A stretch of DNA of 64,000 nucleotides from NCBI RefSeq assembly GCF_020042345.1, contig NZ_CP083387.1, positions 1,302,001-1,366,000 of the forward strand, read 5' to 3'. This document shows, one piece after another, positions 1 through 64,000 of the stretch. A model generated the notes under the pieces. It was not told the origin of the DNA. It searched no databases and was given only the letters and a program-made list of their open reading frames with translations. This stretch comes from Arachidicoccus terrestris. Lineage in GTDB: Bacteria; Bacteroidota; Bacteroidia; Chitinophagales; Chitinophagaceae. Both the position numbers and the translations under genes were made by a program. Position 1 is the first letter of the stretch, and the number at the start of each line of letters is the position of its first letter.

Positions 1-262
1 GATCAGGGCCCTGCCCGATTTCTGCAATCGCTTCTTTTATAATTTCCTGTACTGACTTTAGGGGATGTGCGTCCCCGTCCCAACTGTCCTTTACATCACA
101 CCAGACACATCCTACATCACAGCCACCCAGGCGTATAAAATAGGCGGCTTTCCCCTGATAGTTTCCTTCGCCCTGCAATGTATAGAACGCCTCCATCACC
201 GGCAACAATTCGCCGGTTACTACTTGCGGGTTTTCTGTAATTGTTTGTGTTTGTGCTTCCAT
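1..262 (-). CDS. queE: 7-carboxy-7-deazaguanine synthase QueE (N-terminal part, cut by window edge)
   Basis: Radical SAM enzyme that converts 6-carboxytetrahydropterin to 7-carboxy-7-deazaguanine in the queuosine (preQ0) pathway. Only the first 87 codons are in the window; the 3' end lies to the left. Seen: MEAQTQTITENPQVV start, the substrate-side motif FYTLQGEGNYQGKAAYF, and the radical SAM cluster motif C-x3-C-x2-C in GGCDVGCVWCD, followed by VKDSWDGDAHP as in Bacteroidota QueE. It lies 34 bp downstream of folD on the same strand, so the two are probably co-transcribed. The assignment is firm despite truncation. Confidence 0.93.
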   Translation of the reverse strand, partial: MEAQTQTITENPQVVTGELLPVMEAFYTLQGEGNYQGKAAYFIRLGGCDVGCVWCDVKDSWDGDAHPLKSVQEIIKEAIAEIGQGPD

Positions 263-296
263 CTTCACAGCTCCTGTCTTCGTCACTCTACGATTT

Positions 297-1187
297 TTAC
301 CTTCTTAAGTCTTCCTGTCGATTTTCATAGGCCACCAGGGTATTTTTCAACAACCCGGCAATTGTCATAAGTCCAACACCGCCCGGCACAGGAGTAATAT
401 AAGAGGACTTGGGAGCGACAGCTTCAAAGTCAACATCCCCTTTAATACGGTATCCTTTCTTGGCAGTTGCATCTTCCACTCTGGTGATCCCCACATCAAT
501 GATGATGGCTCCGTCTTTAACCATTTCCGGCTGAACAAAGCCCGGACGCCCCAGCGCCGCCACAATGATGTCTGCCTGAAGGCAGATATCCTGAAGGTTA
601 GGCGTGTGAGAATGACAAAGGGTAACCGTACAGTTTCCGTAAGGGTTATTGCCGCTTAACAGGATGCTCATGGGGCGCCCTACAATATTACTTCTGCCGA
701 TCACCACCGCATGTTTTCCCTTCGTTGGTATCTGATAGTGCTCCAACATCAGCATGATGCCATAAGGTGTGGCCGGAATAAAGGTGGGCATACCCAGGGT
801 CAGGTTACCGGCGCTTACCGGGTGAAAGCCATCCACATCCTTTGTCGGATCAATCGCGGCGATTACTTTTTGTTCACTGATATGTTTGGGCAAAGGTAAC
901 TGTACTAAAATACCGTCTACTGATTGGTCCTTGTTTAATTTTTGGATTTCCGCCAGCAAATCTGCTTCAGTGATATCCAGATCGCGCCTGACCATAGTGG
1001 ACTGATAACCGATTTCTGCGCAGGTTTTAACTTTACTGGCTACATAGGTCTCGGAGGCACCGTTATTGCCCACCAGAATGACCGCCAGGTGGGGTGCACG
1101 GGCACCAGTAGCGACAATTTTCTCAACTTCTGCCTTCAGTTGTTCTTTGACCGCCTTGGAGGCGACTCTACCATCTAATAATTGCAT
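297..1187 (-). CDS. folD: Bifunctional methylenetetrahydrofolate dehydrogenase / methenyltetrahydrofolate cyclohydrolase FolD
   Basis: Cytosolic one-carbon enzyme interconverting 5,10-methylene-, 5,10-methenyl- and 10-formyl-tetrahydrofolate with NADP. At 296 aa it has the usual length. Seen: YVASK at residues 48-52, which carries the catalytic Tyr and Lys; DGILVQLPLP at 91-100; DVDGFHP near 117; a Rossmann segment VVIGRSNIVGRPM; and PGGVGLMT near the C-terminus. The ATG at 1187 follows a TATCTTTG promoter element by only a few bases, so the transcript may have almost no leader. queE follows 34 bp downstream. Confidence 0.97.
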   Translation of the reverse strand: MQLLDGRVASKAVKEQLKAEVEKIVATGARAPHLAVILVGNNGASETYVASKVKTCAEIGYQSTMVRRDLDITEADLLAEIQKLNKDQSVDGILVQLPLPKHISEQKVIAAIDPTKDVDGFHPVSAGNLTLGMPTFIPATPYGIMLMLEHYQIPTKGKHAVVIGRSNIVGRPMSILLSGNNPYGNCTVTLCHSHTPNLQDICLQADIIVAALGRPGFVQPEMVKDGAIIIDVGITRVEDATAKKGYRIKGDVDFEAVAPKSSYITPVPGGVGLMTIAGLLKNTLVAYENRQEDLRR

Positions 1188-1191
1188 GCCG

Positions 1192-1199
1192 CAAAGATA
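1192..1199 (-). promoter_or_regulatory. Bacteroidota -7 promoter element before folD
   Basis: On the minus strand the sequence reads TATCTTTG, matching TAnnTTTG. It ends 4 bases before the folD ATG, which would put the transcription start at or next to the start codon. Known consensus, position seen directly; transcription start is inferred. Confidence 0.5.
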
Positions 1200-1638
1200 A
1201 TTTTTAAGATTGAATTTTCTAGGTTTAAAGCTATATTACCTTTTTATTCCTTTCGAAAGCACTGGTTGCAGCATAAGGTCTGACCATATAGTATAATCCA
1301 TAACATGGGGCATTAAAGCTATTTTCAGTATCAAACCCTAAGCACCTTGAAAATCTGAGGTAGCTTTTTCAGATATAACATATACGCACGCCGTTAATCT
1401 TCGCAAAATATACGTACGTTAACGGCATTATTCGCTGCAGAACAATTTTACGTATGCCGCTATCAAACTCCAATATCGCCAAAATACAATCATATATTAT
1501 TATCAATCAACAATTTAAACAAATACCGAAGTCGATTTTTTCCAGCAGTGACACGCTATTTTTCCTTATTTTTGAAAAAAAATTTGCCAGTTTAAAAAAC
1601 AGTATTAATTTTGCTAACGGTGTTAACTTAATTTGATC
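1200..1638. other. Intergenic region between folD and the TetR gene
   Basis: About 440 bp, AT-rich, without a credible gene. It contains an inverted repeat GCCGTTAA (1390-1397) / TTAACGGC (1419-1426), and TAACGGCATTA at 1420-1430, a two-mismatch relative of the TetR operators described below. The operator pair just before the regulator start (1597-1625) lies at its right end. Confidence 0.6.
1597..1625. promoter_or_regulatory. Putative TetR operator pair before the regulator gene
   Basis: TAACGGTGTTA at 1615-1625 is the exact reverse complement of TAACACCGTTA found before the efflux genes. A degenerate copy, AAACAGTATTA, starts 18 bp upstream at 1597. The same 18-bp spacing occurs at 2263/2281. 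This suggests autoregulation by the adjacent TetR protein. The sites are seen directly; binding is inferred. Confidence 0.6.
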
Positions 1639-2235
1639 ATGGGAATAACAGAAAGAAAAGCACGACAAAAAGAAAATGTCCGCAGTCAGATCCTGGACAT
1701 GGCCTGGCAAATTGTCAAGGATGAAGGCTGGCAAGCATTGTCCATTCGCAAAATTGCAGATGGGATCGAATACAGCGTGCCTGTTATTTATGATCACTTC
1801 GCCAACAAGGAAGCGATCTTATATGAGCTGTCTTTACATGGTTTTGGCTTACTCAAACAAGAGCTGGATAAAAATCTGCAAAACGCAGCAGGCCCAGAAG
1901 CATTATTAAGAGCCCATGTGGACAGTTACTGGAATTTTGCTTTCAGAAATAAGGAATATTATCAGCTGATGTATGGACTGGGTATGCCTTGCTGTGGTGC
2001 CGGCAAGATGAACTCCCAGGTGAACATCTTCCGCGATTATTCCCTGAACGCTATCGAGCAGATCATGAAAGAGCGTGGTTCCGATCCAAGTCAGCTTTGT
2101 TTTAAATCCTATGCTTTGTGGTCGATTATCCATGGATTGATCTCTATTATGCAGATGCGTGTCTCGGATATTGATGATACTCTTAATAAGCAAGTGCTCA
2201 CAGAATCCCTTGAATCATTTATTCAAAATCTCTAA
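1639..2235 (+). CDS. TetR/AcrR-family transcriptional regulator of the adjacent RND efflux genes
   Basis: Likely one-component repressor of the efflux operon that starts 70 bp downstream. It is 198 aa from the ATG at 1639; an in-frame TTG two codons earlier is less likely. Residues about 5-60 form the TetR helix-turn-helix (ILDMAWQIVKDEGWQALS, then IRKIADGIEYSVPVIYDHF, FANKEAILYEL). The C-terminal half has YALWSIIHGLISI, resembling the WHG-type ligand domain of TetR proteins. Inverted-repeat operators flank the gene on both sides, which supports control of itself and of the pump. The inducer cannot be read from the sequence. Confidence 0.9.
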   Translation: MGITERKARQKENVRSQILDMAWQIVKDEGWQALSIRKIADGIEYSVPVIYDHFANKEAILYELSLHGFGLLKQELDKNLQNAAGPEALLRAHVDSYWNFAFRNKEYYQLMYGLGMPCCGAGKMNSQVNIFRDYSLNAIEQIMKERGSDPSQLCFKSYALWSIIHGLISIMQMRVSDIDDTLNKQVLTESLESFIQNL

Positions 2236-2262
2236 ATCACGTAATTTTTTTTCTTATCTAAA

Positions 2263-2291
2263 TAACACCGTTACATTTAATAACACTGTTA
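2263..2291. promoter_or_regulatory. Tandem putative TetR operators before the RND operon
   Basis: Two near-identical 11-bp inverted repeats, TAACACCGTTA (2263-2273) and TAACACTGTTA (2281-2291), lie 18 bp apart and end 13 bp before the membrane-fusion protein ATG. Reverse-complement copies precede the regulator. Position and symmetry are typical of a TetR-family repressor site; binding itself is inferred. Confidence 0.7.
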
Positions 2292-2304
2292 CAAACTTGA
2301 AATC

Positions 2305-3492
2305 ATGACCGCAAAATCACTTTTTAAACACAAAAGAGCGCATCTGCTCCTCATCGGAGCCCTGTCATTAATGGCTGCGACACTTTTATACAGATGCACC
2401 GAACCGACCGCTGCTGCCGCGGTTGGCGTGACGGCTCCCACACTGCCTGTGATTCAGGTACAAGAAGAACCCGTTAGTACATTCAGAGACTTCACCGCTA
2501 CGGTAGAAGGCGCCAAAGACATAGAAATTCGTCCACAGGTAAAAGGTATTCTCAGCCGCATTTATGTTGACGAAGGTGCCTATGTTGAGAAAGGGCAGGT
2601 TTTATTTCAGATAGACAAGCGCCCCTATCAGCAATCCTATCATCAGGCGACCGCAAGACTGGCTTCTGCCGAGGCCTCTTTAAAGGTAGCCCGGATCAAT
2701 GTAGACAGATTAGAACCGCTGGTCCAGAGAAAAGTCGTCTCTGATGTAGAACTACAGACCGCTCAGGCCACCTATGAACAGGCAAAAGCAGCCGTTGCTG
2801 AAGCTAAATCCCAACAGGCCATTGCCAATATCAATCTGGATTTTACCCGGATTACCGCACCAGAATCCGGATATATCAGTTCTATCCCTTATAAGACAGG
2901 TAGTCTTGTAAGTGATAGTGATCCAGAAGCGCTGACTGTTCTGTCTGAAACAAAACAGATGCATGTCTATTTCTCCATGAGTGAGAAAGATTTCATGGAT
3001 TTCAAATCGGAGTATCCCGGGGCTACCATGGAAGAAAAGGTGGCTGGGGTTCCTCCGGTCGAGCTAATCCTGGCAGACGGTACAACATATGATCAAAAGG
3101 GAAAGGTAGAACTGGTAGAAGGTTCCTTTAATAAGGAAGCCGGCGCCATTAGTTTCAGGGCCTCATTTCCCAATGAACATGGTTTGTTGCGTTCAGGCAA
3201 TACGGGAAAAATTCGCTTATCCGGTCAGGCGGTTCATGGCGTATTGATCCCCCAGGGAGCCACTTTCGAAATCCAGAATAAGACTTTTGCCTTCCAGCTG
3301 GCAGACAGCAACAAGGTAAAAAGCGTACCTATTCAGATCGCCGTTAAAAAAGGAAATTATTATGTACTGAAAGGAGGACTTAAGCCGGGAGACAAAATTG
3401 TCCTTCAGGGTCTGGACCGTTTAAAAAACGGCATGCAGATCGCACCGGAGGCTGTTTCAATGGATAGCCTTACCAAGGCAAATCCCTATTAA
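2305..3492 (+). CDS. RND efflux periplasmic adaptor (membrane-fusion protein, AcrA-like)
   Basis: Periplasmic adaptor that joins the inner-membrane RND pump to the outer-membrane factor. 395 aa. An N-terminal hydrophobic segment (about residues 13-27) precedes Cys31; the preceding residues LLYR are a poor lipobox, so it may be a lipoprotein or a membrane-anchored protein. Seen: biotinyl-lipoyl-like motif RPQVKGILSRIYVDEGAYVEKGQVLFQID, an alpha-hairpin region with repeated Ala/Glu/Gln (about 110-175), ITAPESGYIS after it, and a C-terminal beta-barrel with LKPGDKIVLQGLDRLKNGM. It is first in the efflux operon, under the TetR operators. The substrate is unknown. Confidence 0.93.
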   Translation: MTAKSLFKHKRAHLLLIGALSLMAATLLYRCTEPTAAAAVGVTAPTLPVIQVQEEPVSTFRDFTATVEGAKDIEIRPQVKGILSRIYVDEGAYVEKGQVLFQIDKRPYQQSYHQATARLASAEASLKVARINVDRLEPLVQRKVVSDVELQTAQATYEQAKAAVAEAKSQQAIANINLDFTRITAPESGYISSIPYKTGSLVSDSDPEALTVLSETKQMHVYFSMSEKDFMDFKSEYPGATMEEKVAGVPPVELILADGTTYDQKGKVELVEGSFNKEAGAISFRASFPNEHGLLRSGNTGKIRLSGQAVHGVLIPQGATFEIQNKTFAFQLADSNKVKSVPIQIAVKKGNYYVLKGGLKPGDKIVLQGLDRLKNGMQIAPEAVSMDSLTKANPY

Positions 3493-3580
3493 TTTCCTTT
3501 AATTTCAAAATTCTCTATTCTTTCTATTAAAAAATTATAAGGACTTCTGGATTAATATCACTTAACTGCAGCAGATTAAA

Positions 3581-3632
3581 GCTTGTTCAGGTTCAGGGCT
3601 AAGGCCATGAAGCCTGTAAAACCTGAACAAGC
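3581..3632. repeat. 13-bp inverted repeat between the efflux adaptor and pump genes
   Basis: GCTTGTTCAGGTT (3581-3593) and its exact reverse complement AACCTGAACAAGC (3620-3632) surround a 26-nt loop inside a 279-bp intergenic gap. There is no T-run after it, so it is not a standard terminator. It could be an mRNA hairpin, an attenuator or a dispersed palindromic element. A weaker pair, CCACCG/CGGTGG, follows at 3669-3696. Confidence 0.6.
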
Positions 3633-3771
3633 CCCCGCTGCAAATCAATGCACCTGGATTCAATTTAACCACCGGAAAAATTATAAACGTCGGTGGATCA
3701 GGGAAATTATTGCCTGACATTAATTGACTTTCGGGAAACTTGAATCATGAAGTCTGTAATCCTGCATTACC

Positions 3772-6700
3772 ATGTTAAAAAAATTCATTGAAAGACCTGT
3801 ATTATCTACGGTAATATCCATATTACTGGTCTTAGTGGGCCTGATTGCCCTCTTTACACTACCGATTACGCAGTTTCCGGATATCGCACCACCTACTGTT
3901 CAGGTGACTGCCAGTTATCCTGGCGCTAATGCGGAAGTCGTCGCACGGTCTGTTGCTACACCTATAGAAGAAGCCGTCAACGGAGTGGAAAATATGACCT
4001 ATATGACTTCCAACTCCTCTAATGACGGTACCATGACCCTGAATGTCTACTTTAAACAGGGAACTGATCCTGATATCGCCGCTGTCAACGTCCAGAACAG
4101 GGTATCAAAAGCGACCAGCCAGGTTCCACAGGAAGTCATTCAGGCCGGCATCTCTACGCAAAAACAACAAAACAGTATCATTATGTTCCTTGCCCTCAGC
4201 AGTAAGGATAGCAGTTATGACGAGGCGTTTTTGCAGAACTACATTAAGATCAATTTAATTCCACAACTTCAGCGTATCCCCGGCGTCGCACAGGCACAGC
4301 CTTTTGGCAGCAGGGATTACTCCATGCGGATCTGGCTGAAACCTGACCGGTTAACGTCCTACGGGCTTTCTCCGGAGGATGTCACAAAAGCCATTCAAAA
4401 CCAGAGTCAGGAAGCAGCTCCGGGAAGACTGGGTCAAAGCTCTGATGAAGTATTTGAATATGTTTTAAAATATCGGGGAAAACTCAACCAGGCTGCCGAC
4501 TACGAAAACATTATCGTAAAAGCGGGGGCAGACGGTGCACTCATCCGGTTAAAAGATGTAGCCCGGGTTGAATTAGGATCATTTACTTATTCTTCCAATA
4601 GCCAGCTAAACGGCCACCCCACTTCCGGTATCGCAATCTATCAGACAGCGGGCTCTAACGCCAATGATATCCTGACGGAGATAGAAAGGCAATCTAAGGA
4701 ATTTTCGAAAGACCTGCCGGAAGGCATTTCTATCACCACGATGTATAATTCTAAGGAATTTCTGGATAGCTCTATTCATCAGGTGGTAGAAACTTTGGTG
4801 GAAGCGTTCATCCTGGTTTTTATCGTGGTATTTGTCTTTCTGCAAGACCTGCGCTCGACGCTGATTCCGGCTATTGCGGTGCCAGTGGCTATTATCGGCA
4901 CCTTCTTCTTCATGAAGCTCTTCGGTTTCAGTATAAACTTATTAACCTTATTTGCACTGGTGCTGGCCATCGGTATTGTAGTGGATGATGCCATTGTGGT
5001 GGTAGAAGCTGTCCATGCCAAAATGGAAACGACCAGTCTTACAGCCAGAAATGCCACCCTTCAGTCCATGCGGGAGATTTCGGGAGCGATCATTTCTATC
5101 ACACTGGTTATGGCAGCGGTATTTATTCCGGTTGGTTTTATGGAAGGTCCGGCTGGCGTATTCTACCGGCAATTTGCCTTTACACTCGCCATTGCTATCC
5201 TGATTTCTGCCCTGAATGCATTGACGCTAAGCCCGGCCCTGAGTGCTTTGATCCTGAAAGGGCACGCTGACAAAGCGCCGGGAGAAGTTCAGAAAAAGCA
5301 AAAGAAAGGAACTGTTGGCAAACGCTTTTTCGCGGCCTTTAATGCCGGTTTTCAGGCGCTTACAGAAAGATATCTTTCTGCCATCCGCTTGCTGATCAAA
5401 AGAAAGTGGCTGGCTATCGGATTTCTGATTGCCATAACAGGGGCTACCTGGTGGATGGCACAACGAACACCAAGCGGCTTTATTCCAACAGAAGATCAGG
5501 GCTTCTTACTTTATGCAGTCAATACACCTCCGGGCAGCTCGCTTTCCACAACGCATAAAGCGATGGAACAAATTGACAGCATTGTGATGCATCAACCCTT
5601 TACCGCCAACCATTATACGGTAGAAGGTCTGAACTTTATCTCTAATGCAAATGCCGCTCCTTATGGTGCAGGTTTTATAAGGATGAAGGATGCAAAAGAT
5701 CGTGGTCCGCTTAAAAGCTATGACCAGATCGCAGCGGCGATGACTCAGAAAGTAGCCGCGGAAGTTAAAGGAGCCAGTGCCTTCTTCTTCACCTTTCCCA
5801 CGATCCAGGGATTTGGTAACGTCAGCGGTTTTGAGTTCATGCTACAGGACAGAGGATACGGCACACTCGGCAACCTGGATACCGTTGCACATGCTTTTAT
5901 CGGTGAATTAATGAAGCGAAAAGAAATCGCCTATGCCTTTACGACATACTCTGCGGGCAACCCGCAATATGAACTGGTCATTGATGACGAAAAAGCGTTA
6001 CAGCTGGACGTTTCCGTAGGGAATTTGCTTAGAACACTACAAGTTTATTATGGCAGCAGCTTTGTGGATGACTTCAACCGTTTCGGCAAATATTACCGGG
6101 TCATCGCCCAGGCAGATGTTCCATACAGAATGGATGAAAACTCGCTGAATGGCATATATGTCAAAAGCAAAGATGGCAAGATGGTGCCGGCCAATCTGCT
6201 GGTACACTTTAAACGAACCTATGGTCCCGAAACTGTCACCCGTAATAACCTCTTTAATGCTGTCACCATCAACGGTGTACCCACGCCTGGATACAGTACC
6301 GGTGATGCAATTGAGGCAATTAAAGAAACGGCTGCAAGCTTCCTGCCCAATAACTTCCACTATGAATGGACAGGTATGACCAGAGAAGAAATTAATTCCG
6401 GGTCTCAGATTATACTGATATTTATCATGAGTCTGGTCTTTGTGTACTTTTTGTTGTCTGCCCAATATGAAAGTTATATTCTGCCGCTGGCCATCATATT
6501 AACCATCCCTCTTGGTGTGTTTGGTGTCATGGGCTTTATTAATCTCTTTGGTATTGATAATAATATTTATGTGCAAGTCTGTCTCATCATGCTGATCGGC
6601 CTGTTGGCTAAAAATGCGATCCTGATCGTCGAATATGCCGTGCAGCGCAGAAAAGCAGGTATGCCGCTGGTGCAATCAGCACTTGAAGCGTCTAAGCTTC

Positions 6701-6969
6701 GTTTACGTCCTATTCTGATGACTTCGTTTGCCTTTATCGCAGGCTTGTTACCACTGATGCGGGCCACAGGTGCGTCAGCACTGGGCAACCGGTCTATCGG
6801 TACGGGCGCTGTAGGAGGAATGCTTACAGGGGTCTTATTGGGTATTTTCATTATCCCCGTGCTTTATGTAATCTTCCAATATCTGCAGGAAAAGATAAGT
6901 GGGCCGGCCAGGCAAAAAAGGCTGGCTGCCGCTGCCGCAAATCAGGAAATATCAGACCAGTCAGCGTAA
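3772..6969 (+). CDS. RND efflux transporter permease (HAE1/AcrB family)
   Basis: Inner-membrane proton-driven drug/amphiphile pump of 1065 aa, the usual AcrB length. Seen: FIERPVLSTVISILLVLVG at the N-terminus, PxxQFPDIAPPTVQV, the TM4 proton-relay aspartates D405-D406 in GIVVDDAIVVVE, and the TM10 motif GLLAKNAILIVEYAV that supplies the relay lysine. The two-fold repeat of six TM helices and two large periplasmic loops is present. It is preceded by the adaptor (279-bp gap with a hairpin) and followed 34 bp later by the outer-membrane factor, forming a tripartite pump. Multidrug export is likely; specificity cannot be judged. Confidence 0.96.
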   Translation: MLKKFIERPVLSTVISILLVLVGLIALFTLPITQFPDIAPPTVQVTASYPGANAEVVARSVATPIEEAVNGVENMTYMTSNSSNDGTMTLNVYFKQGTDPDIAAVNVQNRVSKATSQVPQEVIQAGISTQKQQNSIIMFLALSSKDSSYDEAFLQNYIKINLIPQLQRIPGVAQAQPFGSRDYSMRIWLKPDRLTSYGLSPEDVTKAIQNQSQEAAPGRLGQSSDEVFEYVLKYRGKLNQAADYENIIVKAGADGALIRLKDVARVELGSFTYSSNSQLNGHPTSGIAIYQTAGSNANDILTEIERQSKEFSKDLPEGISITTMYNSKEFLDSSIHQVVETLVEAFILVFIVVFVFLQDLRSTLIPAIAVPVAIIGTFFFMKLFGFSINLLTLFALVLAIGIVVDDAIVVVEAVHAKMETTSLTARNATLQSMREISGAIISITLVMAAVFIPVGFMEGPAGVFYRQFAFTLAIAILISALNALTLSPALSALILKGHADKAPGEVQKKQKKGTVGKRFFAAFNAGFQALTERYLSAIRLLIKRKWLAIGFLIAITGATWWMAQRTPSGFIPTEDQGFLLYAVNTPPGSSLSTTHKAMEQIDSIVMHQPFTANHYTVEGLNFISNANAAPYGAGFIRMKDAKDRGPLKSYDQIAAAMTQKVAAEVKGASAFFFTFPTIQGFGNVSGFEFMLQDRGYGTLGNLDTVAHAFIGELMKRKEIAYAFTTYSAGNPQYELVIDDEKALQLDVSVGNLLRTLQVYYGSSFVDDFNRFGKYYRVIAQADVPYRMDENSLNGIYVKSKDGKMVPANLLVHFKRTYGPETVTRNNLFNAVTINGVPTPGYSTGDAIEAIKETAASFLPNNFHYEWTGMTREEINSGSQIILIFIMSLVFVYFLLSAQYESYILPLAIILTIPLGVFGVMGFINLFGIDNNIYVQVCLIMLIGLLAKNAILIVEYAVQRRKAGMPLVQSALEASKLRLRPILMTSFAFIAGLLPLMRATGASALGNRSIGTGAVGGMLTGVLLGIFIIPVLYVIFQYLQEKISGPARQKRLAAAAANQEISDQSA

Positions 6970-7003
6970 ACCATTATCAGCACAATAATTAAATAGATTT
7001 TCA

Positions 7004-8479
7004 ATGAATACATACATTCAATATAAAAAAGCTTCTCCTTTAATGATTAGTATCAGGCTGCTTTTTATCCTGGCGCTCATGGCTTTCTGGGTTGCCTGTA
7101 AAACACCTGCAGCATTGCAAGGGAAGGATGAACCGCAGGCAATCCCCAGTGTTTACAGTCCGGCGGTCACAACCGGTGAATTAAAAGCATTTGACAGTAC
7201 AGCTAATCTGGCCAGCCTTCCCTGGGAAGAGTTCTTTAAGGATTCCAGTCTTAGACGACTCATTCAACAAGGCCTGGCTTATAACTATGATCTTAAAAGA
7301 GCCATCAACCGGCTGGATATTGCCCGCGTGAATCTGAAACAGGCAAAGCTGTTACAGCTACCTAGCTTGGGCATATCAGCGGATGGAAATTATAACCGGT
7401 TTTCTGATAATGGCTTAACAGGAAGCAGTATGTCAGGTGCAGGTATTCATCATTATGAAGACTATAACCTGCAACTGCAGCTTTCATGGGAAGCTGATAT
7501 CTGGGGCAAGATCCGTAACCAGCAAAAATATGCGTTGGAAGACTATCTGAGAACCGGTGAAGCCGGGCAAGCCATCCGCACGCAGCTCATTGCTGACATC
7601 GCTAAAGGTTATTACAACCTTCTTATTCTGGAAAGACAATATCAGATCGCGACCTCCAGTCTGATCCTGGCAGATAGCACGCTCGAATTGACCCGATTGC
7701 TTAAAGCCGCCGGTAAGACCAACCAGCTCTCCGTTCAGCAGACCGCTGCACAAAGAGAAACAGTCGCTTTATTACTGCCCGATCTGGAAGACCAGATCGC
7801 AGCCCAGCAAAATGCGCTACGGGAACTAACGGGCGCCATGCCCGGCAGTATCGGAGATCATGGCCAGTTAGATGATGTACAATTGCCCGGCGTTATTCAA
7901 ACGGGTGCACCGGCAGACTTGCTGAGCAACCGCCCTGATGTCAGAACGGTCGAGCTATCGCTAAAAATGGCCATCAGTAAAATAGGGGTGGCAAAAGCCA
8001 ACCTTTATCCATCGCTGCGTATTACAGCAGCCGGAGGGGTTGAGTCGCTCAAAACAAGCAATTGGTTCAACCTGCCAGCGTCTTTATTCGGCATGGTCGC
8101 TGGCAGTATTCTGCAACCCGTATTCCAGCAAGGTGCGTTAAAAAGAGATTACAAAGTGGCACAATTGGAAAAGGAAGATGCGGTTCTGGCCTTCAGGGCA
8201 TCCGTATTACATGCTGTGACAGAAGTCACCGATGCCTTAACCCACTACCAGAAATTAAATAGCCAATCCATTATGGCGGAGCGGCAGGTAGATACCCTGC
8301 AACAGGGTGCAGAAAATGCTTCTCTTCTCTATAAAAGCGGCCTGGCAAATTATCTGGAAGTCATCAGCGCGCAGAACAACTCTCTGCAGGCAGAATTGAA
8401 CCTGGCGTCTATCCACGGCAGAGAGCTGATCGCTGCAGTTGACATTTATCGCAGCCTGGGTGGTGGAAGAAAGCATTAA
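7004..8479 (+). CDS. Outer-membrane efflux factor lipoprotein (TolC/NodT family)
   Basis: Outer-membrane channel of the tripartite pump, 491 aa. A signal sequence ends in the lipobox WVAC (Cys32), which is typical of the NodT subfamily. Seen: LPWEEFFKDSSLRRLIQQGLAYNYDLKRA, two OEP repeats with DIWGKIRNQ and LLSNRPDVRTVE, and late LYKSGLANYLEVISAQ. It follows the pump by 34 bp and is followed by a rho-independent terminator, so it is the last gene of the operon. Confidence 0.95.
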   Translation: MNTYIQYKKASPLMISIRLLFILALMAFWVACKTPAALQGKDEPQAIPSVYSPAVTTGELKAFDSTANLASLPWEEFFKDSSLRRLIQQGLAYNYDLKRAINRLDIARVNLKQAKLLQLPSLGISADGNYNRFSDNGLTGSSMSGAGIHHYEDYNLQLQLSWEADIWGKIRNQQKYALEDYLRTGEAGQAIRTQLIADIAKGYYNLLILERQYQIATSSLILADSTLELTRLLKAAGKTNQLSVQQTAAQRETVALLLPDLEDQIAAQQNALRELTGAMPGSIGDHGQLDDVQLPGVIQTGAPADLLSNRPDVRTVELSLKMAISKIGVAKANLYPSLRITAAGGVESLKTSNWFNLPASLFGMVAGSILQPVFQQGALKRDYKVAQLEKEDAVLAFRASVLHAVTEVTDALTHYQKLNSQSIMAERQVDTLQQGAENASLLYKSGLANYLEVISAQNNSLQAELNLASIHGRELIAAVDIYRSLGGGRKH

Positions 8480-8543
8480 TCATCTCCTAAAATTTAAAAC
8501 GATAAACAGACCGTCTAAGATGTTTTGCAGGTTTTAGTTAAAC

Positions 8544-8596
8544 AAAGGTGCCGTACATGGCAACATTTGAATATAATATGCGGCACCTTTCCTTTT
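8544..8596 (+). terminator. Rho-independent terminator of the RND operon
   Basis: AAAGGTGCCG (8544-8553) pairs with CGGCACCTTT (8581-8590), followed by CCTTTTT. It lies 65 bp after the outer-membrane factor stop. Confidence 0.8.
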
Positions 8597-8680
8597 TGAA
8601 AATAACAATCTTTTTAAAGCGCTGTCCGTTATAGCGGACTTGGCTTTCTTCAGTTAATATTAAAAACTAAATAAAAATCA

Positions 8681-9748
8681 ATGGAAAAAATATTTACACC
8701 ATTTGATAAAAATGGTTGGCAGTTAAAAAATCATATTGTTATGGCACCTATGACCCGCTCCAGAGCCATCGGGAATATTCCCAATGAGCTTATGGCCACC
8801 TATTACGGTCAGCGTACTGAGGCGGGTCTTATTATTTCTGAGGCCACAGCCGTCAGTCCGGATTCATTAGGGTATACAAGGATCCCGGGGATATTCAATC
8901 AGGCACAAATAGAAGGCTGGAAAAAAATCACTAGCACAGTGCATCAGAACGGTTCAAAAATATTTTTACAGATCGTCCATGCCGGCAGAATCGGGCACAT
9001 CGATAATTTGCCGGAAGGTGCGAGACTGGTCGGCGTTTCTGATATTGCAGCCAACGGCCAAATCTTTACGGATACCCGGCAAATGCAAGATTTTTCCCAG
9101 CCTTATCCATTGAATACTTCTGAAGTAGAATCAATTATTGATACGTTTGTAACCGCCGCCAGAAATGCCATTCAGGCTGGATTTGACGGTGTCGAACTAC
9201 ACAGTGCCAATGGCTACCTGATGGAACAGTTTTTAAACCCTCATATCAATAACAGAACAGATCGCTTTGGAGGAAGTATTGAAAACAGGAGCCGCTTTGT
9301 ACTCGCCATCGCCAGTAAAGTTGCCGCAGCCATCGGAAAGTCAAATGTAGGCATCCGGCTCTCCCCGTATTCAACGATCAATGATCTTCCCTCCTATGAC
9401 AGTACTCAAGTACATGAAACCTATACCTATCTGGCGGAAAAGTTAAATGATATTGGTCTAAGGTACATACATATTGCATCTAACCCTGACGCAGACCGCG
9501 CCACCTATAAAGCGTTCCGGGACCTGTTCTCCGGTATTCTGATATACTGTAATGGCTTAGATCAAGGACGTGCCGAAGCGTTGTTGCAGGAAGGTGCCGC
9601 TGACCTGGTCGGCTTTGGCAGGCACTTTATTTCGAATCCGGATCTCATTTCAAAAATGCAGCAAAATGTTCAGCTTGTGGAACCGGATTATGCCACCTTT
9701 TACGCTGCGGGTGAGCAAGGCTATACAGACTATTCCTTCCTGAACTGA
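8681..9748 (+). CDS. Old yellow enzyme family NADH:flavin oxidoreductase (NemA-like alkene reductase)
   Basis: FMN-dependent TIM-barrel ene-reductase acting on activated alkenes, nitro compounds or similar electrophiles. 355 aa. Seen: N-terminal NHIVMAPMTRSRA, EATAVSPDSLGY, GIFNQAQIEGWKKIT, LQIVHAGRIGH, and the family signature FDGVELHSANGYLMEQFLNP with NNRTDRFGGSIENRSRF; late GAADLVGFGRHFISNPDL. It sits alone between two terminators. It could serve detoxification next to the efflux genes, but there is no direct link in the sequence. Confidence 0.94.
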   Translation: MEKIFTPFDKNGWQLKNHIVMAPMTRSRAIGNIPNELMATYYGQRTEAGLIISEATAVSPDSLGYTRIPGIFNQAQIEGWKKITSTVHQNGSKIFLQIVHAGRIGHIDNLPEGARLVGVSDIAANGQIFTDTRQMQDFSQPYPLNTSEVESIIDTFVTAARNAIQAGFDGVELHSANGYLMEQFLNPHINNRTDRFGGSIENRSRFVLAIASKVAAAIGKSNVGIRLSPYSTINDLPSYDSTQVHETYTYLAEKLNDIGLRYIHIASNPDADRATYKAFRDLFSGILIYCNGLDQGRAEALLQEGAADLVGFGRHFISNPDLISKMQQNVQLVEPDYATFYAAGEQGYTDYSFLN

Positions 9749-9814
9749 GTTGATGAGGGTTTTTTCTCATTTCCCTAATCCATTATTTGTGTTCAGGATG
9801 TCTACCATAAATAG

Positions 9815-9856
9815 AATGAGGTGCTCCCTTTAAAAAGGCCGCACCTCATTTTTTTT
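9815..9856 (+). terminator. Rho-independent terminator after the old yellow enzyme gene
   Basis: AATGAGGTGC (9815-9824) pairs with GCACCTCATT (9841-9850), followed by six more T residues. Confidence 0.85.
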
Positions 9857-9876
9857 ATAACAGAAAGCTATGCCGC

Positions 9877-10422
9877 TTACTGACGCGTGAACTCATAATA
9901 TACATAGGCGGTCTGACCGTCCACGTTCACAGGAGACACTAAGGTAAATCCCTGCGGTGTTACATCTGTAATATCCAGCATATACCCTGCGGTCACCCTT
10001 TTTGCCTTTTGTCCGTCTATGATTTTCAGCTGAAATTTCTTTTGCCCGCTTTGGTCTGTTCTGACCGACCAAACAATATTACGGACACCAGCGTAACAAT
10101 CCCCATTGTCTTGTATAGTATAGGTGCCATATCCGTTATGGGGCAAATTCCAGAGGCTGCCTATAAAGCAATTGGGAGTAACATCATCAAAAACAGTTGT
10201 TTCCAGTTTGACTTTAGTGAGTATAGTAGCGGAGGTATTGCCTGCATCATCGAAAGTCTCTTTATGAGTGGTGGAGGCTGTGTTCACACCTTCTACCCGG
10301 ACATCCGTTACGGAATAGTTACCATTCAGATTAATTTTATTAATGGTATGGGATGTTGTAGAACAAGAAACAAAAAACAATACAGTAAAGGCCATCAGTA
10401 AGATTCCGAAATGTTTTTTCAT
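9877..10422 (-). CDS. Small lipoprotein of unknown function (lipocalin-like size)
   Basis: 181 aa from the ATG at 10422. That start gives a clean lipoprotein signal, MKKHFGILLMAFTVLFFVSC, with Cys20; the open frame extends 26 codons upstream but that extension is not signal-like. The mature part is a beta-rich, Gly/Asn/Thr-rich region with LNGNYSVTDVRVEG, FDDVTPNCFIGSLWNLPHNGYGTYTI and a C-terminal YVYYEFTRQ. The layout resembles small lipocalin-type lipoproteins of Bacteroidota, but no specific family is certain. It lies 120 bp upstream of nothing co-directional that it clearly belongs with; tsaD is on the same strand further upstream. Confidence 0.75.
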   Translation of the reverse strand: MKKHFGILLMAFTVLFFVSCSTTSHTINKINLNGNYSVTDVRVEGVNTASTTHKETFDDAGNTSATILTKVKLETTVFDDVTPNCFIGSLWNLPHNGYGTYTIQDNGDCYAGVRNIVWSVRTDQSGQKKFQLKIIDGQKAKRVTAGYMLDITDVTPQGFTLVSPVNVDGQTAYVYYEFTRQ

Positions 10423-10541
10423 GCTTTTAGTTTTAATATGAAACGTATTATAATCAATAGATTGTATAACTAATGGTGGGTTTAATCCCAAAATAAGCAT
10501 TTTTCATAATGCAATTGAAGTGCCAAAAATGCTTTTCCGGC

Positions 10542-11552
10542 TTACCAGCTGGCTCTGGCCGTTGGGCTTACGTCCATAGAAGCAAAGTCTCCGGCCTGAT
10601 ATTTATAGTAGCCTGTCATGGCAATCATTCCCGCATTATCTACACAGTATTGAAAATCAGGACGATAAGTAGAAACATTCAACTCTTGCCCCAGATTTTC
10701 AAGGGCGGTCCTCAGACCGCTGTTAGCACTGACTCCTCCGGCAATGCAAACATGACTTATGCCTGTCTCTTTAATGGCTTTCTTCAGTTTTTTTATAAGG
10801 ACTTCAATAATGGTATATTGAATGGAAGCGGCAAGGTCCGGAAGATGATCACGTACAAAATTTGGATCTTCCTGCTGTTGCTTCTGCAAAAAGTAAAGTA
10901 CGGATGTCTTGACGCCGCTGAAACTAAAATTTAAACCCGGCACCTGAGGTTTAGCAAACGAAAAGGCTAAGGGATCCCCTTGCGCTGCATACTTGTCAAT
11001 CAAGGGGCCTCCTGGATAAGGCAATCCAAGGATCTTAGCCGTTTTATCAAATGCCTCTCCGGCCGCATCGTCAATGGTTTCGCCCAATACCTCCATTTTG
11101 AGGGGACTGCTGGCTTTTACTATTTGGGTATGACCGCCGCTAACCGTCAGACATAAAAAAGGAAATTCAGGTGTATGCTCCCCTATCAAATTAGCCAATA
11201 CATGTGCCTGCATATGATGTACAGCTATCAGTGGTTTGCCTAATGCCAAAGCCGTAGATTTAGCAAATTGTGCTCCGACCAGCAAGCTGCCAATTAACCC
11301 GGGCGCCTGGGTAAAAGCGACCGCATCAATTTCATTTAAGGACCTGCCTGATTCCTTCAACGCGGTATCGACAACAGGGACGATATTCTGAATATGTGCC
11401 CTGCTGGCCAGCTCCGGCACCACTCCGCCATATTTTTCATGTATTTTTTGTGTGGCAATAACATTTGATAATATTTTACCATCCACGCAAATGGAGGCAC
11501 TGGTTTCATCACAGGAGCTTTCAATTCCAAGTATGGTAACGGAAGTGGGCAT
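10542..11552 (-). CDS. tsaD: tRNA N6-adenosine threonylcarbamoyltransferase TsaD
   Basis: Transfers threonylcarbamoyl from threonylcarbamoyl-AMP to A37 of ANN-decoding tRNAs. 336 aa. Seen: ILGIESSCDETSA at the N-terminus, GGVVPELASRAH, the metal-binding H-x3-H in HMQAH (113-117), LCLTVSGGHTQIV, KTAKILGLPYPGG, and late CIAGGVSANSGLR. A TAATTTTG promoter element lies 26 bp upstream of the start. Confidence 0.97.
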   Translation of the reverse strand: MPTSVTILGIESSCDETSASICVDGKILSNVIATQKIHEKYGGVVPELASRAHIQNIVPVVDTALKESGRSLNEIDAVAFTQAPGLIGSLLVGAQFAKSTALALGKPLIAVHHMQAHVLANLIGEHTPEFPFLCLTVSGGHTQIVKASSPLKMEVLGETIDDAAGEAFDKTAKILGLPYPGGPLIDKYAAQGDPLAFSFAKPQVPGLNFSFSGVKTSVLYFLQKQQQEDPNFVRDHLPDLAASIQYTIIEVLIKKLKKAIKETGISHVCIAGGVSANSGLRTALENLGQELNVSTYRPDFQYCVDNAGMIAMTGYYKYQAGDFASMDVSPTARASW

Positions 11553-11577
11553 AATTTGAATAATAATACTATAGCAG

Positions 11578-11585
11578 CAAAATTA
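11578..11585 (-). promoter_or_regulatory. Bacteroidota -7 promoter element before tsaD
   Basis: Minus-strand TAATTTTG matches TAnnTTTG and ends 25 bases before the tsaD ATG, an ordinary leader distance. Confidence 0.5.
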
Positions 11586-11625
11586 GCCTAATATCCGCCC
11601 ATTTTCCAAAATATTTCCAGGGAAG

Positions 11626-12867
11626 TTAATTGCTTCGAATGGCGACAACCGGATTCAATCTTGCGGCAATGGTGGCCGGAATAATGCCGGAAAGTACGCC
11701 CAGGCAAATACAAATCGAGAAAGCCAAAACAATGATGCTTCCGGCAATGCCAATCGGGAAAGGCAATATCGGGCCAAGGACCAGGGTAAGTATCCAGACA
11801 AGAAAGAGCCCAATAAGCCCTCCGATAATGCAAAGGAAGGCGCTTTCTATCAAAAATTCCGTCATTATCGTTCGACTTTTCGCTCCAATGGCCTTTTTAA
11901 GACCGATTTGACTCCGTCTTTCCCGTACCGTTACAAACATAATATTCGCGATACCGAAGCCCCCAACCAGCAGTGACAAACCTGCAATAGCCCATCCGCC
12001 CAAATTCAGGGAAGCAAAGACGGTATCAATCTGTTCTCTGAATAAGTTAATATCGTTTAAGGCAAAATTGTCGTCTTCTCTGGGGCTTAGCCTTCTGACT
12101 TGCCGCATTAGCCCTCTCAGTTCATCAATTAGTGCAGAATTAGGCACGCCTTCTTTGCCTTTAACAAAGATCTGCGGGCTTAATTTTTCTGCGTCATAAA
12201 TGCTGGCAAAATAATTATAGGGGACGACAATACTCTCATCAAACTGAAAGATATTAATCATTTGTCCCTGCTTCTTAATCACGCCTATCACATTCACTTT
12301 TTTCCCGTCAATGCTGATTTTCTTCCCCACTGCCAGTTCCGGGCGTTTGAATAACTGCGTGGCCACCTCCTGCCCTATCACAGCTACCGCCATTCCTCTT
12401 TTAAACTCACTGGGATTCAGATACCTGCCAAATTCAATATCTACGGTCTGGACCATATTAAATTCCTCGGAAGTTCCATAGATATTGCCGCCGTAGGTAT
12501 TGTCTTTATAAGTCAGATTACCATTAGTATTATTGAGATAATACATATGTTCAGCGTATCCGGTATGTTTCTTCAGAAATTCGAATTCATCATATTTGAC
12601 TTCCGGCCGGTTAATGAATTTCCACCAGGGATAGTCGCTCGTGTTCAGAAACTCCCATTTACCGACCTGGACCGTGTTAGAACCCAGTTCATTCATATCC
12701 GATTGTACCTTCTGCTTGAGGCTGTTGACCAGCGCCAGCACCCCGATTATGCAAAAAATCCCAATGGTAATACCAAACAAAGAAAGGAAGGTCCTCAGTT
12801 TGTTCACCTTCAGTTCCTGAAGGGCCATCAGGAAACTATTCCATAAAATTCTTAATAATTTTTGCAT
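11626..12867 (-). CDS. MacB-type ABC transporter permease (FtsX domain)
   Basis: Membrane subunit of a MacB/LolCDE-like ABC exporter; no ATPase gene is next to it. About 413 aa from the ATG at 12867. This start is preferred because homologues begin near LLRILWNSFLMALQELKVNKLRTFLSLFGITIGIF, and because a TAAATTTG promoter element (12909-12916) lies inside the longer reading frame. Layout: TM1, a MacB-type periplasmic core domain (about 40-270), then three TM helices carrying NIMFVTVRERRSQIGLKKAIGA, the FtsX signature, and PATIAARLNPVVAIRS at the end. Confidence 0.9.
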   Translation of the reverse strand: MQKLLRILWNSFLMALQELKVNKLRTFLSLFGITIGIFCIIGVLALVNSLKQKVQSDMNELGSNTVQVGKWEFLNTSDYPWWKFINRPEVKYDEFEFLKKHTGYAEHMYYLNNTNGNLTYKDNTYGGNIYGTSEEFNMVQTVDIEFGRYLNPSEFKRGMAVAVIGQEVATQLFKRPELAVGKKISIDGKKVNVIGVIKKQGQMINIFQFDESIVVPYNYFASIYDAEKLSPQIFVKGKEGVPNSALIDELRGLMRQVRRLSPREDDNFALNDINLFREQIDTVFASLNLGGWAIAGLSLLVGGFGIANIMFVTVRERRSQIGLKKAIGAKSRTIMTEFLIESAFLCIIGGLIGLFLVWILTLVLGPILPFPIGIAGSIIVLAFSICICLGVLSGIIPATIAARLNPVVAIRSN

Positions 12868-12908
12868 AATCTTCACCCCAAACCTACTGCAAAATTCCTT
12901 GTACCAGT

Positions 12909-12916
12909 CAAATTTA
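12909..12916 (-). promoter_or_regulatory. Bacteroidota -7 promoter element before the ABC permease
   Basis: Minus-strand TAAATTTG lies 41 bases upstream of the ATG at 12867. It falls inside the longer open frame that begins at 12921, arguing for the shorter protein. Confidence 0.45.
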
Positions 12917-13008
12917 GCCAAATTTTGGATGGATGGATGATAACAAGGTTATTTGGTCTGCAACCAGATTTTTTTTCAATATTTTTTTGGTTGTAATTAT
13001 TATTAGAT

Positions 13009-13016
13009 TACTTTTG
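13009..13016 (+). promoter_or_regulatory. Bacteroidota -7 promoter element before tRNA-Pro
   Basis: TACTTTTG matches TAnnTTTG. A TTTGG element at 12986-12990 lies 19 bp upstream, the expected -33 distance. The tRNA starts 28 bp downstream. Confidence 0.55.
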
Positions 13017-13043
13017 CATCCCGCTAACGAAAGAAAGCGGAAT

Positions 13044-13118
13044 CGGGGCGTAGCGTAGCCCGGTCATCGCGCCTGGTTTGGGACCAGGAGGTCGCAAGTT
13101 CGAATCTTGCCGCCCCGA
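13044..13118 (+). tRNA. tRNA-Pro (anticodon UGG)
   Basis: 75 nt cloverleaf. Acceptor stem CGGGGCG pairs with CGCCCCG (13111-13117), discriminator base A. The anticodon arm is CCTGG-TTTGGGA-CCAGG, so the anticodon is TGG. The T-arm contains GTTCGAATC. CCA is not encoded. A promoter element lies upstream and a terminator immediately downstream. Confidence 0.97.
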
Positions 13119-13121
13119 CTT

Positions 13122-13157
13122 AACGGGATAAAGTAAAATATACTTTGTCCCGTTTTT
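13122..13157 (+). terminator. Rho-independent terminator of tRNA-Pro
   Basis: Long hairpin pairing ACGGGATAAAGTA with TACTTTGTCCCGT (one bulged or mismatched pair), followed by TTTTT. It begins four bases after the tRNA. Confidence 0.85.
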
Positions 13158-13283
13158 GTTTTCTGCCATTTTTAGCATGTGTAGTGGATCACTGCATAAC
13201 TAAGACCTCTAAAGTAAATTCCAAAAATTTAAACACCCTGGGTTGCTATTGAGATTCCGTTAGTCTAGCTGTTTTGTATTTTC

Positions 13284-14534
13284 TTAATAGCTCTCACAGG
13301 ACAATGCCTTATCAATATAAATTATTCCGTCAAAAATTTTATGCCAATAAGATGTCAGATAATAACCTAATAACTTACTTCGGTATTTTGCTTTACCTAA
13401 TGGGTTTATCGCTTTTATAGGTTGCAAGTTGACGAAACTATATTTAATACCTTGTTTATGAATCCAGTCTTCTAAACTATTCCGTTTCTTGAGTATGATA
13501 CCTTCAGAACCTAATCCATAGTATGAAGTTAAACCAATAACATATGTTTTATTTCTAAAAACAGAGTCACGATCTAACAATAACCCCATGGAAAAAAGGC
13601 TTTCTCATATCTTTATTGAGGCCTTCATCCGAATTTTTAGAAACATGCATATTGTGTGCCCAAACGATAATTTTTTTTCCGCGTATTTATGTAATAAAAG
13701 CCATTTCAAGTTATCTGCCATCATTTGGTCTCTTATCTTATCTGCATGATAAGTCCACCTTTTATTATCTAACTGATAATATGCCAGTTGTTGAAGAGCG
13801 AAGCGATTGATGCATTTTACGACCCTTCCGTAGAAGCTACTTCCTTTACCAGCTAGCTGATCTAAAATAGTATTCGAATAGTCAACTACTTTCTTAAAAT
13901 CACTAGTATCCTTTTTTTTAAGATTAATGATAGTATCACATAATGATATAAATTCAGCATATTGACCGGTCTTTGCAAATTGTATATTCTGGCTGTCCAA
14001 ATATCGCTTCAGTGTCTTACGTAAGTACTTCTGAGAGTAGACAGATGCCAATTGGCTGTCGAATCCCGTTACAAATAGTGGATTAGATGTTGTCTCTTTA
14101 GCTTTTATATACTTAAACAAAGGAGCACAAGCTTCACACATTATCCACATTGGAAATATCGATAATCTACGGACTGAATCGCCTGGTATAGCAGAAAAAC
14201 CAAGGTCTTCTGGTTCATTATTAAGCCCAAAAAAATCACTTTCGAATGCTATAACGGTGAAACCCTTCTTTTCATATAAGTATCTAATAATTCTGGCTTT
14301 GGCTTCAAAATCGGATCCATTTCTATGTGACGATTCGCCTAGCATGACAATTCTTTTATCTCCTATTGCACTTCCAAGGCTATCTAAATCTTGAAAATTC
14401 TCGTTATCAAAATCAAAATTGGTAATTACGTTCTCGTGACTTGTTATATAACTTTTAATGTCATCTTGACTGAACACATTGCTTAAAAAACATGTAATTA
14501 ATATTGTCGCAATTGTAATGGTTCTAAACATCAA
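13284..14534 (-). pseudogene. Erythromycin-esterase-family protein, interrupted by two compensating frameshifts
   Basis: Family of secreted or cytosolic esterase-like hydrolases that includes macrolide esterases EreA/EreB. The start gives a signal peptide (about residues 1-22). Seen: MLGESSHRNGSDFEAK (GESSH at 66-70) and VIAFESDFFGL (E98), both family motifs. The frame stops at 13605; the C-terminal part (13284-13589) is open in the same frame. Between A8 on the coding strand (T-run at 13671-13678) and a T6 run (A-run at 13592-13597) the shifted frame reads WAHNMHVSKNSDEGLNKD, the conserved catalytic-type motif. One missing base in the first run and one extra in the second give a single protein of about 416 aa. 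This is either real decay or two homopolymer sequencing errors. AT-rich relative to neighbours. Confidence 0.82.
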
Positions 14535-15116
14535 TTAAATTTTGTGCTCTCCCCCTGTAAGTATTTTTAAATCAAAAAAAATTAGTTTTTTTATTGTTTA
14601 AATAAAAGTAGAACATTTGACTAATAGTAAAGTAACAAGCCCCCTAAACCTTATTAAAACGTTAACAGCCAATCTTGTGCCTAAAAGCGCGAACACTATA
14701 AACAAACACTAATTATACAGCAGCAAATTGTAATGCTCGTTATACGTATAACTGGACAAACATTCATATTCCTTCACTCAAGACAAATAGCACGCATACG
14801 GGAATTAAGGCATTAAAATCATTGACGGCCACAACTGAATCAATCATACAAAGAGTACACTCGGGAAAACTGAAAAAATGGCATCTTAGGCAACATATAA
14901 ACTGGCTTTCTATAGGGAAGGGAAAGTGGGGATGCTGATAGCAACAGGTCCCGATTTTTTTCAAGAATCTCCAATCATCGTAATCCGTAAAGACGGTCTG
15001 GCAATTTATCCTTACGTTTTCTACCACCCCCAGCCCGGCGCGCCACTTGAAGTGAAGAGGTAAAGCCTTACTATATAGAAAATATAGCTCCGAATTGTAT
15101 CAGCAATCGGTTCAAT
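14535..15116. other. Intergenic stretch without a recognised gene
   Basis: About 580 bp. The left 150 bp, upstream of the esterase-like gene, is very AT-rich and probably holds its promoter. The right half has short open frames on both strands (minus 14764-15027; plus about 14932-15063). I recognise no protein family in either; gene remnants are possible. Confidence 0.5.
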
Positions 15117-15860
15117 TCAATTGATAATTTCGCCTTTGCTTCCGGACAGCTTTTTATTCCATTGCTGAAGCTCTTGTGCTGTCACTCTTTTCCAGTCTGC
15201 CACTTCTCCGATAATTCTTAACGGCTCGAGGCTTCGATAGGAACGCGTTGGATTGCCCGGGAATTTCTTATCCGTAACATTCGGATCATTTTCAAAACTG
15301 CCAGTAGGTTCAACAATATAGACATGCTGCACACCCTCTCCTGTCGCTAACGCTGCCGCCAGTCCGGCACCGTTGACCAAGGCCGTAAAATAAATATGAT
15401 TCATTATAAGATCGCTCTTATAATTAGACCTGCCTCCCGGCGTCAGCAAATCCCCTATTTGCAAAGCTGCTTTTGTCCCATGGTAAAAAGGGCCCTGATC
15501 ATATATCTTACCTTTAAAGTCACTGGCCATCGCACGGCTTTTATCTTCATTTTCAGTGTCTCCCAACTCCGCGTAACATTCGGCGACCTGAGAATACAAG
15601 GTTGACAAACTCGCCTTTACCCAATCCCCATCTACGGAAAATGCAAACTGCAAGGCCGTCTGCAGCCATTTCAACCGATCAGTCACGGCTTTCTGATAAC
15701 GAGCAACAAAATAGGCAGCAGTAAATTTTTCAAAGCCATCTATCGCTTCACTCCAGGCCTGCAAAGACAAAGCTTTTGCCTCTTCCATCTGACCTTTTTC
15801 TTCCATAGCCATGGCTTGAAGGCAGCGTTGAATAATCTTATTATTGGGACTGAATTCCAT
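15117..15860 (-). CDS. arr: NAD(+)-rifampin ADP-ribosyltransferase (Arr family) with N-terminal helical extension
   Basis: 247 aa. Residues about 122-247 match Arr, which inactivates rifamycins by ADP-ribosylation of a hydroxyl on the ansa chain. Motifs: FYHGTKAALQIGDLLTPGG, SNYKSDLIMNHIYFTALV, NGAGLAAALATGEG, VYIVEPTGSFENDPNVTDKK and FPGNPTRSYRSLEPLRIIGE. Residues 1-118 form an Ala/Glu-rich helical region with TPR-like hydrophobic spacing (GQMEEAKALSLQAWSEAIDG, YSQVAECYAELGDTENEDKS); stand-alone Arr proteins are about 140 aa. The gene is next to an esterase-like resistance-family gene in an AT-rich region. Activity on rifampin is inferred from family membership. Confidence 0.9.
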   Translation of the reverse strand: MEFSPNNKIIQRCLQAMAMEEKGQMEEAKALSLQAWSEAIDGFEKFTAAYFVARYQKAVTDRLKWLQTALQFAFSVDGDWVKASLSTLYSQVAECYAELGDTENEDKSRAMASDFKGKIYDQGPFYHGTKAALQIGDLLTPGGRSNYKSDLIMNHIYFTALVNGAGLAAALATGEGVQHVYIVEPTGSFENDPNVTDKKFPGNPTRSYRSLEPLRIIGEVADWKRVTAQELQQWNKKLSGSKGEIIN

Positions 15861-16164
15861 GAGTTGGGTATTTTTCAGTGATTAGTTTGAACTATTGTGC
15901 TGTCCACCGGCATAACTACTTCTTCCGACAAATTATCTGCCTCAAATATAAAACTTTTTCGTTCATCTACTGAATGTCTACACATTTCTATTGTAGATGC
16001 AGCGCACGCGCTCCCTGAGGGAAGCGACAGTAGATAGGCCATTCCCCTTAAAAACAAACTTCACGTCTGCAAAAGTTGTTCATCAGTTCATCAACAATCC
16101 TTATTTTTGAATTCAAATGATCTTATCCCGTACGTACAACTTATAACCAAAGCGCTCAACTATT
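15861..16164. other. Divergent intergenic region between arr and an unknown secreted protein
   Basis: About 300 bp carrying the promoters of two divergent genes. A short minus-strand frame at 15875-16057 has no recognisable content. I see no clear promoter consensus or repeat. Confidence 0.4.
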
Positions 16165-16770
16165 ATGCTTAGAATACTGTGGTACATATTCTGCATTGTG
16201 TTATTGCTGTTTGACAATATACAAAATAGGAGTATGAATTGTAACCAATCTCTTTTAGTTCAGCCATATAGCAAAACCGACACGACGCAGCTCTATAGAA
16301 ATGAAAAATCATATACAAAAGTGGACTTCAACCGCGCTGTTCTTAAAGGGGCCGACGAAGTTGAAGTATCCAACAGTTATGATGCCATCACCAAAGACAA
16401 TGTACTTGGAGGCATTTATTTTAATAGCATGCAATACCGGAATGAAATACGCCATTTTCTTGGCTCAACACAGTACACAACAGATCAGAAGTTGATCGTC
16501 GTCTGCCTGATGCAAAATTTACCATTGAAAGAATATTTAAAAATATGTAAATATTGCGCGGAACTGTTACGGAACAACAAGATCGAAGAAGAAGTACTGA
16601 TGTGGACAATTGCCCCCAATTTTGGCAAAAGGCAAATCATTACCAGGAGTTATCAAGACCCGGAAGTAATGGCTACTTTAAAAGATATTCGTTCCATTCA
16701 AGGTCTTTCAAGAACCACAAAACGGGTCATTAATCAAATTCTGACCGGAGAGGAAACAAAATTTCTGTAA
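16165..16770 (+). CDS. Hypothetical secreted or membrane-anchored protein
   Basis: 201 aa, family not recognised. Residues 1-18 (LRILWYIFCIVLLLF) are a hydrophobic segment, either signal peptide or membrane anchor. The rest is soluble: a Tyr/Asn/Lys-rich middle with VLKGADEVEVSNSYDAITKDN, then a mainly helical C-terminal half with LIVVCLMQNLPLKEYLKICKYC and IRSIQGLSRTTKRVINQIL. There is no lipobox or enzyme motif. It stands alone, divergent from arr, and is followed by the 52-bp repeat array. The coding nature is supported by length and a plausible start; function unknown. Confidence 0.65.
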   Translation: MLRILWYIFCIVLLLFDNIQNRSMNCNQSLLVQPYSKTDTTQLYRNEKSYTKVDFNRAVLKGADEVEVSNSYDAITKDNVLGGIYFNSMQYRNEIRHFLGSTQYTTDQKLIVVCLMQNLPLKEYLKICKYCAELLRNNKIEEEVLMWTIAPNFGKRQIITRSYQDPEVMATLKDIRSIQGLSRTTKRVINQILTGEETKFL

Positions 16771-16891
16771 CCACACTGAAGGCTATTTTTTTTTCAGCTG
16801 TCCTATCAAGACGCAAGCTTTTAATCTCGACACGGTTTTTTCAATCGTAAAAATCCTCATGTCTAGTACATGTCGTATTGCAGTTCCTAAA

Positions 16892-17029
16892 TTTGGCTGA
16901 TTATAAGTCTTTACCCAGCCAAATTTGGTGTTTTATATGCATTTTTGGCTGACTATAGGTCTATACCTAGCCAAATTTGGTGTTTTATATGCTCTTTTGG
17001 CCAACTATAAGTCTTTAGCCAGCCAAATT
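16892..17029. repeat. Tandem 52-bp repeat, two full copies and a partial third, each with a hairpin
   Basis: Copies start at 16892, 16944 and 16996 with a constant 52-bp period. Each begins TTTGGCT or TTTGGCC and contains AGCCAAA about 17 nt later, so each copy can fold into a 6-8 bp stem. Copies one and two continue with TTTGGTGTTTTATATGC; the third ends after AGCCAAATTA. Spacing and identity exclude chance, but the units lack spacers, so this is not a CRISPR array. Confidence 0.85.
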
Positions 17030-17108
17030 AATATTTTCATGCTTCTATCAGGTATCGCCATATTGCCAACCCGATTTAACCTCTCTTCAATTTAAAATAA
17101 TTGCTTAT

Positions 17109-17150
17109 TTTTGTCCTAAATTGAGTTTATAATCTTTTTTAAGACAAAAA
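17109..17150. promoter_or_regulatory. Palindromic element before glxA-type regulator, shared with the GAPDH gene
   Basis: TTTTGTCCTAAA at 17109-17120 and, inverted, TTTTAAGACAAAA at about 17137-17149 form an imperfect inverted repeat ending about 27 bp before the regulator ATG. The 15-mer TGTCCTAAATTGAGT (17112-17126) occurs again, inverted, at 19213-19227 upstream of the GAPDH gene. This fits an operator for the regulator; binding is inferred. Confidence 0.6.
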
Positions 17151-17176
17151 AGCAATCCGTTAACCGCATTCCATTT

Positions 17177-18157
17177 ATGAAACATATTGTCATACTGGTA
17201 CCACCCCAAACCTCCATCTTAGATGTAACAGGGCCGCTGGAAGTATTGTCAAAAGCCAATAGCTGCCTGGCATCTGAAGGACAGTCCCAGCCTTACTATA
17301 ATATTCATCTTATATCTACCGATGGGACAACGATTGTTCCGACAACCAGCGGTATGCCGGTCATTTGCGAGGGAGGACACGCTGCCGTATTCTATGCAAT
17401 AGATACGCTTATCATCGCCGGGCGGGGTGTATACAACAACATTGCCCCGGGAGAGATTTTGGAGTGGATCAGGGCGGTAGCTAAAAAAAGACCGAAAACA
17501 AGAATAGCTTCCGTTTGCGCCGGCGCTTTTATTCTTGCCCAAACCGGGCTCCTGAACGGACGTCGGGCCACAACACACTGGATGTTATGCGAGCAAATGG
17601 CCGCCACTTTTCCGAAGATACAGGTTGAAAATGATCCTATTTATATTAAAGATGACAATTTCTACACCTCTGCGGGCATTTCCACCGGCATTGATTTGAC
17701 GCTGAGCTTGGTGGAAGAAGACCTGGGAAGGGATATCGCGATGGAGGTGGCCCGTATGTTAGTATTATATCTGAAAAGACCTGGTAATCAGTCACAGTTT
17801 AGTAATATGCTGAAAATCCAGGCAAGCGATCATGTGCCTATCCGGCAAATCACCCAGTTTATCCAGGAAAATACCGATAAAGATTTGTCGGTGGAAAGGC
17901 TTGCAGAAAGAATGTCCATGAGTGGCAGAAATTTCTCACGCATTTTTACCAGGGAAACAGGTATGTCTCCTGCCAAATACATTGAGAAAGTCAGGGTCGA
18001 AGCGGCGCGGCGCCGGTTAGAAGAAAGCAATTTAAGCCTGGATCAAATTGCCCAGGCATGTGGGCTGGCAGGAGCAAATGGACTACGCAGACTCTTTATA
18101 CGCCATTTGAATACCAGCCCGGGGCTTTATCGAAAAAATTTTACAACACGGCTATAA
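17177..18157 (+). CDS. GlxA-family transcriptional regulator (DJ-1/PfpI domain plus AraC-type HTH)
   Basis: 326 aa. Residues about 3-190 form a DJ-1/PfpI amidotransferase-like domain with [32 protein letters not shown] and the nucleophile-elbow Cys114 in [20 protein letters not shown]. Residues about 215-325 form two AraC helix-turn-helix units: [39 protein letters not shown] and [20 protein letters not shown]. GlxA-type proteins are usually activators or repressors answering small metabolites. Its stop overlaps the GAPDH 3' end by a few bases in convergent orientation, and both genes carry the same upstream motif, so the GAPDH gene is the probable target. Confidence 0.93.
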
Positions 18158-19149
18158 CGCTCCCCAGTATCGGATCAACCGGTCCAGCTGTGAGACAAAG
18201 GACATCTCATTATCATACCAGGCAGCCGTTTTTACAAGTTGACGATGACCGCTGCCTATCACCTTTGTCTGGGTCGCATCGAAAAGGGATCCAAAAGACG
18301 ACCCCAGTATGTCCTGAGAGACAATAGGGTCATCATTATAGCCAAAGGATTCGTTTGCCCTGCTCTTTATAACCGCATTGATCTCAGCTTCGGAAGTTTC
18401 CCGTCCCAGGATCGTATATAGTTCGACCAGCGAGCCGGCATGGACCGGCACTCTCTGTGATGCACCGTCCAGTTTGCCGTCTAACTCGGGGATAACCAAA
18501 CCGATCGCTTTTGCGGCACCTGTAGATAAGGAATAATACTGTCTGCCGCCGCCCTGGATTTACGAAATACGCCCTTTCTATCTGCGGTATCCATCAAAGG
18601 CTGTGCGTTTGTATAGGCGTGAATGGTGGTCATCTGCCCGGATAGTATCCCGAAATGATCCTGCAGGCTTTTGGCCAGCGGTGCCAGACAATTGGTCGTA
18701 CAGGACGCGGCACTGACCAGTCGATCCTCGCTGTTGAGAATACTGTGGTTGACATTATAAACAACAGTTTTCACATCTTTGCCTGCAGGAGCAGATACAA
18801 GCACTTTTCCCGCACCGGCCGCTAAATGTGCGGAGGCGCCTTCACGGGTCGCAAAAAACCCTGTGCATTCAATAACCATATCGATATGGAGTGCCTTCCA
18901 GGCAAGGGTAGCAGGATCGCTTTCAGAAAACACGGCAATACGCTGACTGTCAACTAACAACGCCTCTTTTTCAGCATCAACCGGATACTGGAAAATTCCC
19001 TGGATGGAATCATACTTCAGCAAATAAGCCAGCATTGAAGGCGTGCCCAAATCATTGACGGCTACAATTTGTATATCCTGCTGACCAAACAACTTACGGA
19101 AGGTCAGGCGTCCGATCCGCCCGAATCCATTAATGGCTATTCTTAACAT
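18152..19149 (-). pseudogene. Type I glyceraldehyde-3-phosphate dehydrogenase gene with a one-base frameshift
   Basis: NAD-dependent GAPDH family, phosphorylating conversion of glyceraldehyde-3-phosphate to 1,3-bisphosphoglycerate. Seen: INGFGRIGR at the N-terminus, SAASCTTNCLAPL with the catalytic Cys, [21 protein letters not shown]. The first frame ends at 18481; the second (from 18499) continues with [17 protein letters not shown] and ends [12 protein letters not shown]. At 18525/18526 one T appears to be missing: adding it gives [19 protein letters not shown], the family consensus, and a protein of about 332 aa. Real inactivation and a sequencing error are both possible. It is unlikely to be the main glycolytic enzyme given its regulator-linked, isolated position. 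Confidence 0.85.
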
Positions 19150-19192
19150 CTTTGATAAATTTTATTTATACAAAGATATTCACCAGTCATCA

Positions 19193-19227
19193 TGTCCTAA
19201 ATGACAATAATCACTCAATTTAGGACA
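19193..19227. promoter_or_regulatory. Inverted-repeat operator before the GAPDH gene
   Basis: TGTCCTAAAT (19193-19202) and ATTTAGGACA (19218-19227) form a perfect 10-bp inverted repeat 44-78 bases upstream of the ATG. The right arm extends to a 15-mer identical to one upstream of the GlxA-type regulator (17112-17126). Confidence 0.65.
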
Positions 19228-19268
19228 TTGCAATAGCGTGCGCAGTTAAAACAATAGGTAGGCTTATT

Positions 19269-19853
19269 TCAGGCAGGATCTTTTAACCCCTTGCCCGCCA
19301 GAATATGTTTTTGATATTTTTCAATTCTGCTGATAACCGTCTTCTCTTGTTTAGGTTGTGCAAAGTAAAGAAGATAGCCACGCTGTCGTCCGGGTGTTAA
19401 TGCCTTAAATGCTTTCTTAAAAGCCGGCTCTCTCTTAAACATTTCCTGTAAAGCCGCCGGCACCGTATAATCTTCCGTTTTTTTTCTGGGGACACTTAGC
19501 CCTGCCTCCTCAACAGCAATGGCCTCATAAATATAAGTCTTGATAGCTGAGCGCTGCGCCTTAATGGTTTTAAGGTCTGTAAAGCGCATTTGCCTGGCTG
19601 ACTGCACCTGTGCCGACTGGTGAATAAGTAATCCCTGCGCATTTTGCAGCAGCGCCCCTTTGAAAAACAATACAGCACAGTATTCTTTAAAAGTATGGAT
19701 CAATACAATATTGCGCCCATGATGTGTATAGCAAGGAGTGCCCCATTTCAGGTGTTCCTCCAACCCTGTTGAAAGTATAATCTCCCTTAATAAACGAATA
19801 TGTTTTTGCCAGGATGTATCATTTTCAAAATAAAAATCGACCTTTGGATTCAT
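19269..19853 (-). CDS. YdeI/OmpD-associated family protein with DUF1801 domain
   Basis: 194 aa. The N-terminal half (about 15-110) matches the DUF1801 type: LEEHLKWGTPCYTHHGRNIVLIHTFKEYCAVLFFKGALL. The C-terminal part matches the YdeI/OmdA tail with VPAALQEMFKREPAFKKAFKALTPGRQRGYLLYFAQPKQEKT ending in SRIEKY. Cytosolic; biochemical role not established in the family. It is the last gene of the ArsR-SRPBCC-DoxX-YdeI run, 13 bp after the DoxX gene. Confidence 0.87.
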   Translation of the reverse strand: MNPKVDFYFENDTSWQKHIRLLREIILSTGLEEHLKWGTPCYTHHGRNIVLIHTFKEYCAVLFFKGALLQNAQGLLIHQSAQVQSARQMRFTDLKTIKAQRSAIKTYIYEAIAVEEAGLSVPRKKTEDYTVPAALQEMFKREPAFKKAFKALTPGRQRGYLLYFAQPKQEKTVISRIEKYQKHILAGKGLKDPA

Positions 19854-19866
19854 GTGCTTTTGTTTT

Positions 19867-20253
19867 CTAAAATACAGAAACTTTTCTGTTCTCCGGCAGA
19901 TACCGCCAGGAAATAACCATCAACAGACCCATAAGCAATGCTGGTAATATTTTTACAAAACCTCCTCCTGCCGCAAAATGAGAATATATTGCACCCACTA
20001 CTAAAAAGAAAATACCGGCATAGGCCCATTGCTTGGCCAGGCTAAGGCGCGGTAATAGTAAAACAACAGTGGCCAGTATTTTTAATACCCCCAGCAGTGT
20101 CATTAAATAAATCGGATAGCCCAGCTGGGTCATCATATCACCTCCGCCCACTCCGTCAGCTGTATGCATGATCTGCACAATTCCAGTTGCCACCAGGCCC
20201 AGCGATAGCCATAGGGTGGCCACCCAATAAGTAATTTTTTTAAACTTTTGCAT
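19867..20253 (-). CDS. DoxX-like inner-membrane protein
   Basis: 128 aa with four hydrophobic helices: ITYWVATLWLSLGLVATGIV, YPIYLMTLLGVLKILATVVLLLP, WAYAGIFFLVVGAIYSHF and ILPALLMGLLMVISW. The layout is that of the DoxX/DoxX-like family. Function is not defined. It lies in a four-gene minus-strand cluster under an ArsR regulator, 29 bp after the SRPBCC gene. Confidence 0.87.
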   Translation of the reverse strand: MQKFKKITYWVATLWLSLGLVATGIVQIMHTADGVGGGDMMTQLGYPIYLMTLLGVLKILATVVLLLPRLSLAKQWAYAGIFFLVVGAIYSHFAAGGGFVKILPALLMGLLMVISWRYLPENRKVSVF

Positions 20254-20282
20254 ATGGTTATAATTTAAATAATTGAGAAGTC

Positions 20283-20756
20283 CTATAAAGTAGTGGTTTC
20301 TGACATTAACGCTTCCAATCTGTCATGGGCCTTGCTGATACCGCTGGCAAAAGGCAATTTGAGCATCTGATTCCTGATTTCATTTGAGCGGTATACGACT
20401 TGCATCTGCAATTCACTTTCATTATCGTCCAGGGCTTTGAAATCCAGAAATTCCAGTTGCACGTCAAATGGCGCCCCCATCATTTCAAAAGTGCGGATAA
20501 TTTGTTGATTCTCCTTCACACTGTGAATAGTACCCATCGCCTGAAACACGACATTCCCGGAAGGATCTTTTGTTTCAAACTGGTACTTACCCAGTGATTG
20601 GCTTTCCAATTCCACTACTTGGGTTCCCATCCACTGACCTAACAGTTCAGGCGTAGAAAATGCCTTGAATAAAAGCTCCACCGGCAAGTTAAAAGTGCGG
20701 GTGATCAGGAGTTGCTGTTCTCCTTCTGCTGACTGAATTTTTGTCTTTAGTTCCAT
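20283..20756 (-). CDS. SRPBCC (AHSA1/START-like) domain protein
   Basis: 157 aa small helix-grip protein of the activator-of-Hsp90-ATPase-1-like type. Seen: ITRTFNLPVELLFKAFSTPELLGQWMG near the N-terminus, a central beta region, and C-terminal MLKLPFASGISKAHDRLEALM. Such proteins bind hydrophobic ligands; the ligand is unknown. The start is 2 bp after the ArsR stop, so translational coupling is likely. ArsR-SRPBCC pairs of this kind are common in Bacteroidota. Confidence 0.88.
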   Translation of the reverse strand: MELKTKIQSAEGEQQLLITRTFNLPVELLFKAFSTPELLGQWMGTQVVELESQSLGKYQFETKDPSGNVVFQAMGTIHSVKENQQIIRTFEMMGAPFDVQLEFLDFKALDDNESELQMQVVYRSNEIRNQMLKLPFASGISKAHDRLEALMSETTTL

Positions 20757-20758
20757 TT

Positions 20759-21091
20759 TTATGGCTTTTTATTTTTTGATTGGTAATTTTTCATGACCGC
20801 TTCAAGTTTATCAAAACGCGTATCCCACATTTTGCGAAATGGCGTTAAAAAGTCGTCTACTTCTTTCATTTTAGTTGCATTTACATAATAATAGATTTCC
20901 CGCCCCTCTTTATTACTGGATAATAGATCACATTCTGAGAGAATCAGCAAGTGCTTAGAAATTGTTGGCCTGGCAGTATTAAACCCGGCTGCGATCGCAC
21001 CAGCTGTCATGGACTGACTGGCTACCATCAACAATATGGCTCTTCTGGTCGGATCGGCTAAAGCCTGAAAAACATCTCTTCTTAATTTCAT
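20759..21091 (-). CDS. ArsR-family winged-helix transcriptional regulator
   Basis: 110 aa. Seen: [20 protein letters not shown], then the recognition region [42 protein letters not shown]. No Cys-Val-Cys metal motif, so it is not of the classical arsenic type. It begins a four-gene operon, with the SRPBCC gene 2 bp downstream. Two near-identical 16-bp repeats lie just upstream and are probably its operators. Confidence 0.92.
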
Positions 21092-21094
21092 TGT

Positions 21095-21136
21095 GTAGCT
21101 ATTTGACTACAAATGTAAGCGTAGTTATTTGACTAC
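21095..21136. promoter_or_regulatory. Tandem putative ArsR operators
   Basis: GTAGCTATTTGACTAC (21095-21110) and GTAGTTATTTGACTAC (21121-21136) differ at one base and have GTAG...CTAC ends. They are 26 bp apart, and the first starts 4 bp upstream of the ArsR ATG. Repression of the operon by its own regulator is inferred. Confidence 0.7.
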
Positions 21137-21225
21137 ACAAATTTATTTTCAAAAATTTTTAAAATCAGAGAAATAATCACTGATATACAGTAACTTACAC
21201 ACAGATTATTTTAGGATGGGCGCTC

Positions 21226-22161
21226 CTAGTAATATTTTAAGGCAGCTTTTGTATCAATCGCGTCTTGTGCGAGCGCGTCTATTAAAGGTGCCAGACCATC
21301 AAATTTCAATTCATCCCGAAGCCTTGCAATAAATTCGACGGTCAAATGCTGACCATAGATATCCTGATTAAAATCAAAAATATTCACCTCAATTGTAAGA
21401 GGGCTTTCACCAATTGTCGGCCTGATCCCAATATTGAGCATTCCCTTAAAGGTCTTATCGTCTTCCGTTCTGACCAGCACCGCATACACACCATTTGCAG
21501 GTAATAATTTATCTGCCTCAGGCACATGAATATTAGCAGTCGGATAACCTATTTTGCGGCCCAACTGATTGCCCTTTACGACCTGACCGGAGAGTGTATA
21601 AGGATGGCCCAGTAAGTCCAGTGCCTTTCCAACATCACCTCCTTTAATGGCACCTCTGACAGCAGTGGAGCTGATGGTCACTTCATCCAGTACCTTTCCG
21701 GGTATTTCCAGGACGGCAAACTGATGCACCTTACCGTAGTGCTCCAGGGTCGTATAATCTCCCTTGCGGTCTTTCCCGAACTTATGATCATATCCGATAA
21801 TGACCACTTTAGGATGAAGTTTTGCAATCAGAAAATCCTCCACGTAGGACGCTGCAGTCTGACTGGCAAAATCTTTATTAAAAGGTACCACCACAACATG
21901 ATCAATTCCATATGACTCCAATAAATGTAACTTCTCTGATAAGGTTGTCAGTAACAGTAAAGGAGATTGTTCTTTATGTACTATTTTTCTCGGGTGCGGA
22001 TAGAAGGTGACGATTACTGTTTCTCCGTCTATCTTAGCCGCTTCCATTTTTAATTGATCGATTATTTTCTGATGGCCCAGATGCACGCCATCAAAGGTGC
22101 CAATCGTAATGACGGCATTTTTTATAGGCGGTAAATTTTGTATATCACGATATACATGCAT
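21226..22161 (-). CDS. ribF: Bifunctional riboflavin kinase / FAD synthetase
   Basis: 311 aa cytosolic enzyme making FMN from riboflavin and FAD from FMN. N-terminal nucleotidylyltransferase domain: ITIGTFDGVHLGHQKII, VTFYPHPRKIV, IGYDHKFGKDRKGDY, ISSTAVRGAIKGGDV. C-terminal riboflavin kinase domain: VVKGNQLGRKIGYPTANI, NGVYAVLV, MLNIGIRPT, EVNIFDFNQDIYG. It lies downstream of metK, separated by the metK terminator. Confidence 0.97.
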   Translation of the reverse strand: MHVYRDIQNLPPIKNAVITIGTFDGVHLGHQKIIDQLKMEAAKIDGETVIVTFYPHPRKIVHKEQSPLLLLTTLSEKLHLLESYGIDHVVVVPFNKDFASQTAASYVEDFLIAKLHPKVVIIGYDHKFGKDRKGDYTTLEHYGKVHQFAVLEIPGKVLDEVTISSTAVRGAIKGGDVGKALDLLGHPYTLSGQVVKGNQLGRKIGYPTANIHVPEADKLLPANGVYAVLVRTEDDKTFKGMLNIGIRPTIGESPLTIEVNIFDFNQDIYGQHLTVEFIARLRDELKFDGLAPLIDALAQDAIDTKAALKYY

Positions 22162-22222
22162 AATGTCAGATTAATCAGATTCAGCCTGTTCACGGCAGTC
22201 TTACTTCGTGCGAAAATACAAA

Positions 22223-22266
22223 AAAACCGGTGCTTTCAGAATAATTGCTGAAGAACACCGGTTCTT
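22223..22266 (-). terminator. Rho-independent terminator of metK
   Basis: On the minus strand AACCGGTG pairs with CACCGGTT, with an inner TTCAG/CTGAA extension, followed by a run of T residues (22221-22226 on the plus strand are A). It lies about 40 bp after the metK stop. Confidence 0.85.
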
Positions 22267-22302
22267 ATTTTTAAGCCTGCATTGTCTGTAACGACAACCT
22301 TG

Positions 22303-23562
22303 CTATTTAATTTTAAACGCTTTCTTTACTTTGCTGACATAGTCAAGCTTCTCCCAGGTAAATAATTCTACTTTCTTTTTAACCTTTTTACCATCGGGGG
22401 AAGTAAATTCTTTGGTAACAGTTTCTGTTTGCCTGCCCATATGTCCGTAGGCAGCCGTCTCACTGTATATCGGGTTTCTGAGTTTTAGGCGGGTCTCAAT
22501 AAAATAAGGGCGCATATCAAAGATCCCTTCCACTATTTTAGATATCTCTCCATCTGTTAATTCAACATTAGCCGTCCCATTTGTATTGACGTATACTCCC
22601 ATCGGTGCCGCGACCCCAATTGCATAAGATACCTGCACCAGCACTTCATCTGCTATACCAGCAGCAACGAGATTTTTTGCTATATGGCGGGTTGCATAGG
22701 CTGCAGAACGGTCTACCTTGCTTGGGTCCTTCCCACTGAAGGCTCCACCGCCATGTGCACCTTTGCCACCATAGGTATCCACGATGATCTTACGGCCTGT
22801 AAGACCGGTATCTCCATGTGGACCTCCGATCACAAACTTTCCGGTTGGATTGATATGATATTTGATATTCCCGTTAAAAAAATGCTTATAGGCCGGATAT
22901 TTTTTGATCATCCTTGGGATCAAAATGGTTTTGATATCTTTTTCTATTTTAACCAGCATCTTGGCTTCAGTATCAAAATCATCATGCTGGGTAGAGATCA
23001 CAATGGAGTCTATCCGAACAGGTTTGTTATTATCGTCATACTCCAGTGTAACCTGGCTTTTAGCGTCAGGACGAAGGTATTTAATAGCTTTGTTTTCTCT
23101 GCGCAGAGCGGCCAGTTCAATAAGTAGCGAATGGGCAAGATCCAATGCGAGCGGCATGTAGTTTTCAGTTTCATTGGTCGCATACCCGAACATCATTCCC
23201 TGATCACCTGCTCCCTGGTCTTCTTTTTTCTTTCGGTCAACCCCCTGATTGATATCTGCTGATTGTTCGTGGATAGCAGAGAGCACACCACAGCTGTTTG
23301 CTTCAAACATGTAATCACTCTTGGTATACCCGATTTTACGAATAACACCTCTTGCAATTTCCTGTACGTCCAGATAAGCGCGGGACTTTACCTCACCTGC
23401 CAGAACTACCTGTCCGGTAGTCACCAAAGTTTCGCAAGCCACTTTACTATTAGGATCAAAAGCCAGAAAATTATCAATTAGGGCATCAGAAATCTGATCG
23501 GCCACTTTATCCGGATGTCCTTCTGATACACTCTCAGAAGTGAATAAATAAGGCATCTTCAA
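22303..23562 (-). CDS. metK: S-adenosylmethionine synthetase MetK
   Basis: 419 aa, makes S-adenosylmethionine from methionine and ATP. Seen: [20 protein letters not shown] at the N-terminus, [23 protein letters not shown] near 114-125, [20 protein letters not shown], and [19 protein letters not shown]. The tail is [15 protein letters not shown]. It starts 30 bp after the DUF4270 gene stop and is followed by its own terminator. No SAM riboswitch is evident in the short upstream gap. Confidence 0.98.
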
Positions 23563-23592
23563 TATTGTTTTTAGGTCAATTAAAAATAATAA

Positions 23593-25104
23593 CTACTCTT
23601 TGATTGGCGAATATACAATATGCAATTGTAATTTACGCGTAGAATTTGCGGGACCTTTCACCCGGATATGACCTATTGAAGGATAGTTGAGAGGCAACAG
23701 CGAACCACTGGAGGTGGAAGTCCCAATACTGATATACTGGCCCAGTGAAGGTGCATAAAGTGTGTCCCCACTACCAGGGCTGTATATATCCAGCGGTTTG
23801 TTGGTGGTTTTACCCAATATTACATTTTGTACATAATGAGTAATACGAAGCTGGTATCTGTAGATAGAATCTACTACCTGATCCGGATCCGGCACTTTGA
23901 CAGGGTAACTGCCTAAGCTGCTAATAGAGGAAGCATCCGTCGCATAGTAATAGCTCAGGCCTGTGCTTAACGTCGTCGGAGAAACATCGCCTGTCAAATT
24001 CTCTCTGCGATGATTCGCAGAATCAAAAGCAGCCACAAAAAGGTTTGGTGGTTCAAGAAGATTGCCCGCAGCATCATTTTGATCATTATCTCCATGCAGG
24101 ATCAGTTCTGCCTTATACACTAAAGATGCGGGGAATTTTTCAAGGTCAGGCAGTTTCACGCGGGAATAAACACCCGGGGTAGCCTCAAAATAAAGATACG
24201 GGTCGCTGACAGTGGTATCCCCCATCGGCAAAGTTCCCTCAAGTGGTGTACCCGTTCTGTCTTTTTGAATATAATTAGAACTGGCGGAGCTGGCCGAAGG
24301 CCTGAAATAAGCGACCGTGGTGTCTTTTCCTGAACCGTCTCTATTAATATACGTATAATAAATGGCCAATTTGGTATTGGTACCACTTAGAATAATCGGC
24401 AATAATGCATTCCCTTTATTTTCCGGAACGATCTGAAAACCTTTGAAAGCCAACAGGAAGGTACTGTCAGTCTTATATTCATGATCAAAAGTATAGTCCT
24501 TCAGCAACTTGTTGCCGAAGTCATTTTTCAGTCGCAGGCGAAGTTGGTTGGTTGTCGTATCCCCGAATACTTTAACCGAGTCATTTGTCATACTCGGGAT
24601 AACACTGACGGGTGCATCGTTATAAGTAAGCTCACCGGCGCGGGCAAACTGTTCTGTCGTACGATAAGGATAATTATTATTTACGCCAATGGCAGCATTC
24701 TGATCAATTTCATACACCTTAAAACCCAGTGGCTGGGTAGAGTCACCATATACTGCCCCTCCGGTACTTAAAACCAGCACAACGGAATCCAGGGTCAGGC
24801 TGTCTTTACCTACGGGAAAACTGAAAGAATCAACAGCGGGTTGCATCTGAATATTGATCGTAGCCTGTGTATGCCCAAAAACAGAACTGACCGTATTGCC
24901 CAACACATTCATTGAAGTAATGGGAATTGAAGCGCTATCTTCACCCCAGGTTTTAGCAAAGACATCAATTAAAGTGTCTTTGACATTCACGCCATCAATT
25001 GGCGGGATAAAGTCCTTTCCGAGCGTAGTGGTAATGTCTTTGGTACATGCGGCAATAGTGCCGATTGCCAAAGCTGCTATGATCCAGATTTTTTTGTACT
25101 TCAC
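23593..25104 (-). CDS. DUF4270-type lipoprotein
   Basis: 503 aa. Signal peptide with lipobox TIAAC (Cys20). Seen after it: TLGKDFIPPIDGVNVKDTL, matching the LGSDLLPP-like start of DUF4270 proteins; the rest is a beta-rich extracytoplasmic protein with LVYKAELILHGDNDQNDAAG and a C-terminal RKLQLHIVYSPIKE. Members are found in Bacteroidota next to a short glycogen-synthase-like gene and panC, exactly as here. Function is unknown. metK follows 30 bp downstream. Confidence 0.85.
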   Translation of the reverse strand: MKYKKIWIIAALAIGTIAACTKDITTTLGKDFIPPIDGVNVKDTLIDVFAKTWGEDSASIPITSMNVLGNTVSSVFGHTQATINIQMQPAVDSFSFPVGKDSLTLDSVVLVLSTGGAVYGDSTQPLGFKVYEIDQNAAIGVNNNYPYRTTEQFARAGELTYNDAPVSVIPSMTNDSVKVFGDTTTNQLRLRLKNDFGNKLLKDYTFDHEYKTDSTFLLAFKGFQIVPENKGNALLPIILSGTNTKLAIYYTYINRDGSGKDTTVAYFRPSASSASSNYIQKDRTGTPLEGTLPMGDTTVSDPYLYFEATPGVYSRVKLPDLEKFPASLVYKAELILHGDNDQNDAAGNLLEPPNLFVAAFDSANHRRENLTGDVSPTTLSTGLSYYYATDASSISSLGSYPVKVPDPDQVVDSIYRYQLRITHYVQNVILGKTTNKPLDIYSPGSGDTLYAPSLGQYISIGTSTSSGSLLPLNYPSIGHIRVKGPANSTRKLQLHIVYSPIKE

Positions 25105-25335
25105 TGATTATCTGCTGTGTTGTTAGATAATATTTAAAGGGCTTTCTCTGCAACGGTTAATAGTAGTAATCGGAAAATGGTGTTATCCGGACTGCCCATC
25201 CCAGATGCCAATCCTTCTGGTGGAGAGATCTAGCTCCATTCCTATTTTCATCCCACCTCCTGAGATGTACCCAGGTTATCCGTTCCAATCCAACTGAAAA
25301 TATAGCTTCAGTTTCTGAAAAAGCGCAATAAACGA

Positions 25336-26151
25336 TTAAGGCGCAATCTCGTTATACAATTCTAAATACTCTGTTAAATCAGTCTCCCAGCCTTTAAATG
25401 GCAGGATTTTTTTGCCTTTTGCCTTCGAAAACTCAGTAACAATTTTCTTATCAACATTATCAGAGGCAAAAATAATACCGTCGGCAAAGGTAGCCCCACC
25501 ACGGTTCATACCCATATTGTCGCCTGTTTTAAAGATCTCCAGATCTTTCGATTTAACGTTGGCATTGATTGCAGCCTGCTTTATAAAATCTTTGCTAAAA
25601 TTATCTTCAAATGTTTGCCCCCCTACGGAATAAAGAACTTTACTATTGGTAAATACAGGATCTTTCTTATAGGCTGTTTTTATATAAAGAGGGATGAGTG
25701 CACTCATCCAGCCACTGCAGTGAATAATGTCCGGAGGCCATCCGAACTTCTTTACAGTTTCCAATGCCCCCTTACAGAAGAAAACAGAACGAAGGCCATT
25801 ATCGTCGAACCAGTTTTCGTTTTCATCATGAAAAACGAACTTCCGTTTAAAGAATTCATCGTTATCCAGAAAATAAACCTGTAGTCTGGCGTTGGGCAGG
25901 GACGCTACTTTTATCTGTAGCGGAAAATCATCATTATCTATGGAGACATTGATTCCGGACAGTCTGACGACCTCGTGGAGACGGTGCCGCCTTTCGTTGA
26001 TTACACCGAACCTCGGCATAATACAGCGGACTTCCAGTCCTGAATCATTACTTTTAATTGCTAGTTTGTTAATAATCTCTGCGTACTCTGTCAGCTCTAA
26101 ATAGGGCGACATTTCTGTAGAAATAAATAAAATTCTTTTTTTATTAGACAT
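25336..26151 (-). CDS. Short glycogen/starch synthase-like protein (GT5 N-terminal domain only)
   Basis: 271 aa from the ATG at 26151, chosen because a TACCTTTG promoter element lies at 26183-26190, inside the longer frame, and because MSNKKRILFISTEMSPYLELTE fits the family start. It covers only the N-terminal Rossmann domain of glycogen synthase (usually about 470 aa): ILFISTEMSPY, PDIIHCSGWMSALIPLYIKT, FADGIIFAS. The K-x-G-G motif that follows in GlgA is replaced by LTEYAEIINKLA. Glycogen synthase activity is therefore doubtful. It is divergent from panC and upstream of DUF4270. Confidence 0.85.
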   Translation of the reverse strand: MSNKKRILFISTEMSPYLELTEYAEIINKLAIKSNDSGLEVRCIMPRFGVINERRHRLHEVVRLSGINVSIDNDDFPLQIKVASLPNARLQVYFLDNDEFFKRKFVFHDENENWFDDNGLRSVFFCKGALETVKKFGWPPDIIHCSGWMSALIPLYIKTAYKKDPVFTNSKVLYSVGGQTFEDNFSKDFIKQAAINANVKSKDLEIFKTGDNMGMNRGGATFADGIIFASDNVDKKIVTEFSKAKGKKILPFKGWETDLTEYLELYNEIAP

Positions 26152-26182
26152 TCTTATACCAATTTTGTCCTCAATAGGTTTG

Positions 26183-26190
26183 CAAAGGTA
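26183..26190 (-). promoter_or_regulatory. Bacteroidota -7 promoter element before the glycogen-synthase-like gene
   Basis: Minus-strand TACCTTTG lies 31 bases before the ATG at 26151, supporting the shorter start. Confidence 0.5.
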
Positions 26191-26240
26191 ACAAAAATAA
26201 CTCAAATGCGTAATTTGCGGCCTTCCATATATATAATACA

Positions 26241-27083
26241 ATGATTATATTAAAAACAGTAAAGGACTTAACCAAGCAGCTGGAAGCCTACAGAGATGCC
26301 GGGAAAACCACTGGTTTCGTTCCGACCATGGGTGCCCTACATGAAGGGCATTTATCGCTGATCCGGGAGGCTAAAGCCAAAGCCGACATTACTATTTGCA
26401 GCATATTCGTTAACCCAACTCAGTTTAATGACCCCGAAGACTTCAAAAAATACCCCGTGACGACCGGTAATGATATTGAACTCTTGCTGGGAGAAAACGT
26501 AGATTTACTATTCCTGCCATCCGCTAACGAAATGTATCCTAAGGATTTAGAAAAAAAGGTGTATCCCCTGGGCCCGCTAGAGATGACACTGGAGGGGGCG
26601 CACCGGCCTGGCCATTTTCAGGGGGTGGCACAGGTAATCGACAGATTAGTTGGCATTATCCAACCCACGTATATGGTTATGGGGCAAAAAGATTTTCAGC
26701 AGGTGATGATTGTCAGACGTTTATTAGCACTTTTAAAATCCAAAACCGCTTTGATAACCGGCCCTACCCTGCGTGAACCGTCAGGTCTGGCTAAAAGCAG
26801 CCGCAATACCCGGCTGACCGCACAACAATTGAATCAGGCTGCTGCCATCTACCAGGCTTTATTATTTGGCAAAGAGACTGCCGGGACAATTCCCATTAAG
26901 GAGCTGATACAGCAAATGGAGCAAAGACTGTTGAAAGCGGGGTTTGCCAAAGTTGATTACGTGGCTTTTTATGATCCGACAAATCTCAGTCCTTTAGAAA
27001 GTTATACAAAGGGAACTCCGGCAGTTATTCTGGTCGCAGCTTTTTTGGGCGATGTCCGGCTGATTGACAATATTACATTATGA
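26241..27083 (+). CDS. panC: Pantothenate synthetase
   Basis: 280 aa. Condenses pantoate and beta-alanine with ATP to pantothenate. Seen: VPTMGALHEGHLSL with H34-x-x-H37, FVNPTQFNDPEDFKKYP, GAHRPGHFQGVAQVIDRL, MGQKDFQQVMIVRRL, and the LAKSSRNTRL version of the LAMSSRN loop. It is divergent from the glycogen-synthase-like gene by 90 bp. panD and panB are not adjacent in this window. Confidence 0.97.
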   Translation: MIILKTVKDLTKQLEAYRDAGKTTGFVPTMGALHEGHLSLIREAKAKADITICSIFVNPTQFNDPEDFKKYPVTTGNDIELLLGENVDLLFLPSANEMYPKDLEKKVYPLGPLEMTLEGAHRPGHFQGVAQVIDRLVGIIQPTYMVMGQKDFQQVMIVRRLLALLKSKTALITGPTLREPSGLAKSSRNTRLTAQQLNQAAAIYQALLFGKETAGTIPIKELIQQMEQRLLKAGFAKVDYVAFYDPTNLSPLESYTKGTPAVILVAAFLGDVRLIDNITL

Positions 27084-27176
27084 ATATCTGGCCAGCGAAC
27101 CACAGATAGTTTACATATGGCACGTTAATATTGCGACCCCTTGATTCTCAAACTTTTTTTAGACTAGAGGGGGTCG

Positions 27177-27184
27177 TACCTTTG
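27177..27184 (+). promoter_or_regulatory. Bacteroidota -7 promoter element before the MFS transporter
   Basis: TACCTTTG, with an inverted repeat CGACCCC (27134-27140) / GGGGTCG (27170-27176) just upstream. It supports the ATG at 27236 rather than the longer frame beginning at 27131. Confidence 0.55.
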
Positions 27185-27235
27185 CAGGGTCCATCATACT
27201 ATTCAAACAATCAAATATCAGACCTGCAAGGATTT

Positions 27236-28504
27236 ATGCTCAAAAAAATAACCGATAGTGTCCGCAAATACTTTTTAGAACAAAAAGCATTAACGCACAA
27301 GAATTACAGGTTATTTATGGTAGGTCAGAGTTTTTCGTTGATCGGGACATGGATTCAGCGTATGGCGATGATCTGGCTTTCCTACCAGTTGACCGGGTCT
27401 GCTTTTTTATTGGGCTTGGTTGGCTTTTGTGAACAAATACCCATATTCATACTGGCCCCTTTCGCAGGTGTATACGCTGACAAGTGGGATAAACATAAGG
27501 CTCTTTGCCGCATCGAGGCATTTGCCATGATTCAGGCCCTGATATTAGGCATCCTCACGCTTACAGGCACCGTGAACATCTATCATATTATCGTACTAAG
27601 CCTCTGCCTTGGCTGCATCAATGCTTTTGAAGTGCCAATGCGGCAGTCCTTTGTTGTGGATATGGTAGATCGGGAAAAAGAGGTGCTACCCAATGCAATC
27701 GCTTTAAACTCTACCGTGTTTAATTTATCCAGATTAATCGGGCCTTCCATCGCTGGCATTCTGATCAGTTCAGTGGGTGAAGGCTGGTGTTTTATGGCCA
27801 ATGCCCTTAGCTATGCCATCGTACTGGTTTCGCTGTTGCTGATGAATATAAAAAAACTTCCGCCTGTGGCAGCAACTTCTGCAAAAGTCCTGACCCGGTT
27901 AAAAGAAGGCATTCAATATATAAAAAGGAAGCAGATCATGCGGACCTTGCTTTTACTTTTAGCTATCGTCAGTTTTAGTAATGCTTCACTCAGAACGCTG
28001 GCGCCTATATTTGCCCAGGATGTTCTACACGGCGATGCCAATACACTCGGCTTTCTTATGAGTGCTTCGGGCGTAGGGGCGATCTGCGGTGCACTTTTCC
28101 TTACTAAATCCAAGACGACACCGTTATTACAGAAGATCGTGTCCATGACAGGTATTCTGTTGGGAACCGGGATGATTCTTTTTGCGATTTCTAAATCGCT
28201 GATATTATCTCTGATCTTTATCGGCATTGCCGGTCTGGCCCAGATGATGCATACGGCTTGCACAAATACCCTATTGCAACTACATGTGGCAGATGATAAA
28301 AGAGGCCGGGTAATGAGTTTTTATACCGTGTGCCTACAAGGAACAATGCCCTTTGGTAGTCTGGTCGCAGGCGCCATTGCAGGCGCCCTCAGCGGCCCAT
28401 GGGCCATGGCAATCATGGGCCTGATCTGCCTGGCTGCGACATTAATTTTCCGCCATGAGAAACACCCTGAACAGCCAGAGGACAGGCAACTGTCGCCAGC
28501 TTAA
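27236..28504 (+). CDS. MFS transporter (EntS/MFS_3-type exporter)
   Basis: 422 aa from the ATG at 27236, selected because a TACCTTTG promoter element lies upstream inside the longer frame. About 12 TM helices. Seen: HKNYRLFMVGQSFSLIGTWIQRMAMIWLSYQLTGSAF, FAGVYADKWDKHKAL between TM2 and TM3, EVPMRQSFVVDMV, LNSTVFNLSRLIGPSIAGIL, and DDKRGRVMSFYTVCLQGTMPFG. These are typical of the MFS_3 exporters, including enterobactin exporter EntS. The substrate cannot be read from the sequence. Confidence 0.9.
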   Translation: MLKKITDSVRKYFLEQKALTHKNYRLFMVGQSFSLIGTWIQRMAMIWLSYQLTGSAFLLGLVGFCEQIPIFILAPFAGVYADKWDKHKALCRIEAFAMIQALILGILTLTGTVNIYHIIVLSLCLGCINAFEVPMRQSFVVDMVDREKEVLPNAIALNSTVFNLSRLIGPSIAGILISSVGEGWCFMANALSYAIVLVSLLLMNIKKLPPVAATSAKVLTRLKEGIQYIKRKQIMRTLLLLLAIVSFSNASLRTLAPIFAQDVLHGDANTLGFLMSASGVGAICGALFLTKSKTTPLLQKIVSMTGILLGTGMILFAISKSLILSLIFIGIAGLAQMMHTACTNTLLQLHVADDKRGRVMSFYTVCLQGTMPFGSLVAGAIAGALSGPWAMAIMGLICLAATLIFRHEKHPEQPEDRQLSPA

Positions 28505-28565
28505 TCATTGATTTTGTATAACCAGATTTTTTTTAGAGCGTACCCGGCAGGTAATCAGCCCTGAT

Positions 28566-29900
28566 TTACTCATCCAAATCAATCATGACTCTGATTTTCT
28601 GGAGCCGGTTCTTACTGATTTCTTCGACCGAAAAGTTAAAGTCACCGCAGTTGATCATGGTTCCCAAGGCGGGAATTTCTCCTGCAAGCTCCAGAACAAG
28701 GCCTGCCAGCGAATCGCTGTCACCCTTTACAACATCAAAAGTATTGGAAGGAATACCCATAGCCCGGCATACATCATTGATCATGGTACGGCCTTCAAAA
28801 ACATAATTATAATCGTCGATCTTCTTATAGGATGTTTCCATATTATCATGTTCATCCTTAATTTCTCCTATAATCTCTTCCTGGATATCCTGCACAGTGA
28901 CAATACCACTGGTACCCCCAAACTCATCAACAACAACTGCAAACCGCAGGTGTTTTTGCTGAAATTCCTCTAATAACTCACCGGCGAGCTTTTGCTCAAA
29001 AACAAAATACAGATTACTGATTAGTGAATGCCAATCAAAATTGTCGTTTTCGTGAAGATGCGGCAACACATCTTTTATATGTAACATCCCAACCATCTGA
29101 TCCAGACTTCCCTTATACACGGGTAATCTGGAAAAGCGGACATCCTTGATTCTTTGAATTACCTGGCCAAAGTTCAGTTCATAATCCAGGCCGCAGATAT
29201 CTAACCTGGCTTTCATAACCTGCTTTACGGTGACCTTATTGAACTTTAATACCCCCTGCAGAATCCTTTTCTCTTCTTCAGAGGCATCTCTGTGTGTCAG
29301 ACTAATGGCGTTGTCTAATTCCACATTATAATAAGAACTTGCATCTCTTTTAAAGATCACCGCTTCCAGTTTATTGGAGGAATAGAGCATCCATGTGCCG
29401 ATTCTCCTGAAAAAATAATAGACGATCTCTGTCAATACGCCAAAGTCTTTGGCAAATCTGATACTTTCCTGTGCTGCATAGGATTTGGGAAGGCACTCTC
29501 CCAGTAAAAAGATCAGTATAAAAATGATAGCCGTCTTGATCAGGAATATCCCGGCAAAACCAATACTGGTCACAATCAAATGGTCAATCAGATAGCTGGA
29601 AGTGAAAATGATAGCCAGATAGATAAACCAGCTGGCTATCTGTAAAGCATACAATAATTCCTGCGGATGTTCCAGTAAATCCAAAATACGTTTATACGAA
29701 GCCTGGGGCTTGGTCTTGATCAGGTTGATATCCTTAATCCCGAAAGAGAAAAAAGCGACCTGGGAACCAGACACAGCAAAAGCAAATATAAAAAGCACGA
29801 CCAGTAATGCACCGAAGATGGTAATCATCTGTGAGTCCGCCGCATCCATGTGCACCGTTTGTATGAGCGTATTGATCAATGTGGAGTTAATCACAGTCAA
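28566..29900 (-). CDS. gldE: Gliding-motility-associated CNNM/CBS protein GldE
   Basis: 444 aa. N-terminal CNNM (DUF21) membrane domain with about four TM helices (LLVVLFIFAFAVSGSQVAFFS ...), two CBS domains (about 200-325: VMKARLDICGLDYELNFGQV, LPVYKGSLDQMVGMLHIKDVL, VVVDEFGGTSGIVTVQDIQEEIIGEI) and a C-terminal CorC_HlyC domain (SDSLAGLVLELAGEIPALG). Assignment to GldE rests on overall pattern; a general CNNM-type Mg or Co transporter is the alternative. A second CNNM/CBS gene is at 61068. Usual gldE partners (ssb, gldD) are not adjacent. Confidence 0.82.
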   Translation of the reverse strand: MTVINSTLINTLIQTVHMDAADSQMITIFGALLVVLFIFAFAVSGSQVAFFSFGIKDINLIKTKPQASYKRILDLLEHPQELLYALQIASWFIYLAIIFTSSYLIDHLIVTSIGFAGIFLIKTAIIFILIFLLGECLPKSYAAQESIRFAKDFGVLTEIVYYFFRRIGTWMLYSSNKLEAVIFKRDASSYYNVELDNAISLTHRDASEEEKRILQGVLKFNKVTVKQVMKARLDICGLDYELNFGQVIQRIKDVRFSRLPVYKGSLDQMVGMLHIKDVLPHLHENDNFDWHSLISNLYFVFEQKLAGELLEEFQQKHLRFAVVVDEFGGTSGIVTVQDIQEEIIGEIKDEHDNMETSYKKIDDYNYVFEGRTMINDVCRAMGIPSNTFDVVKGDSDSLAGLVLELAGEIPALGTMINCGDFNFSVEEISKNRLQKIRVMIDLDE

Positions 29901-30226
29901 GGGTTCTTTAAAATTATCAAAATCGAAACCGGCTTAATCCTTACAGGCTCTAGCACTTCTAACAACTTATGTCAAGTAAGGGTAAACAGAAGATGCTATT
30001 CAGTACTACTTGATTTTACGTATGAAATTAAACAAAATTCTGGACAAAATCTGATTTTTTGTCCTGGCATTTTTTAGGTTAATACACAAAATACACTGCA
30101 ATAATAAGACATTTTTTACTATTCCGAAAGATTATAAGTGATTGTTTGTTAACCACATGGGGCTGCATATCAACTAAAAAGCCTCTTTGATTGAATCCAA
30201 AGAGGCTTTTATAATCTTATTTGAGC
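29901..30226. other. Intergenic region upstream of gldE
   Basis: About 325 bp, AT-rich. It contains the exbD terminator at its right end and presumably the gldE promoter at its left; no gene and no clear consensus promoter are seen. Confidence 0.6.
30177..30210 (-). terminator. Rho-independent terminator after exbD
   Basis: AAAAGCCTCTTTG (30177-30189) pairs exactly with CAAAGAGGCTTTT (30198-30210), with an 8-nt loop and A/T tails on both sides; it can work in either direction. Confidence 0.9.
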
Positions 30227-30628
30227 TTATTTTACATTGGCCACGACCCTTGCGCCTGCTTTCTTGGCTGATTGCATAATCCTGAACACCTGACCATAAT
30301 AGGAAACGGTATCTGCGTTTATGACCACCGAGGGGGTATCAACCGTTGCATGAAGTTTATTTACCGCTGCCATGAGAATGGTATCCAGCTGATTGTAATC
30401 GGCGACCATATTCTGGCCTACATATATATGCTGATCCTTATCGATGGAAACCACAATATTTTGCTTCACTTTAGTATCTTTTTGACCTTTGGGGTTGTTC
30501 ACCTTGATCACATTAGGGTTGGCCAGCGTGGATACGATCAAAAAGAACAGCAAAAGGATAAACAATATATCATTCAGTGAGCCGGTATAAACTTCGGGGC
30601 GCTCTTTAAATCTTCTTCTTATATTCAT
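30227..30628 (-). CDS. exbD: Biopolymer transporter ExbD/TolR
   Basis: 133 aa with one N-terminal TM helix (LNDILFILLLFFLIVSTLA, about 20-38) preceded by a charged stretch, and a small periplasmic domain with VVINADTVSYYGQVFRIMQSAKKAGA. It energises TonB-dependent or Tol transport together with ExbB. It follows exbB by 33 bp; a terminator lies right after. No TonB gene is adjacent. The two SusC receptors at 41-51 kb depend on such a motor, but no link can be proven. Confidence 0.93.
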   Translation of the reverse strand: MNIRRRFKERPEVYTGSLNDILFILLLFFLIVSTLANPNVIKVNNPKGQKDTKVKQNIVVSIDKDQHIYVGQNMVADYNQLDTILMAAVNKLHATVDTPSVVINADTVSYYGQVFRIMQSAKKAGARVVANVK

Positions 30629-30661
30629 TTTTACTTAGTGCTTTAGGCGAACAACAACCTT

Positions 30662-31351
30662 TTATCTTGTCGGTTCCTGTAATATATCAATGAATTCTGT
30701 ACTGGCTATTTCCATCTTATTGGCCGTCTTGTCTACCTGTGTCGTGAGGTAGTTATGCATGATGTAGGCAATAAGACCAATCACCAGACCTGTACCGGAA
30801 GTAATCATTTTAATATAAATACCTCCTGCGATTACGCTTAATTCAAAATTTCCCGTACTATTAATCTCAAAAAAGAGTTCAATCATACCCACAATGGTAC
30901 CCAGGAATCCGAACATGGGTGCAATACCGGCGATAAGCGACAGGATATTGAGGTTTTTCTCCATATTATAAAGTTCCAATCTACCGACACTTTCCATGCT
31001 TTTTTCAATGACGTCGATAGGCTTACCCACTCTTTTAAGACCTTTATCAATGATCCGGGCTACCGGGCTGTCTGTTGTACGGGCCAGGTTTCTGGCAGCT
31101 TGTACGTTCCCCGAAAGAATATTATCGCGAATAACCCGCATAAAATTGGCATCTATCCGGGATGCCTTGCGAATAGCCAAAAAACGTTCAAAGAACATGA
31201 AAATAGCCAGTATTAAGAGCAAATACAAAGGGTACATCAGCACCCCACCCTTACCCAGCAATCCCCAAAGCGAGATCTTCTCCATGGCCTGCTGGCCGGT
31301 TTGAGCGGCCTGAACGGTGGTATCTGCTACAATCTGCAATAAAACACTCAT
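30662..31351 (-). CDS. exbB: MotA/TolQ/ExbB proton channel family protein
   Basis: 229 aa, three TM helices (about 30-55, 130-155, 170-195). Seen: MYPLYLLLILAIFMFFERFLA, NILSLIAGIAPMFGFLGTIVGMIELF and TSGTGLVIGLIAYIMHNYL. It forms the proton channel of the Ton or Tol motor together with ExbD, which is 33 bp downstream. Confidence 0.94.
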   Translation of the reverse strand: MSVLLQIVADTTVQAAQTGQQAMEKISLWGLLGKGGVLMYPLYLLLILAIFMFFERFLAIRKASRIDANFMRVIRDNILSGNVQAARNLARTTDSPVARIIDKGLKRVGKPIDVIEKSMESVGRLELYNMEKNLNILSLIAGIAPMFGFLGTIVGMIELFFEINSTGNFELSVIAGGIYIKMITSGTGLVIGLIAYIMHNYLTTQVDKTANKMEIASTEFIDILQEPTR

Positions 31352-31495
31352 ATTTATTATTATTAATATTTTCGCTAAAATAACAAGACCCGTACAAGAA
31401 TTTTGTTAATGTTGATAAGTTTTTAGCCATTTGGAGTGATAGTCACTCTAAAAGTTTAATGCGCCGCCTAAATGTGTACCCATTTGCCAATAATA

Positions 31496-31531
31496 CAAAA
31501 AAGGCTCCAACTATCTTTAGACAGCGGAGCC
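31496..31531 (-). terminator. Rho-independent terminator ending the large surface-protein operon
   Basis: On the minus strand GGCTCC (pairing with GGAGCC at 31503-31508/31526-31531) is followed by a T-run. It lies 28 bp after the stop of the last gene of the block. Confidence 0.8.
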
Positions 31532-31558
31532 CAGTACATAAAACCCCATTTTAATTAT

Positions 31559-33256
31559 TTATTGTTGGTAGATCTCTCTTTCAAACTTATCGAGCCAATG
31601 AGACCCCTGTAACCCCCAGTCACTGTTCGGTTCTACCTTTAACCAATAAAACATATTCGCTACAATATCTTCAGTTACCGGAACCACTGAAATACCCGTG
31701 TTTGTGTCAGGGACCATCGACACCGGCACATCAGTTCCCAGTCCGTCCCATTGAAAATTCCCGGTCATCATCATATCATATCCTTTTGGCGCTCTGTTAG
31801 TCACCAGACCTCCTCCCCCCTCGTCAATGGGCCAGTAACCGATCAGGTGGGCATACTCTGGATGTTTGGTGATATCTTTCAACGCAATGTTATTAGCGAT
31901 CGTCTCTGCATCCAGTGCAATATCAAAGATCTCCAGGTCCGCTGCATGAAAATCAGCACCTCCGGAGCCAGGATCAGATACATTTCCAATGGCAAGCGGC
32001 GCATCCGTATTCAGGCTTTTGTTGCCTGTGATATCCTTAGAGGTCGCAAATACACCATCTGTATATACATACGCCGTACGTTTTCCATCTTCCATTTTTA
32101 CACTAAAGGTAATCGTATGCCATTTGCCATTCACAATCGGCGTATTGACTGCAATCTGGTTCTTGCCGCTACCGCCATTGGCCGTACCTCCAAATTCAAC
32201 ATTATAATGATCATTTTCCAGCATTAAAAACCATCCGGTTAATTTACTACCATCCAACGGTGTATTTTTACCCAAAAAACCAGGATAGTTTCTACTGCTG
32301 GGGATATTTACCTGGACCTGGACTGTAAAGTCTTTATCTGCACCAAAATTATATAGTCCCTTATCATCCGGTATATGTGCAATAGCTCCCGCAGTCCCTG
32401 ATCCCTTAAAATGAATGGTATTGAAGCCCACTTTCTTGAGTTCTTCCTTTTTCAGTTTAGCATTGGAGGCAATAACAAATCCCAATTGCGGATTCTCTGC
32501 ACTACCGCCCCGTGCAGAGGTTACCATAATCAGCCAGTCTTCTGCCGCAATGTTCTCACGATTTTGGAGTGCTTTTACAACCTCACCCACATAGCTGTCA
32601 ACTTTGTCTACGGCCGCCTTAAATCCTGCATCACTTAAGTCATACTTACCTGCATGCCCGGCGAGGTCAACGCTATTAAAATCTAAAAACATAACGCCCA
32701 TTGTTGTTAGCCGTAATAGAGAAACCGCAGAGTCCTTTACAGCCGCGTCATTATTTACCAGGTAAGGATAGTCTGCAATTTGGACGGTGTTTACCAGATT
32801 GCGCCAGGGAGAAACAAGAGCCGTTTTATATCCCGGTTTCGTCTGCAAGACATAATTAAGTACATTTGGCACATAAGGTGTTGGCGATCCTTCCCCCTCA
32901 CTGACATCTCCGGTTGGAATATATTGAAAGCTGCTGTCATAAATCTGGTGCTTGCCGAACCCGACGCCTGTCAAAAGGCTTGTCCAAACCGCAGCATCCG
33001 TACTATTCACGTTTTTTAATTGTGCAAATGAATACTTACCTGTCTCCATCAACTTTTCAAGGTTGGACAATTTAGCGGCTTTCAATTGGGGGCCACTTAA
33101 TCCATTAATATTAATGATCAGCACTTTACGTTGATTAACAACACTATCCTCGCCATACGCCTCAAAATAAGGCGGCGGATCTGCATATTTCTTACAGGCA
33201 CTGCCCAGGATTGTAACAACCAGCATGCAAAATCCTAATTTTCTCATCATTGCCAT
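31559..33256 (-). CDS. Alkaline-phosphatase-fold/LamG lipoprotein, probably catalytically degenerate (copy A)
   Basis: About 565 aa from the ATG at 33256; other in-frame ATGs at 33250 and 33247 fit the lipobox LGSAC equally. Residues about 43-265 look like a type I phosphodiesterase/alkaline phosphatase fold: KVLIININGLSG, VWTSLLTGV, FNSVDLAGH, DWLIMVTSARGG. Residues about 300-460 look like a LamG/concanavalin-type domain (FTVQVQVNIPSSRN, WHTITFSVKMEDGKRTAYVYTDG). The first metal Asp is Asn (N51), and the usual SDHG near 246 is SARGG, while D197 and H201 remain. Resembles the DUF4983-type phosphodiesterases of Bacteroidota. Catalysis is doubtful; a polymer-binding role is plausible. Last gene of the block; paralogue of 35377. 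Confidence 0.85.
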   Translation of the reverse strand: MAMMRKLGFCMLVVTILGSACKKYADPPPYFEAYGEDSVVNQRKVLIININGLSGPQLKAAKLSNLEKLMETGKYSFAQLKNVNSTDAAVWTSLLTGVGFGKHQIYDSSFQYIPTGDVSEGEGSPTPYVPNVLNYVLQTKPGYKTALVSPWRNLVNTVQIADYPYLVNNDAAVKDSAVSLLRLTTMGVMFLDFNSVDLAGHAGKYDLSDAGFKAAVDKVDSYVGEVVKALQNRENIAAEDWLIMVTSARGGSAENPQLGFVIASNAKLKKEELKKVGFNTIHFKGSGTAGAIAHIPDDKGLYNFGADKDFTVQVQVNIPSSRNYPGFLGKNTPLDGSKLTGWFLMLENDHYNVEFGGTANGGSGKNQIAVNTPIVNGKWHTITFSVKMEDGKRTAYVYTDGVFATSKDITGNKSLNTDAPLAIGNVSDPGSGGADFHAADLEIFDIALDAETIANNIALKDITKHPEYAHLIGYWPIDEGGGGLVTNRAPKGYDMMMTGNFQWDGLGTDVPVSMVPDTNTGISVVPVTEDIVANMFYWLKVEPNSDWGLQGSHWLDKFEREIYQQ

Positions 33257-33336
33257 AATATTACGATTTTCCGAGTTCTTTAATAAATTGTTCGATACAA
33301 TAGAGGAACAACATCTAACCATTTACTCAATACCTT

Positions 33337-35298
33337 CTAAAATACATTTACCTCAGCCATGGATGCAAACTGGGATGCATCTGTTTGCCCTTTGGTGAAC
33401 ACCAGTTTAAAGACCTGAAAACTCTGAGGTGAACTGAAATTGATGGCCTGCTGTTCATTTTGTGAGGCTAGGTCTGATTCTGTATACTTCGTCAGATGGT
33501 CTTTGTCCGGTCCCAGCCACACTTCTACATGCGATGGACGGGTTCCGGAACTATTCTGCCTCATCGTCAGGTAAATCCCATGAAGATTTTGTTTCTTCTC
33601 TGTCATGTCGATTAATAAATAATGCGGATAAGGAGGTTGCGCCTGATACCACTGAGAATGCCAGAAGGTATTGACATTTCCATCCAGTACATTGATGGCC
33701 GCTCCATCTTCGCCTTCGGTTTCCTGAGAATCAAATTCAACCAACCAGTCCGTCCTCGGCACGGTATAATCGACTACGTTATCACCTCCGCTTTTTGTCA
33801 GTGGATTGTAGTTCCATATATCTGTCGGGACTTTGTCAGGGAACTGGTCGCCCATGGCGGACCTGGACTGCGCAGAGAGGGCTATCCCCCAAGCCTGGAA
33901 AAATTTATAATAATCAAGATGCGTATATTCACAGACGGCCTCATATAGAAAATCATGTTTTGCGAGATCTGTCAAAGAATAACGCTGGGCATGCCGTGTC
34001 CTCCAATATAAATAAGGCATCAGCCCATATCCGTCCTGTTTGCCGTCCCAGCGCTTGATTTTATCAAATAACTGCATAAAGGGCACCATGCGTGTGAAGG
34101 GACTATTCACCAATGGATCAGTATCAAACTTTTTCCCTTCATTCGGCTGGGATGTGTATGCCAGGCCGTCGCGTACAGCGCCTGGTAATGCGGGATGTAA
34201 GGCGCTGATATTTTTAATACCGATTCGGTGAGCGCGCTTGATTGAAAACAGGTTATTTGTCGTTTCCCCCAGTGTACTCCAACTCCAGTATTGTCCCTGT
34301 TGATTATTATGACCAATTTCATGAAGCGTCCCCCAGATAGATACAGTGTCTGTTGCAAGCATCGCTGCACTAAACCATTCATTATCATCTTGTGCCACAA
34401 CAGGGAAACCGCTATGCCCATAGCCTACCACAGGCTGGATATCCAAGACAATTCTCCAGGGCAGATTAATAGGCTTATCCCTTTGGTCGGAGGCGGTATC
34501 AGACAGGCCTTCCCATTCGTTATAATCTTTTTCAATGATCTCATCCCATGCCTTCAATTCGGCAATCGGATCAACATCCGGGTGTCTCATAATATAATCC
34601 ACCATTTTCTGGCGGGGTAAGGTAAAGGCCACATGACCGGAAGCAAACTCAAACCACGGCACTTTACTGTCCATGATATCTTTCTTCCAGGTAGCTGCAT
34701 CTGTTTTGCCCAACACAAAGTCCGGGCTCTTACACGCCCCGGTGAAATTCAATGTGACGGGCTGCTTTATCGGAAAGTTCGTTACAACATAAATATTTCC
34801 TCCGAATAAATTGCGGACATAATTTCTGCCGGGGAACAGCATTTTCTCACTATAAATGATCGGCTCCCTTCTCCTATCCTTGGTGCCGCTAAGATCGTCC
34901 GTCCACATCCCGATCAGGCAGACCAATCCCTTTACACCGGCAGGCACATCGATAATAACAGGCTCTCCGGGCGCTGCATACATTCCCGTACCAAATATAG
35001 GTTGCGGGATGACACTGATCCGCAAACGATTGTAGGCTTCATTCAGATAATTAAGGTTTAAAGTAACCGGGTAGTCCTTTATCCTTGGCTCTGCCGCGTC
35101 TACCAAACCAGGAAAAATCCGGGCCTTAGACAGCATACTGAAATCTGGCCTGCTGCCGGAAGTATCCACCGTAATATGCTCTTTCAACGTATCAAGGCCG
35201 TATCCGTCCTTTATGTCAAATCCGTACTTCTTACAGCCCGAAACGACCAGCATACTTGCCACCGTCAGAAGACCTAATAAAGCATGTATTTTTTTCAT
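33337..35298 (-). CDS. M60-family zinc metallopeptidase lipoprotein with C-terminal discoidin-like domain
   Basis: 653 aa. Lipobox VVSGC (Cys22). Residues about 95-200 form a beta-rich domain preceding the catalytic region; H326-E327-I-G-H330 with E345 15 residues after the second His fits the HExxHx(8,28)E gluzincin signature of M60 (enhancin/mucinase) peptidases. The C-terminal part (about 530-653) resembles a galactose-binding/F5-F8 type C domain: INVLDGNVNTFWHSQW, HYLLIDMTEKKQNLHGIYLT, SHVEVWLG. M60 proteins cut O-glycosylated mucin-type proteins. It lies between the two ALP/LamG lipoproteins. Confidence 0.9.
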   Translation of the reverse strand: MKKIHALLGLLTVASMLVVSGCKKYGFDIKDGYGLDTLKEHITVDTSGSRPDFSMLSKARIFPGLVDAAEPRIKDYPVTLNLNYLNEAYNRLRISVIPQPIFGTGMYAAPGEPVIIDVPAGVKGLVCLIGMWTDDLSGTKDRRREPIIYSEKMLFPGRNYVRNLFGGNIYVVTNFPIKQPVTLNFTGACKSPDFVLGKTDAATWKKDIMDSKVPWFEFASGHVAFTLPRQKMVDYIMRHPDVDPIAELKAWDEIIEKDYNEWEGLSDTASDQRDKPINLPWRIVLDIQPVVGYGHSGFPVVAQDDNEWFSAAMLATDTVSIWGTLHEIGHNNQQGQYWSWSTLGETTNNLFSIKRAHRIGIKNISALHPALPGAVRDGLAYTSQPNEGKKFDTDPLVNSPFTRMVPFMQLFDKIKRWDGKQDGYGLMPYLYWRTRHAQRYSLTDLAKHDFLYEAVCEYTHLDYYKFFQAWGIALSAQSRSAMGDQFPDKVPTDIWNYNPLTKSGGDNVVDYTVPRTDWLVEFDSQETEGEDGAAINVLDGNVNTFWHSQWYQAQPPYPHYLLIDMTEKKQNLHGIYLTMRQNSSGTRPSHVEVWLGPDKDHLTKYTESDLASQNEQQAINFSSPQSFQVFKLVFTKGQTDASQFASMAEVNVF

Positions 35299-35376
35299 CC
35301 GAAAATATTTTATTGTTGGGTTGGCCGCTCATGCATATTGCAAACCGGCCAGTTCAAATCTAAATTTCAATCACAG

Positions 35377-37191
35377 TTAATAATTATCGGGCAACTGAAC
35401 ATCATTATACCCATTGGACCAATATTGCCCGTCAAGTCCCCAGGACGGATTAATAACGATACCCAGCCACTGATAAATCTGTAAAGGAATATCCAGCCCA
35501 TTAGGCGTCGCTTTGTAGAAATTCTTGTCGGGCGAAGGACATACATTATTACTTACTTCATTAAAGGACTTCCATGTCGCGAGGCCACTTGGATCCTGAA
35601 TCACCCCATCCTGCTGATTCACAGAATAATCTTTAACGGTCGTGCTGTTATTTCCGTCGTTCATTTTATAATTAGCAGCCAGGTAGGGATAATAGGGGCT
35701 TGAAGTAGAGATATCCGTTTTACAGTTATACTGAGTGATTATATCGTACGGTAACAATGTTTTCCAATACCTGAAATCTGTCAGATAAAAATCTGTATAC
35801 TTCGTTACACTGGCGGTGCTCCCATGTCCAAAAGTCAGCGCCCTGCCAGATGTCAAATTGCTGCTAAGCGTCACAACACGCTCACTGATATCAATCAGGC
35901 CGTCATAATATAGATTTATATGCACTTTATCACTTCCTTTCGGCCAGGCAAGCGTCGCCGCAAGGGTGTGCCAGTTATTATCCTTAATCTGTACCGTCAT
36001 ATCGACATTATAATAGGTTTTGGAGTCAGAAATATATAATAAAAAACCTGAGCCTGTCCGCCAGAATCCCCACCCATTCCCATTAGAATACCAGCCGGTT
36101 TGTGAACCCACCAGGTTCAGAAAATAGCCACCACCGGAAAGTTCATAATCCAGGAATTTTACTTTAAAAGCGATCGTAATACTATCACCCTGTTTAAAAT
36201 CATATACCCTTTTTGGATCATCTACTTTCACGTTTACACCGGTTGAGCCAATACCTGTAAACAGCAAAGAAGAATCACGGTAAGCTGAGAGTCCCTTGGT
36301 AGAAGGGGTTCCGTCCCTGCCGATATTTTCGTCAACGAATCTTGGGTTGTTGTAAATAATAAAATTGTTCCGGCGTGTATCATTATATGCAGAAGTACTA
36401 TCGCCGTTATTATTCTTGTCAACCGAACCATTCTCATTAGAGGCCAGAATCACCAGCCAGTCTTCATTGGCATAATTGGGCCTCGCCTTAAGTGCTGCCA
36501 TAATTTCCCCGATATAACCATCTACCTTCTCAACGGCAGCCGCATACTCAGCCACGTCAAACCTATACCCGAACTGATCACCTGCAACGGCAATGCTATG
36601 AAACTGACCGATAACCAGACTCGCAGAATCATCTTTCAACGTGCTAATGACATTGGCCGCAACAGCACCGTCGTCGCCTGTTGACAATTTGTGTTTAGTT
36701 GCGCCCGTTAACAAATGGCTGTCAAATAAGGGAGAGGCGGCATAGCCCACAGTACGCAAATCCGGTTCAAGCTTCTTTAACCGGCTCACAATGGAAGGAT
36801 AAGTCTCCAGGTCCGCCGTATCAAATCCGGCGCCCACCTTTGACTTATCGGTATTCACACCCGTCATCATGGACGTCCAGGCACCCGGCAATACCGTATC
36901 CCGGTTATTGGACCCGCTGATCCCTATCCATGTATACACGGATGTTTTCAGAAGAGCAGTAATATTAGCCGGCGCGAGCGTGTCTATTTGTTTGCCTTCG
37001 GCACCATCAAGAATCAAATACAGCACCTTCCTCTGCTTAAAGGCTGAACCGCTGCCATCAGGAGGATAGCTGTCCTGCAGACTGTTTTCAACTGTCTTGT
37101 TACAGGAAAAGACCCCGACAACAAATGCAAGAAGCAAAAACCTGCTTGCCATTACTTTCAACTGCTGTGTATTTTTCAGTATCATCATCAC
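35377..37191 (-). CDS. Alkaline-phosphatase-fold/LamG lipoprotein, probably catalytically degenerate (copy B)
   Basis: 604 aa; lipobox VFSC (Cys30; Cys17 if the start is the ATG at 37152). Same layout as the gene at 31559: phosphodiesterase-like fold at about 55-265 with KVLYLILDGAEG (D62 kept), TVLPGAWTSMMTGV and DWLVILASNENG, then a LamG-type domain (about 330-500). Here the second ligand pair is lost: SIAVAGDQFG replaces the SVDLAGH-like segment, and SNENG replaces SDHG. Copy A has the opposite pattern. Both copies end with a WGLxGxxW motif. A binding role is more likely than catalysis. Located between the delta-60 lipoprotein and the M60 peptidase. Confidence 0.85.
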   Translation of the reverse strand: MMMILKNTQQLKVMASRFLLLAFVVGVFSCNKTVENSLQDSYPPDGSGSAFKQRKVLYLILDGAEGKQIDTLAPANITALLKTSVYTWIGISGSNNRDTVLPGAWTSMMTGVNTDKSKVGAGFDTADLETYPSIVSRLKKLEPDLRTVGYAASPLFDSHLLTGATKHKLSTGDDGAVAANVISTLKDDSASLVIGQFHSIAVAGDQFGYRFDVAEYAAAVEKVDGYIGEIMAALKARPNYANEDWLVILASNENGSVDKNNNGDSTSAYNDTRRNNFIIYNNPRFVDENIGRDGTPSTKGLSAYRDSSLLFTGIGSTGVNVKVDDPKRVYDFKQGDSITIAFKVKFLDYELSGGGYFLNLVGSQTGWYSNGNGWGFWRTGSGFLLYISDSKTYYNVDMTVQIKDNNWHTLAATLAWPKGSDKVHINLYYDGLIDISERVVTLSSNLTSGRALTFGHGSTASVTKYTDFYLTDFRYWKTLLPYDIITQYNCKTDISTSSPYYPYLAANYKMNDGNNSTTVKDYSVNQQDGVIQDPSGLATWKSFNEVSNNVCPSPDKNFYKATPNGLDIPLQIYQWLGIVINPSWGLDGQYWSNGYNDVQLPDNY

Positions 37192-37208
37192 TGTTAACCT
37201 TTATTATT

Positions 37209-38810
37209 TTAATCAAAAGCAATTTTTACGATATTCCCTACTTTCACATTGTCAAACAAAGTGAAATAGCCATACAGTACCACCGAATGCGGATTGATTT
37301 CAACCATGCCATAGATCTCACCCGCGAAACTGCCGGTGTTATTATAACCGGCCGCCAGTGTTCCATCCTGATTTAAAATCATGAAACCCTGACGCACGAT
37401 ATCATTATACTTGTTGAATGTACCCGAAACAATAATCTTTCCATCATTTAACTGGCCGGCAAAACTCGGACGCCCTCCAGACAGGGCGCCTAATGCAAAG
37501 CTATCGTCATAAGTTCCATCTGCATTCAGCATGGCGATACCGTTTGCTTTATGTCCATCAAACTGTGTAAAATCACCAGACACTAAAATCTTGCCCGTCT
37601 GCTTATTGTAGGTAATTTTCTGAATGTCGCCATCGGCACCCTGACCAATATTTGCAGCAAAGTCGGGATCCAGTCCACCCTCATCTGTCAGGGCACAAAT
37701 TCTGGCCGCCGGCGCGCCGTCAAAGCGCGTAAATGAGCCGACAAAAATAATTTTACCGTCTGGCAACTGTATCGCGTCTGCGATACCCCCATTCAGCTTC
37801 CACCTTCCCTTTTGAATTGTCTCATCAAAATTATAGGAAGAGTCCAGCTTGCCATCTGCATCCAACCGGATGAAATTATACATCTCTGTCTGATCAACAT
37901 AATAGTTATCCTTCTGCGACCCTTCATAAAAATAGCTGTAGTAGCTCACGAAGTTGCCTATCGCTATGATTCCCTGATCTTTGCTTTCGAACAATCTTGA
38001 AACACTTCCGGTTAAATAAGCATTTAAAGCAGGCACCCTGGCTGTATCGGCTTCCGGATTTTTTTCGCCATTGGGGTTCACCAGGTCTACGACCATAGTA
38101 TCTATAGAACAGTCGTCATTCAGTCTTGTAAGGCCTTCCACTCTGTGTGCACCATAGCCCGAAAGTACCCCTCCGATATAATATTTCGAGTTCAGGCTGA
38201 GAATCGTAGAGACAGTACCGCCAAATGCGCCCTTGCCGGCGCTGTATTCCTGTACAGTCCCGTCACCGGCAATTTTGACAATACTGTTAACAGGACTGCT
38301 GGCACTGGCATTATTAAAATCACTAAATGCACCTCCTAAAAGGAACATGCCATTTCCGGCACCATTATAATAAGCCGTAAAAATGGGACCATTCGCACCA
38401 TTCCCTATTTTAAACGTTCGGTCGATCGATACCCGGCCATCTATTTTTAAAATCGGGCCATAGAAATACTGCCCGTCAACAGTAAGTACTGATGCCGGGC
38501 CGGAAGATGTCCCTTCCGGTATCACAACAGTAGCCAGGCTGTCTGTAACAGCCACCACTTCTGCCGGTATCTGGTTAATAAAAAATTTAAAATCCTTCAA
38601 TTTGTCCAGACCGACAACTTCAAAGGTAACCTTATCTCCTGCCCTGCCGTCCTGAGGATTCGGCTTTTTACCATAAAACTGGACAGCCGTCTGTGGCGCA
38701 TCAAAATAGGGCCCACTGCCAAGTTCAGTTTTTTTACTGCACCCACCGATCGATAAGCCTACCATCAGGCAGCTTGATACCAAAAAATATTTCAGCGCTA
38801 GTTTATTCAT
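37209..38810 (-). CDS. Delta-60-repeat beta-propeller lipoprotein with N-terminal IPT/TIG-like domain (DUF5008-like)
   Basis: 533 aa; lipobox SIGGC (Cys24). Residues about 45-115 resemble an IPT/TIG domain (GDKVTFEVVGLDKLKDFKFF, AEVVAVTDSLATVVIPEG). The remainder repeats a delta-60 (DUF5122) pattern about every 40-60 residues: DAIQLPDGKIIFVGSFTRFDG, NKQTGKILVSGDFTQFDG, NADGTYDDSF, LNDGKIIVSGTFNKY. Such propellers bind other molecules. It likely is a surface-exposed accessory protein of the SusC/SusD pair upstream. DUF5008 assignment is from memory. Confidence 0.8.
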   Translation of the reverse strand: MNKLALKYFLVSSCLMVGLSIGGCSKKTELGSGPYFDAPQTAVQFYGKKPNPQDGRAGDKVTFEVVGLDKLKDFKFFINQIPAEVVAVTDSLATVVIPEGTSSGPASVLTVDGQYFYGPILKIDGRVSIDRTFKIGNGANGPIFTAYYNGAGNGMFLLGGAFSDFNNASASSPVNSIVKIAGDGTVQEYSAGKGAFGGTVSTILSLNSKYYIGGVLSGYGAHRVEGLTRLNDDCSIDTMVVDLVNPNGEKNPEADTARVPALNAYLTGSVSRLFESKDQGIIAIGNFVSYYSYFYEGSQKDNYYVDQTEMYNFIRLDADGKLDSSYNFDETIQKGRWKLNGGIADAIQLPDGKIIFVGSFTRFDGAPAARICALTDEGGLDPDFAANIGQGADGDIQKITYNKQTGKILVSGDFTQFDGHKANGIAMLNADGTYDDSFALGALSGGRPSFAGQLNDGKIIVSGTFNKYNDIVRQGFMILNQDGTLAAGYNNTGSFAGEIYGMVEINPHSVVLYGYFTLFDNVKVGNIVKIAFD

Positions 38811-38873
38811 TATTTCAACCTTTTTAATAAGTACGTCTTATAATTTAGATCTTACTTTCTTCTTTTCTGACTC

Positions 38874-39644
38874 CTAATAATTGATGCCTGCTTCCAGTAC
38901 CTCACTGATAAAGCTATACGGCGCAAACCCAAAATATACGGGTATGGTGGTTACAGTATAGTCGTCTGAATCTCCCTGCTGATAAATAAACTTCTGTGTA
39001 TACTGCAGCACATGGACAATCCCATTATACGGATGTATATCCGATGAGGCTACAGGTACGATATAGGGCAAAAAGTCAGGCGGGGTCTCACCGGAAAAAT
39101 AACCCAGCATCAGCTGCCGGTATCCCGCATATTTTACCCCGTTCACATCATTAAAATATACCCCGATATTCATTACTTTGCCGCTATAGGACGAATAATA
39201 CTGGCCTCCATAAACCTGCATGGCCAGAGGATCTAACTGGGGGTAATCTTTTAGCCTGTGGACGCCTTTAAATATATATTGTGACAGCTCTTTTTTCCAG
39301 ACAGCCGCCGGAATCTGAGATATCTGTGTTACCGTATCCTTACCGTCGAGCTTTAACTGTTCATTCAGCAGCTGGATACTTGACAGGATGCAGGTATCAG
39401 CTGGCGCGAAAAAAGTGATCGAATCATTTTGGAATACCTGCTCCATACCGGCTAACCGGATTACCTTGCACAGCGTGTCGAACATATGATATGGATTCTG
39501 TTCAAGATACTCCATAACGGTCCCTTTATAATCGGCTTTGTGCAGACCGGTATCCTTAAAATAATCATCCTTGTGACAGGCACCGCCAATCAACACAAGG
39601 GCGACCAATGTCATTAAACTTCCAAATAACTTCCTATTATACAT
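38874..39644 (-). CDS. Fasciclin (FAS1)-domain lipoprotein A
   Basis: 256 aa from the ATG at 39644, which gives the lipobox LIGGAC (Cys23). Residues after Cys are HKDD, close to the K-D-D lipoprotein surface-export pattern of Bacteroidota. Seen: FAS1-type features YLEQNPYHMFDTLCKVIRLAGMEQVF, then SITFFAPADTCI and, near the end, HPYNGIVHVLQY. FAS1 domains mediate adhesion or protein contact. The gene follows SusD copy 1 (62 bp), as lipoprotein B follows SusD copy 2. Confidence 0.83.
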   Translation of the reverse strand: MYNRKLFGSLMTLVALVLIGGACHKDDYFKDTGLHKADYKGTVMEYLEQNPYHMFDTLCKVIRLAGMEQVFQNDSITFFAPADTCILSSIQLLNEQLKLDGKDTVTQISQIPAAVWKKELSQYIFKGVHRLKDYPQLDPLAMQVYGGQYYSSYSGKVMNIGVYFNDVNGVKYAGYRQLMLGYFSGETPPDFLPYIVPVASSDIHPYNGIVHVLQYTQKFIYQQGDSDDYTVTTIPVYFGFAPYSFISEVLEAGINY

Positions 39645-39706
39645 CTTTACAATTTTTAAAATGAAACGCTTCAACACAAAGGCCTGTTTTCAAAAGCAAA
39701 ACATTA

Positions 39707-41233
39707 TTAACGCCAATAATCATTTAACCGCATTCCCGGATTCTTCTCCAGAGCCTTTTCACTGATCGGCCAGGTCCATGCTCCTCTTGAAAAAGCCTCT
39801 GCCGAAATCGGATGCGGACAAATCTTGCCATCCAAAATCCTTCTCGTCCTGACCATGTCAAAGAAATAGTACCCTTCTCCAAAGAGCTCTTTCCACCTTT
39901 CATAAAATATGGCGTCAGATAAATCATGGTTCGGCGTTTCTCCCTCCGTGTAAGGCGTCGCACCGGCTCTGCCCCGGACGATATCCAGAAGCCTGATCGC
40001 TTCAGCAGTCTTACCCAGATTCGCGCACGCTTCTGCTCTTAACAGAATCGCATCAGGAAGTCTGAAAATGATCTGGTTGTCGTCCGGGTTCACGTCTTCA
40101 CCTTCCTCCGCATAAATATTGCTGAATTTCAAATACTCCATACCAAAATTGTCATTATCCCGGTCAGTAAACAACAGCGTCCAGCGCAGATCAGGTTTTC
40201 CCGGCGGAAACAGGATATCCAGATACCTGCGATCGACCCGAAGATAGCTCTGCGAGCTTCCGTTTTGCTTATGCGGATAGTGTAACATATTATCGGTGAA
40301 TGTAGAGAACAAACCAAAAACTTCACCTTTATTCAAGCTCTGCGCAATCTCAAACAAACCTTCTTTTGAATTCCCTTCAAATACTTCATGAAAACGGTCC
40401 ATCGGCAATAATTCATAAGAGCCTCCATTTTCTGTGAGTAAAACATTGCCCAGTGAATCGGTTGCTTCCCAATAATCCTGTTGATGGTCCAAATCAAACC
40501 CGGCACACCACATGTTTATTTCCATCATAAGATCCAAGGCCGATCCCTTCATTGCCCTTACCCCTCTTTTGGACGGATCATCGTAGGTCCAGGGGAGGCC
40601 ATTGGCGGCAGCACCCATATCGACAAGACACTTTTTCAGTACAGTTACCATATCTTCCCTGGGTGTCGCTTCTACTTTGAAAGGTTCGGTGTAATAGGGT
40701 ATATCTCCATACAGGCGAGCCATATAGAAATAACACAGGTTCCTCATAAAGACCGCCTCTCCCTTATACTGCGCCGCATTCTTCTCAGAAAGAACGCCGT
40801 CAGACTTATCAATCTCATCGATAAGAATATTGCAAGAGGAAATAATTTCAAAAAAACGGGACCAGTCCGTAATCTTGGCATAAGTGCCCTTCCAGTAGGT
40901 CGTATTATTAATGGCACTCTTCAGATCGTTCACTGCAAACTGGTTGATATAGGCGCGATTTGAATTATTTACGCCAATAAACGGTGCACAGCGGAAGTCA
41001 CCGATTGCGGGAAAAAACTGCGTATAAGTACCGCCCCAATCCATCATTGTATACGTTCTGAACTGGTTATAAATTCCTGCCATATAATTATCAAAATCGG
41101 CGTCGGTTTTCCAAAAACTATTTCCGGATAGCGCACTGATCGGATCTACGTTAAGGAACTTCTTACAGCCTGTTCCCAGTGATATACTTGCCCCTACCAT
41201 AGCCATTACCAGAATTTTACTTGTCAATTTCAT
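39707..41233 (-). CDS. SusD/RagB-family nutrient-binding lipoprotein, copy 1
   Basis: 508 aa. Lipobox GTGC (Cys23) followed by KKFLNVDPISALSGNSFWKTDADFDNYMAGIYNQF, typical of SusD. TPR-like helical body with YKGEAVFMRNLCYFYMARLYGDIPYY, LRAEACANLGKTAEAIRLLDIVRGRAGA, and the end ERWKELFGEGYYFFDMVR. Caps the SusC barrel and captures substrate at the cell surface. Downstream of SusC copy 1 by 50 bp. Confidence 0.95.
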   Translation of the reverse strand: MKLTSKILVMAMVGASISLGTGCKKFLNVDPISALSGNSFWKTDADFDNYMAGIYNQFRTYTMMDWGGTYTQFFPAIGDFRCAPFIGVNNSNRAYINQFAVNDLKSAINNTTYWKGTYAKITDWSRFFEIISSCNILIDEIDKSDGVLSEKNAAQYKGEAVFMRNLCYFYMARLYGDIPYYTEPFKVEATPREDMVTVLKKCLVDMGAAANGLPWTYDDPSKRGVRAMKGSALDLMMEINMWCAGFDLDHQQDYWEATDSLGNVLLTENGGSYELLPMDRFHEVFEGNSKEGLFEIAQSLNKGEVFGLFSTFTDNMLHYPHKQNGSSQSYLRVDRRYLDILFPPGKPDLRWTLLFTDRDNDNFGMEYLKFSNIYAEEGEDVNPDDNQIIFRLPDAILLRAEACANLGKTAEAIRLLDIVRGRAGATPYTEGETPNHDLSDAIFYERWKELFGEGYYFFDMVRTRRILDGKICPHPISAEAFSRGAWTWPISEKALEKNPGMRLNDYWR

Positions 41234-41283
41234 AGTCTCAATTTTTATTAACCGTCCTGTTTATAACTTTATTATACAAATCA

Positions 41284-44200
41284 CTAAAACTGAATATCTA
41301 TACCTAAAACATAGTTTTTCGGGTTAGGATAACCATTAGGGTTATCAAAGCCCAGACTCGTTACGTTCTCAGGACTGCTGCCGGAGTACGGAGAAATAAT
41401 CAAAAGATTCGCCCCGGTAAAATAGACCCTTGCAGAAGTAATTCCAAAACGTTTACTCCACCCTTTGTCGATCATATAGGACAACGTAACATTATTCAAC
41501 TTCCAGTAAGATCCGTCTTCAAAAAAGAGTGTCTGATTGTGACGATAGGGATTCATGAGCGGGGCATTCAGATAGTCAAAAGGATTTGGAAAATCTGCAT
41601 TATCGCCATCTACCTTCCAATAATTATATCCGTCAATCGGTACCAGCACGCCATTGTTAGAAAGATTGCTATTGCTTCCGGTAAACAAGGGATCTTTAAA
41701 ATGTTCAAACTTTCCTGCCAGGGCTGTATTGATCACATCTCTGAATAGTGTGGCAGAAATACTCGAATTCAATGTCCACTGCTTATACTTAATATAAAAG
41801 TTGATGCCGCCTGTCAGTTTAGGCAAAGGATTACCCAAAACAACCAAATCATTATCATCAATAATATAGTCTCCGTTCAGGTCTGTCCAGATGGGAGATC
41901 CCCCGGTCAGATAAACATCACTTCCCAATCCGACCTGAACCGGGCGGCCGGTCAACGGGTCGACAATCACTGCACTGGCAGTCGGGTAGACGCCAACTGT
42001 ATTATACACCATGGTCTGCAAAGGGGTATTACCGATTCTATACAGCAAAGGATATTTAGTAGCCGCATCTGGCTTAATCAACTGTCGCATGTTATCCGGA
42101 AGCCTGGTCAGGACATCATGGTTAATGCCGACATTTGCTGAAATATTCCAGCTCAGGCTTTTTTCATCGCTACTCGGAGCAGACCTGAATGACAGGGTCA
42201 ACTCATTACCATAGCTTACAGTAGAAACATCGTTGGTCACCAGTTTCTGATAGCCGGTCGTATTGGCCAGTGCGTTGTCGAACGGCTGATTATCCTTGGT
42301 ATTATAGTAAAAATCATACATGACGCTAAGCCGGTTGTTGAAGAACGTCCCCTCATATCCCACATCAAAAGACGTATTGGTATACGATTTAAAGTTGACA
42401 TTAGGCGCATACTCAAAATCGGAGACAATAGTCTGCTGTCCGTTATAGTTGGTCCCCGGTGCAAACTTTCCATAGACGCTAAATATATCACCTGTCGGAA
42501 CGAGCGTTGTACCGTAGCTGAATCTAAAGGAGCTTTCATTCATCCAGTGCCAGCTCTTGGTCCACTCTTCATTTTGCATATTCCAGCGTGCACTGATGGT
42601 CGGACTTTTCATAAAACCTGAATTAGGCCCATTGGTAGAAGTTCCGGAAGCGCGATACTGAAAATCAACGACATACCGGAGTTTATAATTATAGCTAAAA
42701 GCTCCCCCGTAGGCAAAAGTGCGGCTATCCTTTGCATTATCAAATGTCCCGGCCACACTGGCATACCAGTTATATCCGTTAGGCCCTGTCAGATAGTCAT
42801 TTGCTGATCCGGACAACATAGACTGATCAGCCCTGTAAGAATCCATCGTTATTTCGTCAAATACAAAAATGTTGAAGTTATGCGCAGCCTCTCCGTCCTT
42901 ATCTATCGTCTTGATATAGTTCAGTGAGTTTCTGTTATACAGTGAGTAAGTACGGCTGTGATAAGAAGTGGTCAAACCATTACCTTTATTAATAATGGAC
43001 GGCTTAAAATTATCGCTTATGGAGGAATTGAAATTATAATTCGAACTGCTCAATATTTGGATGCCTTCAACAGGCATCCACTGAATATCAATGCTGGGCT
43101 GTACCTGAATCGTTTTATTGTCATCCCGTACTGAAATACTCGCGAGTGCTTCATTATTGGCTGAATATTGAGAAGGCGCTGGCAGCAGCGAAGAAGCGTT
43201 CGTGCCGTCCGCCACACCTTCCTGCACCAATCCATTCCCACTGCCATTACGCTTCTGAGCCAGCCCGGAATTAATGGCAGCCGTCAAAATGAATTTTTCC
43301 GATGGTTGGTACCGGGTGTTCATATTCAGGCTGTATCTGGTCAGGCCAGTATTCTCTATAATCCCTTTCTGATCAAAAACACCCATATTCACTTTATAAT
43401 TAAATTTCTGGCTTCCCCCTCTAATGTTGATATTATGGGTGTGATTATAGGTCGGCTTGTAAAAAACGGCCTGCCAGTTGGTGGAATTATTGTAATATGG
43501 ATTCAGGCTGTCAGACAAATACGGATGGGAGTTAATCTGTAAAAGTGCATCCGCATACGATGTGTCGTAGGCCAGTAGCTGGCGGATACGCAACATCCGT
43601 TCTTCCCTGCCGCCAATAACATCTCTGAGTCTCGGAATATCGCTGTAAAACACTTTTCCCTGATACTCCACAATGGGGATTTCAGAATTCCCCCTTTTTG
43701 TTGTCACCAGTATTACACCATAAGCCCCCCTGGATCCCCAAAGCGCCGTGGCGGCAGCGTCTTTTAATACTTCAACTTTCTCGATATCTTCCACAGGAAT
43801 CAAAGAAAGAGGGCTGATGCCGGGGCCTCCTTGATTAAACCCATACTGATACTCACTATTCATATCAACGGGTACGCCATCAATCACAAACAAAGGAGAA
43901 GTGGGAGTCAGATAACCATTCGCTCCTGAACCGGATACAGAGATATTGGAAAGTCCGCGAACAAACATGGCACCTCTCGCCCCGGGAGATCCGTTATTAT
44001 TCTGTATATTCAAACCTGCCACCTTACCCTGCAAAAGATCGGCAACACTTGCTGCAGGGACATCCTGCAGGTCTTTCCCCGAAATCACAATCGATGAACC
44101 GGTATTGGCATCCCGGGATACCTTTCTAAACCCGACCACCGCAACATCTTGTAAATCACTGTCATCTTTTGTCGTCATGGCGACTTCCATTTCATTTTTG

Positions 44201-44469
44201 GAATTCGCAATCGCCGTCGCATTGACATAATTTACGAAGGTAAATTCCAGCTCTGTACCATCGGGAACCTCTACTGTAAACTTCCCATGCTCATCAGTCC
44301 TGCCCACCACTTTGCGGGTCTTCTTTATTAAGATAGACACACCAACCATCGGATTATTTGTCACTTTATCAATCACCGTCCCCGAACAGCTGGCCTTTGT
44401 CTGCCCAAATGAAGGCTGAATGCCAAAGCACATTGTAAATATTAATAAAATAGCAATCACATGCCTCAT
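41284..44469 (-). CDS. SusC/RagA-family TonB-dependent receptor, copy 1
   Basis: 1061 aa. Signal peptide (about 1-22). Carboxypeptidase-regulatory-like domain at about 30-105 (CSGTVIDKVTNNPMVGVSIL ... GRTDEHGKFTVEVP). Plug domain at about 125-260 with VADLLQGKVAGLNIQNNNGSPGARGAMFVRG, PLFVIDGVPVD and VEKVEVLKDAAATALWGSRG; the remainder is the beta-barrel, ending in NPKNYVLGIDIQF. Imports oligomers captured by SusD, using the TonB-ExbBD motor. Followed 50 bp later by its SusD. Confidence 0.96.
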   Translation of the reverse strand: MRHVIAILLIFTMCFGIQPSFGQTKASCSGTVIDKVTNNPMVGVSILIKKTRKVVGRTDEHGKFTVEVPDGTELEFTFVNYVNATAIANSKNEMEVAMTTKDDSDLQDVAVVGFRKVSRDANTGSSIVISGKDLQDVPAASVADLLQGKVAGLNIQNNNGSPGARGAMFVRGLSNISVSGSGANGYLTPTSPLFVIDGVPVDMNSEYQYGFNQGGPGISPLSLIPVEDIEKVEVLKDAAATALWGSRGAYGVILVTTKRGNSEIPIVEYQGKVFYSDIPRLRDVIGGREERMLRIRQLLAYDTSYADALLQINSHPYLSDSLNPYYNNSTNWQAVFYKPTYNHTHNINIRGGSQKFNYKVNMGVFDQKGIIENTGLTRYSLNMNTRYQPSEKFILTAAINSGLAQKRNGSGNGLVQEGVADGTNASSLLPAPSQYSANNEALASISVRDDNKTIQVQPSIDIQWMPVEGIQILSSSNYNFNSSISDNFKPSIINKGNGLTTSYHSRTYSLYNRNSLNYIKTIDKDGEAAHNFNIFVFDEITMDSYRADQSMLSGSANDYLTGPNGYNWYASVAGTFDNAKDSRTFAYGGAFSYNYKLRYVVDFQYRASGTSTNGPNSGFMKSPTISARWNMQNEEWTKSWHWMNESSFRFSYGTTLVPTGDIFSVYGKFAPGTNYNGQQTIVSDFEYAPNVNFKSYTNTSFDVGYEGTFFNNRLSVMYDFYYNTKDNQPFDNALANTTGYQKLVTNDVSTVSYGNELTLSFRSAPSSDEKSLSWNISANVGINHDVLTRLPDNMRQLIKPDAATKYPLLYRIGNTPLQTMVYNTVGVYPTASAVIVDPLTGRPVQVGLGSDVYLTGGSPIWTDLNGDYIIDDNDLVVLGNPLPKLTGGINFYIKYKQWTLNSSISATLFRDVINTALAGKFEHFKDPLFTGSNSNLSNNGVLVPIDGYNYWKVDGDNADFPNPFDYLNAPLMNPYRHNQTLFFEDGSYWKLNNVTLSYMIDKGWSKRFGITSARVYFTGANLLIISPYSGSSPENVTSLGFDNPNGYPNPKNYVLGIDIQF

Positions 44470-44529
44470 AGCTAAACTTTTGTATATTAAAAAAGCAATA
44501 TAATTTCAGAGATTTCTACGACGGAAAAT

Positions 44530-45540
44530 TTATTCATCCTCAAAATTGGGGTTATCATTGATAAACCAAAATTTGATCTGCCAGTCGCCCGGCTCATAAA
44601 TAGCGAAATCAAGCCCCAGGTTGGCAATCATTCTCTTACCGCCAAAACCTAGCCTGTCGTAACTAAAAACAGTATGTGCTTTCAGACCATCAGTAGTTGT
44701 ATAGCGGGTTTTTAAATTCGTCAGTGGAATCGGATAAGCCACCTGATAGGTAACAGCCGTATCACTCATTTTCATGTCAAAGCCATGCACCAGGTTCTTC
44801 CAGTCCGTGAGATTAAATTTTTTGGGGTTGATCGGATTCTGAAGCGTGTCTAAAAACTGAAAACTCAGTGAATTTCCATTGCCGACTTTATGAAAAATAA
44901 CGCCGATCTGATATACAAACTGCCGGGTATGCTCTCCGTAAATATTCTGAACGAAGGTGGGATAAATGCCGACAGAGGTTGTCTGTCCGGTGATCGGATC
45001 CTGTATGCTCGGTTCAAAAGGGATCTCCCTGAAAGGCTTCAGCCGCATATTACGGAAGTAGCGCCTTCCGCCGGAATTCGTCATCTCTACATCAAAAATA
45101 TAACCGGAGTCAGGCTGTGCGTGAATAAAAGTGGACTTGGCCTCAGGCCACATTACAAACTGCCCCGAATGTTCCCTGATCTCAAAAAGCCGGTGATTCT
45201 CCACGCCTCTTTTTTCACTAATCTCCTTCAGTGATGTTTCCTTTCCTGTATAGGCTTCTTTCCAGACTTTAACAGGAAACACATCAGTCAACTCGGGGGC
45301 TGCCTCTCCTGAATAGCTGCGCGGATTAATAATTTTAAAATTAAGCGGCTGTGTCGAGTTGCCGACATTAAAAGTATTGAAGAGCGTCGCCCGGCCAAGA
45401 ACGGGAGAGTAAACATCCTGTGTAAAACTTGAATTGGTGGCCACAGAAGCCCTTTCATCCGGCAAAAGTTTGTCACATGAATTCAATACCAGGCTGCTGA
45501 AGGCTAACAAGGCCAATGGTACTCTGAATAGTAATCTCAT
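44530..45540 (-). CDS. DUF5007-like lipoprotein
   Basis: 336 aa from the ATG at 45540 (upstream frame has no signal). Lipobox VLNSC (Cys22) followed by DKLLPDERAS. Beta-rich soluble domain with AAPELTDVFPVKVWKEAYTG, KSTFIHAQPDSGYIFDVEM and a C-terminal YEPGDWQIKFWFINDNPNFEDE. It resembles DUF5007 proteins encoded near SusC/SusD genes; the family name is from memory. Possibly a surface binding protein. It follows the second FAS1 lipoprotein and precedes SusC copy 1. Confidence 0.75.
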   Translation of the reverse strand: MRLLFRVPLALLAFSSLVLNSCDKLLPDERASVATNSSFTQDVYSPVLGRATLFNTFNVGNSTQPLNFKIINPRSYSGEAAPELTDVFPVKVWKEAYTGKETSLKEISEKRGVENHRLFEIREHSGQFVMWPEAKSTFIHAQPDSGYIFDVEMTNSGGRRYFRNMRLKPFREIPFEPSIQDPITGQTTSVGIYPTFVQNIYGEHTRQFVYQIGVIFHKVGNGNSLSFQFLDTLQNPINPKKFNLTDWKNLVHGFDMKMSDTAVTYQVAYPIPLTNLKTRYTTTDGLKAHTVFSYDRLGFGGKRMIANLGLDFAIYEPGDWQIKFWFINDNPNFEDE

Positions 45541-45607
45541 CCGATTAAATTTATTAGTTGACTCAGGGAGTTTACCCTTTGAGTTATATTTTTTAAACAT
45601 TTAATTG

Positions 45608-46309
45608 CTATTTATTCATCCGCCTTGTAAACTCTCCAAACCCAAACTCATGACCACCTGACAGAAGATGTACGATGCCATTAGTGGTATGTATGTTGAC
45701 AGAAGTCGTGTAGGTCGTTACCCAATACCTTTCAAATATGGAACTTTTGGGATCGCTGAGCTGAATTTCCTGCGGGCCACCGTTCTGGTATCCATTTGCA
45801 TCCTGCCGGTTATAGCGCAGATGCATATCATAATCATAACGCAGGCTTTCTACTCCGACACCATCCGTAAATTTGGATAATGAGTCGGTCGTATACTCAC
45901 CTTTAATCACATACCGGCATAGCAAAGTGTCTAATTCCACCAGGTCAATATCACTTAAACTAAGAGGTGCCTTATGCTGACTGCCCCTTAATTCATTTAG
46001 GTTCTTGAGTGCATTGGTAAAACACTGGTTGGTGGGCGCAAACAAGGTGACCGAAAAATTTTCAATCGTGTCCTTAAGATTAGGAACCCTGTCAATCACA
46101 TATACCAGGGAATCATATAGCCCTCCCTGGCTCTTTAAGAAAGCATATGTGCTTCCCTCATATACTGCATTGCGATTCTGATAGTCATAATAGGCTCCTT
46201 CGTGGCTTTTAGAACAGCCTATAGCGAACAGCAGTAGGCCTGCCATTAACCATATGCCGCCACCAGCTTTTATTTTATTCTTAAATAAACTTTTCATTGT
46301 ACCCATCAT
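45608..46309 (-). CDS. Fasciclin (FAS1)-domain lipoprotein B
   Basis: 233 aa; lipobox FAIGC (Cys32, or Cys28 if the start is the fifth codon). Seen: AFLKSQGGLYDSLVYVIDRVPNLKDTIENFSVTLFAPTNQCF, LDTLLCRYVIKGEY and the end VNIHTTNGIVHLLSGGHEFG, all typical of FAS1. Shorter than the FAS1 protein at 38874 but in the same position relative to its SusD (16 bp downstream of SusD copy 2). Confidence 0.83.
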   Translation of the reverse strand: MMGTMKSLFKNKIKAGGGIWLMAGLLLFAIGCSKSHEGAYYDYQNRNAVYEGSTYAFLKSQGGLYDSLVYVIDRVPNLKDTIENFSVTLFAPTNQCFTNALKNLNELRGSQHKAPLSLSDIDLVELDTLLCRYVIKGEYTTDSLSKFTDGVGVESLRYDYDMHLRYNRQDANGYQNGGPQEIQLSDPKSSIFERYWVTTYTTSVNIHTTNGIVHLLSGGHEFGFGEFTRRMNK

Positions 46310-46325
46310 TTTATAACTGACTTAA

Positions 46326-47864
46326 TTATTTTACAACGTTCCAATATGCGTTCTGCGTCAATTTCTCATTAGCAGACAAAACGGAGGCCGCTATCGGCCA
46401 ATAGATTCCGCCTTCATCTATCAACTTGGTCATTTCAGGATCCTTTCTGGTTATCTTATTATAGCGGATCTGGTCATACCATCTCCATCCTTCGCCCATT
46501 AATTCCCTTCGTCTTTCCGCAAAGATGGCATCAATCAGGGGCCCGTCCACAGTAGCCTCATAAGGCGACTCACCCCGTTTGGTGCGAATAATATCCAGTA
46601 GTGTAATCGCCCCATCTACACCGATTGACTTCCCTAAAACAGCGTCTGCCTCCGCTTTCAAAAGGGTGATCTCTTCGAGTCTGGAAAAAATAATCGCAGA
46701 GCTGTAAATAGCGAACTCCCCGTCGGTGCCCCCATCTCCTAAAACCTTTATTTTTGAAAAAATGGGAATCTCAGCATTGTAGTTAGTAAAGTAAGCTGTT
46801 CTGGGAAGTCCGTTAACGGTGTCAATACCAAAGCGCTGATCACCCCGGTCTGTAAAAGCCGCATTGATTACATCCACCGGAACATACATATCCGGTTTGG
46901 GTTTGGTAATTAAAGGAGCTGCCAGTGTCCAGGACTCAATATGGCCGACACCACTGGTACCGGTCTCCCCATGACCATATACAAAATTGAATCCCAATAA
47001 CTGATTATAGTTTCCCCTGGCATAAAAGACACCATCGGGGTCAGTCAAGTCACTTGTGGTCAGATAGTAAAGGTGTGAATTACTGTAATTATCAATAACA
47101 AACTTCGCATACACGTCTACGTCCGCATAATGTCCTTGCCAGGCAGCCACATGCGCCAATAAAGCATAGGCGGCTGTTCTTGAAATCAACGTATTCTCAA
47201 AGCGGGATAATCCATAGGTGTAATACAAACCTGGTAAGATCGGGTCATCCAGTACACCGTACTGGAATGGCAAAACCTGCGCTGCTGCTAATAGCTCCTG
47301 TTCACAAAAAGAAAGTACCTTCCCCTGGCTGGACTTTCCAATTGCCGGAAAGCTTCCGTCATAAGAATTCGTAATAAACGGAACATCGCCCCAGATACGC
47401 ACCATCATAAAATAAGCCCATGCCCTGAGCGAACGTACCTGTGCCACATCCACATCGTGATTCAGTGTTGTATAACGTGGATCAACCAGTGCTTCTCCAG
47501 ATCTTTCTATAAAAAGGTTAGCGGCATTAATGACTGCATAAAAGCGGCGCCAGTCCTTCATATCATCAAGGGTTTTATAGGAGGCATTCAGGTCGCCGTC
47601 AATAACGGCTTTTAAATCGGCGCGGGTAGTGGACACAAAATCTCCATGACGCAACTCTCCCCAGAGCCAATAATCATTATTATTCGCCAAAGCTGCCCGG
47701 AAAAGAGCATATACCCCGATCAGGTTGCTCCTTGTATCATCCATCGTTTTCCATTGCGTGTTTTCATTCGCCATGGCGTTGGTATCGACATCCAGCTTTT
47801 TATTACAAGCGCCAAGTACAAACAGTAACAACAGGGCGCATAATAAGGTCTTACTAAATCTCAT
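46326..47864 (-). CDS. SusD/RagB-family nutrient-binding lipoprotein, copy 2
   Basis: 512 aa from the ATG at 47864; lipobox VLGAC (Cys20) then NKKLDVDTNAM. Seen: NTQWKTMDDTRSNLIGVYALFRAAL, AQVRSLRAWAYFMMVRIWGDVPFI, LLKAEADAVLGKSIGVDGAITLLDIIRTKRG and AERRRELMGEGWRWYDQIRYN, all typical of SusD. Partner of the SusC upstream by about 30 bp. Confidence 0.94.
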   Translation of the reverse strand: MRFSKTLLCALLLLFVLGACNKKLDVDTNAMANENTQWKTMDDTRSNLIGVYALFRAALANNNDYWLWGELRHGDFVSTTRADLKAVIDGDLNASYKTLDDMKDWRRFYAVINAANLFIERSGEALVDPRYTTLNHDVDVAQVRSLRAWAYFMMVRIWGDVPFITNSYDGSFPAIGKSSQGKVLSFCEQELLAAAQVLPFQYGVLDDPILPGLYYTYGLSRFENTLISRTAAYALLAHVAAWQGHYADVDVYAKFVIDNYSNSHLYYLTTSDLTDPDGVFYARGNYNQLLGFNFVYGHGETGTSGVGHIESWTLAAPLITKPKPDMYVPVDVINAAFTDRGDQRFGIDTVNGLPRTAYFTNYNAEIPIFSKIKVLGDGGTDGEFAIYSSAIIFSRLEEITLLKAEADAVLGKSIGVDGAITLLDIIRTKRGESPYEATVDGPLIDAIFAERRRELMGEGWRWYDQIRYNKITRKDPEMTKLIDEGGIYWPIAASVLSANEKLTQNAYWNVVK

Positions 47865-47895
47865 TGTATATAATATTATCTCGATTATCAATTAA

Positions 47896-50877
47896 TTAAA
47901 GATCCAGGCGCAGGCCGATCGTGTATGTTTTAGGCAACAGCTGATTATAGCCCCTGTAGTATCCCTGGTAGTCCACTAGTTCGGGATCACCATGTTTAAA
48001 TGAACTGATCGTGAATAAATTAGTAGCGGAAACATATAACTGCGCACTCCTGAAGATCCTGTCAGGATTATTCCTGTCGCCGTGCATCATATCATATCCA
48101 ATCGTGAGTGACCGCAGCTTTAAAAAAGAAGCATTCTCCAGAAATAAATCCTGATCAATCTGGTAGGGAACAACATTACTCCAGGGATTATATACGGGAT
48201 AGTCGCTGGGTTCGAAAGTTTTTTGCCAGTAGGTAATTTCCTTGACCGTAGAAAGATCCCGGCTACCTTCCGTATTAATAAAGTCAAATCTGTTTGCGAT
48301 TTGTTGGTTGAGTAGTTTTTGCCCCAGGGCAAAATAGAATTGAAAACTCAGGTTAAAGCCATTGTAGGTGAAATTATTACCAAAACCACCGGTGACAGTC
48401 GGCATTGCGTGCCCCTTAAATACTTTATCATCTTCATTAATATCATAATCCCCATTCAGATCTGCCCATCTTGGATCACCTGCATTCAATAAGAGTCCAT
48501 TGAATGACTGCCTCACTCCAGTCTTACTATTAACGGGAATCGAAGCAACATCTTCATATATGCCCTGGTTCTCATACACCCAGAAGGCATCGACAGGCTG
48601 GCCGATCTCCAGTTTTCTGTTTCCTATTATGATGGACTGAAGTCCATCGGGGAGCGCCGTTAACTTGTTCTTATTGAGCCCTAGATTAAAGTTCGTCGTC
48701 CAGGAAAACCGATCCGGATTTTCCGGTGCAAAAATCCGCCCCATTAAACTGACATCCACGCCTTTGTTATTGACCACCATGCCATTTTTATAGGCCGCAG
48801 TATAGCCTAGCTCCTTAGGTACAGGGACCGGGATTATCAGATTCTTATTATCTTCATTATAAAGATCGACAGAGAGCTGAATGTGATCATCGGCAAAACC
48901 AAAATCCAGTCCAAGATTCATTTTATCCGATTTCTGCCAGCCAATACCATAACCCGCCCAACCCGTCGTATACGGCCTGGAGGCGGCGGCGATGCCAACA
49001 TAAGAACCAATGGCAGGATCCGCGGGCCAGCTTGCATCTGTTACGTACCTGGGACCTTTGCTATAGATATCTGTATTATACAGAGCTCCGAAACTTCCAT
49101 ATGATGCCCGTACTTCAAGATTACTCAAGGCAGTAGATTTTTTCAACAGGCTGCTTAATACATCCCAGGACAGATTGACGACGGGACTGGTGATCCAGCG
49201 ACTATCCGGTTGTACATTGGAAGAACCATCTCTTCTTACAACACCTGTCAATGTCAGGTAGTCTTTATAGCTATAGTTTACCTGTCCGTAAAAGGAGGTC
49301 ACTCTCTGATTTAACTTACCAAAAAACGGAAAATATTGCATGTTGAATATAGGCACGTAATCGCCACCATCATTGATCTTGGTCGTTCTGAACTTTATAA
49401 AGTTATTGGGAGTATTATAACCGAATGCATAGTCATAACGGTTGATATCAGCCTGATAAGACTGTCCGGCTTCCAGATCTATTTTATGGTCTTCATTCAG
49501 CTTAAATTCATAAGAAGCTGTATTAGACAGCAGTAACCTTTGATTATAGCCAAAATAATAGGAAACAAAATTATTACCACTAAGCAGCTCTGTTGGCCAG
49601 AATGCATCCCGCTGGGATTCATTGTAATCAACAGACAGCTTCGACAACAGAGAAAAGCCAGAGAGTTTTGCTCCCACAGAAAAATAGCCCTGGATGCTGT
49701 TTACTTTGTTATCATCAATCGCTTCGTCAAAATCATGCAGATACTTTCCATACACATTGCTGCTGGGCGGTAATGGGTTACTGAGATCAGGGATATAGCG
49801 AACTTCAGCGAGCCTGTCCCTGATATTTCTGTTTCTGTCTCTTTCCAAACGGTTCGCATTAATCATGCTGGATACCGTCAGCCAGGTCAGGGGCGACATG
49901 TTGATAAAAAACGACAGACCATACTTGTTGAGCCCGGCTCCATCTTGCCCTGAAACACTTTTGGTATTATTGACCTGGAACCGGAAATTAGCTCTCGGGG
50001 AACCGCCTGTGAGACTCATATTCACGGCATAAAAAGGCTTATTCTTAAAATAGAGATCCGTCCAGTCGGCCGTTCCATAGTACTCCTGATCAGTAGAGTC
50101 CTTCAAATACACCGGGTAATTGATCAGATCCGCTGCCGTGGCATACTTGTTATAAAAAGTCTGCCTGAACTGATTTTCGTAAGCCGCATTTACTGGTGTC
50201 ACTTTCGGGGACTGAATCATTCCAAAATAAGCGTCTATCGCGATGTGTTTCTCTCCTGACTGCGCTTTTTTTGTGGTTACCCAGATAGCCCCATTAGTGG
50301 CCAGAGGCCCTAACTTCGCCAGGGTTGCAGGATCTTTAAGTATTTCAATGCTTTCAATACTATTGGGATCAACTGTCGTTAAAAGATTGGTCGCAGGTCC
50401 TACCATATTGAAATCTGTCGCTTGTATATCAAGAGGCATTATGCTGTTTTGTATGAGAGCCACTCCATTGACAAAAACAACCGGCTGCTGGGCATACAGA
50501 TCTTTCTTTGACAACATAGGCCCCTTCAGTCCATGGATAAACATATACTGCTCAGATCCGGGCTCGCCGTTGGGTTCGGCGACATATACGCCGGCAGCAT
50601 TCCCTTTAACCATCTGCTGAATAGAAACATAATCCAAGCGATTAATAATATTGGTATCAACTTTCGCCCGATAAGGATTAGAGCCTGAAAGTTCATTGAT
50701 GATTCTTGTCTGATTGGTCAATTTCATCAAAGAATCCACGTTACCTGAAGCAGAGTCCTTTGTATTATTGAACAAATCAAGTGCTTTTGATCGGTGTGTC
50801 GAGTCCTGACCAAAGAGTTGTACCTGACAAACAAATGTCATAAGCACTATCAGCAGCTTATGATTTCTCCCGTTCAT
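47896..50877 (-). CDS. SusC/RagA-family TonB-dependent receptor, copy 2 (no N-terminal carboxypeptidase-like domain)
   Basis: About 993 aa from the ATG at 50877, which gives a signal peptide (MNGRNHKLLIVLMTFV ... LFGQ). Unlike copy 1, residues 25-85 are a charged linker with no carboxypeptidase-like domain. Plug domain: VSIQQMVKGNAAGVYVAEPN, PVVFVNGVALIQ, DPNSIESIEILKDPATLAKL, then a beta-barrel ending in LLPKTYTIGLRLDL. First gene of the eleven-gene block; a 1.1-kb region without gene lies upstream, presumably carrying the promoter. Confidence 0.93.
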   Translation of the reverse strand: MNGRNHKLLIVLMTFVCQVQLFGQDSTHRSKALDLFNNTKDSASGNVDSLMKLTNQTRIINELSGSNPYRAKVDTNIINRLDYVSIQQMVKGNAAGVYVAEPNGEPGSEQYMFIHGLKGPMLSKKDLYAQQPVVFVNGVALIQNSIMPLDIQATDFNMVGPATNLLTTVDPNSIESIEILKDPATLAKLGPLATNGAIWVTTKKAQSGEKHIAIDAYFGMIQSPKVTPVNAAYENQFRQTFYNKYATAADLINYPVYLKDSTDQEYYGTADWTDLYFKNKPFYAVNMSLTGGSPRANFRFQVNNTKSVSGQDGAGLNKYGLSFFINMSPLTWLTVSSMINANRLERDRNRNIRDRLAEVRYIPDLSNPLPPSSNVYGKYLHDFDEAIDDNKVNSIQGYFSVGAKLSGFSLLSKLSVDYNESQRDAFWPTELLSGNNFVSYYFGYNQRLLLSNTASYEFKLNEDHKIDLEAGQSYQADINRYDYAFGYNTPNNFIKFRTTKINDGGDYVPIFNMQYFPFFGKLNQRVTSFYGQVNYSYKDYLTLTGVVRRDGSSNVQPDSRWITSPVVNLSWDVLSSLLKKSTALSNLEVRASYGSFGALYNTDIYSKGPRYVTDASWPADPAIGSYVGIAAASRPYTTGWAGYGIGWQKSDKMNLGLDFGFADDHIQLSVDLYNEDNKNLIIPVPVPKELGYTAAYKNGMVVNNKGVDVSLMGRIFAPENPDRFSWTTNFNLGLNKNKLTALPDGLQSIIIGNRKLEIGQPVDAFWVYENQGIYEDVASIPVNSKTGVRQSFNGLLLNAGDPRWADLNGDYDINEDDKVFKGHAMPTVTGGFGNNFTYNGFNLSFQFYFALGQKLLNQQIANRFDFINTEGSRDLSTVKEITYWQKTFEPSDYPVYNPWSNVVPYQIDQDLFLENASFLKLRSLTIGYDMMHGDRNNPDRIFRSAQLYVSATNLFTISSFKHGDPELVDYQGYYRGYNQLLPKTYTIGLRLDL

Positions 50878-51731
50878 TATTGATGTATATATTTTTATTG
50901 ACATATGTTTAAGAACATTGAATAATGAAAATTTTCAGAATGGTTATATAAGTTTCGGCATTAGCCTTTTGGTTTGTGTTTGACTTAACTGTCCATTGAT
51001 GCCCCATTATCAGTAAAAAAAGCAGTTTTTACTAATTTTAGGCACTTGCCAAACGTTAACAGATATATCTATGATTTCGCCTAACAAATGTTAAACAAAG
51101 AAAGTTGTTTATTCTTTAAAAAAAAGTCGAATATTTCAATAAAAATCACAAATAACTGATAAACAGCATAATCAAACGTTTGCGCAAGTTTTTAAAACTC
51201 TAAAAATTCCTAAAAATCCGAACCAAATTAATGTTAGTTTTTACATATCCTTAAAACTATCCTTTATTTTGTTAAAATGGAGGATAGTTATATATGTATA
51301 ACATATTAAAAAGCAAAATTTGCATAGGCTTCTCCCATCGTGGGCGCCTGGATTCCCGGCAATAAAATCTATCGGTACATTTATCTGCAATAAATAGTAG
51401 CTGATACTAATTTTTTAATGTAATTTATTTTTATTATATATATAGCAGACACCATTACAGCCTGCTTTTACCGGTATATATGTACGAAGCAGTGGTATGC
51501 GATATCACTAATTTTGATCGCCGGAAGGTGGCATACAGGCGATGCCCGGTCCATGAGGTTAACCGTGCAAAATTTGTAGCACTTACGAAGTTATCGGCAA
51601 ATAAAAATCAGATAAAACTGATTTAATATTTTGCCAGGCAGCGGACAAGCAATATTAATTCTGCAGCCCGACACATAAGGTGATACAGTAAAACAATGTC
51701 TGTAAAAAATGATCAATCCACTTGGCACTAT

Positions 51732-51768
51732 AAAAATGGCAAAACATGGCGGGGAATTTGCCATTTTT
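51732..51768. repeat. Perfect 12-bp hairpin with T-tail, terminator-like, no gene attached
   Basis: AAAAATGGCAAA (51732-51743) and TTTGCCATTTTT (51757-51768), loop of 13 nt. It could end an unseen transcript on either strand. Confidence 0.55.
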
Positions 51769-51892
51769 GAACGTAGATGAGTCATGGCAATTGTTCTCTT
51801 CCCTTTTCTGTAGATAATTCCATCACTCATCTATCTTGTAACTCTGAGGGATTCTCTTTTGACCCATCGCATGGCCTTGAATGCGTCCTGAC

Positions 51893-51943
51893 CAAAAACA
51901 AAACGGGCAATCCCTAAGCCTTATTCAGACCGGATTGCCCGTT
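51893..51943 (-). terminator. Rho-independent terminator of the ATP synthase operon after atpA
   Basis: AACGGGCAATCC (51902-51913) pairs with GGATTGCCCGTT (51932-51943); on the minus strand it is followed by TTGTTTTTGG. It lies about 45 bp after the atpA stop and closes the operon there. Confidence 0.88.
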
Positions 51944-51988
51944 AAAAGATCCATTTATGTATAATCTAATGGCTAGATTACCCTATTC

Positions 51989-53566
51989 TTATTTGAATTG
52001 CGGAGCTAAGCCTTTCACCAGCTCTACCATTTTCTGTACACCGTCTTCAGGTAAGTTACCCTTCTTGAATTCAGCTAACACTTCAGGTAATTTATTTTCC
52101 ATTTCCAGGAAGAACTGTGTTTCGAAAGCTTTTACATTCTTAACAGCAATATCACGCAACAGGCCCTGAGAACCCAGGTAGATGATAGCAACCTGTTTAT
52201 CTACGGATAATGGAGAGAACTGAGGTTGTTTCAGGATTTCTACGTTACGTGCACCTTTATCCAATACCAGTTTAGTAGCAGCATCCAGGTCACCACCGAA
52301 TTTAGAGAAAGCCTCCATTTCACGGTAAAGCGCCTGATCCAATTTCAAAGTACCGGACACTTTTTTCATGGATTTGATCTGGGCACTACCACCCACACGG
52401 CTAACAGAAATACCTACGTTGATAGCCGGACGGATACCAGCGTTAAACAGATTACCTTCCAGGAAGATCTGTCCATCCGTGATGGAGATTACGTTTGTAG
52501 GAATATAAGCAGACACGTCACCAGCCTGTGTCTCAATGATAGGTAAGGCTGTCAAAGATCCACCACCTTTCACCAAATGTTTGATCGAATCAGGCAAGTC
52601 GTTCATATTCTTAACAACGTCCTGATTGCCGATTACTTTCGCAGCTCTTTCCAACAGACGGCTATGCAGATAGAACACATCACCCGGATAAGCTTCACGT
52701 CCCGGAGGGCGGCGAAGTAGCAAAGACACTTCACGATAGGCCACGGCCTGTTTAGACAAATCATCGTATACGATCAGGGCAGGACGACCTGTATCACGGA
52801 AGTACTCACCGATCGCCGCGCCGGCAAACGGCGCATAGAACTGCTGAGGAGCCGGATCTGATGCAGAAGCCGCAACAATAGTCGTGTAAGCCATAGCACC
52901 ATTATCTTCCAGCGTTTTCATGACACCGGCTATCGTAGAAGCTTTCTGTCCGATTGCAACGTATATACAATAAACAGGTTTGCCTGCTTCGTAGAATTCT
53001 TTCTGATTGATGATCGTATCAATACAAATGGCTGTTTTACCAGTCTGACGGTCGCCGATCACCAATTCTCTTTGTCCACGTCCGATAGGGATCATCGCAT
53101 CAATTGCTTTGATACCCGTCTGCAGTGGTTCTTTAACCGGCTCGCGAAAGATCACGCCAGGGGCTTTTCTTTCCAGAGGCATCTCATAAAGATCACCTGT
53201 GATAGGACCTTTTCCATCGATAGGTTCGCCGAGCATGTTGATAACACGTCCGACAAGACCCTCACCTGCTTTGATCGAGGCAATGCTACCTGTGCGGCGC
53301 ACTTTTGCACCTTCTTTTATACCTGTACTCTTACCCATAAGTACCACACCAACATTGTCTTCTTCCAGGTTCAGGGCGATGGCCTTGGTACCGGTCTCAA
53401 ATTCGACCAGTTCACCTGAACGGACATTATTAAGACCATAGACACGTGCAATACCGTCACCTACTTCCAGTACGGTACCCACTTCTTCCAATTCAGCAGC
53501 GCTATTGAAGTTGCTCAATTGTTGTCTTAATATCGCCGATATTTCATCTGGTTTAATCTCTGCCAT
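51989..53566 (-). CDS. atpA: F1Fo ATP synthase subunit alpha
   Basis: 525 aa. Non-catalytic nucleotide-binding F1 subunit. Seen: [31 protein letters not shown], the P-loop GDRQTGKT at 171-178, [63 protein letters not shown] broken only by spacing, and [12 protein letters not shown]-like [13 protein letters not shown]. Last gene of atpB-E-F-H-A, followed by a terminator; atpG, which usually comes next in Bacteroidota, is absent here. Confidence 0.98.
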
Positions 53567-53635
53567 ATTATTTAGAATTTGTCTTTCGTTTGAAAACGAA
53601 AAAGGATTTTTGATTTTTAGTTTTAAAAAGATTGC

Positions 53636-54199
53636 TTATCGAATATCCTGAATATAGTCGTTACGCTGAAACTGTCTCTTGACATCCTGCAGGTCACGGA
53701 GTATACTCGCATCGATCAGATTATTATTATATTCCAATATAAACCCGCCGATGATATCCTGATTGACTTCGGTGTCCATTTTTATATGTTCGAAACCTGC
53801 ATCCTTTTTCAGCTTCTCTTCAATACGTTTTCTCAGCGCTTCACTTAAAGGTTCTGCAGTCGTCACTTTTACCTGATGAATAGAGTTGCGCTCGTTATAT
53901 AAATGAATAAAGGCAACCGCGATCTCAGGTAAATAACCTTCTCTACCCTTTCTGATCAACAGTGTATTAAATGCTGCCGTCAAGTCATTGATATTGCCTT
54001 TTGTAATAGCCGTCAGAATACCTTGCTTTTTATCAGCATATACAACAGGGCTTTTCAGTAAAAGTACCAGATCACGGCTGGCAGCACAAAGTGCCTTCAG
54101 ATATTCCATATCCTGATACACCTGCTCAAACTGACCTTTTTCTTCGGCCAGATCTGCCAGGCTTTTTGCGTAAACAGCGGCTAAACGTGGATTTTGCAT
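53636..54199 (-). CDS. atpH: F1Fo ATP synthase subunit delta
   Basis: 187 aa stalk subunit linking F1 to Fo. Seen: NPRLAAVYAKSLADLAEEKGQ, FNTLLIRKGREGYLPEIAVAF and the conserved C-terminal EVNQDIIGGFILEYNNNLIDASI. It lies between atpF and atpA, 69 bp before atpA. Confidence 0.95.
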   Translation of the reverse strand: MQNPRLAAVYAKSLADLAEEKGQFEQVYQDMEYLKALCAASRDLVLLLKSPVVYADKKQGILTAITKGNINDLTAAFNTLLIRKGREGYLPEIAVAFIHLYNERNSIHQVKVTTAEPLSEALRKRIEEKLKKDAGFEHIKMDTEVNQDIIGGFILEYNNNLIDASILRDLQDVKRQFQRNDYIQDIR

Positions 54200-54253
54200 C
54201 TTATTAATATATTATAGATATCAGGAAAATTAAAGCTATGGTCCGACAGGAGC

Positions 54254-54748
54254 TTAATTTAACTTCACATTGTCAACCAGATCCTGAATCAGGGTTTCCT
54301 GTTCACCTTTATTAGATAACTGCTTGCGTAATACTTTCTCAGCAACTTCAATAACCAGATTACCTACCTGATTCTTAACATCTGTCAGCGCTGCCTGTTT
54401 TTGTTGTGTAATAGCAGCCTGCGCATCAGCTACGATCCTTTCGTATTCGGATTTGGCCTTTGACTGTGCATCAGAGATCAGTTTTTCCGCATTATCCTTA
54501 GCTTCTTTCAGCATCAGGCTACGCTCTTCACGCGCTTTTTGTAATAAGGCTTCATTTTCACTTTTCAGGCTAGCCATTTCCTGCCTTGCTTTTTCTGCAG
54601 TAGCCAGGCTTTCAGCGATTGAATTTTCACGCTCAGACAATGAATTTAAAATCGGCTTCCAGGCAAATTTACCCAGTACAAATAAAACCAGTAAAAATGC
54701 CAGCAGCGTCCAAAAGAATAATCCGAAATCCGGGGTAAGAAGTCCCAT
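54254..54748 (-). CDS. atpF: F1Fo ATP synthase subunit b
   Basis: 164 aa. One N-terminal TM helix (GLFFWTLLAFLLVLFVLGKFAW) followed by a long charged coiled coil with ILNSLSERENSIAESLATAEKARQEM, typical of the peripheral stalk. It lies between atpE and atpH; a hairpin lies upstream at 54789-54822. Confidence 0.95.
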   Translation of the reverse strand: MGLLTPDFGLFFWTLLAFLLVLFVLGKFAWKPILNSLSERENSIAESLATAEKARQEMASLKSENEALLQKAREERSLMLKEAKDNAEKLISDAQSKAKSEYERIVADAQAAITQQKQAALTDVKNQVGNLVIEVAEKVLRKQLSNKGEQETLIQDLVDNVKLN

Positions 54749-54782
54749 CTTATAGTGAATTTATGATCAATGATTAATGTTC

Positions 54783-54825
54783 TAAAAAAACCGCGTTTTA
54801 GCCCTGTGCGTCCAACGCGGTTCAG
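54783..54825 (-). terminator. Hairpin with T-run between atpE and atpF
   Basis: On the minus strand AACCGCGTT and AACGCGGTT (54789-54797/54814-54822 on plus) form a 9-bp stem followed by seven T residues. It is placed just after atpE inside the operon, so it could act as a partial terminator that lowers expression of downstream subunits relative to subunit c. Confidence 0.65.
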
Positions 54826-54837
54826 GTACTTTTCTAA

Positions 54838-55101
<264 letters not shown>

Positions 55102-55155
55102 TTAAAATGAAAAAACAAAATTGAATACTATCTAAAATCTTTTACTTCCTGACAA

Positions 55156-56247
55156 TTACAGAGATAACTCTCTTTCCGTATCTGTGTGGTCAAACCCCTC
55201 TTCTCCTGCATGGTGGCTGTGATCTTCAATCATCTGACCAATAAAGATAGCCGTCAGATTCGCAAAGATATATGCCTGGATCGCTGTTACCAAAAGCTCG
55301 ATCAGCATGGAGAAGACGGACAGGCCGACAGAGACCACCGAGAATCCCATACCAATATATTGATTCAGATTGGCGAAAATAAAGATCAGGAGTACAAAAC
55401 AGGCGATAACGATGTGTCCGGCCAGCATATTGGCAAAAAGACGGATCATTAAGGCGATTGGTTTGATGATCAGAGAAATTATTTCAATCGGTACCAGGAT
55501 GAATTTAACCGCAGTAGGCATGCCGGGAGGGTTAAACAAATGACCCCAGAAATGCTTCTTGCTGGTAAACAGCATTACAATGAAGGCAATTACCGCCAGA
55601 CAGCAGGTAACGGCGATATTACCGGTCAGGTTTGCGCCGCCGGGAATAAGTCCCAGCATATTAGCGATCCAGATAAAGAAAAAGATCGTAAGGATCAAGG
55701 GCATAAAGCGTCTATAATCTTTACCCAGATTAGGAATAGCCACTTCATCTCTTATAAATACGACACAAGCTTCAATCGCATTCTGCAATCCGGAAGGTGC
55801 CTTATCAGGGCCGTTCTTTTTATATTTTTTGGAAACATTTAAAAACACAAGGAGGATCAAAATTACCGCCAAAAGCATCGCTACGACATTCTTTGTCATT
55901 GAGATATCGTAAATTTTGGAACCGTCAAGTGCTTCTACTTTACCTTCAGTATTTAATTGATAACCATTATAAGCAGCATGACCATGTTCAAATTTGCTGG
56001 ACATAAAAGCAGTCAGCCCACTCGACGGACTATAAATAATCACGGGGAGTGGTATAGTAACATGATTTTCACCGAAGGAAAATATATGCCAATCGTGCGA
56101 ATCCTGAATATGGGAAAATATCTCATGAGAAATATCCAATTTGCCTTCTTCATGAGCAGGTTCAGCCGCTCTTACCTGAAAGGAAAACAGGGTCAAAATA
56201 ACGCTGAAAGAGAGTGCCCACAATAGTTTCACAGATTTAGATGCCAT
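55156..56247 (-). CDS. atpB: F1Fo ATP synthase subunit a
   Basis: 363 aa from the ATG at 56247. That start gives a signal-like MASKSVKLLWALSFSVIL, and a TATCTTTG promoter element lies 20 bp upstream at 56267-56274, inside the longer frame. Seen: N-terminal periplasmic extension with EGKLDISHEIFSHIQDSHDW, typical of Bacteroidota AtpB, then five to six TM helices and the essential Arg in LMIRLFANMLAGHIVIACF. It is the first gene of the ATP synthase operon. Confidence 0.96.
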   Translation of the reverse strand: MASKSVKLLWALSFSVILTLFSFQVRAAEPAHEEGKLDISHEIFSHIQDSHDWHIFSFGENHVTIPLPVIIYSPSSGLTAFMSSKFEHGHAAYNGYQLNTEGKVEALDGSKIYDISMTKNVVAMLLAVILILLVFLNVSKKYKKNGPDKAPSGLQNAIEACVVFIRDEVAIPNLGKDYRRFMPLILTIFFFIWIANMLGLIPGGANLTGNIAVTCCLAVIAFIVMLFTSKKHFWGHLFNPPGMPTAVKFILVPIEIISLIIKPIALMIRLFANMLAGHIVIACFVLLIFIFANLNQYIGMGFSVVSVGLSVFSMLIELLVTAIQAYIFANLTAIFIGQMIEDHSHHAGEEGFDHTDTERELSL

Positions 56248-56266
56248 ACCTATGCTAAATTTTCGG

Positions 56267-56274
56267 CAAAGATA
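56267..56274 (-). promoter_or_regulatory. Bacteroidota -7 promoter element before atpB
   Basis: Minus-strand TATCTTTG lies 19 bases upstream of the ATG at 56247 and favours that start over a longer frame. Confidence 0.55.
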
Positions 56275-56394
56275 ACACGTTGCAACCAAATAACAGGCGT
56301 TTGAAGACAAAAATTTTGACGGATTTTCTATTATATAAATATATTTATTAATGCGATTTAGATCAACGCTTCGCCAATGTTCTAACATCTAAAA

Positions 56395-56787
56395 TTATCC
56401 GCCAAATCCCGTCAAAATACTAACAAAAATAATCACCAAAACAATCAATGTTATAACAACATACATCCTATCCTTTTCCTGATTAAATGCCCATAGGGAA
56501 AATATAACTCTCGTAAGTGGCGTTGCAATTAATAGTAAAATACCCAATTCGATAATAGACAGGCCGTCTCCATGGGCAACACCTCTCAGTGTATCGGTTA
56601 TCAAATCAAAGAGGTTTTCGTCTTTTTCTATAAAAACATTGTGTTGTACACTCGTGTGGTTCCCCTCAGCCACGAGGTAAATGAGTCCGCCGACTACTGC
56701 TACAGAAAGGGATAAATATACCCCACAGCGGAGAATCTTTCCAATGATCAGCGATATATCTTTATCTTTTATTGTCTTAGTGTTCAT
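56395..56787 (-). CDS. DUF1634 integral membrane protein
   Basis: 130 aa, about three TM helices (RCGVYLSLSVAVVGGLIYLV, ELGILLLIATPLTRVIFSLWA, MYVVITLIVLVIIFVSILTG). It matches DUF1634, which is usually encoded next to a TauE/SafE permease, as here (22 bp downstream of it). Role unknown, probably a partner of the permease. Confidence 0.88.
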   Translation of the reverse strand: MNTKTIKDKDISLIIGKILRCGVYLSLSVAVVGGLIYLVAEGNHTSVQHNVFIEKDENLFDLITDTLRGVAHGDGLSIIELGILLLIATPLTRVIFSLWAFNQEKDRMYVVITLIVLVIIFVSILTGFGG

Positions 56788-56809
56788 ACTTGATCATATG
56801 ATTATATGA

Positions 56810-57646
56810 TTATATCTGTCCTGTCATACCTTTATAGATCATGTCCAGGGCAATTATCAGGATAAATATGGAGAATCCAAACCTGAGTTTAGCTGTATTG
56901 GATTGCAAAAGGATCTTAGAACCGCCCATTGCGCCAATTAATACGCCAATCACCACCGGCATACAAAGTGCCGGGTGGATATATCCGTTTTGCAGGTAGA
57001 TGAAAGCCCCGGCCGTAGCAGTCACCCCGATCATGAAATTACTCGTAGTGGTGGAAACCTTGAACGGCACCCGCATTATATTATCCATAGCAATCACCTT
57101 CATCGCACCGGCCCCGATGCCTAAAAGTCCTGAAATAATCCCCGCAAGCATCATCATAAAAAAACCTCCCACCACATTTTTCACACCATACCTGACGGGT
57201 CCGTCCGGACCGGGATAGGCGCCTGTCAATTTAAATCTTTTCCCCATTTTGCTGCAGACCTGTTCCGTAATTTCTGGCTTTTTGCGCCAGGAATTAACGG
57301 CCGACAATATCAATATGATGCCAAATAATATAGCGACGATGGGCGTTGGGATCAGCTTAGAGGCGACCAGTAATGCACCGAACACCGCCCCTATAGTGGT
57401 CGCGATTTCCAAGAACATCCCCATACGCAAATTCGTAACGCCTTCTTTTACATAAGCCGCAGCGGATCCTGAAGATGTGGCAATAACGGCCACCAGCGCT
57501 GTCCCTATGGCATAATGGAAGTCCACTCCCATATAGGTCAATAATGGAATAATAATGACACCTCCCCCCAAACCCGTCAGAGAACCCAGCAGCCCCGCCA
57601 AAATGGAGCCGGCAAACAGCACTAATGTGAAGGCAAGTGTGGTCAT
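56810..57646 (-). CDS. TauE/SafE-family sulfite or organosulfonate exporter-like permease
   Basis: 278 aa from the ATG at 57646, supported by a TAATTTTG element at 57676-57683. Eight TM helices in two related halves: FAGSILAGLLGSLTGLGGGVIIIPLLTYMGVDFHYAIGTALVAV, and the second GIISGLLGIGAGAMKVIAM, ending in a TM with FGFSIFILIIALDMIYKG. Family members export sulfite, sulfoacetate or related anions. DUF1634 lies 22 bp downstream. Confidence 0.9.
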   Translation of the reverse strand: MTTLAFTLVLFAGSILAGLLGSLTGLGGGVIIIPLLTYMGVDFHYAIGTALVAVIATSSGSAAAYVKEGVTNLRMGMFLEIATTIGAVFGALLVASKLIPTPIVAILFGIILILSAVNSWRKKPEITEQVCSKMGKRFKLTGAYPGPDGPVRYGVKNVVGGFFMMMLAGIISGLLGIGAGAMKVIAMDNIMRVPFKVSTTTSNFMIGVTATAGAFIYLQNGYIHPALCMPVVIGVLIGAMGGSKILLQSNTAKLRFGFSIFILIIALDMIYKGMTGQI

Positions 57647-57675
57647 ATTATTAAATAAATAGGATTGGTACTTTG

Positions 57676-57683
57676 CAAAATTA
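57676..57683 (-). promoter_or_regulatory. Bacteroidota -7 promoter element before the TauE gene
   Basis: Minus-strand TAATTTTG lies about 29 bp upstream of the ATG at 57646. Confidence 0.45.
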
Positions 57684-57823
57684 AAGATCACTAGTAAACT
57701 AATTTTCCATAGAGAAACATCAGACTTGGCATCCCGAATGACAGAACATAGTGCTTAATGCTGTTTTTTAAAGAGAAAAACCGAAGTTTGCCAGATAATT
57801 AAGACTAAACGAAAAAATGTGTC

Positions 57824-58549
57824 ATGGCTAAAAAAACACTCTGTTTTGATTTTGGTAACAGTCGCCTAAAATGCGCGCTGATGAATGGTGGGGAAGTAAA
57901 GGAAGAACGGTTCTTAAATGGGACTCCTGAACAGTTAAAAGCCCTGCTCCAGGAGTTTAAACCAGATCGGACCATATTGTCTTCTGTCATTGATCACGAC
58001 CCGGCTCTGGAGGATATATTGGCAACTTATGGCCATTTTCTCAAAATTGGCCCTGACACAGCGTTTCCTATTTCGGTTCCATCAGGTCAGGCGAAAACCG
58101 TTGGTGCCGACCGGTGGGCGATGCTTATGGCCGCCAGGGACCAGTTCCCCGGGCAGCATAATCTCATTATCGGTCTGGGTTCCTGTATTACCTTTAATTT
58201 TCTGGATAAATTTGATAAATTTCTGGGTGGATCCATCAGTCCGGGGTTACGTATGCGTCTGAGGTCTTTAAACGATTATACCGCTGGCTTACCCCTTGTG
58301 CAACCTGACTGGAATTTTCCACTGATAGGCTATGATACCAGAACCAATATTCTCAGTGGGGTTATCCTGGGCATGTCCGCAGAAATCGATGGTATTATTG
58401 ATTTATATAAGGCAAAATACAGTAAGTTTAATATTATGATCACTGGCGGGGACATCGCTTTTTTTACCCCACATCTCAAAAACACGATACTTCCTGATCC
58501 TTATCTGATTTATAAAGGATTATACCGGATTAGCCAGGATAACGGTTAA
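57824..58549 (+). CDS. coaX: Type III pantothenate kinase
   Basis: 241 aa. ATP-dependent first step of coenzyme A synthesis. Seen: CFDFGNSRLKCALMNGGEV (phosphate-binding start), TILSSVIDHDP, KTVGADRWAMLMAARDQFP (GxDR), LGSCITFNFLDKFDKFLGGSISPGLRMRLRSLNDYTAGLP and a C-terminal MITGGDIAFF. It is followed by a decayed copy of its own C-terminal part and then by the outer-membrane protein gene, the usual Bacteroidota neighbour. Confidence 0.95.
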   Translation: MAKKTLCFDFGNSRLKCALMNGGEVKEERFLNGTPEQLKALLQEFKPDRTILSSVIDHDPALEDILATYGHFLKIGPDTAFPISVPSGQAKTVGADRWAMLMAARDQFPGQHNLIIGLGSCITFNFLDKFDKFLGGSISPGLRMRLRSLNDYTAGLPLVQPDWNFPLIGYDTRTNILSGVILGMSAEIDGIIDLYKAKYSKFNIMITGGDIAFFTPHLKNTILPDPYLIYKGLYRISQDNG

Positions 58550-58624
58550 TCCGTATAAATTTTCAGGAGACAATCACCTGTTTGCGCCCTGGAGTGATTA
58601 ACCACTCAGCTAGCTGGTTGCCGG

Positions 58625-58822
58625 GCTACTGGGAACGAAATTCAAAATGAATCTGATAGCGACCATATTAAGGATAGATATCAGGTGTAAAACGGTAAGT
58701 TTAACGTACTTTTAACCGGTCGGGATTTATCTATTTTTGTCCCGCACCTTAAAAACAAGATATTTGCAGACCCCTATTTACATTGTAGGGGTATATATCT
58801 TATTCGTTTAGAAAATGCTTAG
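58625..58822 (+). pseudogene. Decayed C-terminal remnant of a second coaX gene
   Basis: The frame ending at TAG 58820-58822 reads KFNVLLTG from 58697, then VPHLKN, DPYL and a Gly-x-Tyr-x-Ile run, aligning over about 44 residues with the end of the intact CoaX (KFNIMITGG, TPHLKN, DPYL, LYRI) at roughly half identity. Upstream, TGNEIQNESDSDHIKDRY aligns in length with SGVILGMSAEIDGIIDLY, but a TAA (58688-58690) interrupts the frame. The remnant ends inside the first codons of the outer-membrane protein gene. It looks like an older coaX that once overlapped that gene. Confidence 0.8.
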
Positions 58823-60206
58823 AACAAACAAGTGCCTGTTATTATTGGTATTGGTATGCTTTATACAGAAGGCTCAGAGCCAGATCAATTCTCCTTTCTC
58901 CCGGTACGGGCTCGGAGTTGATTATGCCAGCCAGAATTCCCGCTACCTGGGTATTGGCGGAATGTCAGCAGCCTTCAGTGACCAACAGGCTCTGAATACC
59001 GGTAATCCGGCCAGTTATGGCGACCTCCATACACTGGGACCCGCCGGAGGTCTTGCGACCTTTGACTTGGGATTTGACATCAGCTCTCACAATCTAAAAA
59101 GCCTTGATCCGGCAGGTACCTATAAATCAAATTACTTCAGGCCTTCTTATTTCACACTCGGTATGCCTCTTGCCAAGAAAGGCTTCGGTTTGATTTTTGG
59201 TCTGAGATCTCTGACTGACATCAACTACAATATTAAAGAGCAGAACTCATTGCCGATAAATGGTTACCCCGATTCGGTCAGAAATTATAATAGCCTCTAT
59301 CGGGGTGATGGCGGGCTGAATCAGGTGTTTATGGGCCTTGGTAAAAGGATCGGGCATTTGTCGCTGGGGGTCAACCTCGGTTATGATTTTGGTAAAAGAA
59401 ACATCAGCACACAAACGGCTTTCGATTCCTCCTATTCGGCGGATCCGGCTGATGCCGTTACACAGGGATCTATTAAAAATGTAAGAATGGCAGTAGGCGG
59501 TTTTGTATGGGAAGGGGGCCTCCAATATGAGCTTCCCTTATCGAACAAAACAGACCCTGTCACAAAGATTAAGACGAGTTCAAGCCTGACCCTTGGAGCC
59601 ACGATGTCTCTCAGTCAGGACCTTACCAGCAAAACCAATACGACCTTCTTTACCTACTACGCCAGTGATCCTGATAATCCCATCGGGCAGGATACTGTCG
59701 TAAGTTCCGGAGAAGTCAGGGGTAAAGTGACCCTGCCCCGGTCCTATAAAATAGGCCTGATGTATAACAACTACCAGGAAAATATAGACCGCTGGGGTGT
59801 AGGTGCAGAATACAACAGCACCAGTTGGGGCTCCGACTATAAAGAAGATGGTGTTAGTGAACCAGCTTACGCGAATAGCTACATGATTCGTGGCGGTGTT
59901 TATTTCCGGCCCTCACCGCTGAGAGGTAAAAGTATGTTCTCCAGAGCCCGGTACAGTGCTGGTTTTTACACAGGAAAAGATAAATTGGTGTTTGATGGCA
60001 AACAATATAAAATTCAAGCTGTAACTTTGGGCATGGATTTTATGATCCGGAATTTTGTCCGCACTTCCAGACAATATAGTCTGATCAATGCGGCACTTCA
60101 GTTCGGGCGCAGAGGCTCTGATGAGAATAATGTCTCTGAGAGTTTTATTAAATTCTCTATGGGATTTTCTCTTAGTGATTTCTGGTTTACCAAGAGAAGA
60201 TACTAA
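58815..60206 (+). CDS. Outer-membrane beta-barrel protein (FadL/porin-like) of the coaX-lptC locus
   Basis: 463 aa. Signal peptide ending QSQ (about residue 22), then NSPFSRYGLGVDYASQNSRYLGIGGMSAAFSDQQALNTGNPASYGDL, a pattern common in Bacteroidota outer-membrane proteins, followed by alternating amphipathic strands and a C-terminal SFIKFSMGFSLSDFWFTKRRY. It is conserved between coaX and lptC in Bacteroidota; exact function unknown, possibly FadL-like transport. Its start overlaps the tail of the coaX remnant. Confidence 0.85.
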   Translation: MLRTNKCLLLLVLVCFIQKAQSQINSPFSRYGLGVDYASQNSRYLGIGGMSAAFSDQQALNTGNPASYGDLHTLGPAGGLATFDLGFDISSHNLKSLDPAGTYKSNYFRPSYFTLGMPLAKKGFGLIFGLRSLTDINYNIKEQNSLPINGYPDSVRNYNSLYRGDGGLNQVFMGLGKRIGHLSLGVNLGYDFGKRNISTQTAFDSSYSADPADAVTQGSIKNVRMAVGGFVWEGGLQYELPLSNKTDPVTKIKTSSSLTLGATMSLSQDLTSKTNTTFFTYYASDPDNPIGQDTVVSSGEVRGKVTLPRSYKIGLMYNNYQENIDRWGVGAEYNSTSWGSDYKEDGVSEPAYANSYMIRGGVYFRPSPLRGKSMFSRARYSAGFYTGKDKLVFDGKQYKIQAVTLGMDFMIRNFVRTSRQYSLINAALQFGRRGSDENNVSESFIKFSMGFSLSDFWFTKRRY

Positions 60207-60221
60207 TAAGATCAAACAGAT

Positions 60222-60929
60222 ATGCCCACTTTCACGTCAAAATACTTACGTAAAAGCTGCTGCCTGCTCTTAGCAGGCAGTTTGCTTCTTGGCGGTTGTG
60301 AAAATGACATCAATGAGGTGAAAGCCCTGAATAATCATGGATATAACACCGAGGAAGCCACGGGTGTGACCAGCTATCTGAGTATCGGAGGGAAAGTGAA
60401 AGCCAAGCTGACAGCTCCGGTTATGATCAGTTCTGAGAAAGATACGACCAGTATGAGTTTCCCTAACTCGCTTTTTGTTGTTTTCTATGATGATTCCACC
60501 AGTCTCCCTTCCAGCTTTGTATCCGCAAAGTATGGCATCTACTATAAAAGACTCAATAAAGTCAAACTTAAGGACTCAGTTGTCGCTTATACCATCGCAG
60601 GAGATACATTGACGACCAGCGAGTTATGGTGGGATCAGAATACCGAAACTATTTATAGTGATAAACCCTCAGTGCTTAAACAAACGCATCCATATGGTTT
60701 GATTCCCGGTGATAACGGATTTCATGCCAAACAGGATTTCAGTGAATTTGTTTTCTTGAATGCCAATGACGCAATCTTGGAAGTTGAAAATTCTATCAGT
60801 TCCGGCAGTAACGACTCTTCTGCGCCACCTGTTACCGCTGGCACGGACACGACCACGGAGGCTCGGGACACCACAGCCCCGGCAAAAGAAAATACACCGA
60901 AGCCGGCTGACAGTGCCCATAAGCCCTAA
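60222..60929 (+). CDS. lptC: LPS-export periplasmic protein LptC (lipoprotein form)
   Basis: 235 aa. Lipobox LLGGC (Cys26). Seen: an LptC/OstA-type beta-jellyroll strand pattern with SIGGKVKAKLTAPVMIS, SMSFPNSLFVVFYDDSTSLPSSFVSAKYGIYYKR and ELWWDQNTETIYSDKPSVLKQ, then a low-complexity Thr/Ala/Pro tail of about 45 residues. It takes part in lipid-A/LPS transport to the outer membrane. It follows the outer-membrane protein gene by 15 bp, so they are probably co-transcribed. Confidence 0.87.
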   Translation: MPTFTSKYLRKSCCLLLAGSLLLGGCENDINEVKALNNHGYNTEEATGVTSYLSIGGKVKAKLTAPVMISSEKDTTSMSFPNSLFVVFYDDSTSLPSSFVSAKYGIYYKRLNKVKLKDSVVAYTIAGDTLTTSELWWDQNTETIYSDKPSVLKQTHPYGLIPGDNGFHAKQDFSEFVFLNANDAILEVENSISSGSNDSSAPPVTAGTDTTTEARDTTAPAKENTPKPADSAHKP

Positions 60930-61067
60930 AACGGCATTATTTGGCCCTAAATAGCTGACGGGCAAATATTTATCCGCATATAGCAAAAAAAAGGGCGGCT
61001 TGCTTTTCTGCTTCATTTGATTTACATAATTTAGCCTAATTAATTTTTTTACCTTAATTTCAACCCT

Positions 61068-62327
61068 ATGAGTCAGTTAAGTGCACTTACGGGCATATTG
61101 ATTACGCTTCTATTGATCCTGTTTTTTGCAGGAATGGAAGCCGCTTTCCTTACTGCAAACCGGTTGAATATCGAGCTGAAAAAAAAACAAGGCTCGAGTG
61201 AAGGGCTGTTATCTTCAAGATTTGCTGATAACCCCACGACTTTTATAGGTACCAGTATTTTTGGAGCATTGCTTTGTCTGGTAGTGTATGGGCTGTTCTT
61301 TAATGAATTCTTCAATCAGCTATTTTGGGCTAAAACCAGTTTTCATAATGAGAACCTGCAGATGGTCCTGAATACGATTATCTCTACCATCTTTGTGGTA
61401 TTCTTTGGCCGGTTCCTTGCCAGGTTATTCTTCAATCGTAATGATAAGCTCTTTCATTCCCTTCTTTCCTTTTTCAGTATATTCTATAATCTGTTTAATA
61501 ATATAATCAAGATCTTTCTCAGCTTTTCAGGCGGTATTCTCAAATACCTGTTCAATGTCCGCCTGAAACCGGAGAAGAAACCGTTTGGCCGTATGCAGGT
61601 GGAACATCTTTTCCAGCAGGCCAAAGATTCAGATGAAATGGTCAGCCAGGACCTCAATACCTATCTATTTGAAAATGCGCTGACCTTGCCCAATATCAAG
61701 ATCCGCCAGTGCCTGGTACCCCGTACCGAGATCATCGGTGTTGAATTGCATACCAGCATTGAAGACCTGCGACAGTCCTTTATCAAGCACATCATGAGCA
61801 AGCTGGTCGTTTATGAAGGTTCTATTGATAATATCATCGGGTATGTTACGCAACAGGGACTATTTACAAGGCCCGGAAGTATCGAGCAGATCCTGCTTCC
61901 TACATTTACGGTTCCGGAAAGTATGAGTATTATTGATCTGCTTACCCGCTTCTCAAAAGAACGCAAGAGTCTGGCCTGGGTCGTAGATGAATTTGGGGGC
62001 ACGGCGGGTATCATCACCGTAGAGAATATTTTATCTGAACTATTCGGAGAGATGCAGCATGAATCTGATAAAGAAGCCTTTGTGGAACAAAAAGTAGCCG
62101 AAAATGAATATGTCTTCTCCGGACGGCTGGAGCTTGAATATCTTAACGAAAAATACGACTTCGAATTTCCTGAAAATAATTCTGAAACATTATCGGGTTA
62201 CATCATTAAGGAAAATAAAGACATTCCGAAACAAAAAGAAAGAATTATCGTGGATAATTATGAGTTCGACATTATCAGTGTGACAGATACCCGTATTGGC
62301 ATGGTCAAGATGCGGATACTCAGATAA
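61068..62327 (+). CDS. CNNM/CBS hemolysin-family membrane protein (Mg/Co transport-like)
   Basis: 419 aa. N-terminal CNNM domain with three or four TM helices (LTGILITLLLILFFAGMEAAFLTAN ...), two CBS domains (about 205-330: CLVPRTEIIGVELHTSIEDL, SKLVVYEGSIDNIIGYV, WVVDEFGGTAGIITVENILSELFGEM) and a C-terminal CorC_HlyC domain (NNSETLSGYIIKENKDIPKQ). Same architecture as the gene at 28566 but clearly a separate paralogue. It follows lptC after 138 bp and is followed by a strong bidirectional terminator. Confidence 0.9.
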   Translation: MSQLSALTGILITLLLILFFAGMEAAFLTANRLNIELKKKQGSSEGLLSSRFADNPTTFIGTSIFGALLCLVVYGLFFNEFFNQLFWAKTSFHNENLQMVLNTIISTIFVVFFGRFLARLFFNRNDKLFHSLLSFFSIFYNLFNNIIKIFLSFSGGILKYLFNVRLKPEKKPFGRMQVEHLFQQAKDSDEMVSQDLNTYLFENALTLPNIKIRQCLVPRTEIIGVELHTSIEDLRQSFIKHIMSKLVVYEGSIDNIIGYVTQQGLFTRPGSIEQILLPTFTVPESMSIIDLLTRFSKERKSLAWVVDEFGGTAGIITVENILSELFGEMQHESDKEAFVEQKVAENEYVFSGRLELEYLNEKYDFEFPENNSETLSGYIIKENKDIPKQKERIIVDNYEFDIISVTDTRIGMVKMRILR

Positions 62328-62366
62328 GTATATGATCAGCTCTGTAGCTGATGGCATAAAACCCAG

Positions 62367-62416
62367 AAAAGGGGGTAATTAAATGATCCGGTATCATTTA
62401 ATTACCCCCTTTTTTA
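62367..62416 (+). terminator. Strong bidirectional terminator between the CNNM gene and tlpA-like gene
   Basis: A perfect 17-bp stem, GGGGGTAATTAAATGAT (62371-62387) with ATCATTTAATTACCCCC (62393-62409), a 5-nt loop, AAAA before and TTTTTT after. It serves the two convergent genes. Confidence 0.93.
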
Positions 62417-62463
62417 TTGGTATTTTCGCCTCTGGCTCTTTTGAACAACTGCTCTGAAACCTA

Positions 62464-63603
62464 TTAAAACAGGGTCTTTAATTTTCTGGTCAGCGCCTCC
62501 ATGGTCAGGTTCTTGGCTACGATCTTACCAGAGCGGTCTACCAGCACGTTTTGCGGCAGTACAACTACCCCATACATTCTGCCGACCTTGGAATTCCAGA
62601 ATCTCAGATCTGACACCTGCGGCCAGCTCAGCTTATCATCTCTGATTGCATCGGTCCATTCGGATTTCTCGCCAGGTTTATCCAGGGCTACACCTATGAT
62701 TTCCAGACCCTGGTCTTTATACTGATTGTAGAGTTTAATCAATGTAGGGTTTTGCGCCCGGCAGGGGCCGCACCAACTCGCCCAGAAATTCACAAGCACA
62801 TATTTACCTTTGAAATCAGAAAGGGCAATCGTCTTACCGTCCGGATCACTTTCGGTAAATTCAGGTGCCTGACTACCCACCGGCGTGAGCTTTGCAAACC
62901 CGATCAGGGTTTCCATCCTTCTGCCATCAGGAGACTGACGCAAGGATTGCGGCAGCAGATTAAAGAGTTTTTGCGTCTCGTCCGGTTGATCGATCAGCGC
63001 ACCGGAAAACTGCTGCAATGCAAAAAAAGCGATGGGAGAACCGGGATCCTTTCTGATATAGTCTGCGTAGACCTCTTTTTTGAGCTGGGACTGCAGATCT
63101 TCTATTTGTTGTTGCGTATTGTCCAGAGCAGACTGATTACCTGCTTTCTCCTCTGCCGCTGCTTTCTTCAATAATGTGGCAGCCCTTGCTTCAAATGGTT
63201 TAGCTGCAGCTCTCAGTTTATCAAATTCTATATTAGATTTAGACCCACTAACACTCGCATTAGAAAAGGAGTCGACGCTTTTAACCTCCATATCAGCCGG
63301 ATCTGCAAACAAGGTAATCATATCACGTCCCATAGAAGGCTTCACTTTTTCTTTCAGATCATAGCCAGCTCTAAGTTCAATGCGGGTCGGCTGATTGATT
63401 ACCCCCTGAAATACGTATTTATTTCCACTCACATTTGTGCTGTCAATAACGTTATGACCACCGGAAGCGTAGGAGATATACACCTTTTCTACTTTGGGAG
63501 AGACTCCTCTTACCGTTCCCTGAATAGTAAAGTTGCTTTGGGCCAGTACACATAGTGGTGCTGCCACAAGCACTGCCAGGCCCATATTTTTTATCGCTTT
63601 CAT
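62464..63603 (-). CDS. Thiol-disulfide oxidoreductase (TlpA-like) with DUF4369-type N-terminal domain
   Basis: 379 aa periplasmic protein. Signal peptide ending VLAQ (about 22), a DUF4369-like beta domain (about 25-120: FTIQGTVRGVSPKVEKVYIS, TRIELRAGYDL, MITLFADPADMEVKS), a helical linker with many Ala/Glu/Gln residues (about 125-180), and a redoxin domain (about 240-379) with LVNFWASWCGPCRAQNPTL; the active-site pair is C278/C281. It probably reduces disulfides in the periplasm. A TACTTTTG promoter element lies 36 bp upstream. Confidence 0.93.
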   Translation of the reverse strand: MKAIKNMGLAVLVAAPLCVLAQSNFTIQGTVRGVSPKVEKVYISYASGGHNVIDSTNVSGNKYVFQGVINQPTRIELRAGYDLKEKVKPSMGRDMITLFADPADMEVKSVDSFSNASVSGSKSNIEFDKLRAAAKPFEARAATLLKKAAAEEKAGNQSALDNTQQQIEDLQSQLKKEVYADYIRKDPGSPIAFFALQQFSGALIDQPDETQKLFNLLPQSLRQSPDGRRMETLIGFAKLTPVGSQAPEFTESDPDGKTIALSDFKGKYVLVNFWASWCGPCRAQNPTLIKLYNQYKDQGLEIIGVALDKPGEKSEWTDAIRDDKLSWPQVSDLRFWNSKVGRMYGVVVLPQNVLVDRSGKIVAKNLTMEALTRKLKTLF

Positions 63604-64000
63604 TTAATTGTATTTTTAATTTAAGGTTCCTATTCCTAACAAAAGTAGACACTTATGTGAAAAACGGAAAATATATCCTGTATGACACACCTGCGTTAGT
63701 TAAAGTTTATCCCTATAATCATAAAATTTCACTTTAAACCAGTCACAAACACTTCAAAAACAAAGAATTCAGGCCCCTGAAAATATGTAGATTATATTCA
63801 ATACCAAAGAATTCACTAAAAACCGCCGATTTTTAAGCAATATTGGCCGCTTCGTTGTAATTTGTAACCGGAATTAATAATATCAACAGACCGAACTTTG
63901 GATAGGATATCGCTTTGGGTTCGCTTTCGCTGCGATACTGCTTAAGCATATAAGCACTGTTCCGGAAGGTATTAATCTCCACCGAGTTTTAAAATTATCA
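63604..64000. other. Terminal intergenic region
   Basis: About 400 bp. A TACTTTTG promoter element for the tlpA-like gene lies at 63640-63647 on the minus strand. The rest has short frames on both strands, none recognised; a gene crossing the right edge cannot be excluded. Confidence 0.5.
63640..63647 (-). promoter_or_regulatory. Bacteroidota -7 promoter element before the TlpA-like gene
   Basis: Minus-strand TACTTTTG lies about 36 bp upstream of the ATG at 63603. Confidence 0.45.

Follow-up and report, generated by a model that had tools for sequence, protein, structure and literature searches.

What does a member of the Bacteroidota take up with an operon that sets a predicted surface peptidase beside two different SusC/SusD transporters, and which genes elsewhere in the genome would complete the task? 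We approached this question in a window of 64,000 nucleotides (the whole stretch of DNA that was analyzed) from Arachidicoccus terrestris, in which eleven ORFs of the ORF list lie head to tail on the minus strand over 19.3 kb (50904 to 31559), separated by intergenic gaps of 4, 16, 7, 60, 50, 29, 63, 17, 78 and 14 bp. In gene order, based on Pfam and NCBIfam matches, the operon and its end read as follows.

47896..50904, minus strand: SusCa, TonB-dependent outer-membrane transporter 1 (Plug PF07715, 35.4 bits; orthologous to the first gene of the other eleven-gene loci)
46326..47891, minus strand: SusDa, lipoprotein lid 1 (SusD_RagB PF07980; best PDB match 3hdx_A, 444 bits)
45608..46309, minus strand: FAS1-domain lipoprotein a (Fasciclin PF02469, 29.4 bits, above the cut-off of 22)
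44530..45600, minus strand: DUF5007 lipoprotein (PF16398, 286.7 bits)
41284..44469, minus strand: SusCb, TonB-dependent outer-membrane transporter 2 (TIGR04056, 585 bits)
39707..41233, minus strand: SusDb, lipoprotein lid 2 (PF07980, 78 bits; best PDB match 3iv0_A, 305 bits)
38874..39677, minus strand: FAS1-like lipoprotein b (Fasciclin, 18.3 bits, below the Pfam cut-off of 22; position conserved in full loci)
37209..38810, minus strand: lipoprotein with DUF5008 and a delta-60/DUF5122 beta-propeller (Pfam and NCBIfam matches)
35377..37191, minus strand: ALPa, alkaline-phosphatase fold with an inserted LamG domain (Laminin_G_3, 30.9 bits; fold match)
33337..35298, minus strand: M60 peptidase lipoprotein with an F5/8C domain (PF13402, 115.7 bits, cut-off 25.8; motif alignment)
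31559..33322, minus strand: ALPb, second ALP-fold/LamG lipoprotein (profile match; first metal-ligand Asp replaced by Asn73)
31496..31531, minus strand: intrinsic terminator closing the operon (stem GGCTCC/GGAGCC, then a T run)

The initial annotation had described an operon-like unit of eleven same-strand genes with short gaps, containing two SusC/SusD pairs and an M60 peptidase and closed by this terminator, and each of these points holds: the gaps span 4–78 bp, the pairs and the peptidase are recovered by profiles, and the GC-rich stem folds at -20.7 kcal/mol (z -2.5 in an 81-base stretch), a signal absent from the output of the automatic terminator scan. Of the extent then given, 31559-50877, the lower end is retained and the upper end moves, as the longest reading of SusCa begins at 50904 and 50877 is an in-frame ATG downstream of it. 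The accompanying domain list stands for the matches above cut-off, with the second FAS1 domain falling below it. Beside the two SusC proteins, the operon encodes nine predicted lipoproteins, all nine with a lipobox-like Cys close to the N terminus upon inspection by eye (with a simple lipobox pattern, ALPa was missed and the propeller protein matched at an earlier Cys). The paired a and b copies are old, with identities of 24% for SusC, 26% for SusD, 26% for FAS1 and 23% for ALP. The unit is bordered by exbB/exbD below and atpA above, and the 1.08 kb gap to atpA has no ORF of at least 90 aa and, at Rfam gathering scores, no match to a local sRNA or riboswitch.

The operon is a conserved variant of the polysaccharide utilization locus (PUL), a known kind of locus. 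It has the adjacent SusC/SusD pairs of a Sus-like system twice over. The classical definition of a PUL also includes CAZymes in the locus, and profile searches recovered none in the eleven operon genes or in the six flanking genes scanned (exbD, exbB, CNNM, MFS, atpA and atp OSCP); nor is there an adjacent regulator within the border or among these six genes.

The predicted surface proteins offer unequal clues to function. The M60 protein, which also has an M60-like N domain, displays in alignment an intact active-site motif (HEIGH...GETTNN) with the downstream Glu kept, and hence combines the profile match, the HExxH and the downstream Glu of peptidase family M60. Across 42 M60 genes of such loci, HExxH is intact in 38; it is altered in L070 (HQLGH) and L075 (HASGH) and gone in L078 and L089. 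The DUF5007 model is confident (pLDDT 91.8), its N-terminal half is weakly suggestive of a cadherin/Ig-like fold (best structural match over residues 50-192 with Z 8.2, rmsd 2.6 and 96 residues, a weak match), and Foldseek returned nothing for it at E <= 0.001. At the thresholds used, PDB sequence searches gave no matches for the DUF5007, delta-60, second FAS1 or ALPa proteins.

The two ALP proteins were labeled ALP/LamG in the initial annotation, and an alkaline-phosphatase fold is upheld by the ALPa model (pLDDT 84.1), which matches SPAP 3q3q with Z 26.6 and rmsd 3.0 over 268 aligned residues, thereby placing it in the superfamily by predicted fold, with the LamG domain sitting as an insertion in the chain. 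Catalysis is another matter. In a profile search, the match to an NPP enzyme was short and reached only E 0.0009, and we surveyed 85 ALPa and 45 ALPb proteins for the two-metal ligand positions that we take, from NPP enzymes, to apply here. Of the ALPa proteins, 84/85 retain the first metal Asp, as do 42/45 of the ALPb proteins, the window's ALPb having Asn instead. No protein of either set (0/85 and 0/45) has both the Asp and the His of the sDHG motif, and the His alone is kept by 3/85 ALPa and 34/45 ALPb. The D..GH His is missing from all ALPa (0/85) and occurs in one ALPb (1/45), that of the window. Because the metal-ligand positions are not kept as a set, ALPa and ALPb are probably non-catalytic binding proteins, and a role as phosphatases or phosphodiesterases, considered under this presumed ligand scheme, was rejected as a first choice. 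We also observed that the window's ALPb retains one His absent from its orthologs.

The initial annotation presented the gene set as an oddity and proposed looking for the same eleven-gene order in related genomes. A search for the M60 gene across 99 genomes, including that of the window, recovered orthologs of the ALPa-M60-ALPb type in six, the window's included (one, in a same-genus genome, is frameshifted). All seven other genomes first read at their M60 locus show the exact eleven-gene order (7/7): three of the same genus, two of the same family and two of another family. In an eighth genome, which was read around its DUF5007 gene, the locus consists of SusC-SusD-FAS1-DUF5007 alone. When named genomes were scanned with a SusDb alignment, 552 relatives were confirmed, of which we took the best 80 loci, a set therefore biased toward close relatives; their genes were called with profiles derived from the window and from six of the named loci. 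The nine-gene core SusCa-SusDa-FAS1-DUF5007-SusCb-SusDb-FAS1-propeller-ALPa is present in 77 of these best 80 of 552; the other three are two loci cut by contig ends (L058 and L136) and one without a recognized ALPa (L069). Among the 77 core loci of this same selection, M60-ALPb follows in 34 and not in the remaining 43 (one locus, L073, is the same as that of genome G014 and was counted once). The notion of a set unique to this genome is thus rejected by the M60-type relatives and the best 80 of 552 named loci, and the core is shared with M60-free loci. Organisms with named loci include Sphingobacterium, Pedobacter, Mucilaginibacter, Chitinophaga, Niabella, Flavisolibacter, Parapedobacter and Sunxiuqinia, with the same gene order being seen in Chitinophagaceae, Sphingobacteriaceae and one Prolixibacteraceae locus. 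DUF5007 itself was found in 4/295 genomes of the class, the window's included, and in 3/393 genomes of the order of Sunxiuqinia, including the Sunxiuqinia genome. The window genome also contains a second copy, diverged and eight genes long (L048/L049), which lacks ALP and M60 and has CBM6 domains in its first FAS1 protein. Among the openly licensed papers searched, we found no title or abstract describing the operon as a unit.

The M60-bearing operons appear to form one branch, consistent with a single origin of the M60 form. In a SusCb tree of 88 rows, they fall in one group (branch value 95), and the M60 label can be explained by 2 changes (mean after shuffling, 29.5); L136, whose contig ends before the tail, accounts for one of these. 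In the SusDa tree, a single change suffices, with the M60-free loci as a group (98). Both trees come from quick searches and contain several long branches.

If the operon has no regulator beside it, what would control it? Upstream of SusCa lies a palindrome that is conspicuous in the otherwise diverged promoters of three genomes of the same genus and that we take to be of the LacI type.

51173..51183, minus strand: LacI-type operator GCAAACGTTTG, about 270 bp upstream of SusCa (conserved motif)

Its consensus CAANCGNTTG occurs within 450 bp upstream of SusCa in 25 of 42 M60 loci (28 with half-sites), some of which have less than 450 bp of upstream DNA to read. The corresponding 450 bp before M60-free operons contain it in 1/22 loci (3/22 with half-sites), this comparison set combining two paralogous loci, G000b and G137b, with 20 of the 43 full M60-free loci from the named genomes. 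The expected background is 0.017 per 450 bp, calculated from all the DNA used with true sites included, and the difference between the two sets is significant without correction for relatedness (Fisher p = 1.1e-5). Among the gene neighborhoods, genome G014 has a LacI gene divergent from and beside the operon, in Flavisolibacter the order is LacI, operators, the eleven genes, one further ORF, operators and a kinase, and in Pedobacter polaris the kinase follows ALPb. A LacI homolog (E <= 1e-60) is present in 37/39 genomes, M60-free ones included, and lies less than 400 bp from a kinase gene in 12/29 genomes. The PDB matches of this LacI-linked kinase are N-acetylhexosamine (HexNAc) 1-kinases. 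The motif is found at 18 of 20 distinct LacI or kinase places (derived from 24 loci, four pairs of which overlap), often between lacI and the kinase gene, so that a HexNAc-type kinase shares the operator, as in a LacI regulon. In the window genome (G000), the LacI candidate is at G000:C1:3147146-3148126 and is 50% identical to the query; it is separated by 4.5 kb from the second DUF5007 locus, and the promoter of that locus is without the motif. The conserved operator suggests regulation in trans, and a putative LacI-family regulator seems to act on the operon in this manner. The initial statement that there is no regulator is accordingly right locally and needs amending by the conserved operator in the promoter and the LacI candidate elsewhere in the genome.

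The same motif leads to genes that could deal with the captured sugar. In the window genome, it lies 79 bp before a GH109 gene (PF21252, 261 bits) that is followed by a kinase, the two spanning G000:C1:3475129-3477647, about 2.1 Mb from the eleven-gene operon; 88 bp before a gene for a NagP-like transporter (422 bits, below the model cut-off of 625); and also near glmS and before other SusC genes. Because this GH109-kinase operon carries the same operator, the hydrolase-free operon leaves room for the involvement of glycoside hydrolases; the claim of their absence thus stands inside the border and the six flanking genes and yields to the operator shared with GH109 and to adjacent hydrolases in some relatives. 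The form GCAAWCGWTTG has 30 places in the window genome (0 in the control), some of them inside genes, including one in the M60 gene itself, or before unrelated genes. Moreover, a GCAATCGATTGC-type site adjoins another LacI gene and what, as judged by eye, is a xylulokinase-like gene. For these reasons, not every site belongs to one regulator. Other LacI-type genes also adjoin similar sites.

Taking these lines together, we judge it on balance probable, with modest confidence, that the operon is a PUL-type system for the harvest of O-glycosylated proteins, most likely those with GalNAc-type O-glycans. The glycoprotein-type substrate of the initial annotation thereby remains the best guess, with a real rival in arabinogalactan-protein, and the operator link would now give this best-supported reading an independent regulatory argument. 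We propose that the two SusC barrels with their SusD lids and seven further predicted surface lipoproteins would form a capture surface, at which the M60 peptidase would cut the glycosylated protein; the SusC/SusD pairs, powered by TonB and ExbB/ExbD, may then import glycopeptides, with deglycosylation and sugar metabolism left to genes elsewhere. A LacI-family regulator binding GCAAACGTTTG would coordinate the operon with HexNAc genes, including the GH109-kinase operon. Several observations pull against this proposal: neither operator nor half-site is present in the upstream sequence read for 14 of the 42 M60 loci, LacI homologs are equally common in genomes with M60-free operons, and the LacI candidate of the window genome adjoins neither the operon nor the kinase. 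The 30 motif places and the other LacI-type genes noted above weigh on the same side. Further, the kinase of the window genome, of the same type as the LacI-linked kinase, is only 37% identical to the query, and GH109 is also placed in a hexuronate regulon of Algoriphagus in the portion of PMC5507952 available.

The relatives show that the company of the operon varies. GH29, GH35, GH16, GH43 or arabinofuranosidase genes adjoin the same operon in some of them, for example a GH29 gene next door to the intact M60 locus G137a. In the Mucilaginibacter locus L078, the M60 is dead and the operon is followed by GH35, GH35, GH16, a galactokinase, a symporter, GH43 and an arabinofuranosidase, which at the level of families, not subfamilies, we read as probable galactan/arabinan or arabinogalactan-type hydrolases. 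In the Sunxiuqinia locus L089, the M60 is again dead and a hybrid two-component regulator (HTCS) comes after the operon. No LacI operator occurs upstream of either locus, where 450 bp (L078) and 260 bp (L089) were read. One uptake machine thus seems to have served two substrate classes, with a peptidase that is live in the one and lost in the other. Tentatively, and expecting it to fail sooner than to hold, we posit a two-receptor eleven-gene machine whose substrate class is switched through enzymes and regulator alone: a live M60 with a LacI/HexNAc response would serve O-glycoproteins by surface proteolysis alone, a dead M60 acting as a binding protein with HTCS or galactan hydrolases would serve arabinogalactan, and the ALP-fold/LamG proteins would provide non-catalytic glycan recognition. 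The link between a dead M60 and a substrate switch appears imperfect, coming from the two loci L078 and L089, and L070, with the catalytic Glu of its M60 mutated, still has operator-like sites.

The serious rival to the glycoprotein reading, though an unlikely one in our estimate, is a plant arabinogalactan or arabinogalactan-protein (AGP) system, in which the SusC/SusD pairs import fragments of type II arabinogalactan or AGP and the M60 cuts the AGP backbone or is accessory. The best PDB relative of SusDa, 3hdx, which we take to be B. theta BT0269 (the printed NP numbering is consistent), lies inside the M60 branch of the SusDa tree next to Sunxiuqinia L089. In a comparison of annotations, and with that presumed identity of 3hdx, the operon looks orthologous to the B. 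theta arabinogalactan-induced operon at BT0268, and the core is on this account not tied to mucin-type substrates, which weighs against the glycoprotein reading. The hydrolases following L078 point the same way. For B. theta itself, the available parts of the sources assign PUL BT0262-90 to arabinogalactan (PMC3243724), describe the bt0268 promoter as arabinogalactan-induced under an HTCS (PMC6874557) and annotate BT0269-75 as including SusD, hypothetical, DUF5007, SusD and DUF5124 and BT0277-79 as carbohydrate-binding protein, ALP family and hypothetical (PMC10434189). Against this, the M60 motif lost in L078 and L089 is intact in the window, these two loci are without the LacI operator, no such hydrolase occurs among the six genes flanking the window operon, and PUL5 (BT_0270, BT_0273) is still tabulated with substrate unknown in the accessible part of PMC13088901.

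General scavenging of proteins or peptides, with RagAB-like import and a broad surface protease without glycan specificity, strikes us as improbable. Its attractions are the operon without a glycoside hydrolase and the implication of RagAB, a SusCD-type complex, in protein or peptide uptake (PMC11817032, as far as its available text goes); it sits poorly with the F5/8C and LamG modules, which suggest glycan binding, with the operator that ties the operon to HexNAc-type genes and with the tested M60 peptidase BT4244, reported in the portions available of PMC3267712 and PMC11992087 to act on mucin-type glycoprotein. An adhesion or biofilm-matrix system with the FAS1, DUF5007 and ALP-fold proteins as adhesins and nutrition as secondary is very improbable, since the FAS1 domains, the possible cadherin/Ig-like half of DUF5007 and two ALP-fold proteins lacking the set of metal ligands, which speak for it, are opposed by two SusCD transporters, an intact-motif peptidase and an operator link that point to nutrient uptake, and by the weakness of the DUF5007 match (Z 8.2).

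The analysis gives a testable function to a conserved set in which DUF5007, DUF5008, FAS1 and ALP-LamG surface proteins accompany two SusCD pairs, a set shared by dozens of Bacteroidota genomes. In loci of this kind, the annotation "alkaline phosphatase family" may be attached to proteins that are not enzymes. If the glycoprotein reading is true, such bacteria would harvest glycoproteins by surface proteolysis with deglycosylation encoded elsewhere; if the proposed switch is true, one uptake machine would be able to switch between animal-type glycoprotein and plant arabinogalactan, with the peptidase persisting as a dead domain.

These possibilities are best seen against known systems. One of these, BT4240-50 of B. 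theta, is described in the available part of PMC11992087 as one mucin-induced PUL with the GalNAc kinase BT4240 (APH family), the GH109 BT4243 and the M60 BT4244. The window system likewise joins a predicted M60 surface peptidase to SusCD, and here the GH109 and HexNAc-kinase-type genes share a predicted operator with it. It differs in that M60, GH109 and kinase do not form one locus, the latter two being about 2.1 Mb away, and in having two SusCD pairs and the FAS1, DUF5007, DUF5008 and ALP-fold proteins. By analogy, the window system is best read as a putative split-in-trans counterpart of BT4240-50. A second B. theta PUL, that of BT3013/BT3015, has an M60 and no CAZymes and is upregulated on mucosal glycans according to the same excerpt (PMC11992087), which describes it as uncharacterized; it resembles our operon in having an M60 without CAZymes, a likeness of description rather than gene by gene. 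In its partial annotation (PMC10434189), PUL5 shares with the window SusC/SusD, DUF5007, a second SusD and carbohydrate-binding and ALP-family genes in compatible succession. It is set apart by its HTCS and arabinogalactan induction (PMC6874557, in part), as opposed to the LacI-type operator, intact M60 and lack of an adjacent hydrolase here, with neither an HTCS nor arabinogalactan hydrolases among the six flanking genes scanned. Finally, the operon recalls, at the level of genes alone, the outer-membrane utilisomes of SusCD and surface lipoproteins (PMC7618045, as partly available), in that its transporters are likewise encoded with several predicted surface lipoproteins.

The genome that carries the window operon also displays a diverged second copy of its core, which comprises eight genes, lacks the ALP (alkaline-phosphatase-fold/LamG) and M60 peptidase genes, and bears CBM6 domains on its first FAS1 protein. 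It is followed by esterases, two S66 peptidases and the gene for the candidate LacI-type regulator. This copy and the other features considered here are:

G000:C1:3128217-3142605 (L048:10218 to L049:4606), second core copy
Window 30227-31351 and L231:1403-5194, ExbB/ExbD-type genes near the operon
G000:C1:2197607 (L217) and 2489266 (L221), a second kind of palindrome, GCAATCGATTG(C), next to further LacI-like genes
L106:15700-20834, PA14 and PKD+F5/8C proteins, then a glutaminase-A-like protein; similar in other Pedobacter loci

One of the LacI-like genes accompanied by GCAATCGATTG(C) adjoins a xylulokinase-like gene, and these palindromes probably constitute a regulon of their own. Chitinophagaceae bacterium 26-R-25 has eight copies of the HexNAc-kinase-type gene, some of which adjoin LacI homologs.

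In the close relative G002 (L034), the M60 gene is found in three pieces, and those for ALPb and SusDa in two each, reflecting either gene decay or sequencing errors. The HExxH motif is mutated or gone in the M60 orthologs of four further loci (L070, L075, L078 from Mucilaginibacter and L089 from Sunxiuqinia), in which the peptidase has possibly turned into a binding protein. In the M60-free operons of L106 and similar Pedobacter loci, the PA14 and PKD+F5/8C proteins at the end, with the glutaminase-A-like protein after them, are another recurrent tail.

ExbB/ExbD genes lie immediately below the window operon and occur in the three same-genus loci as well, and the Sunxiuqinia operon has an ExbB-type gene some kilobases above it. 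The probable counterpart of the window operon in B. theta, BT0269-79, is reported as lowered under iron depletion, with P values of 0.007-0.18 (PMC10434189).
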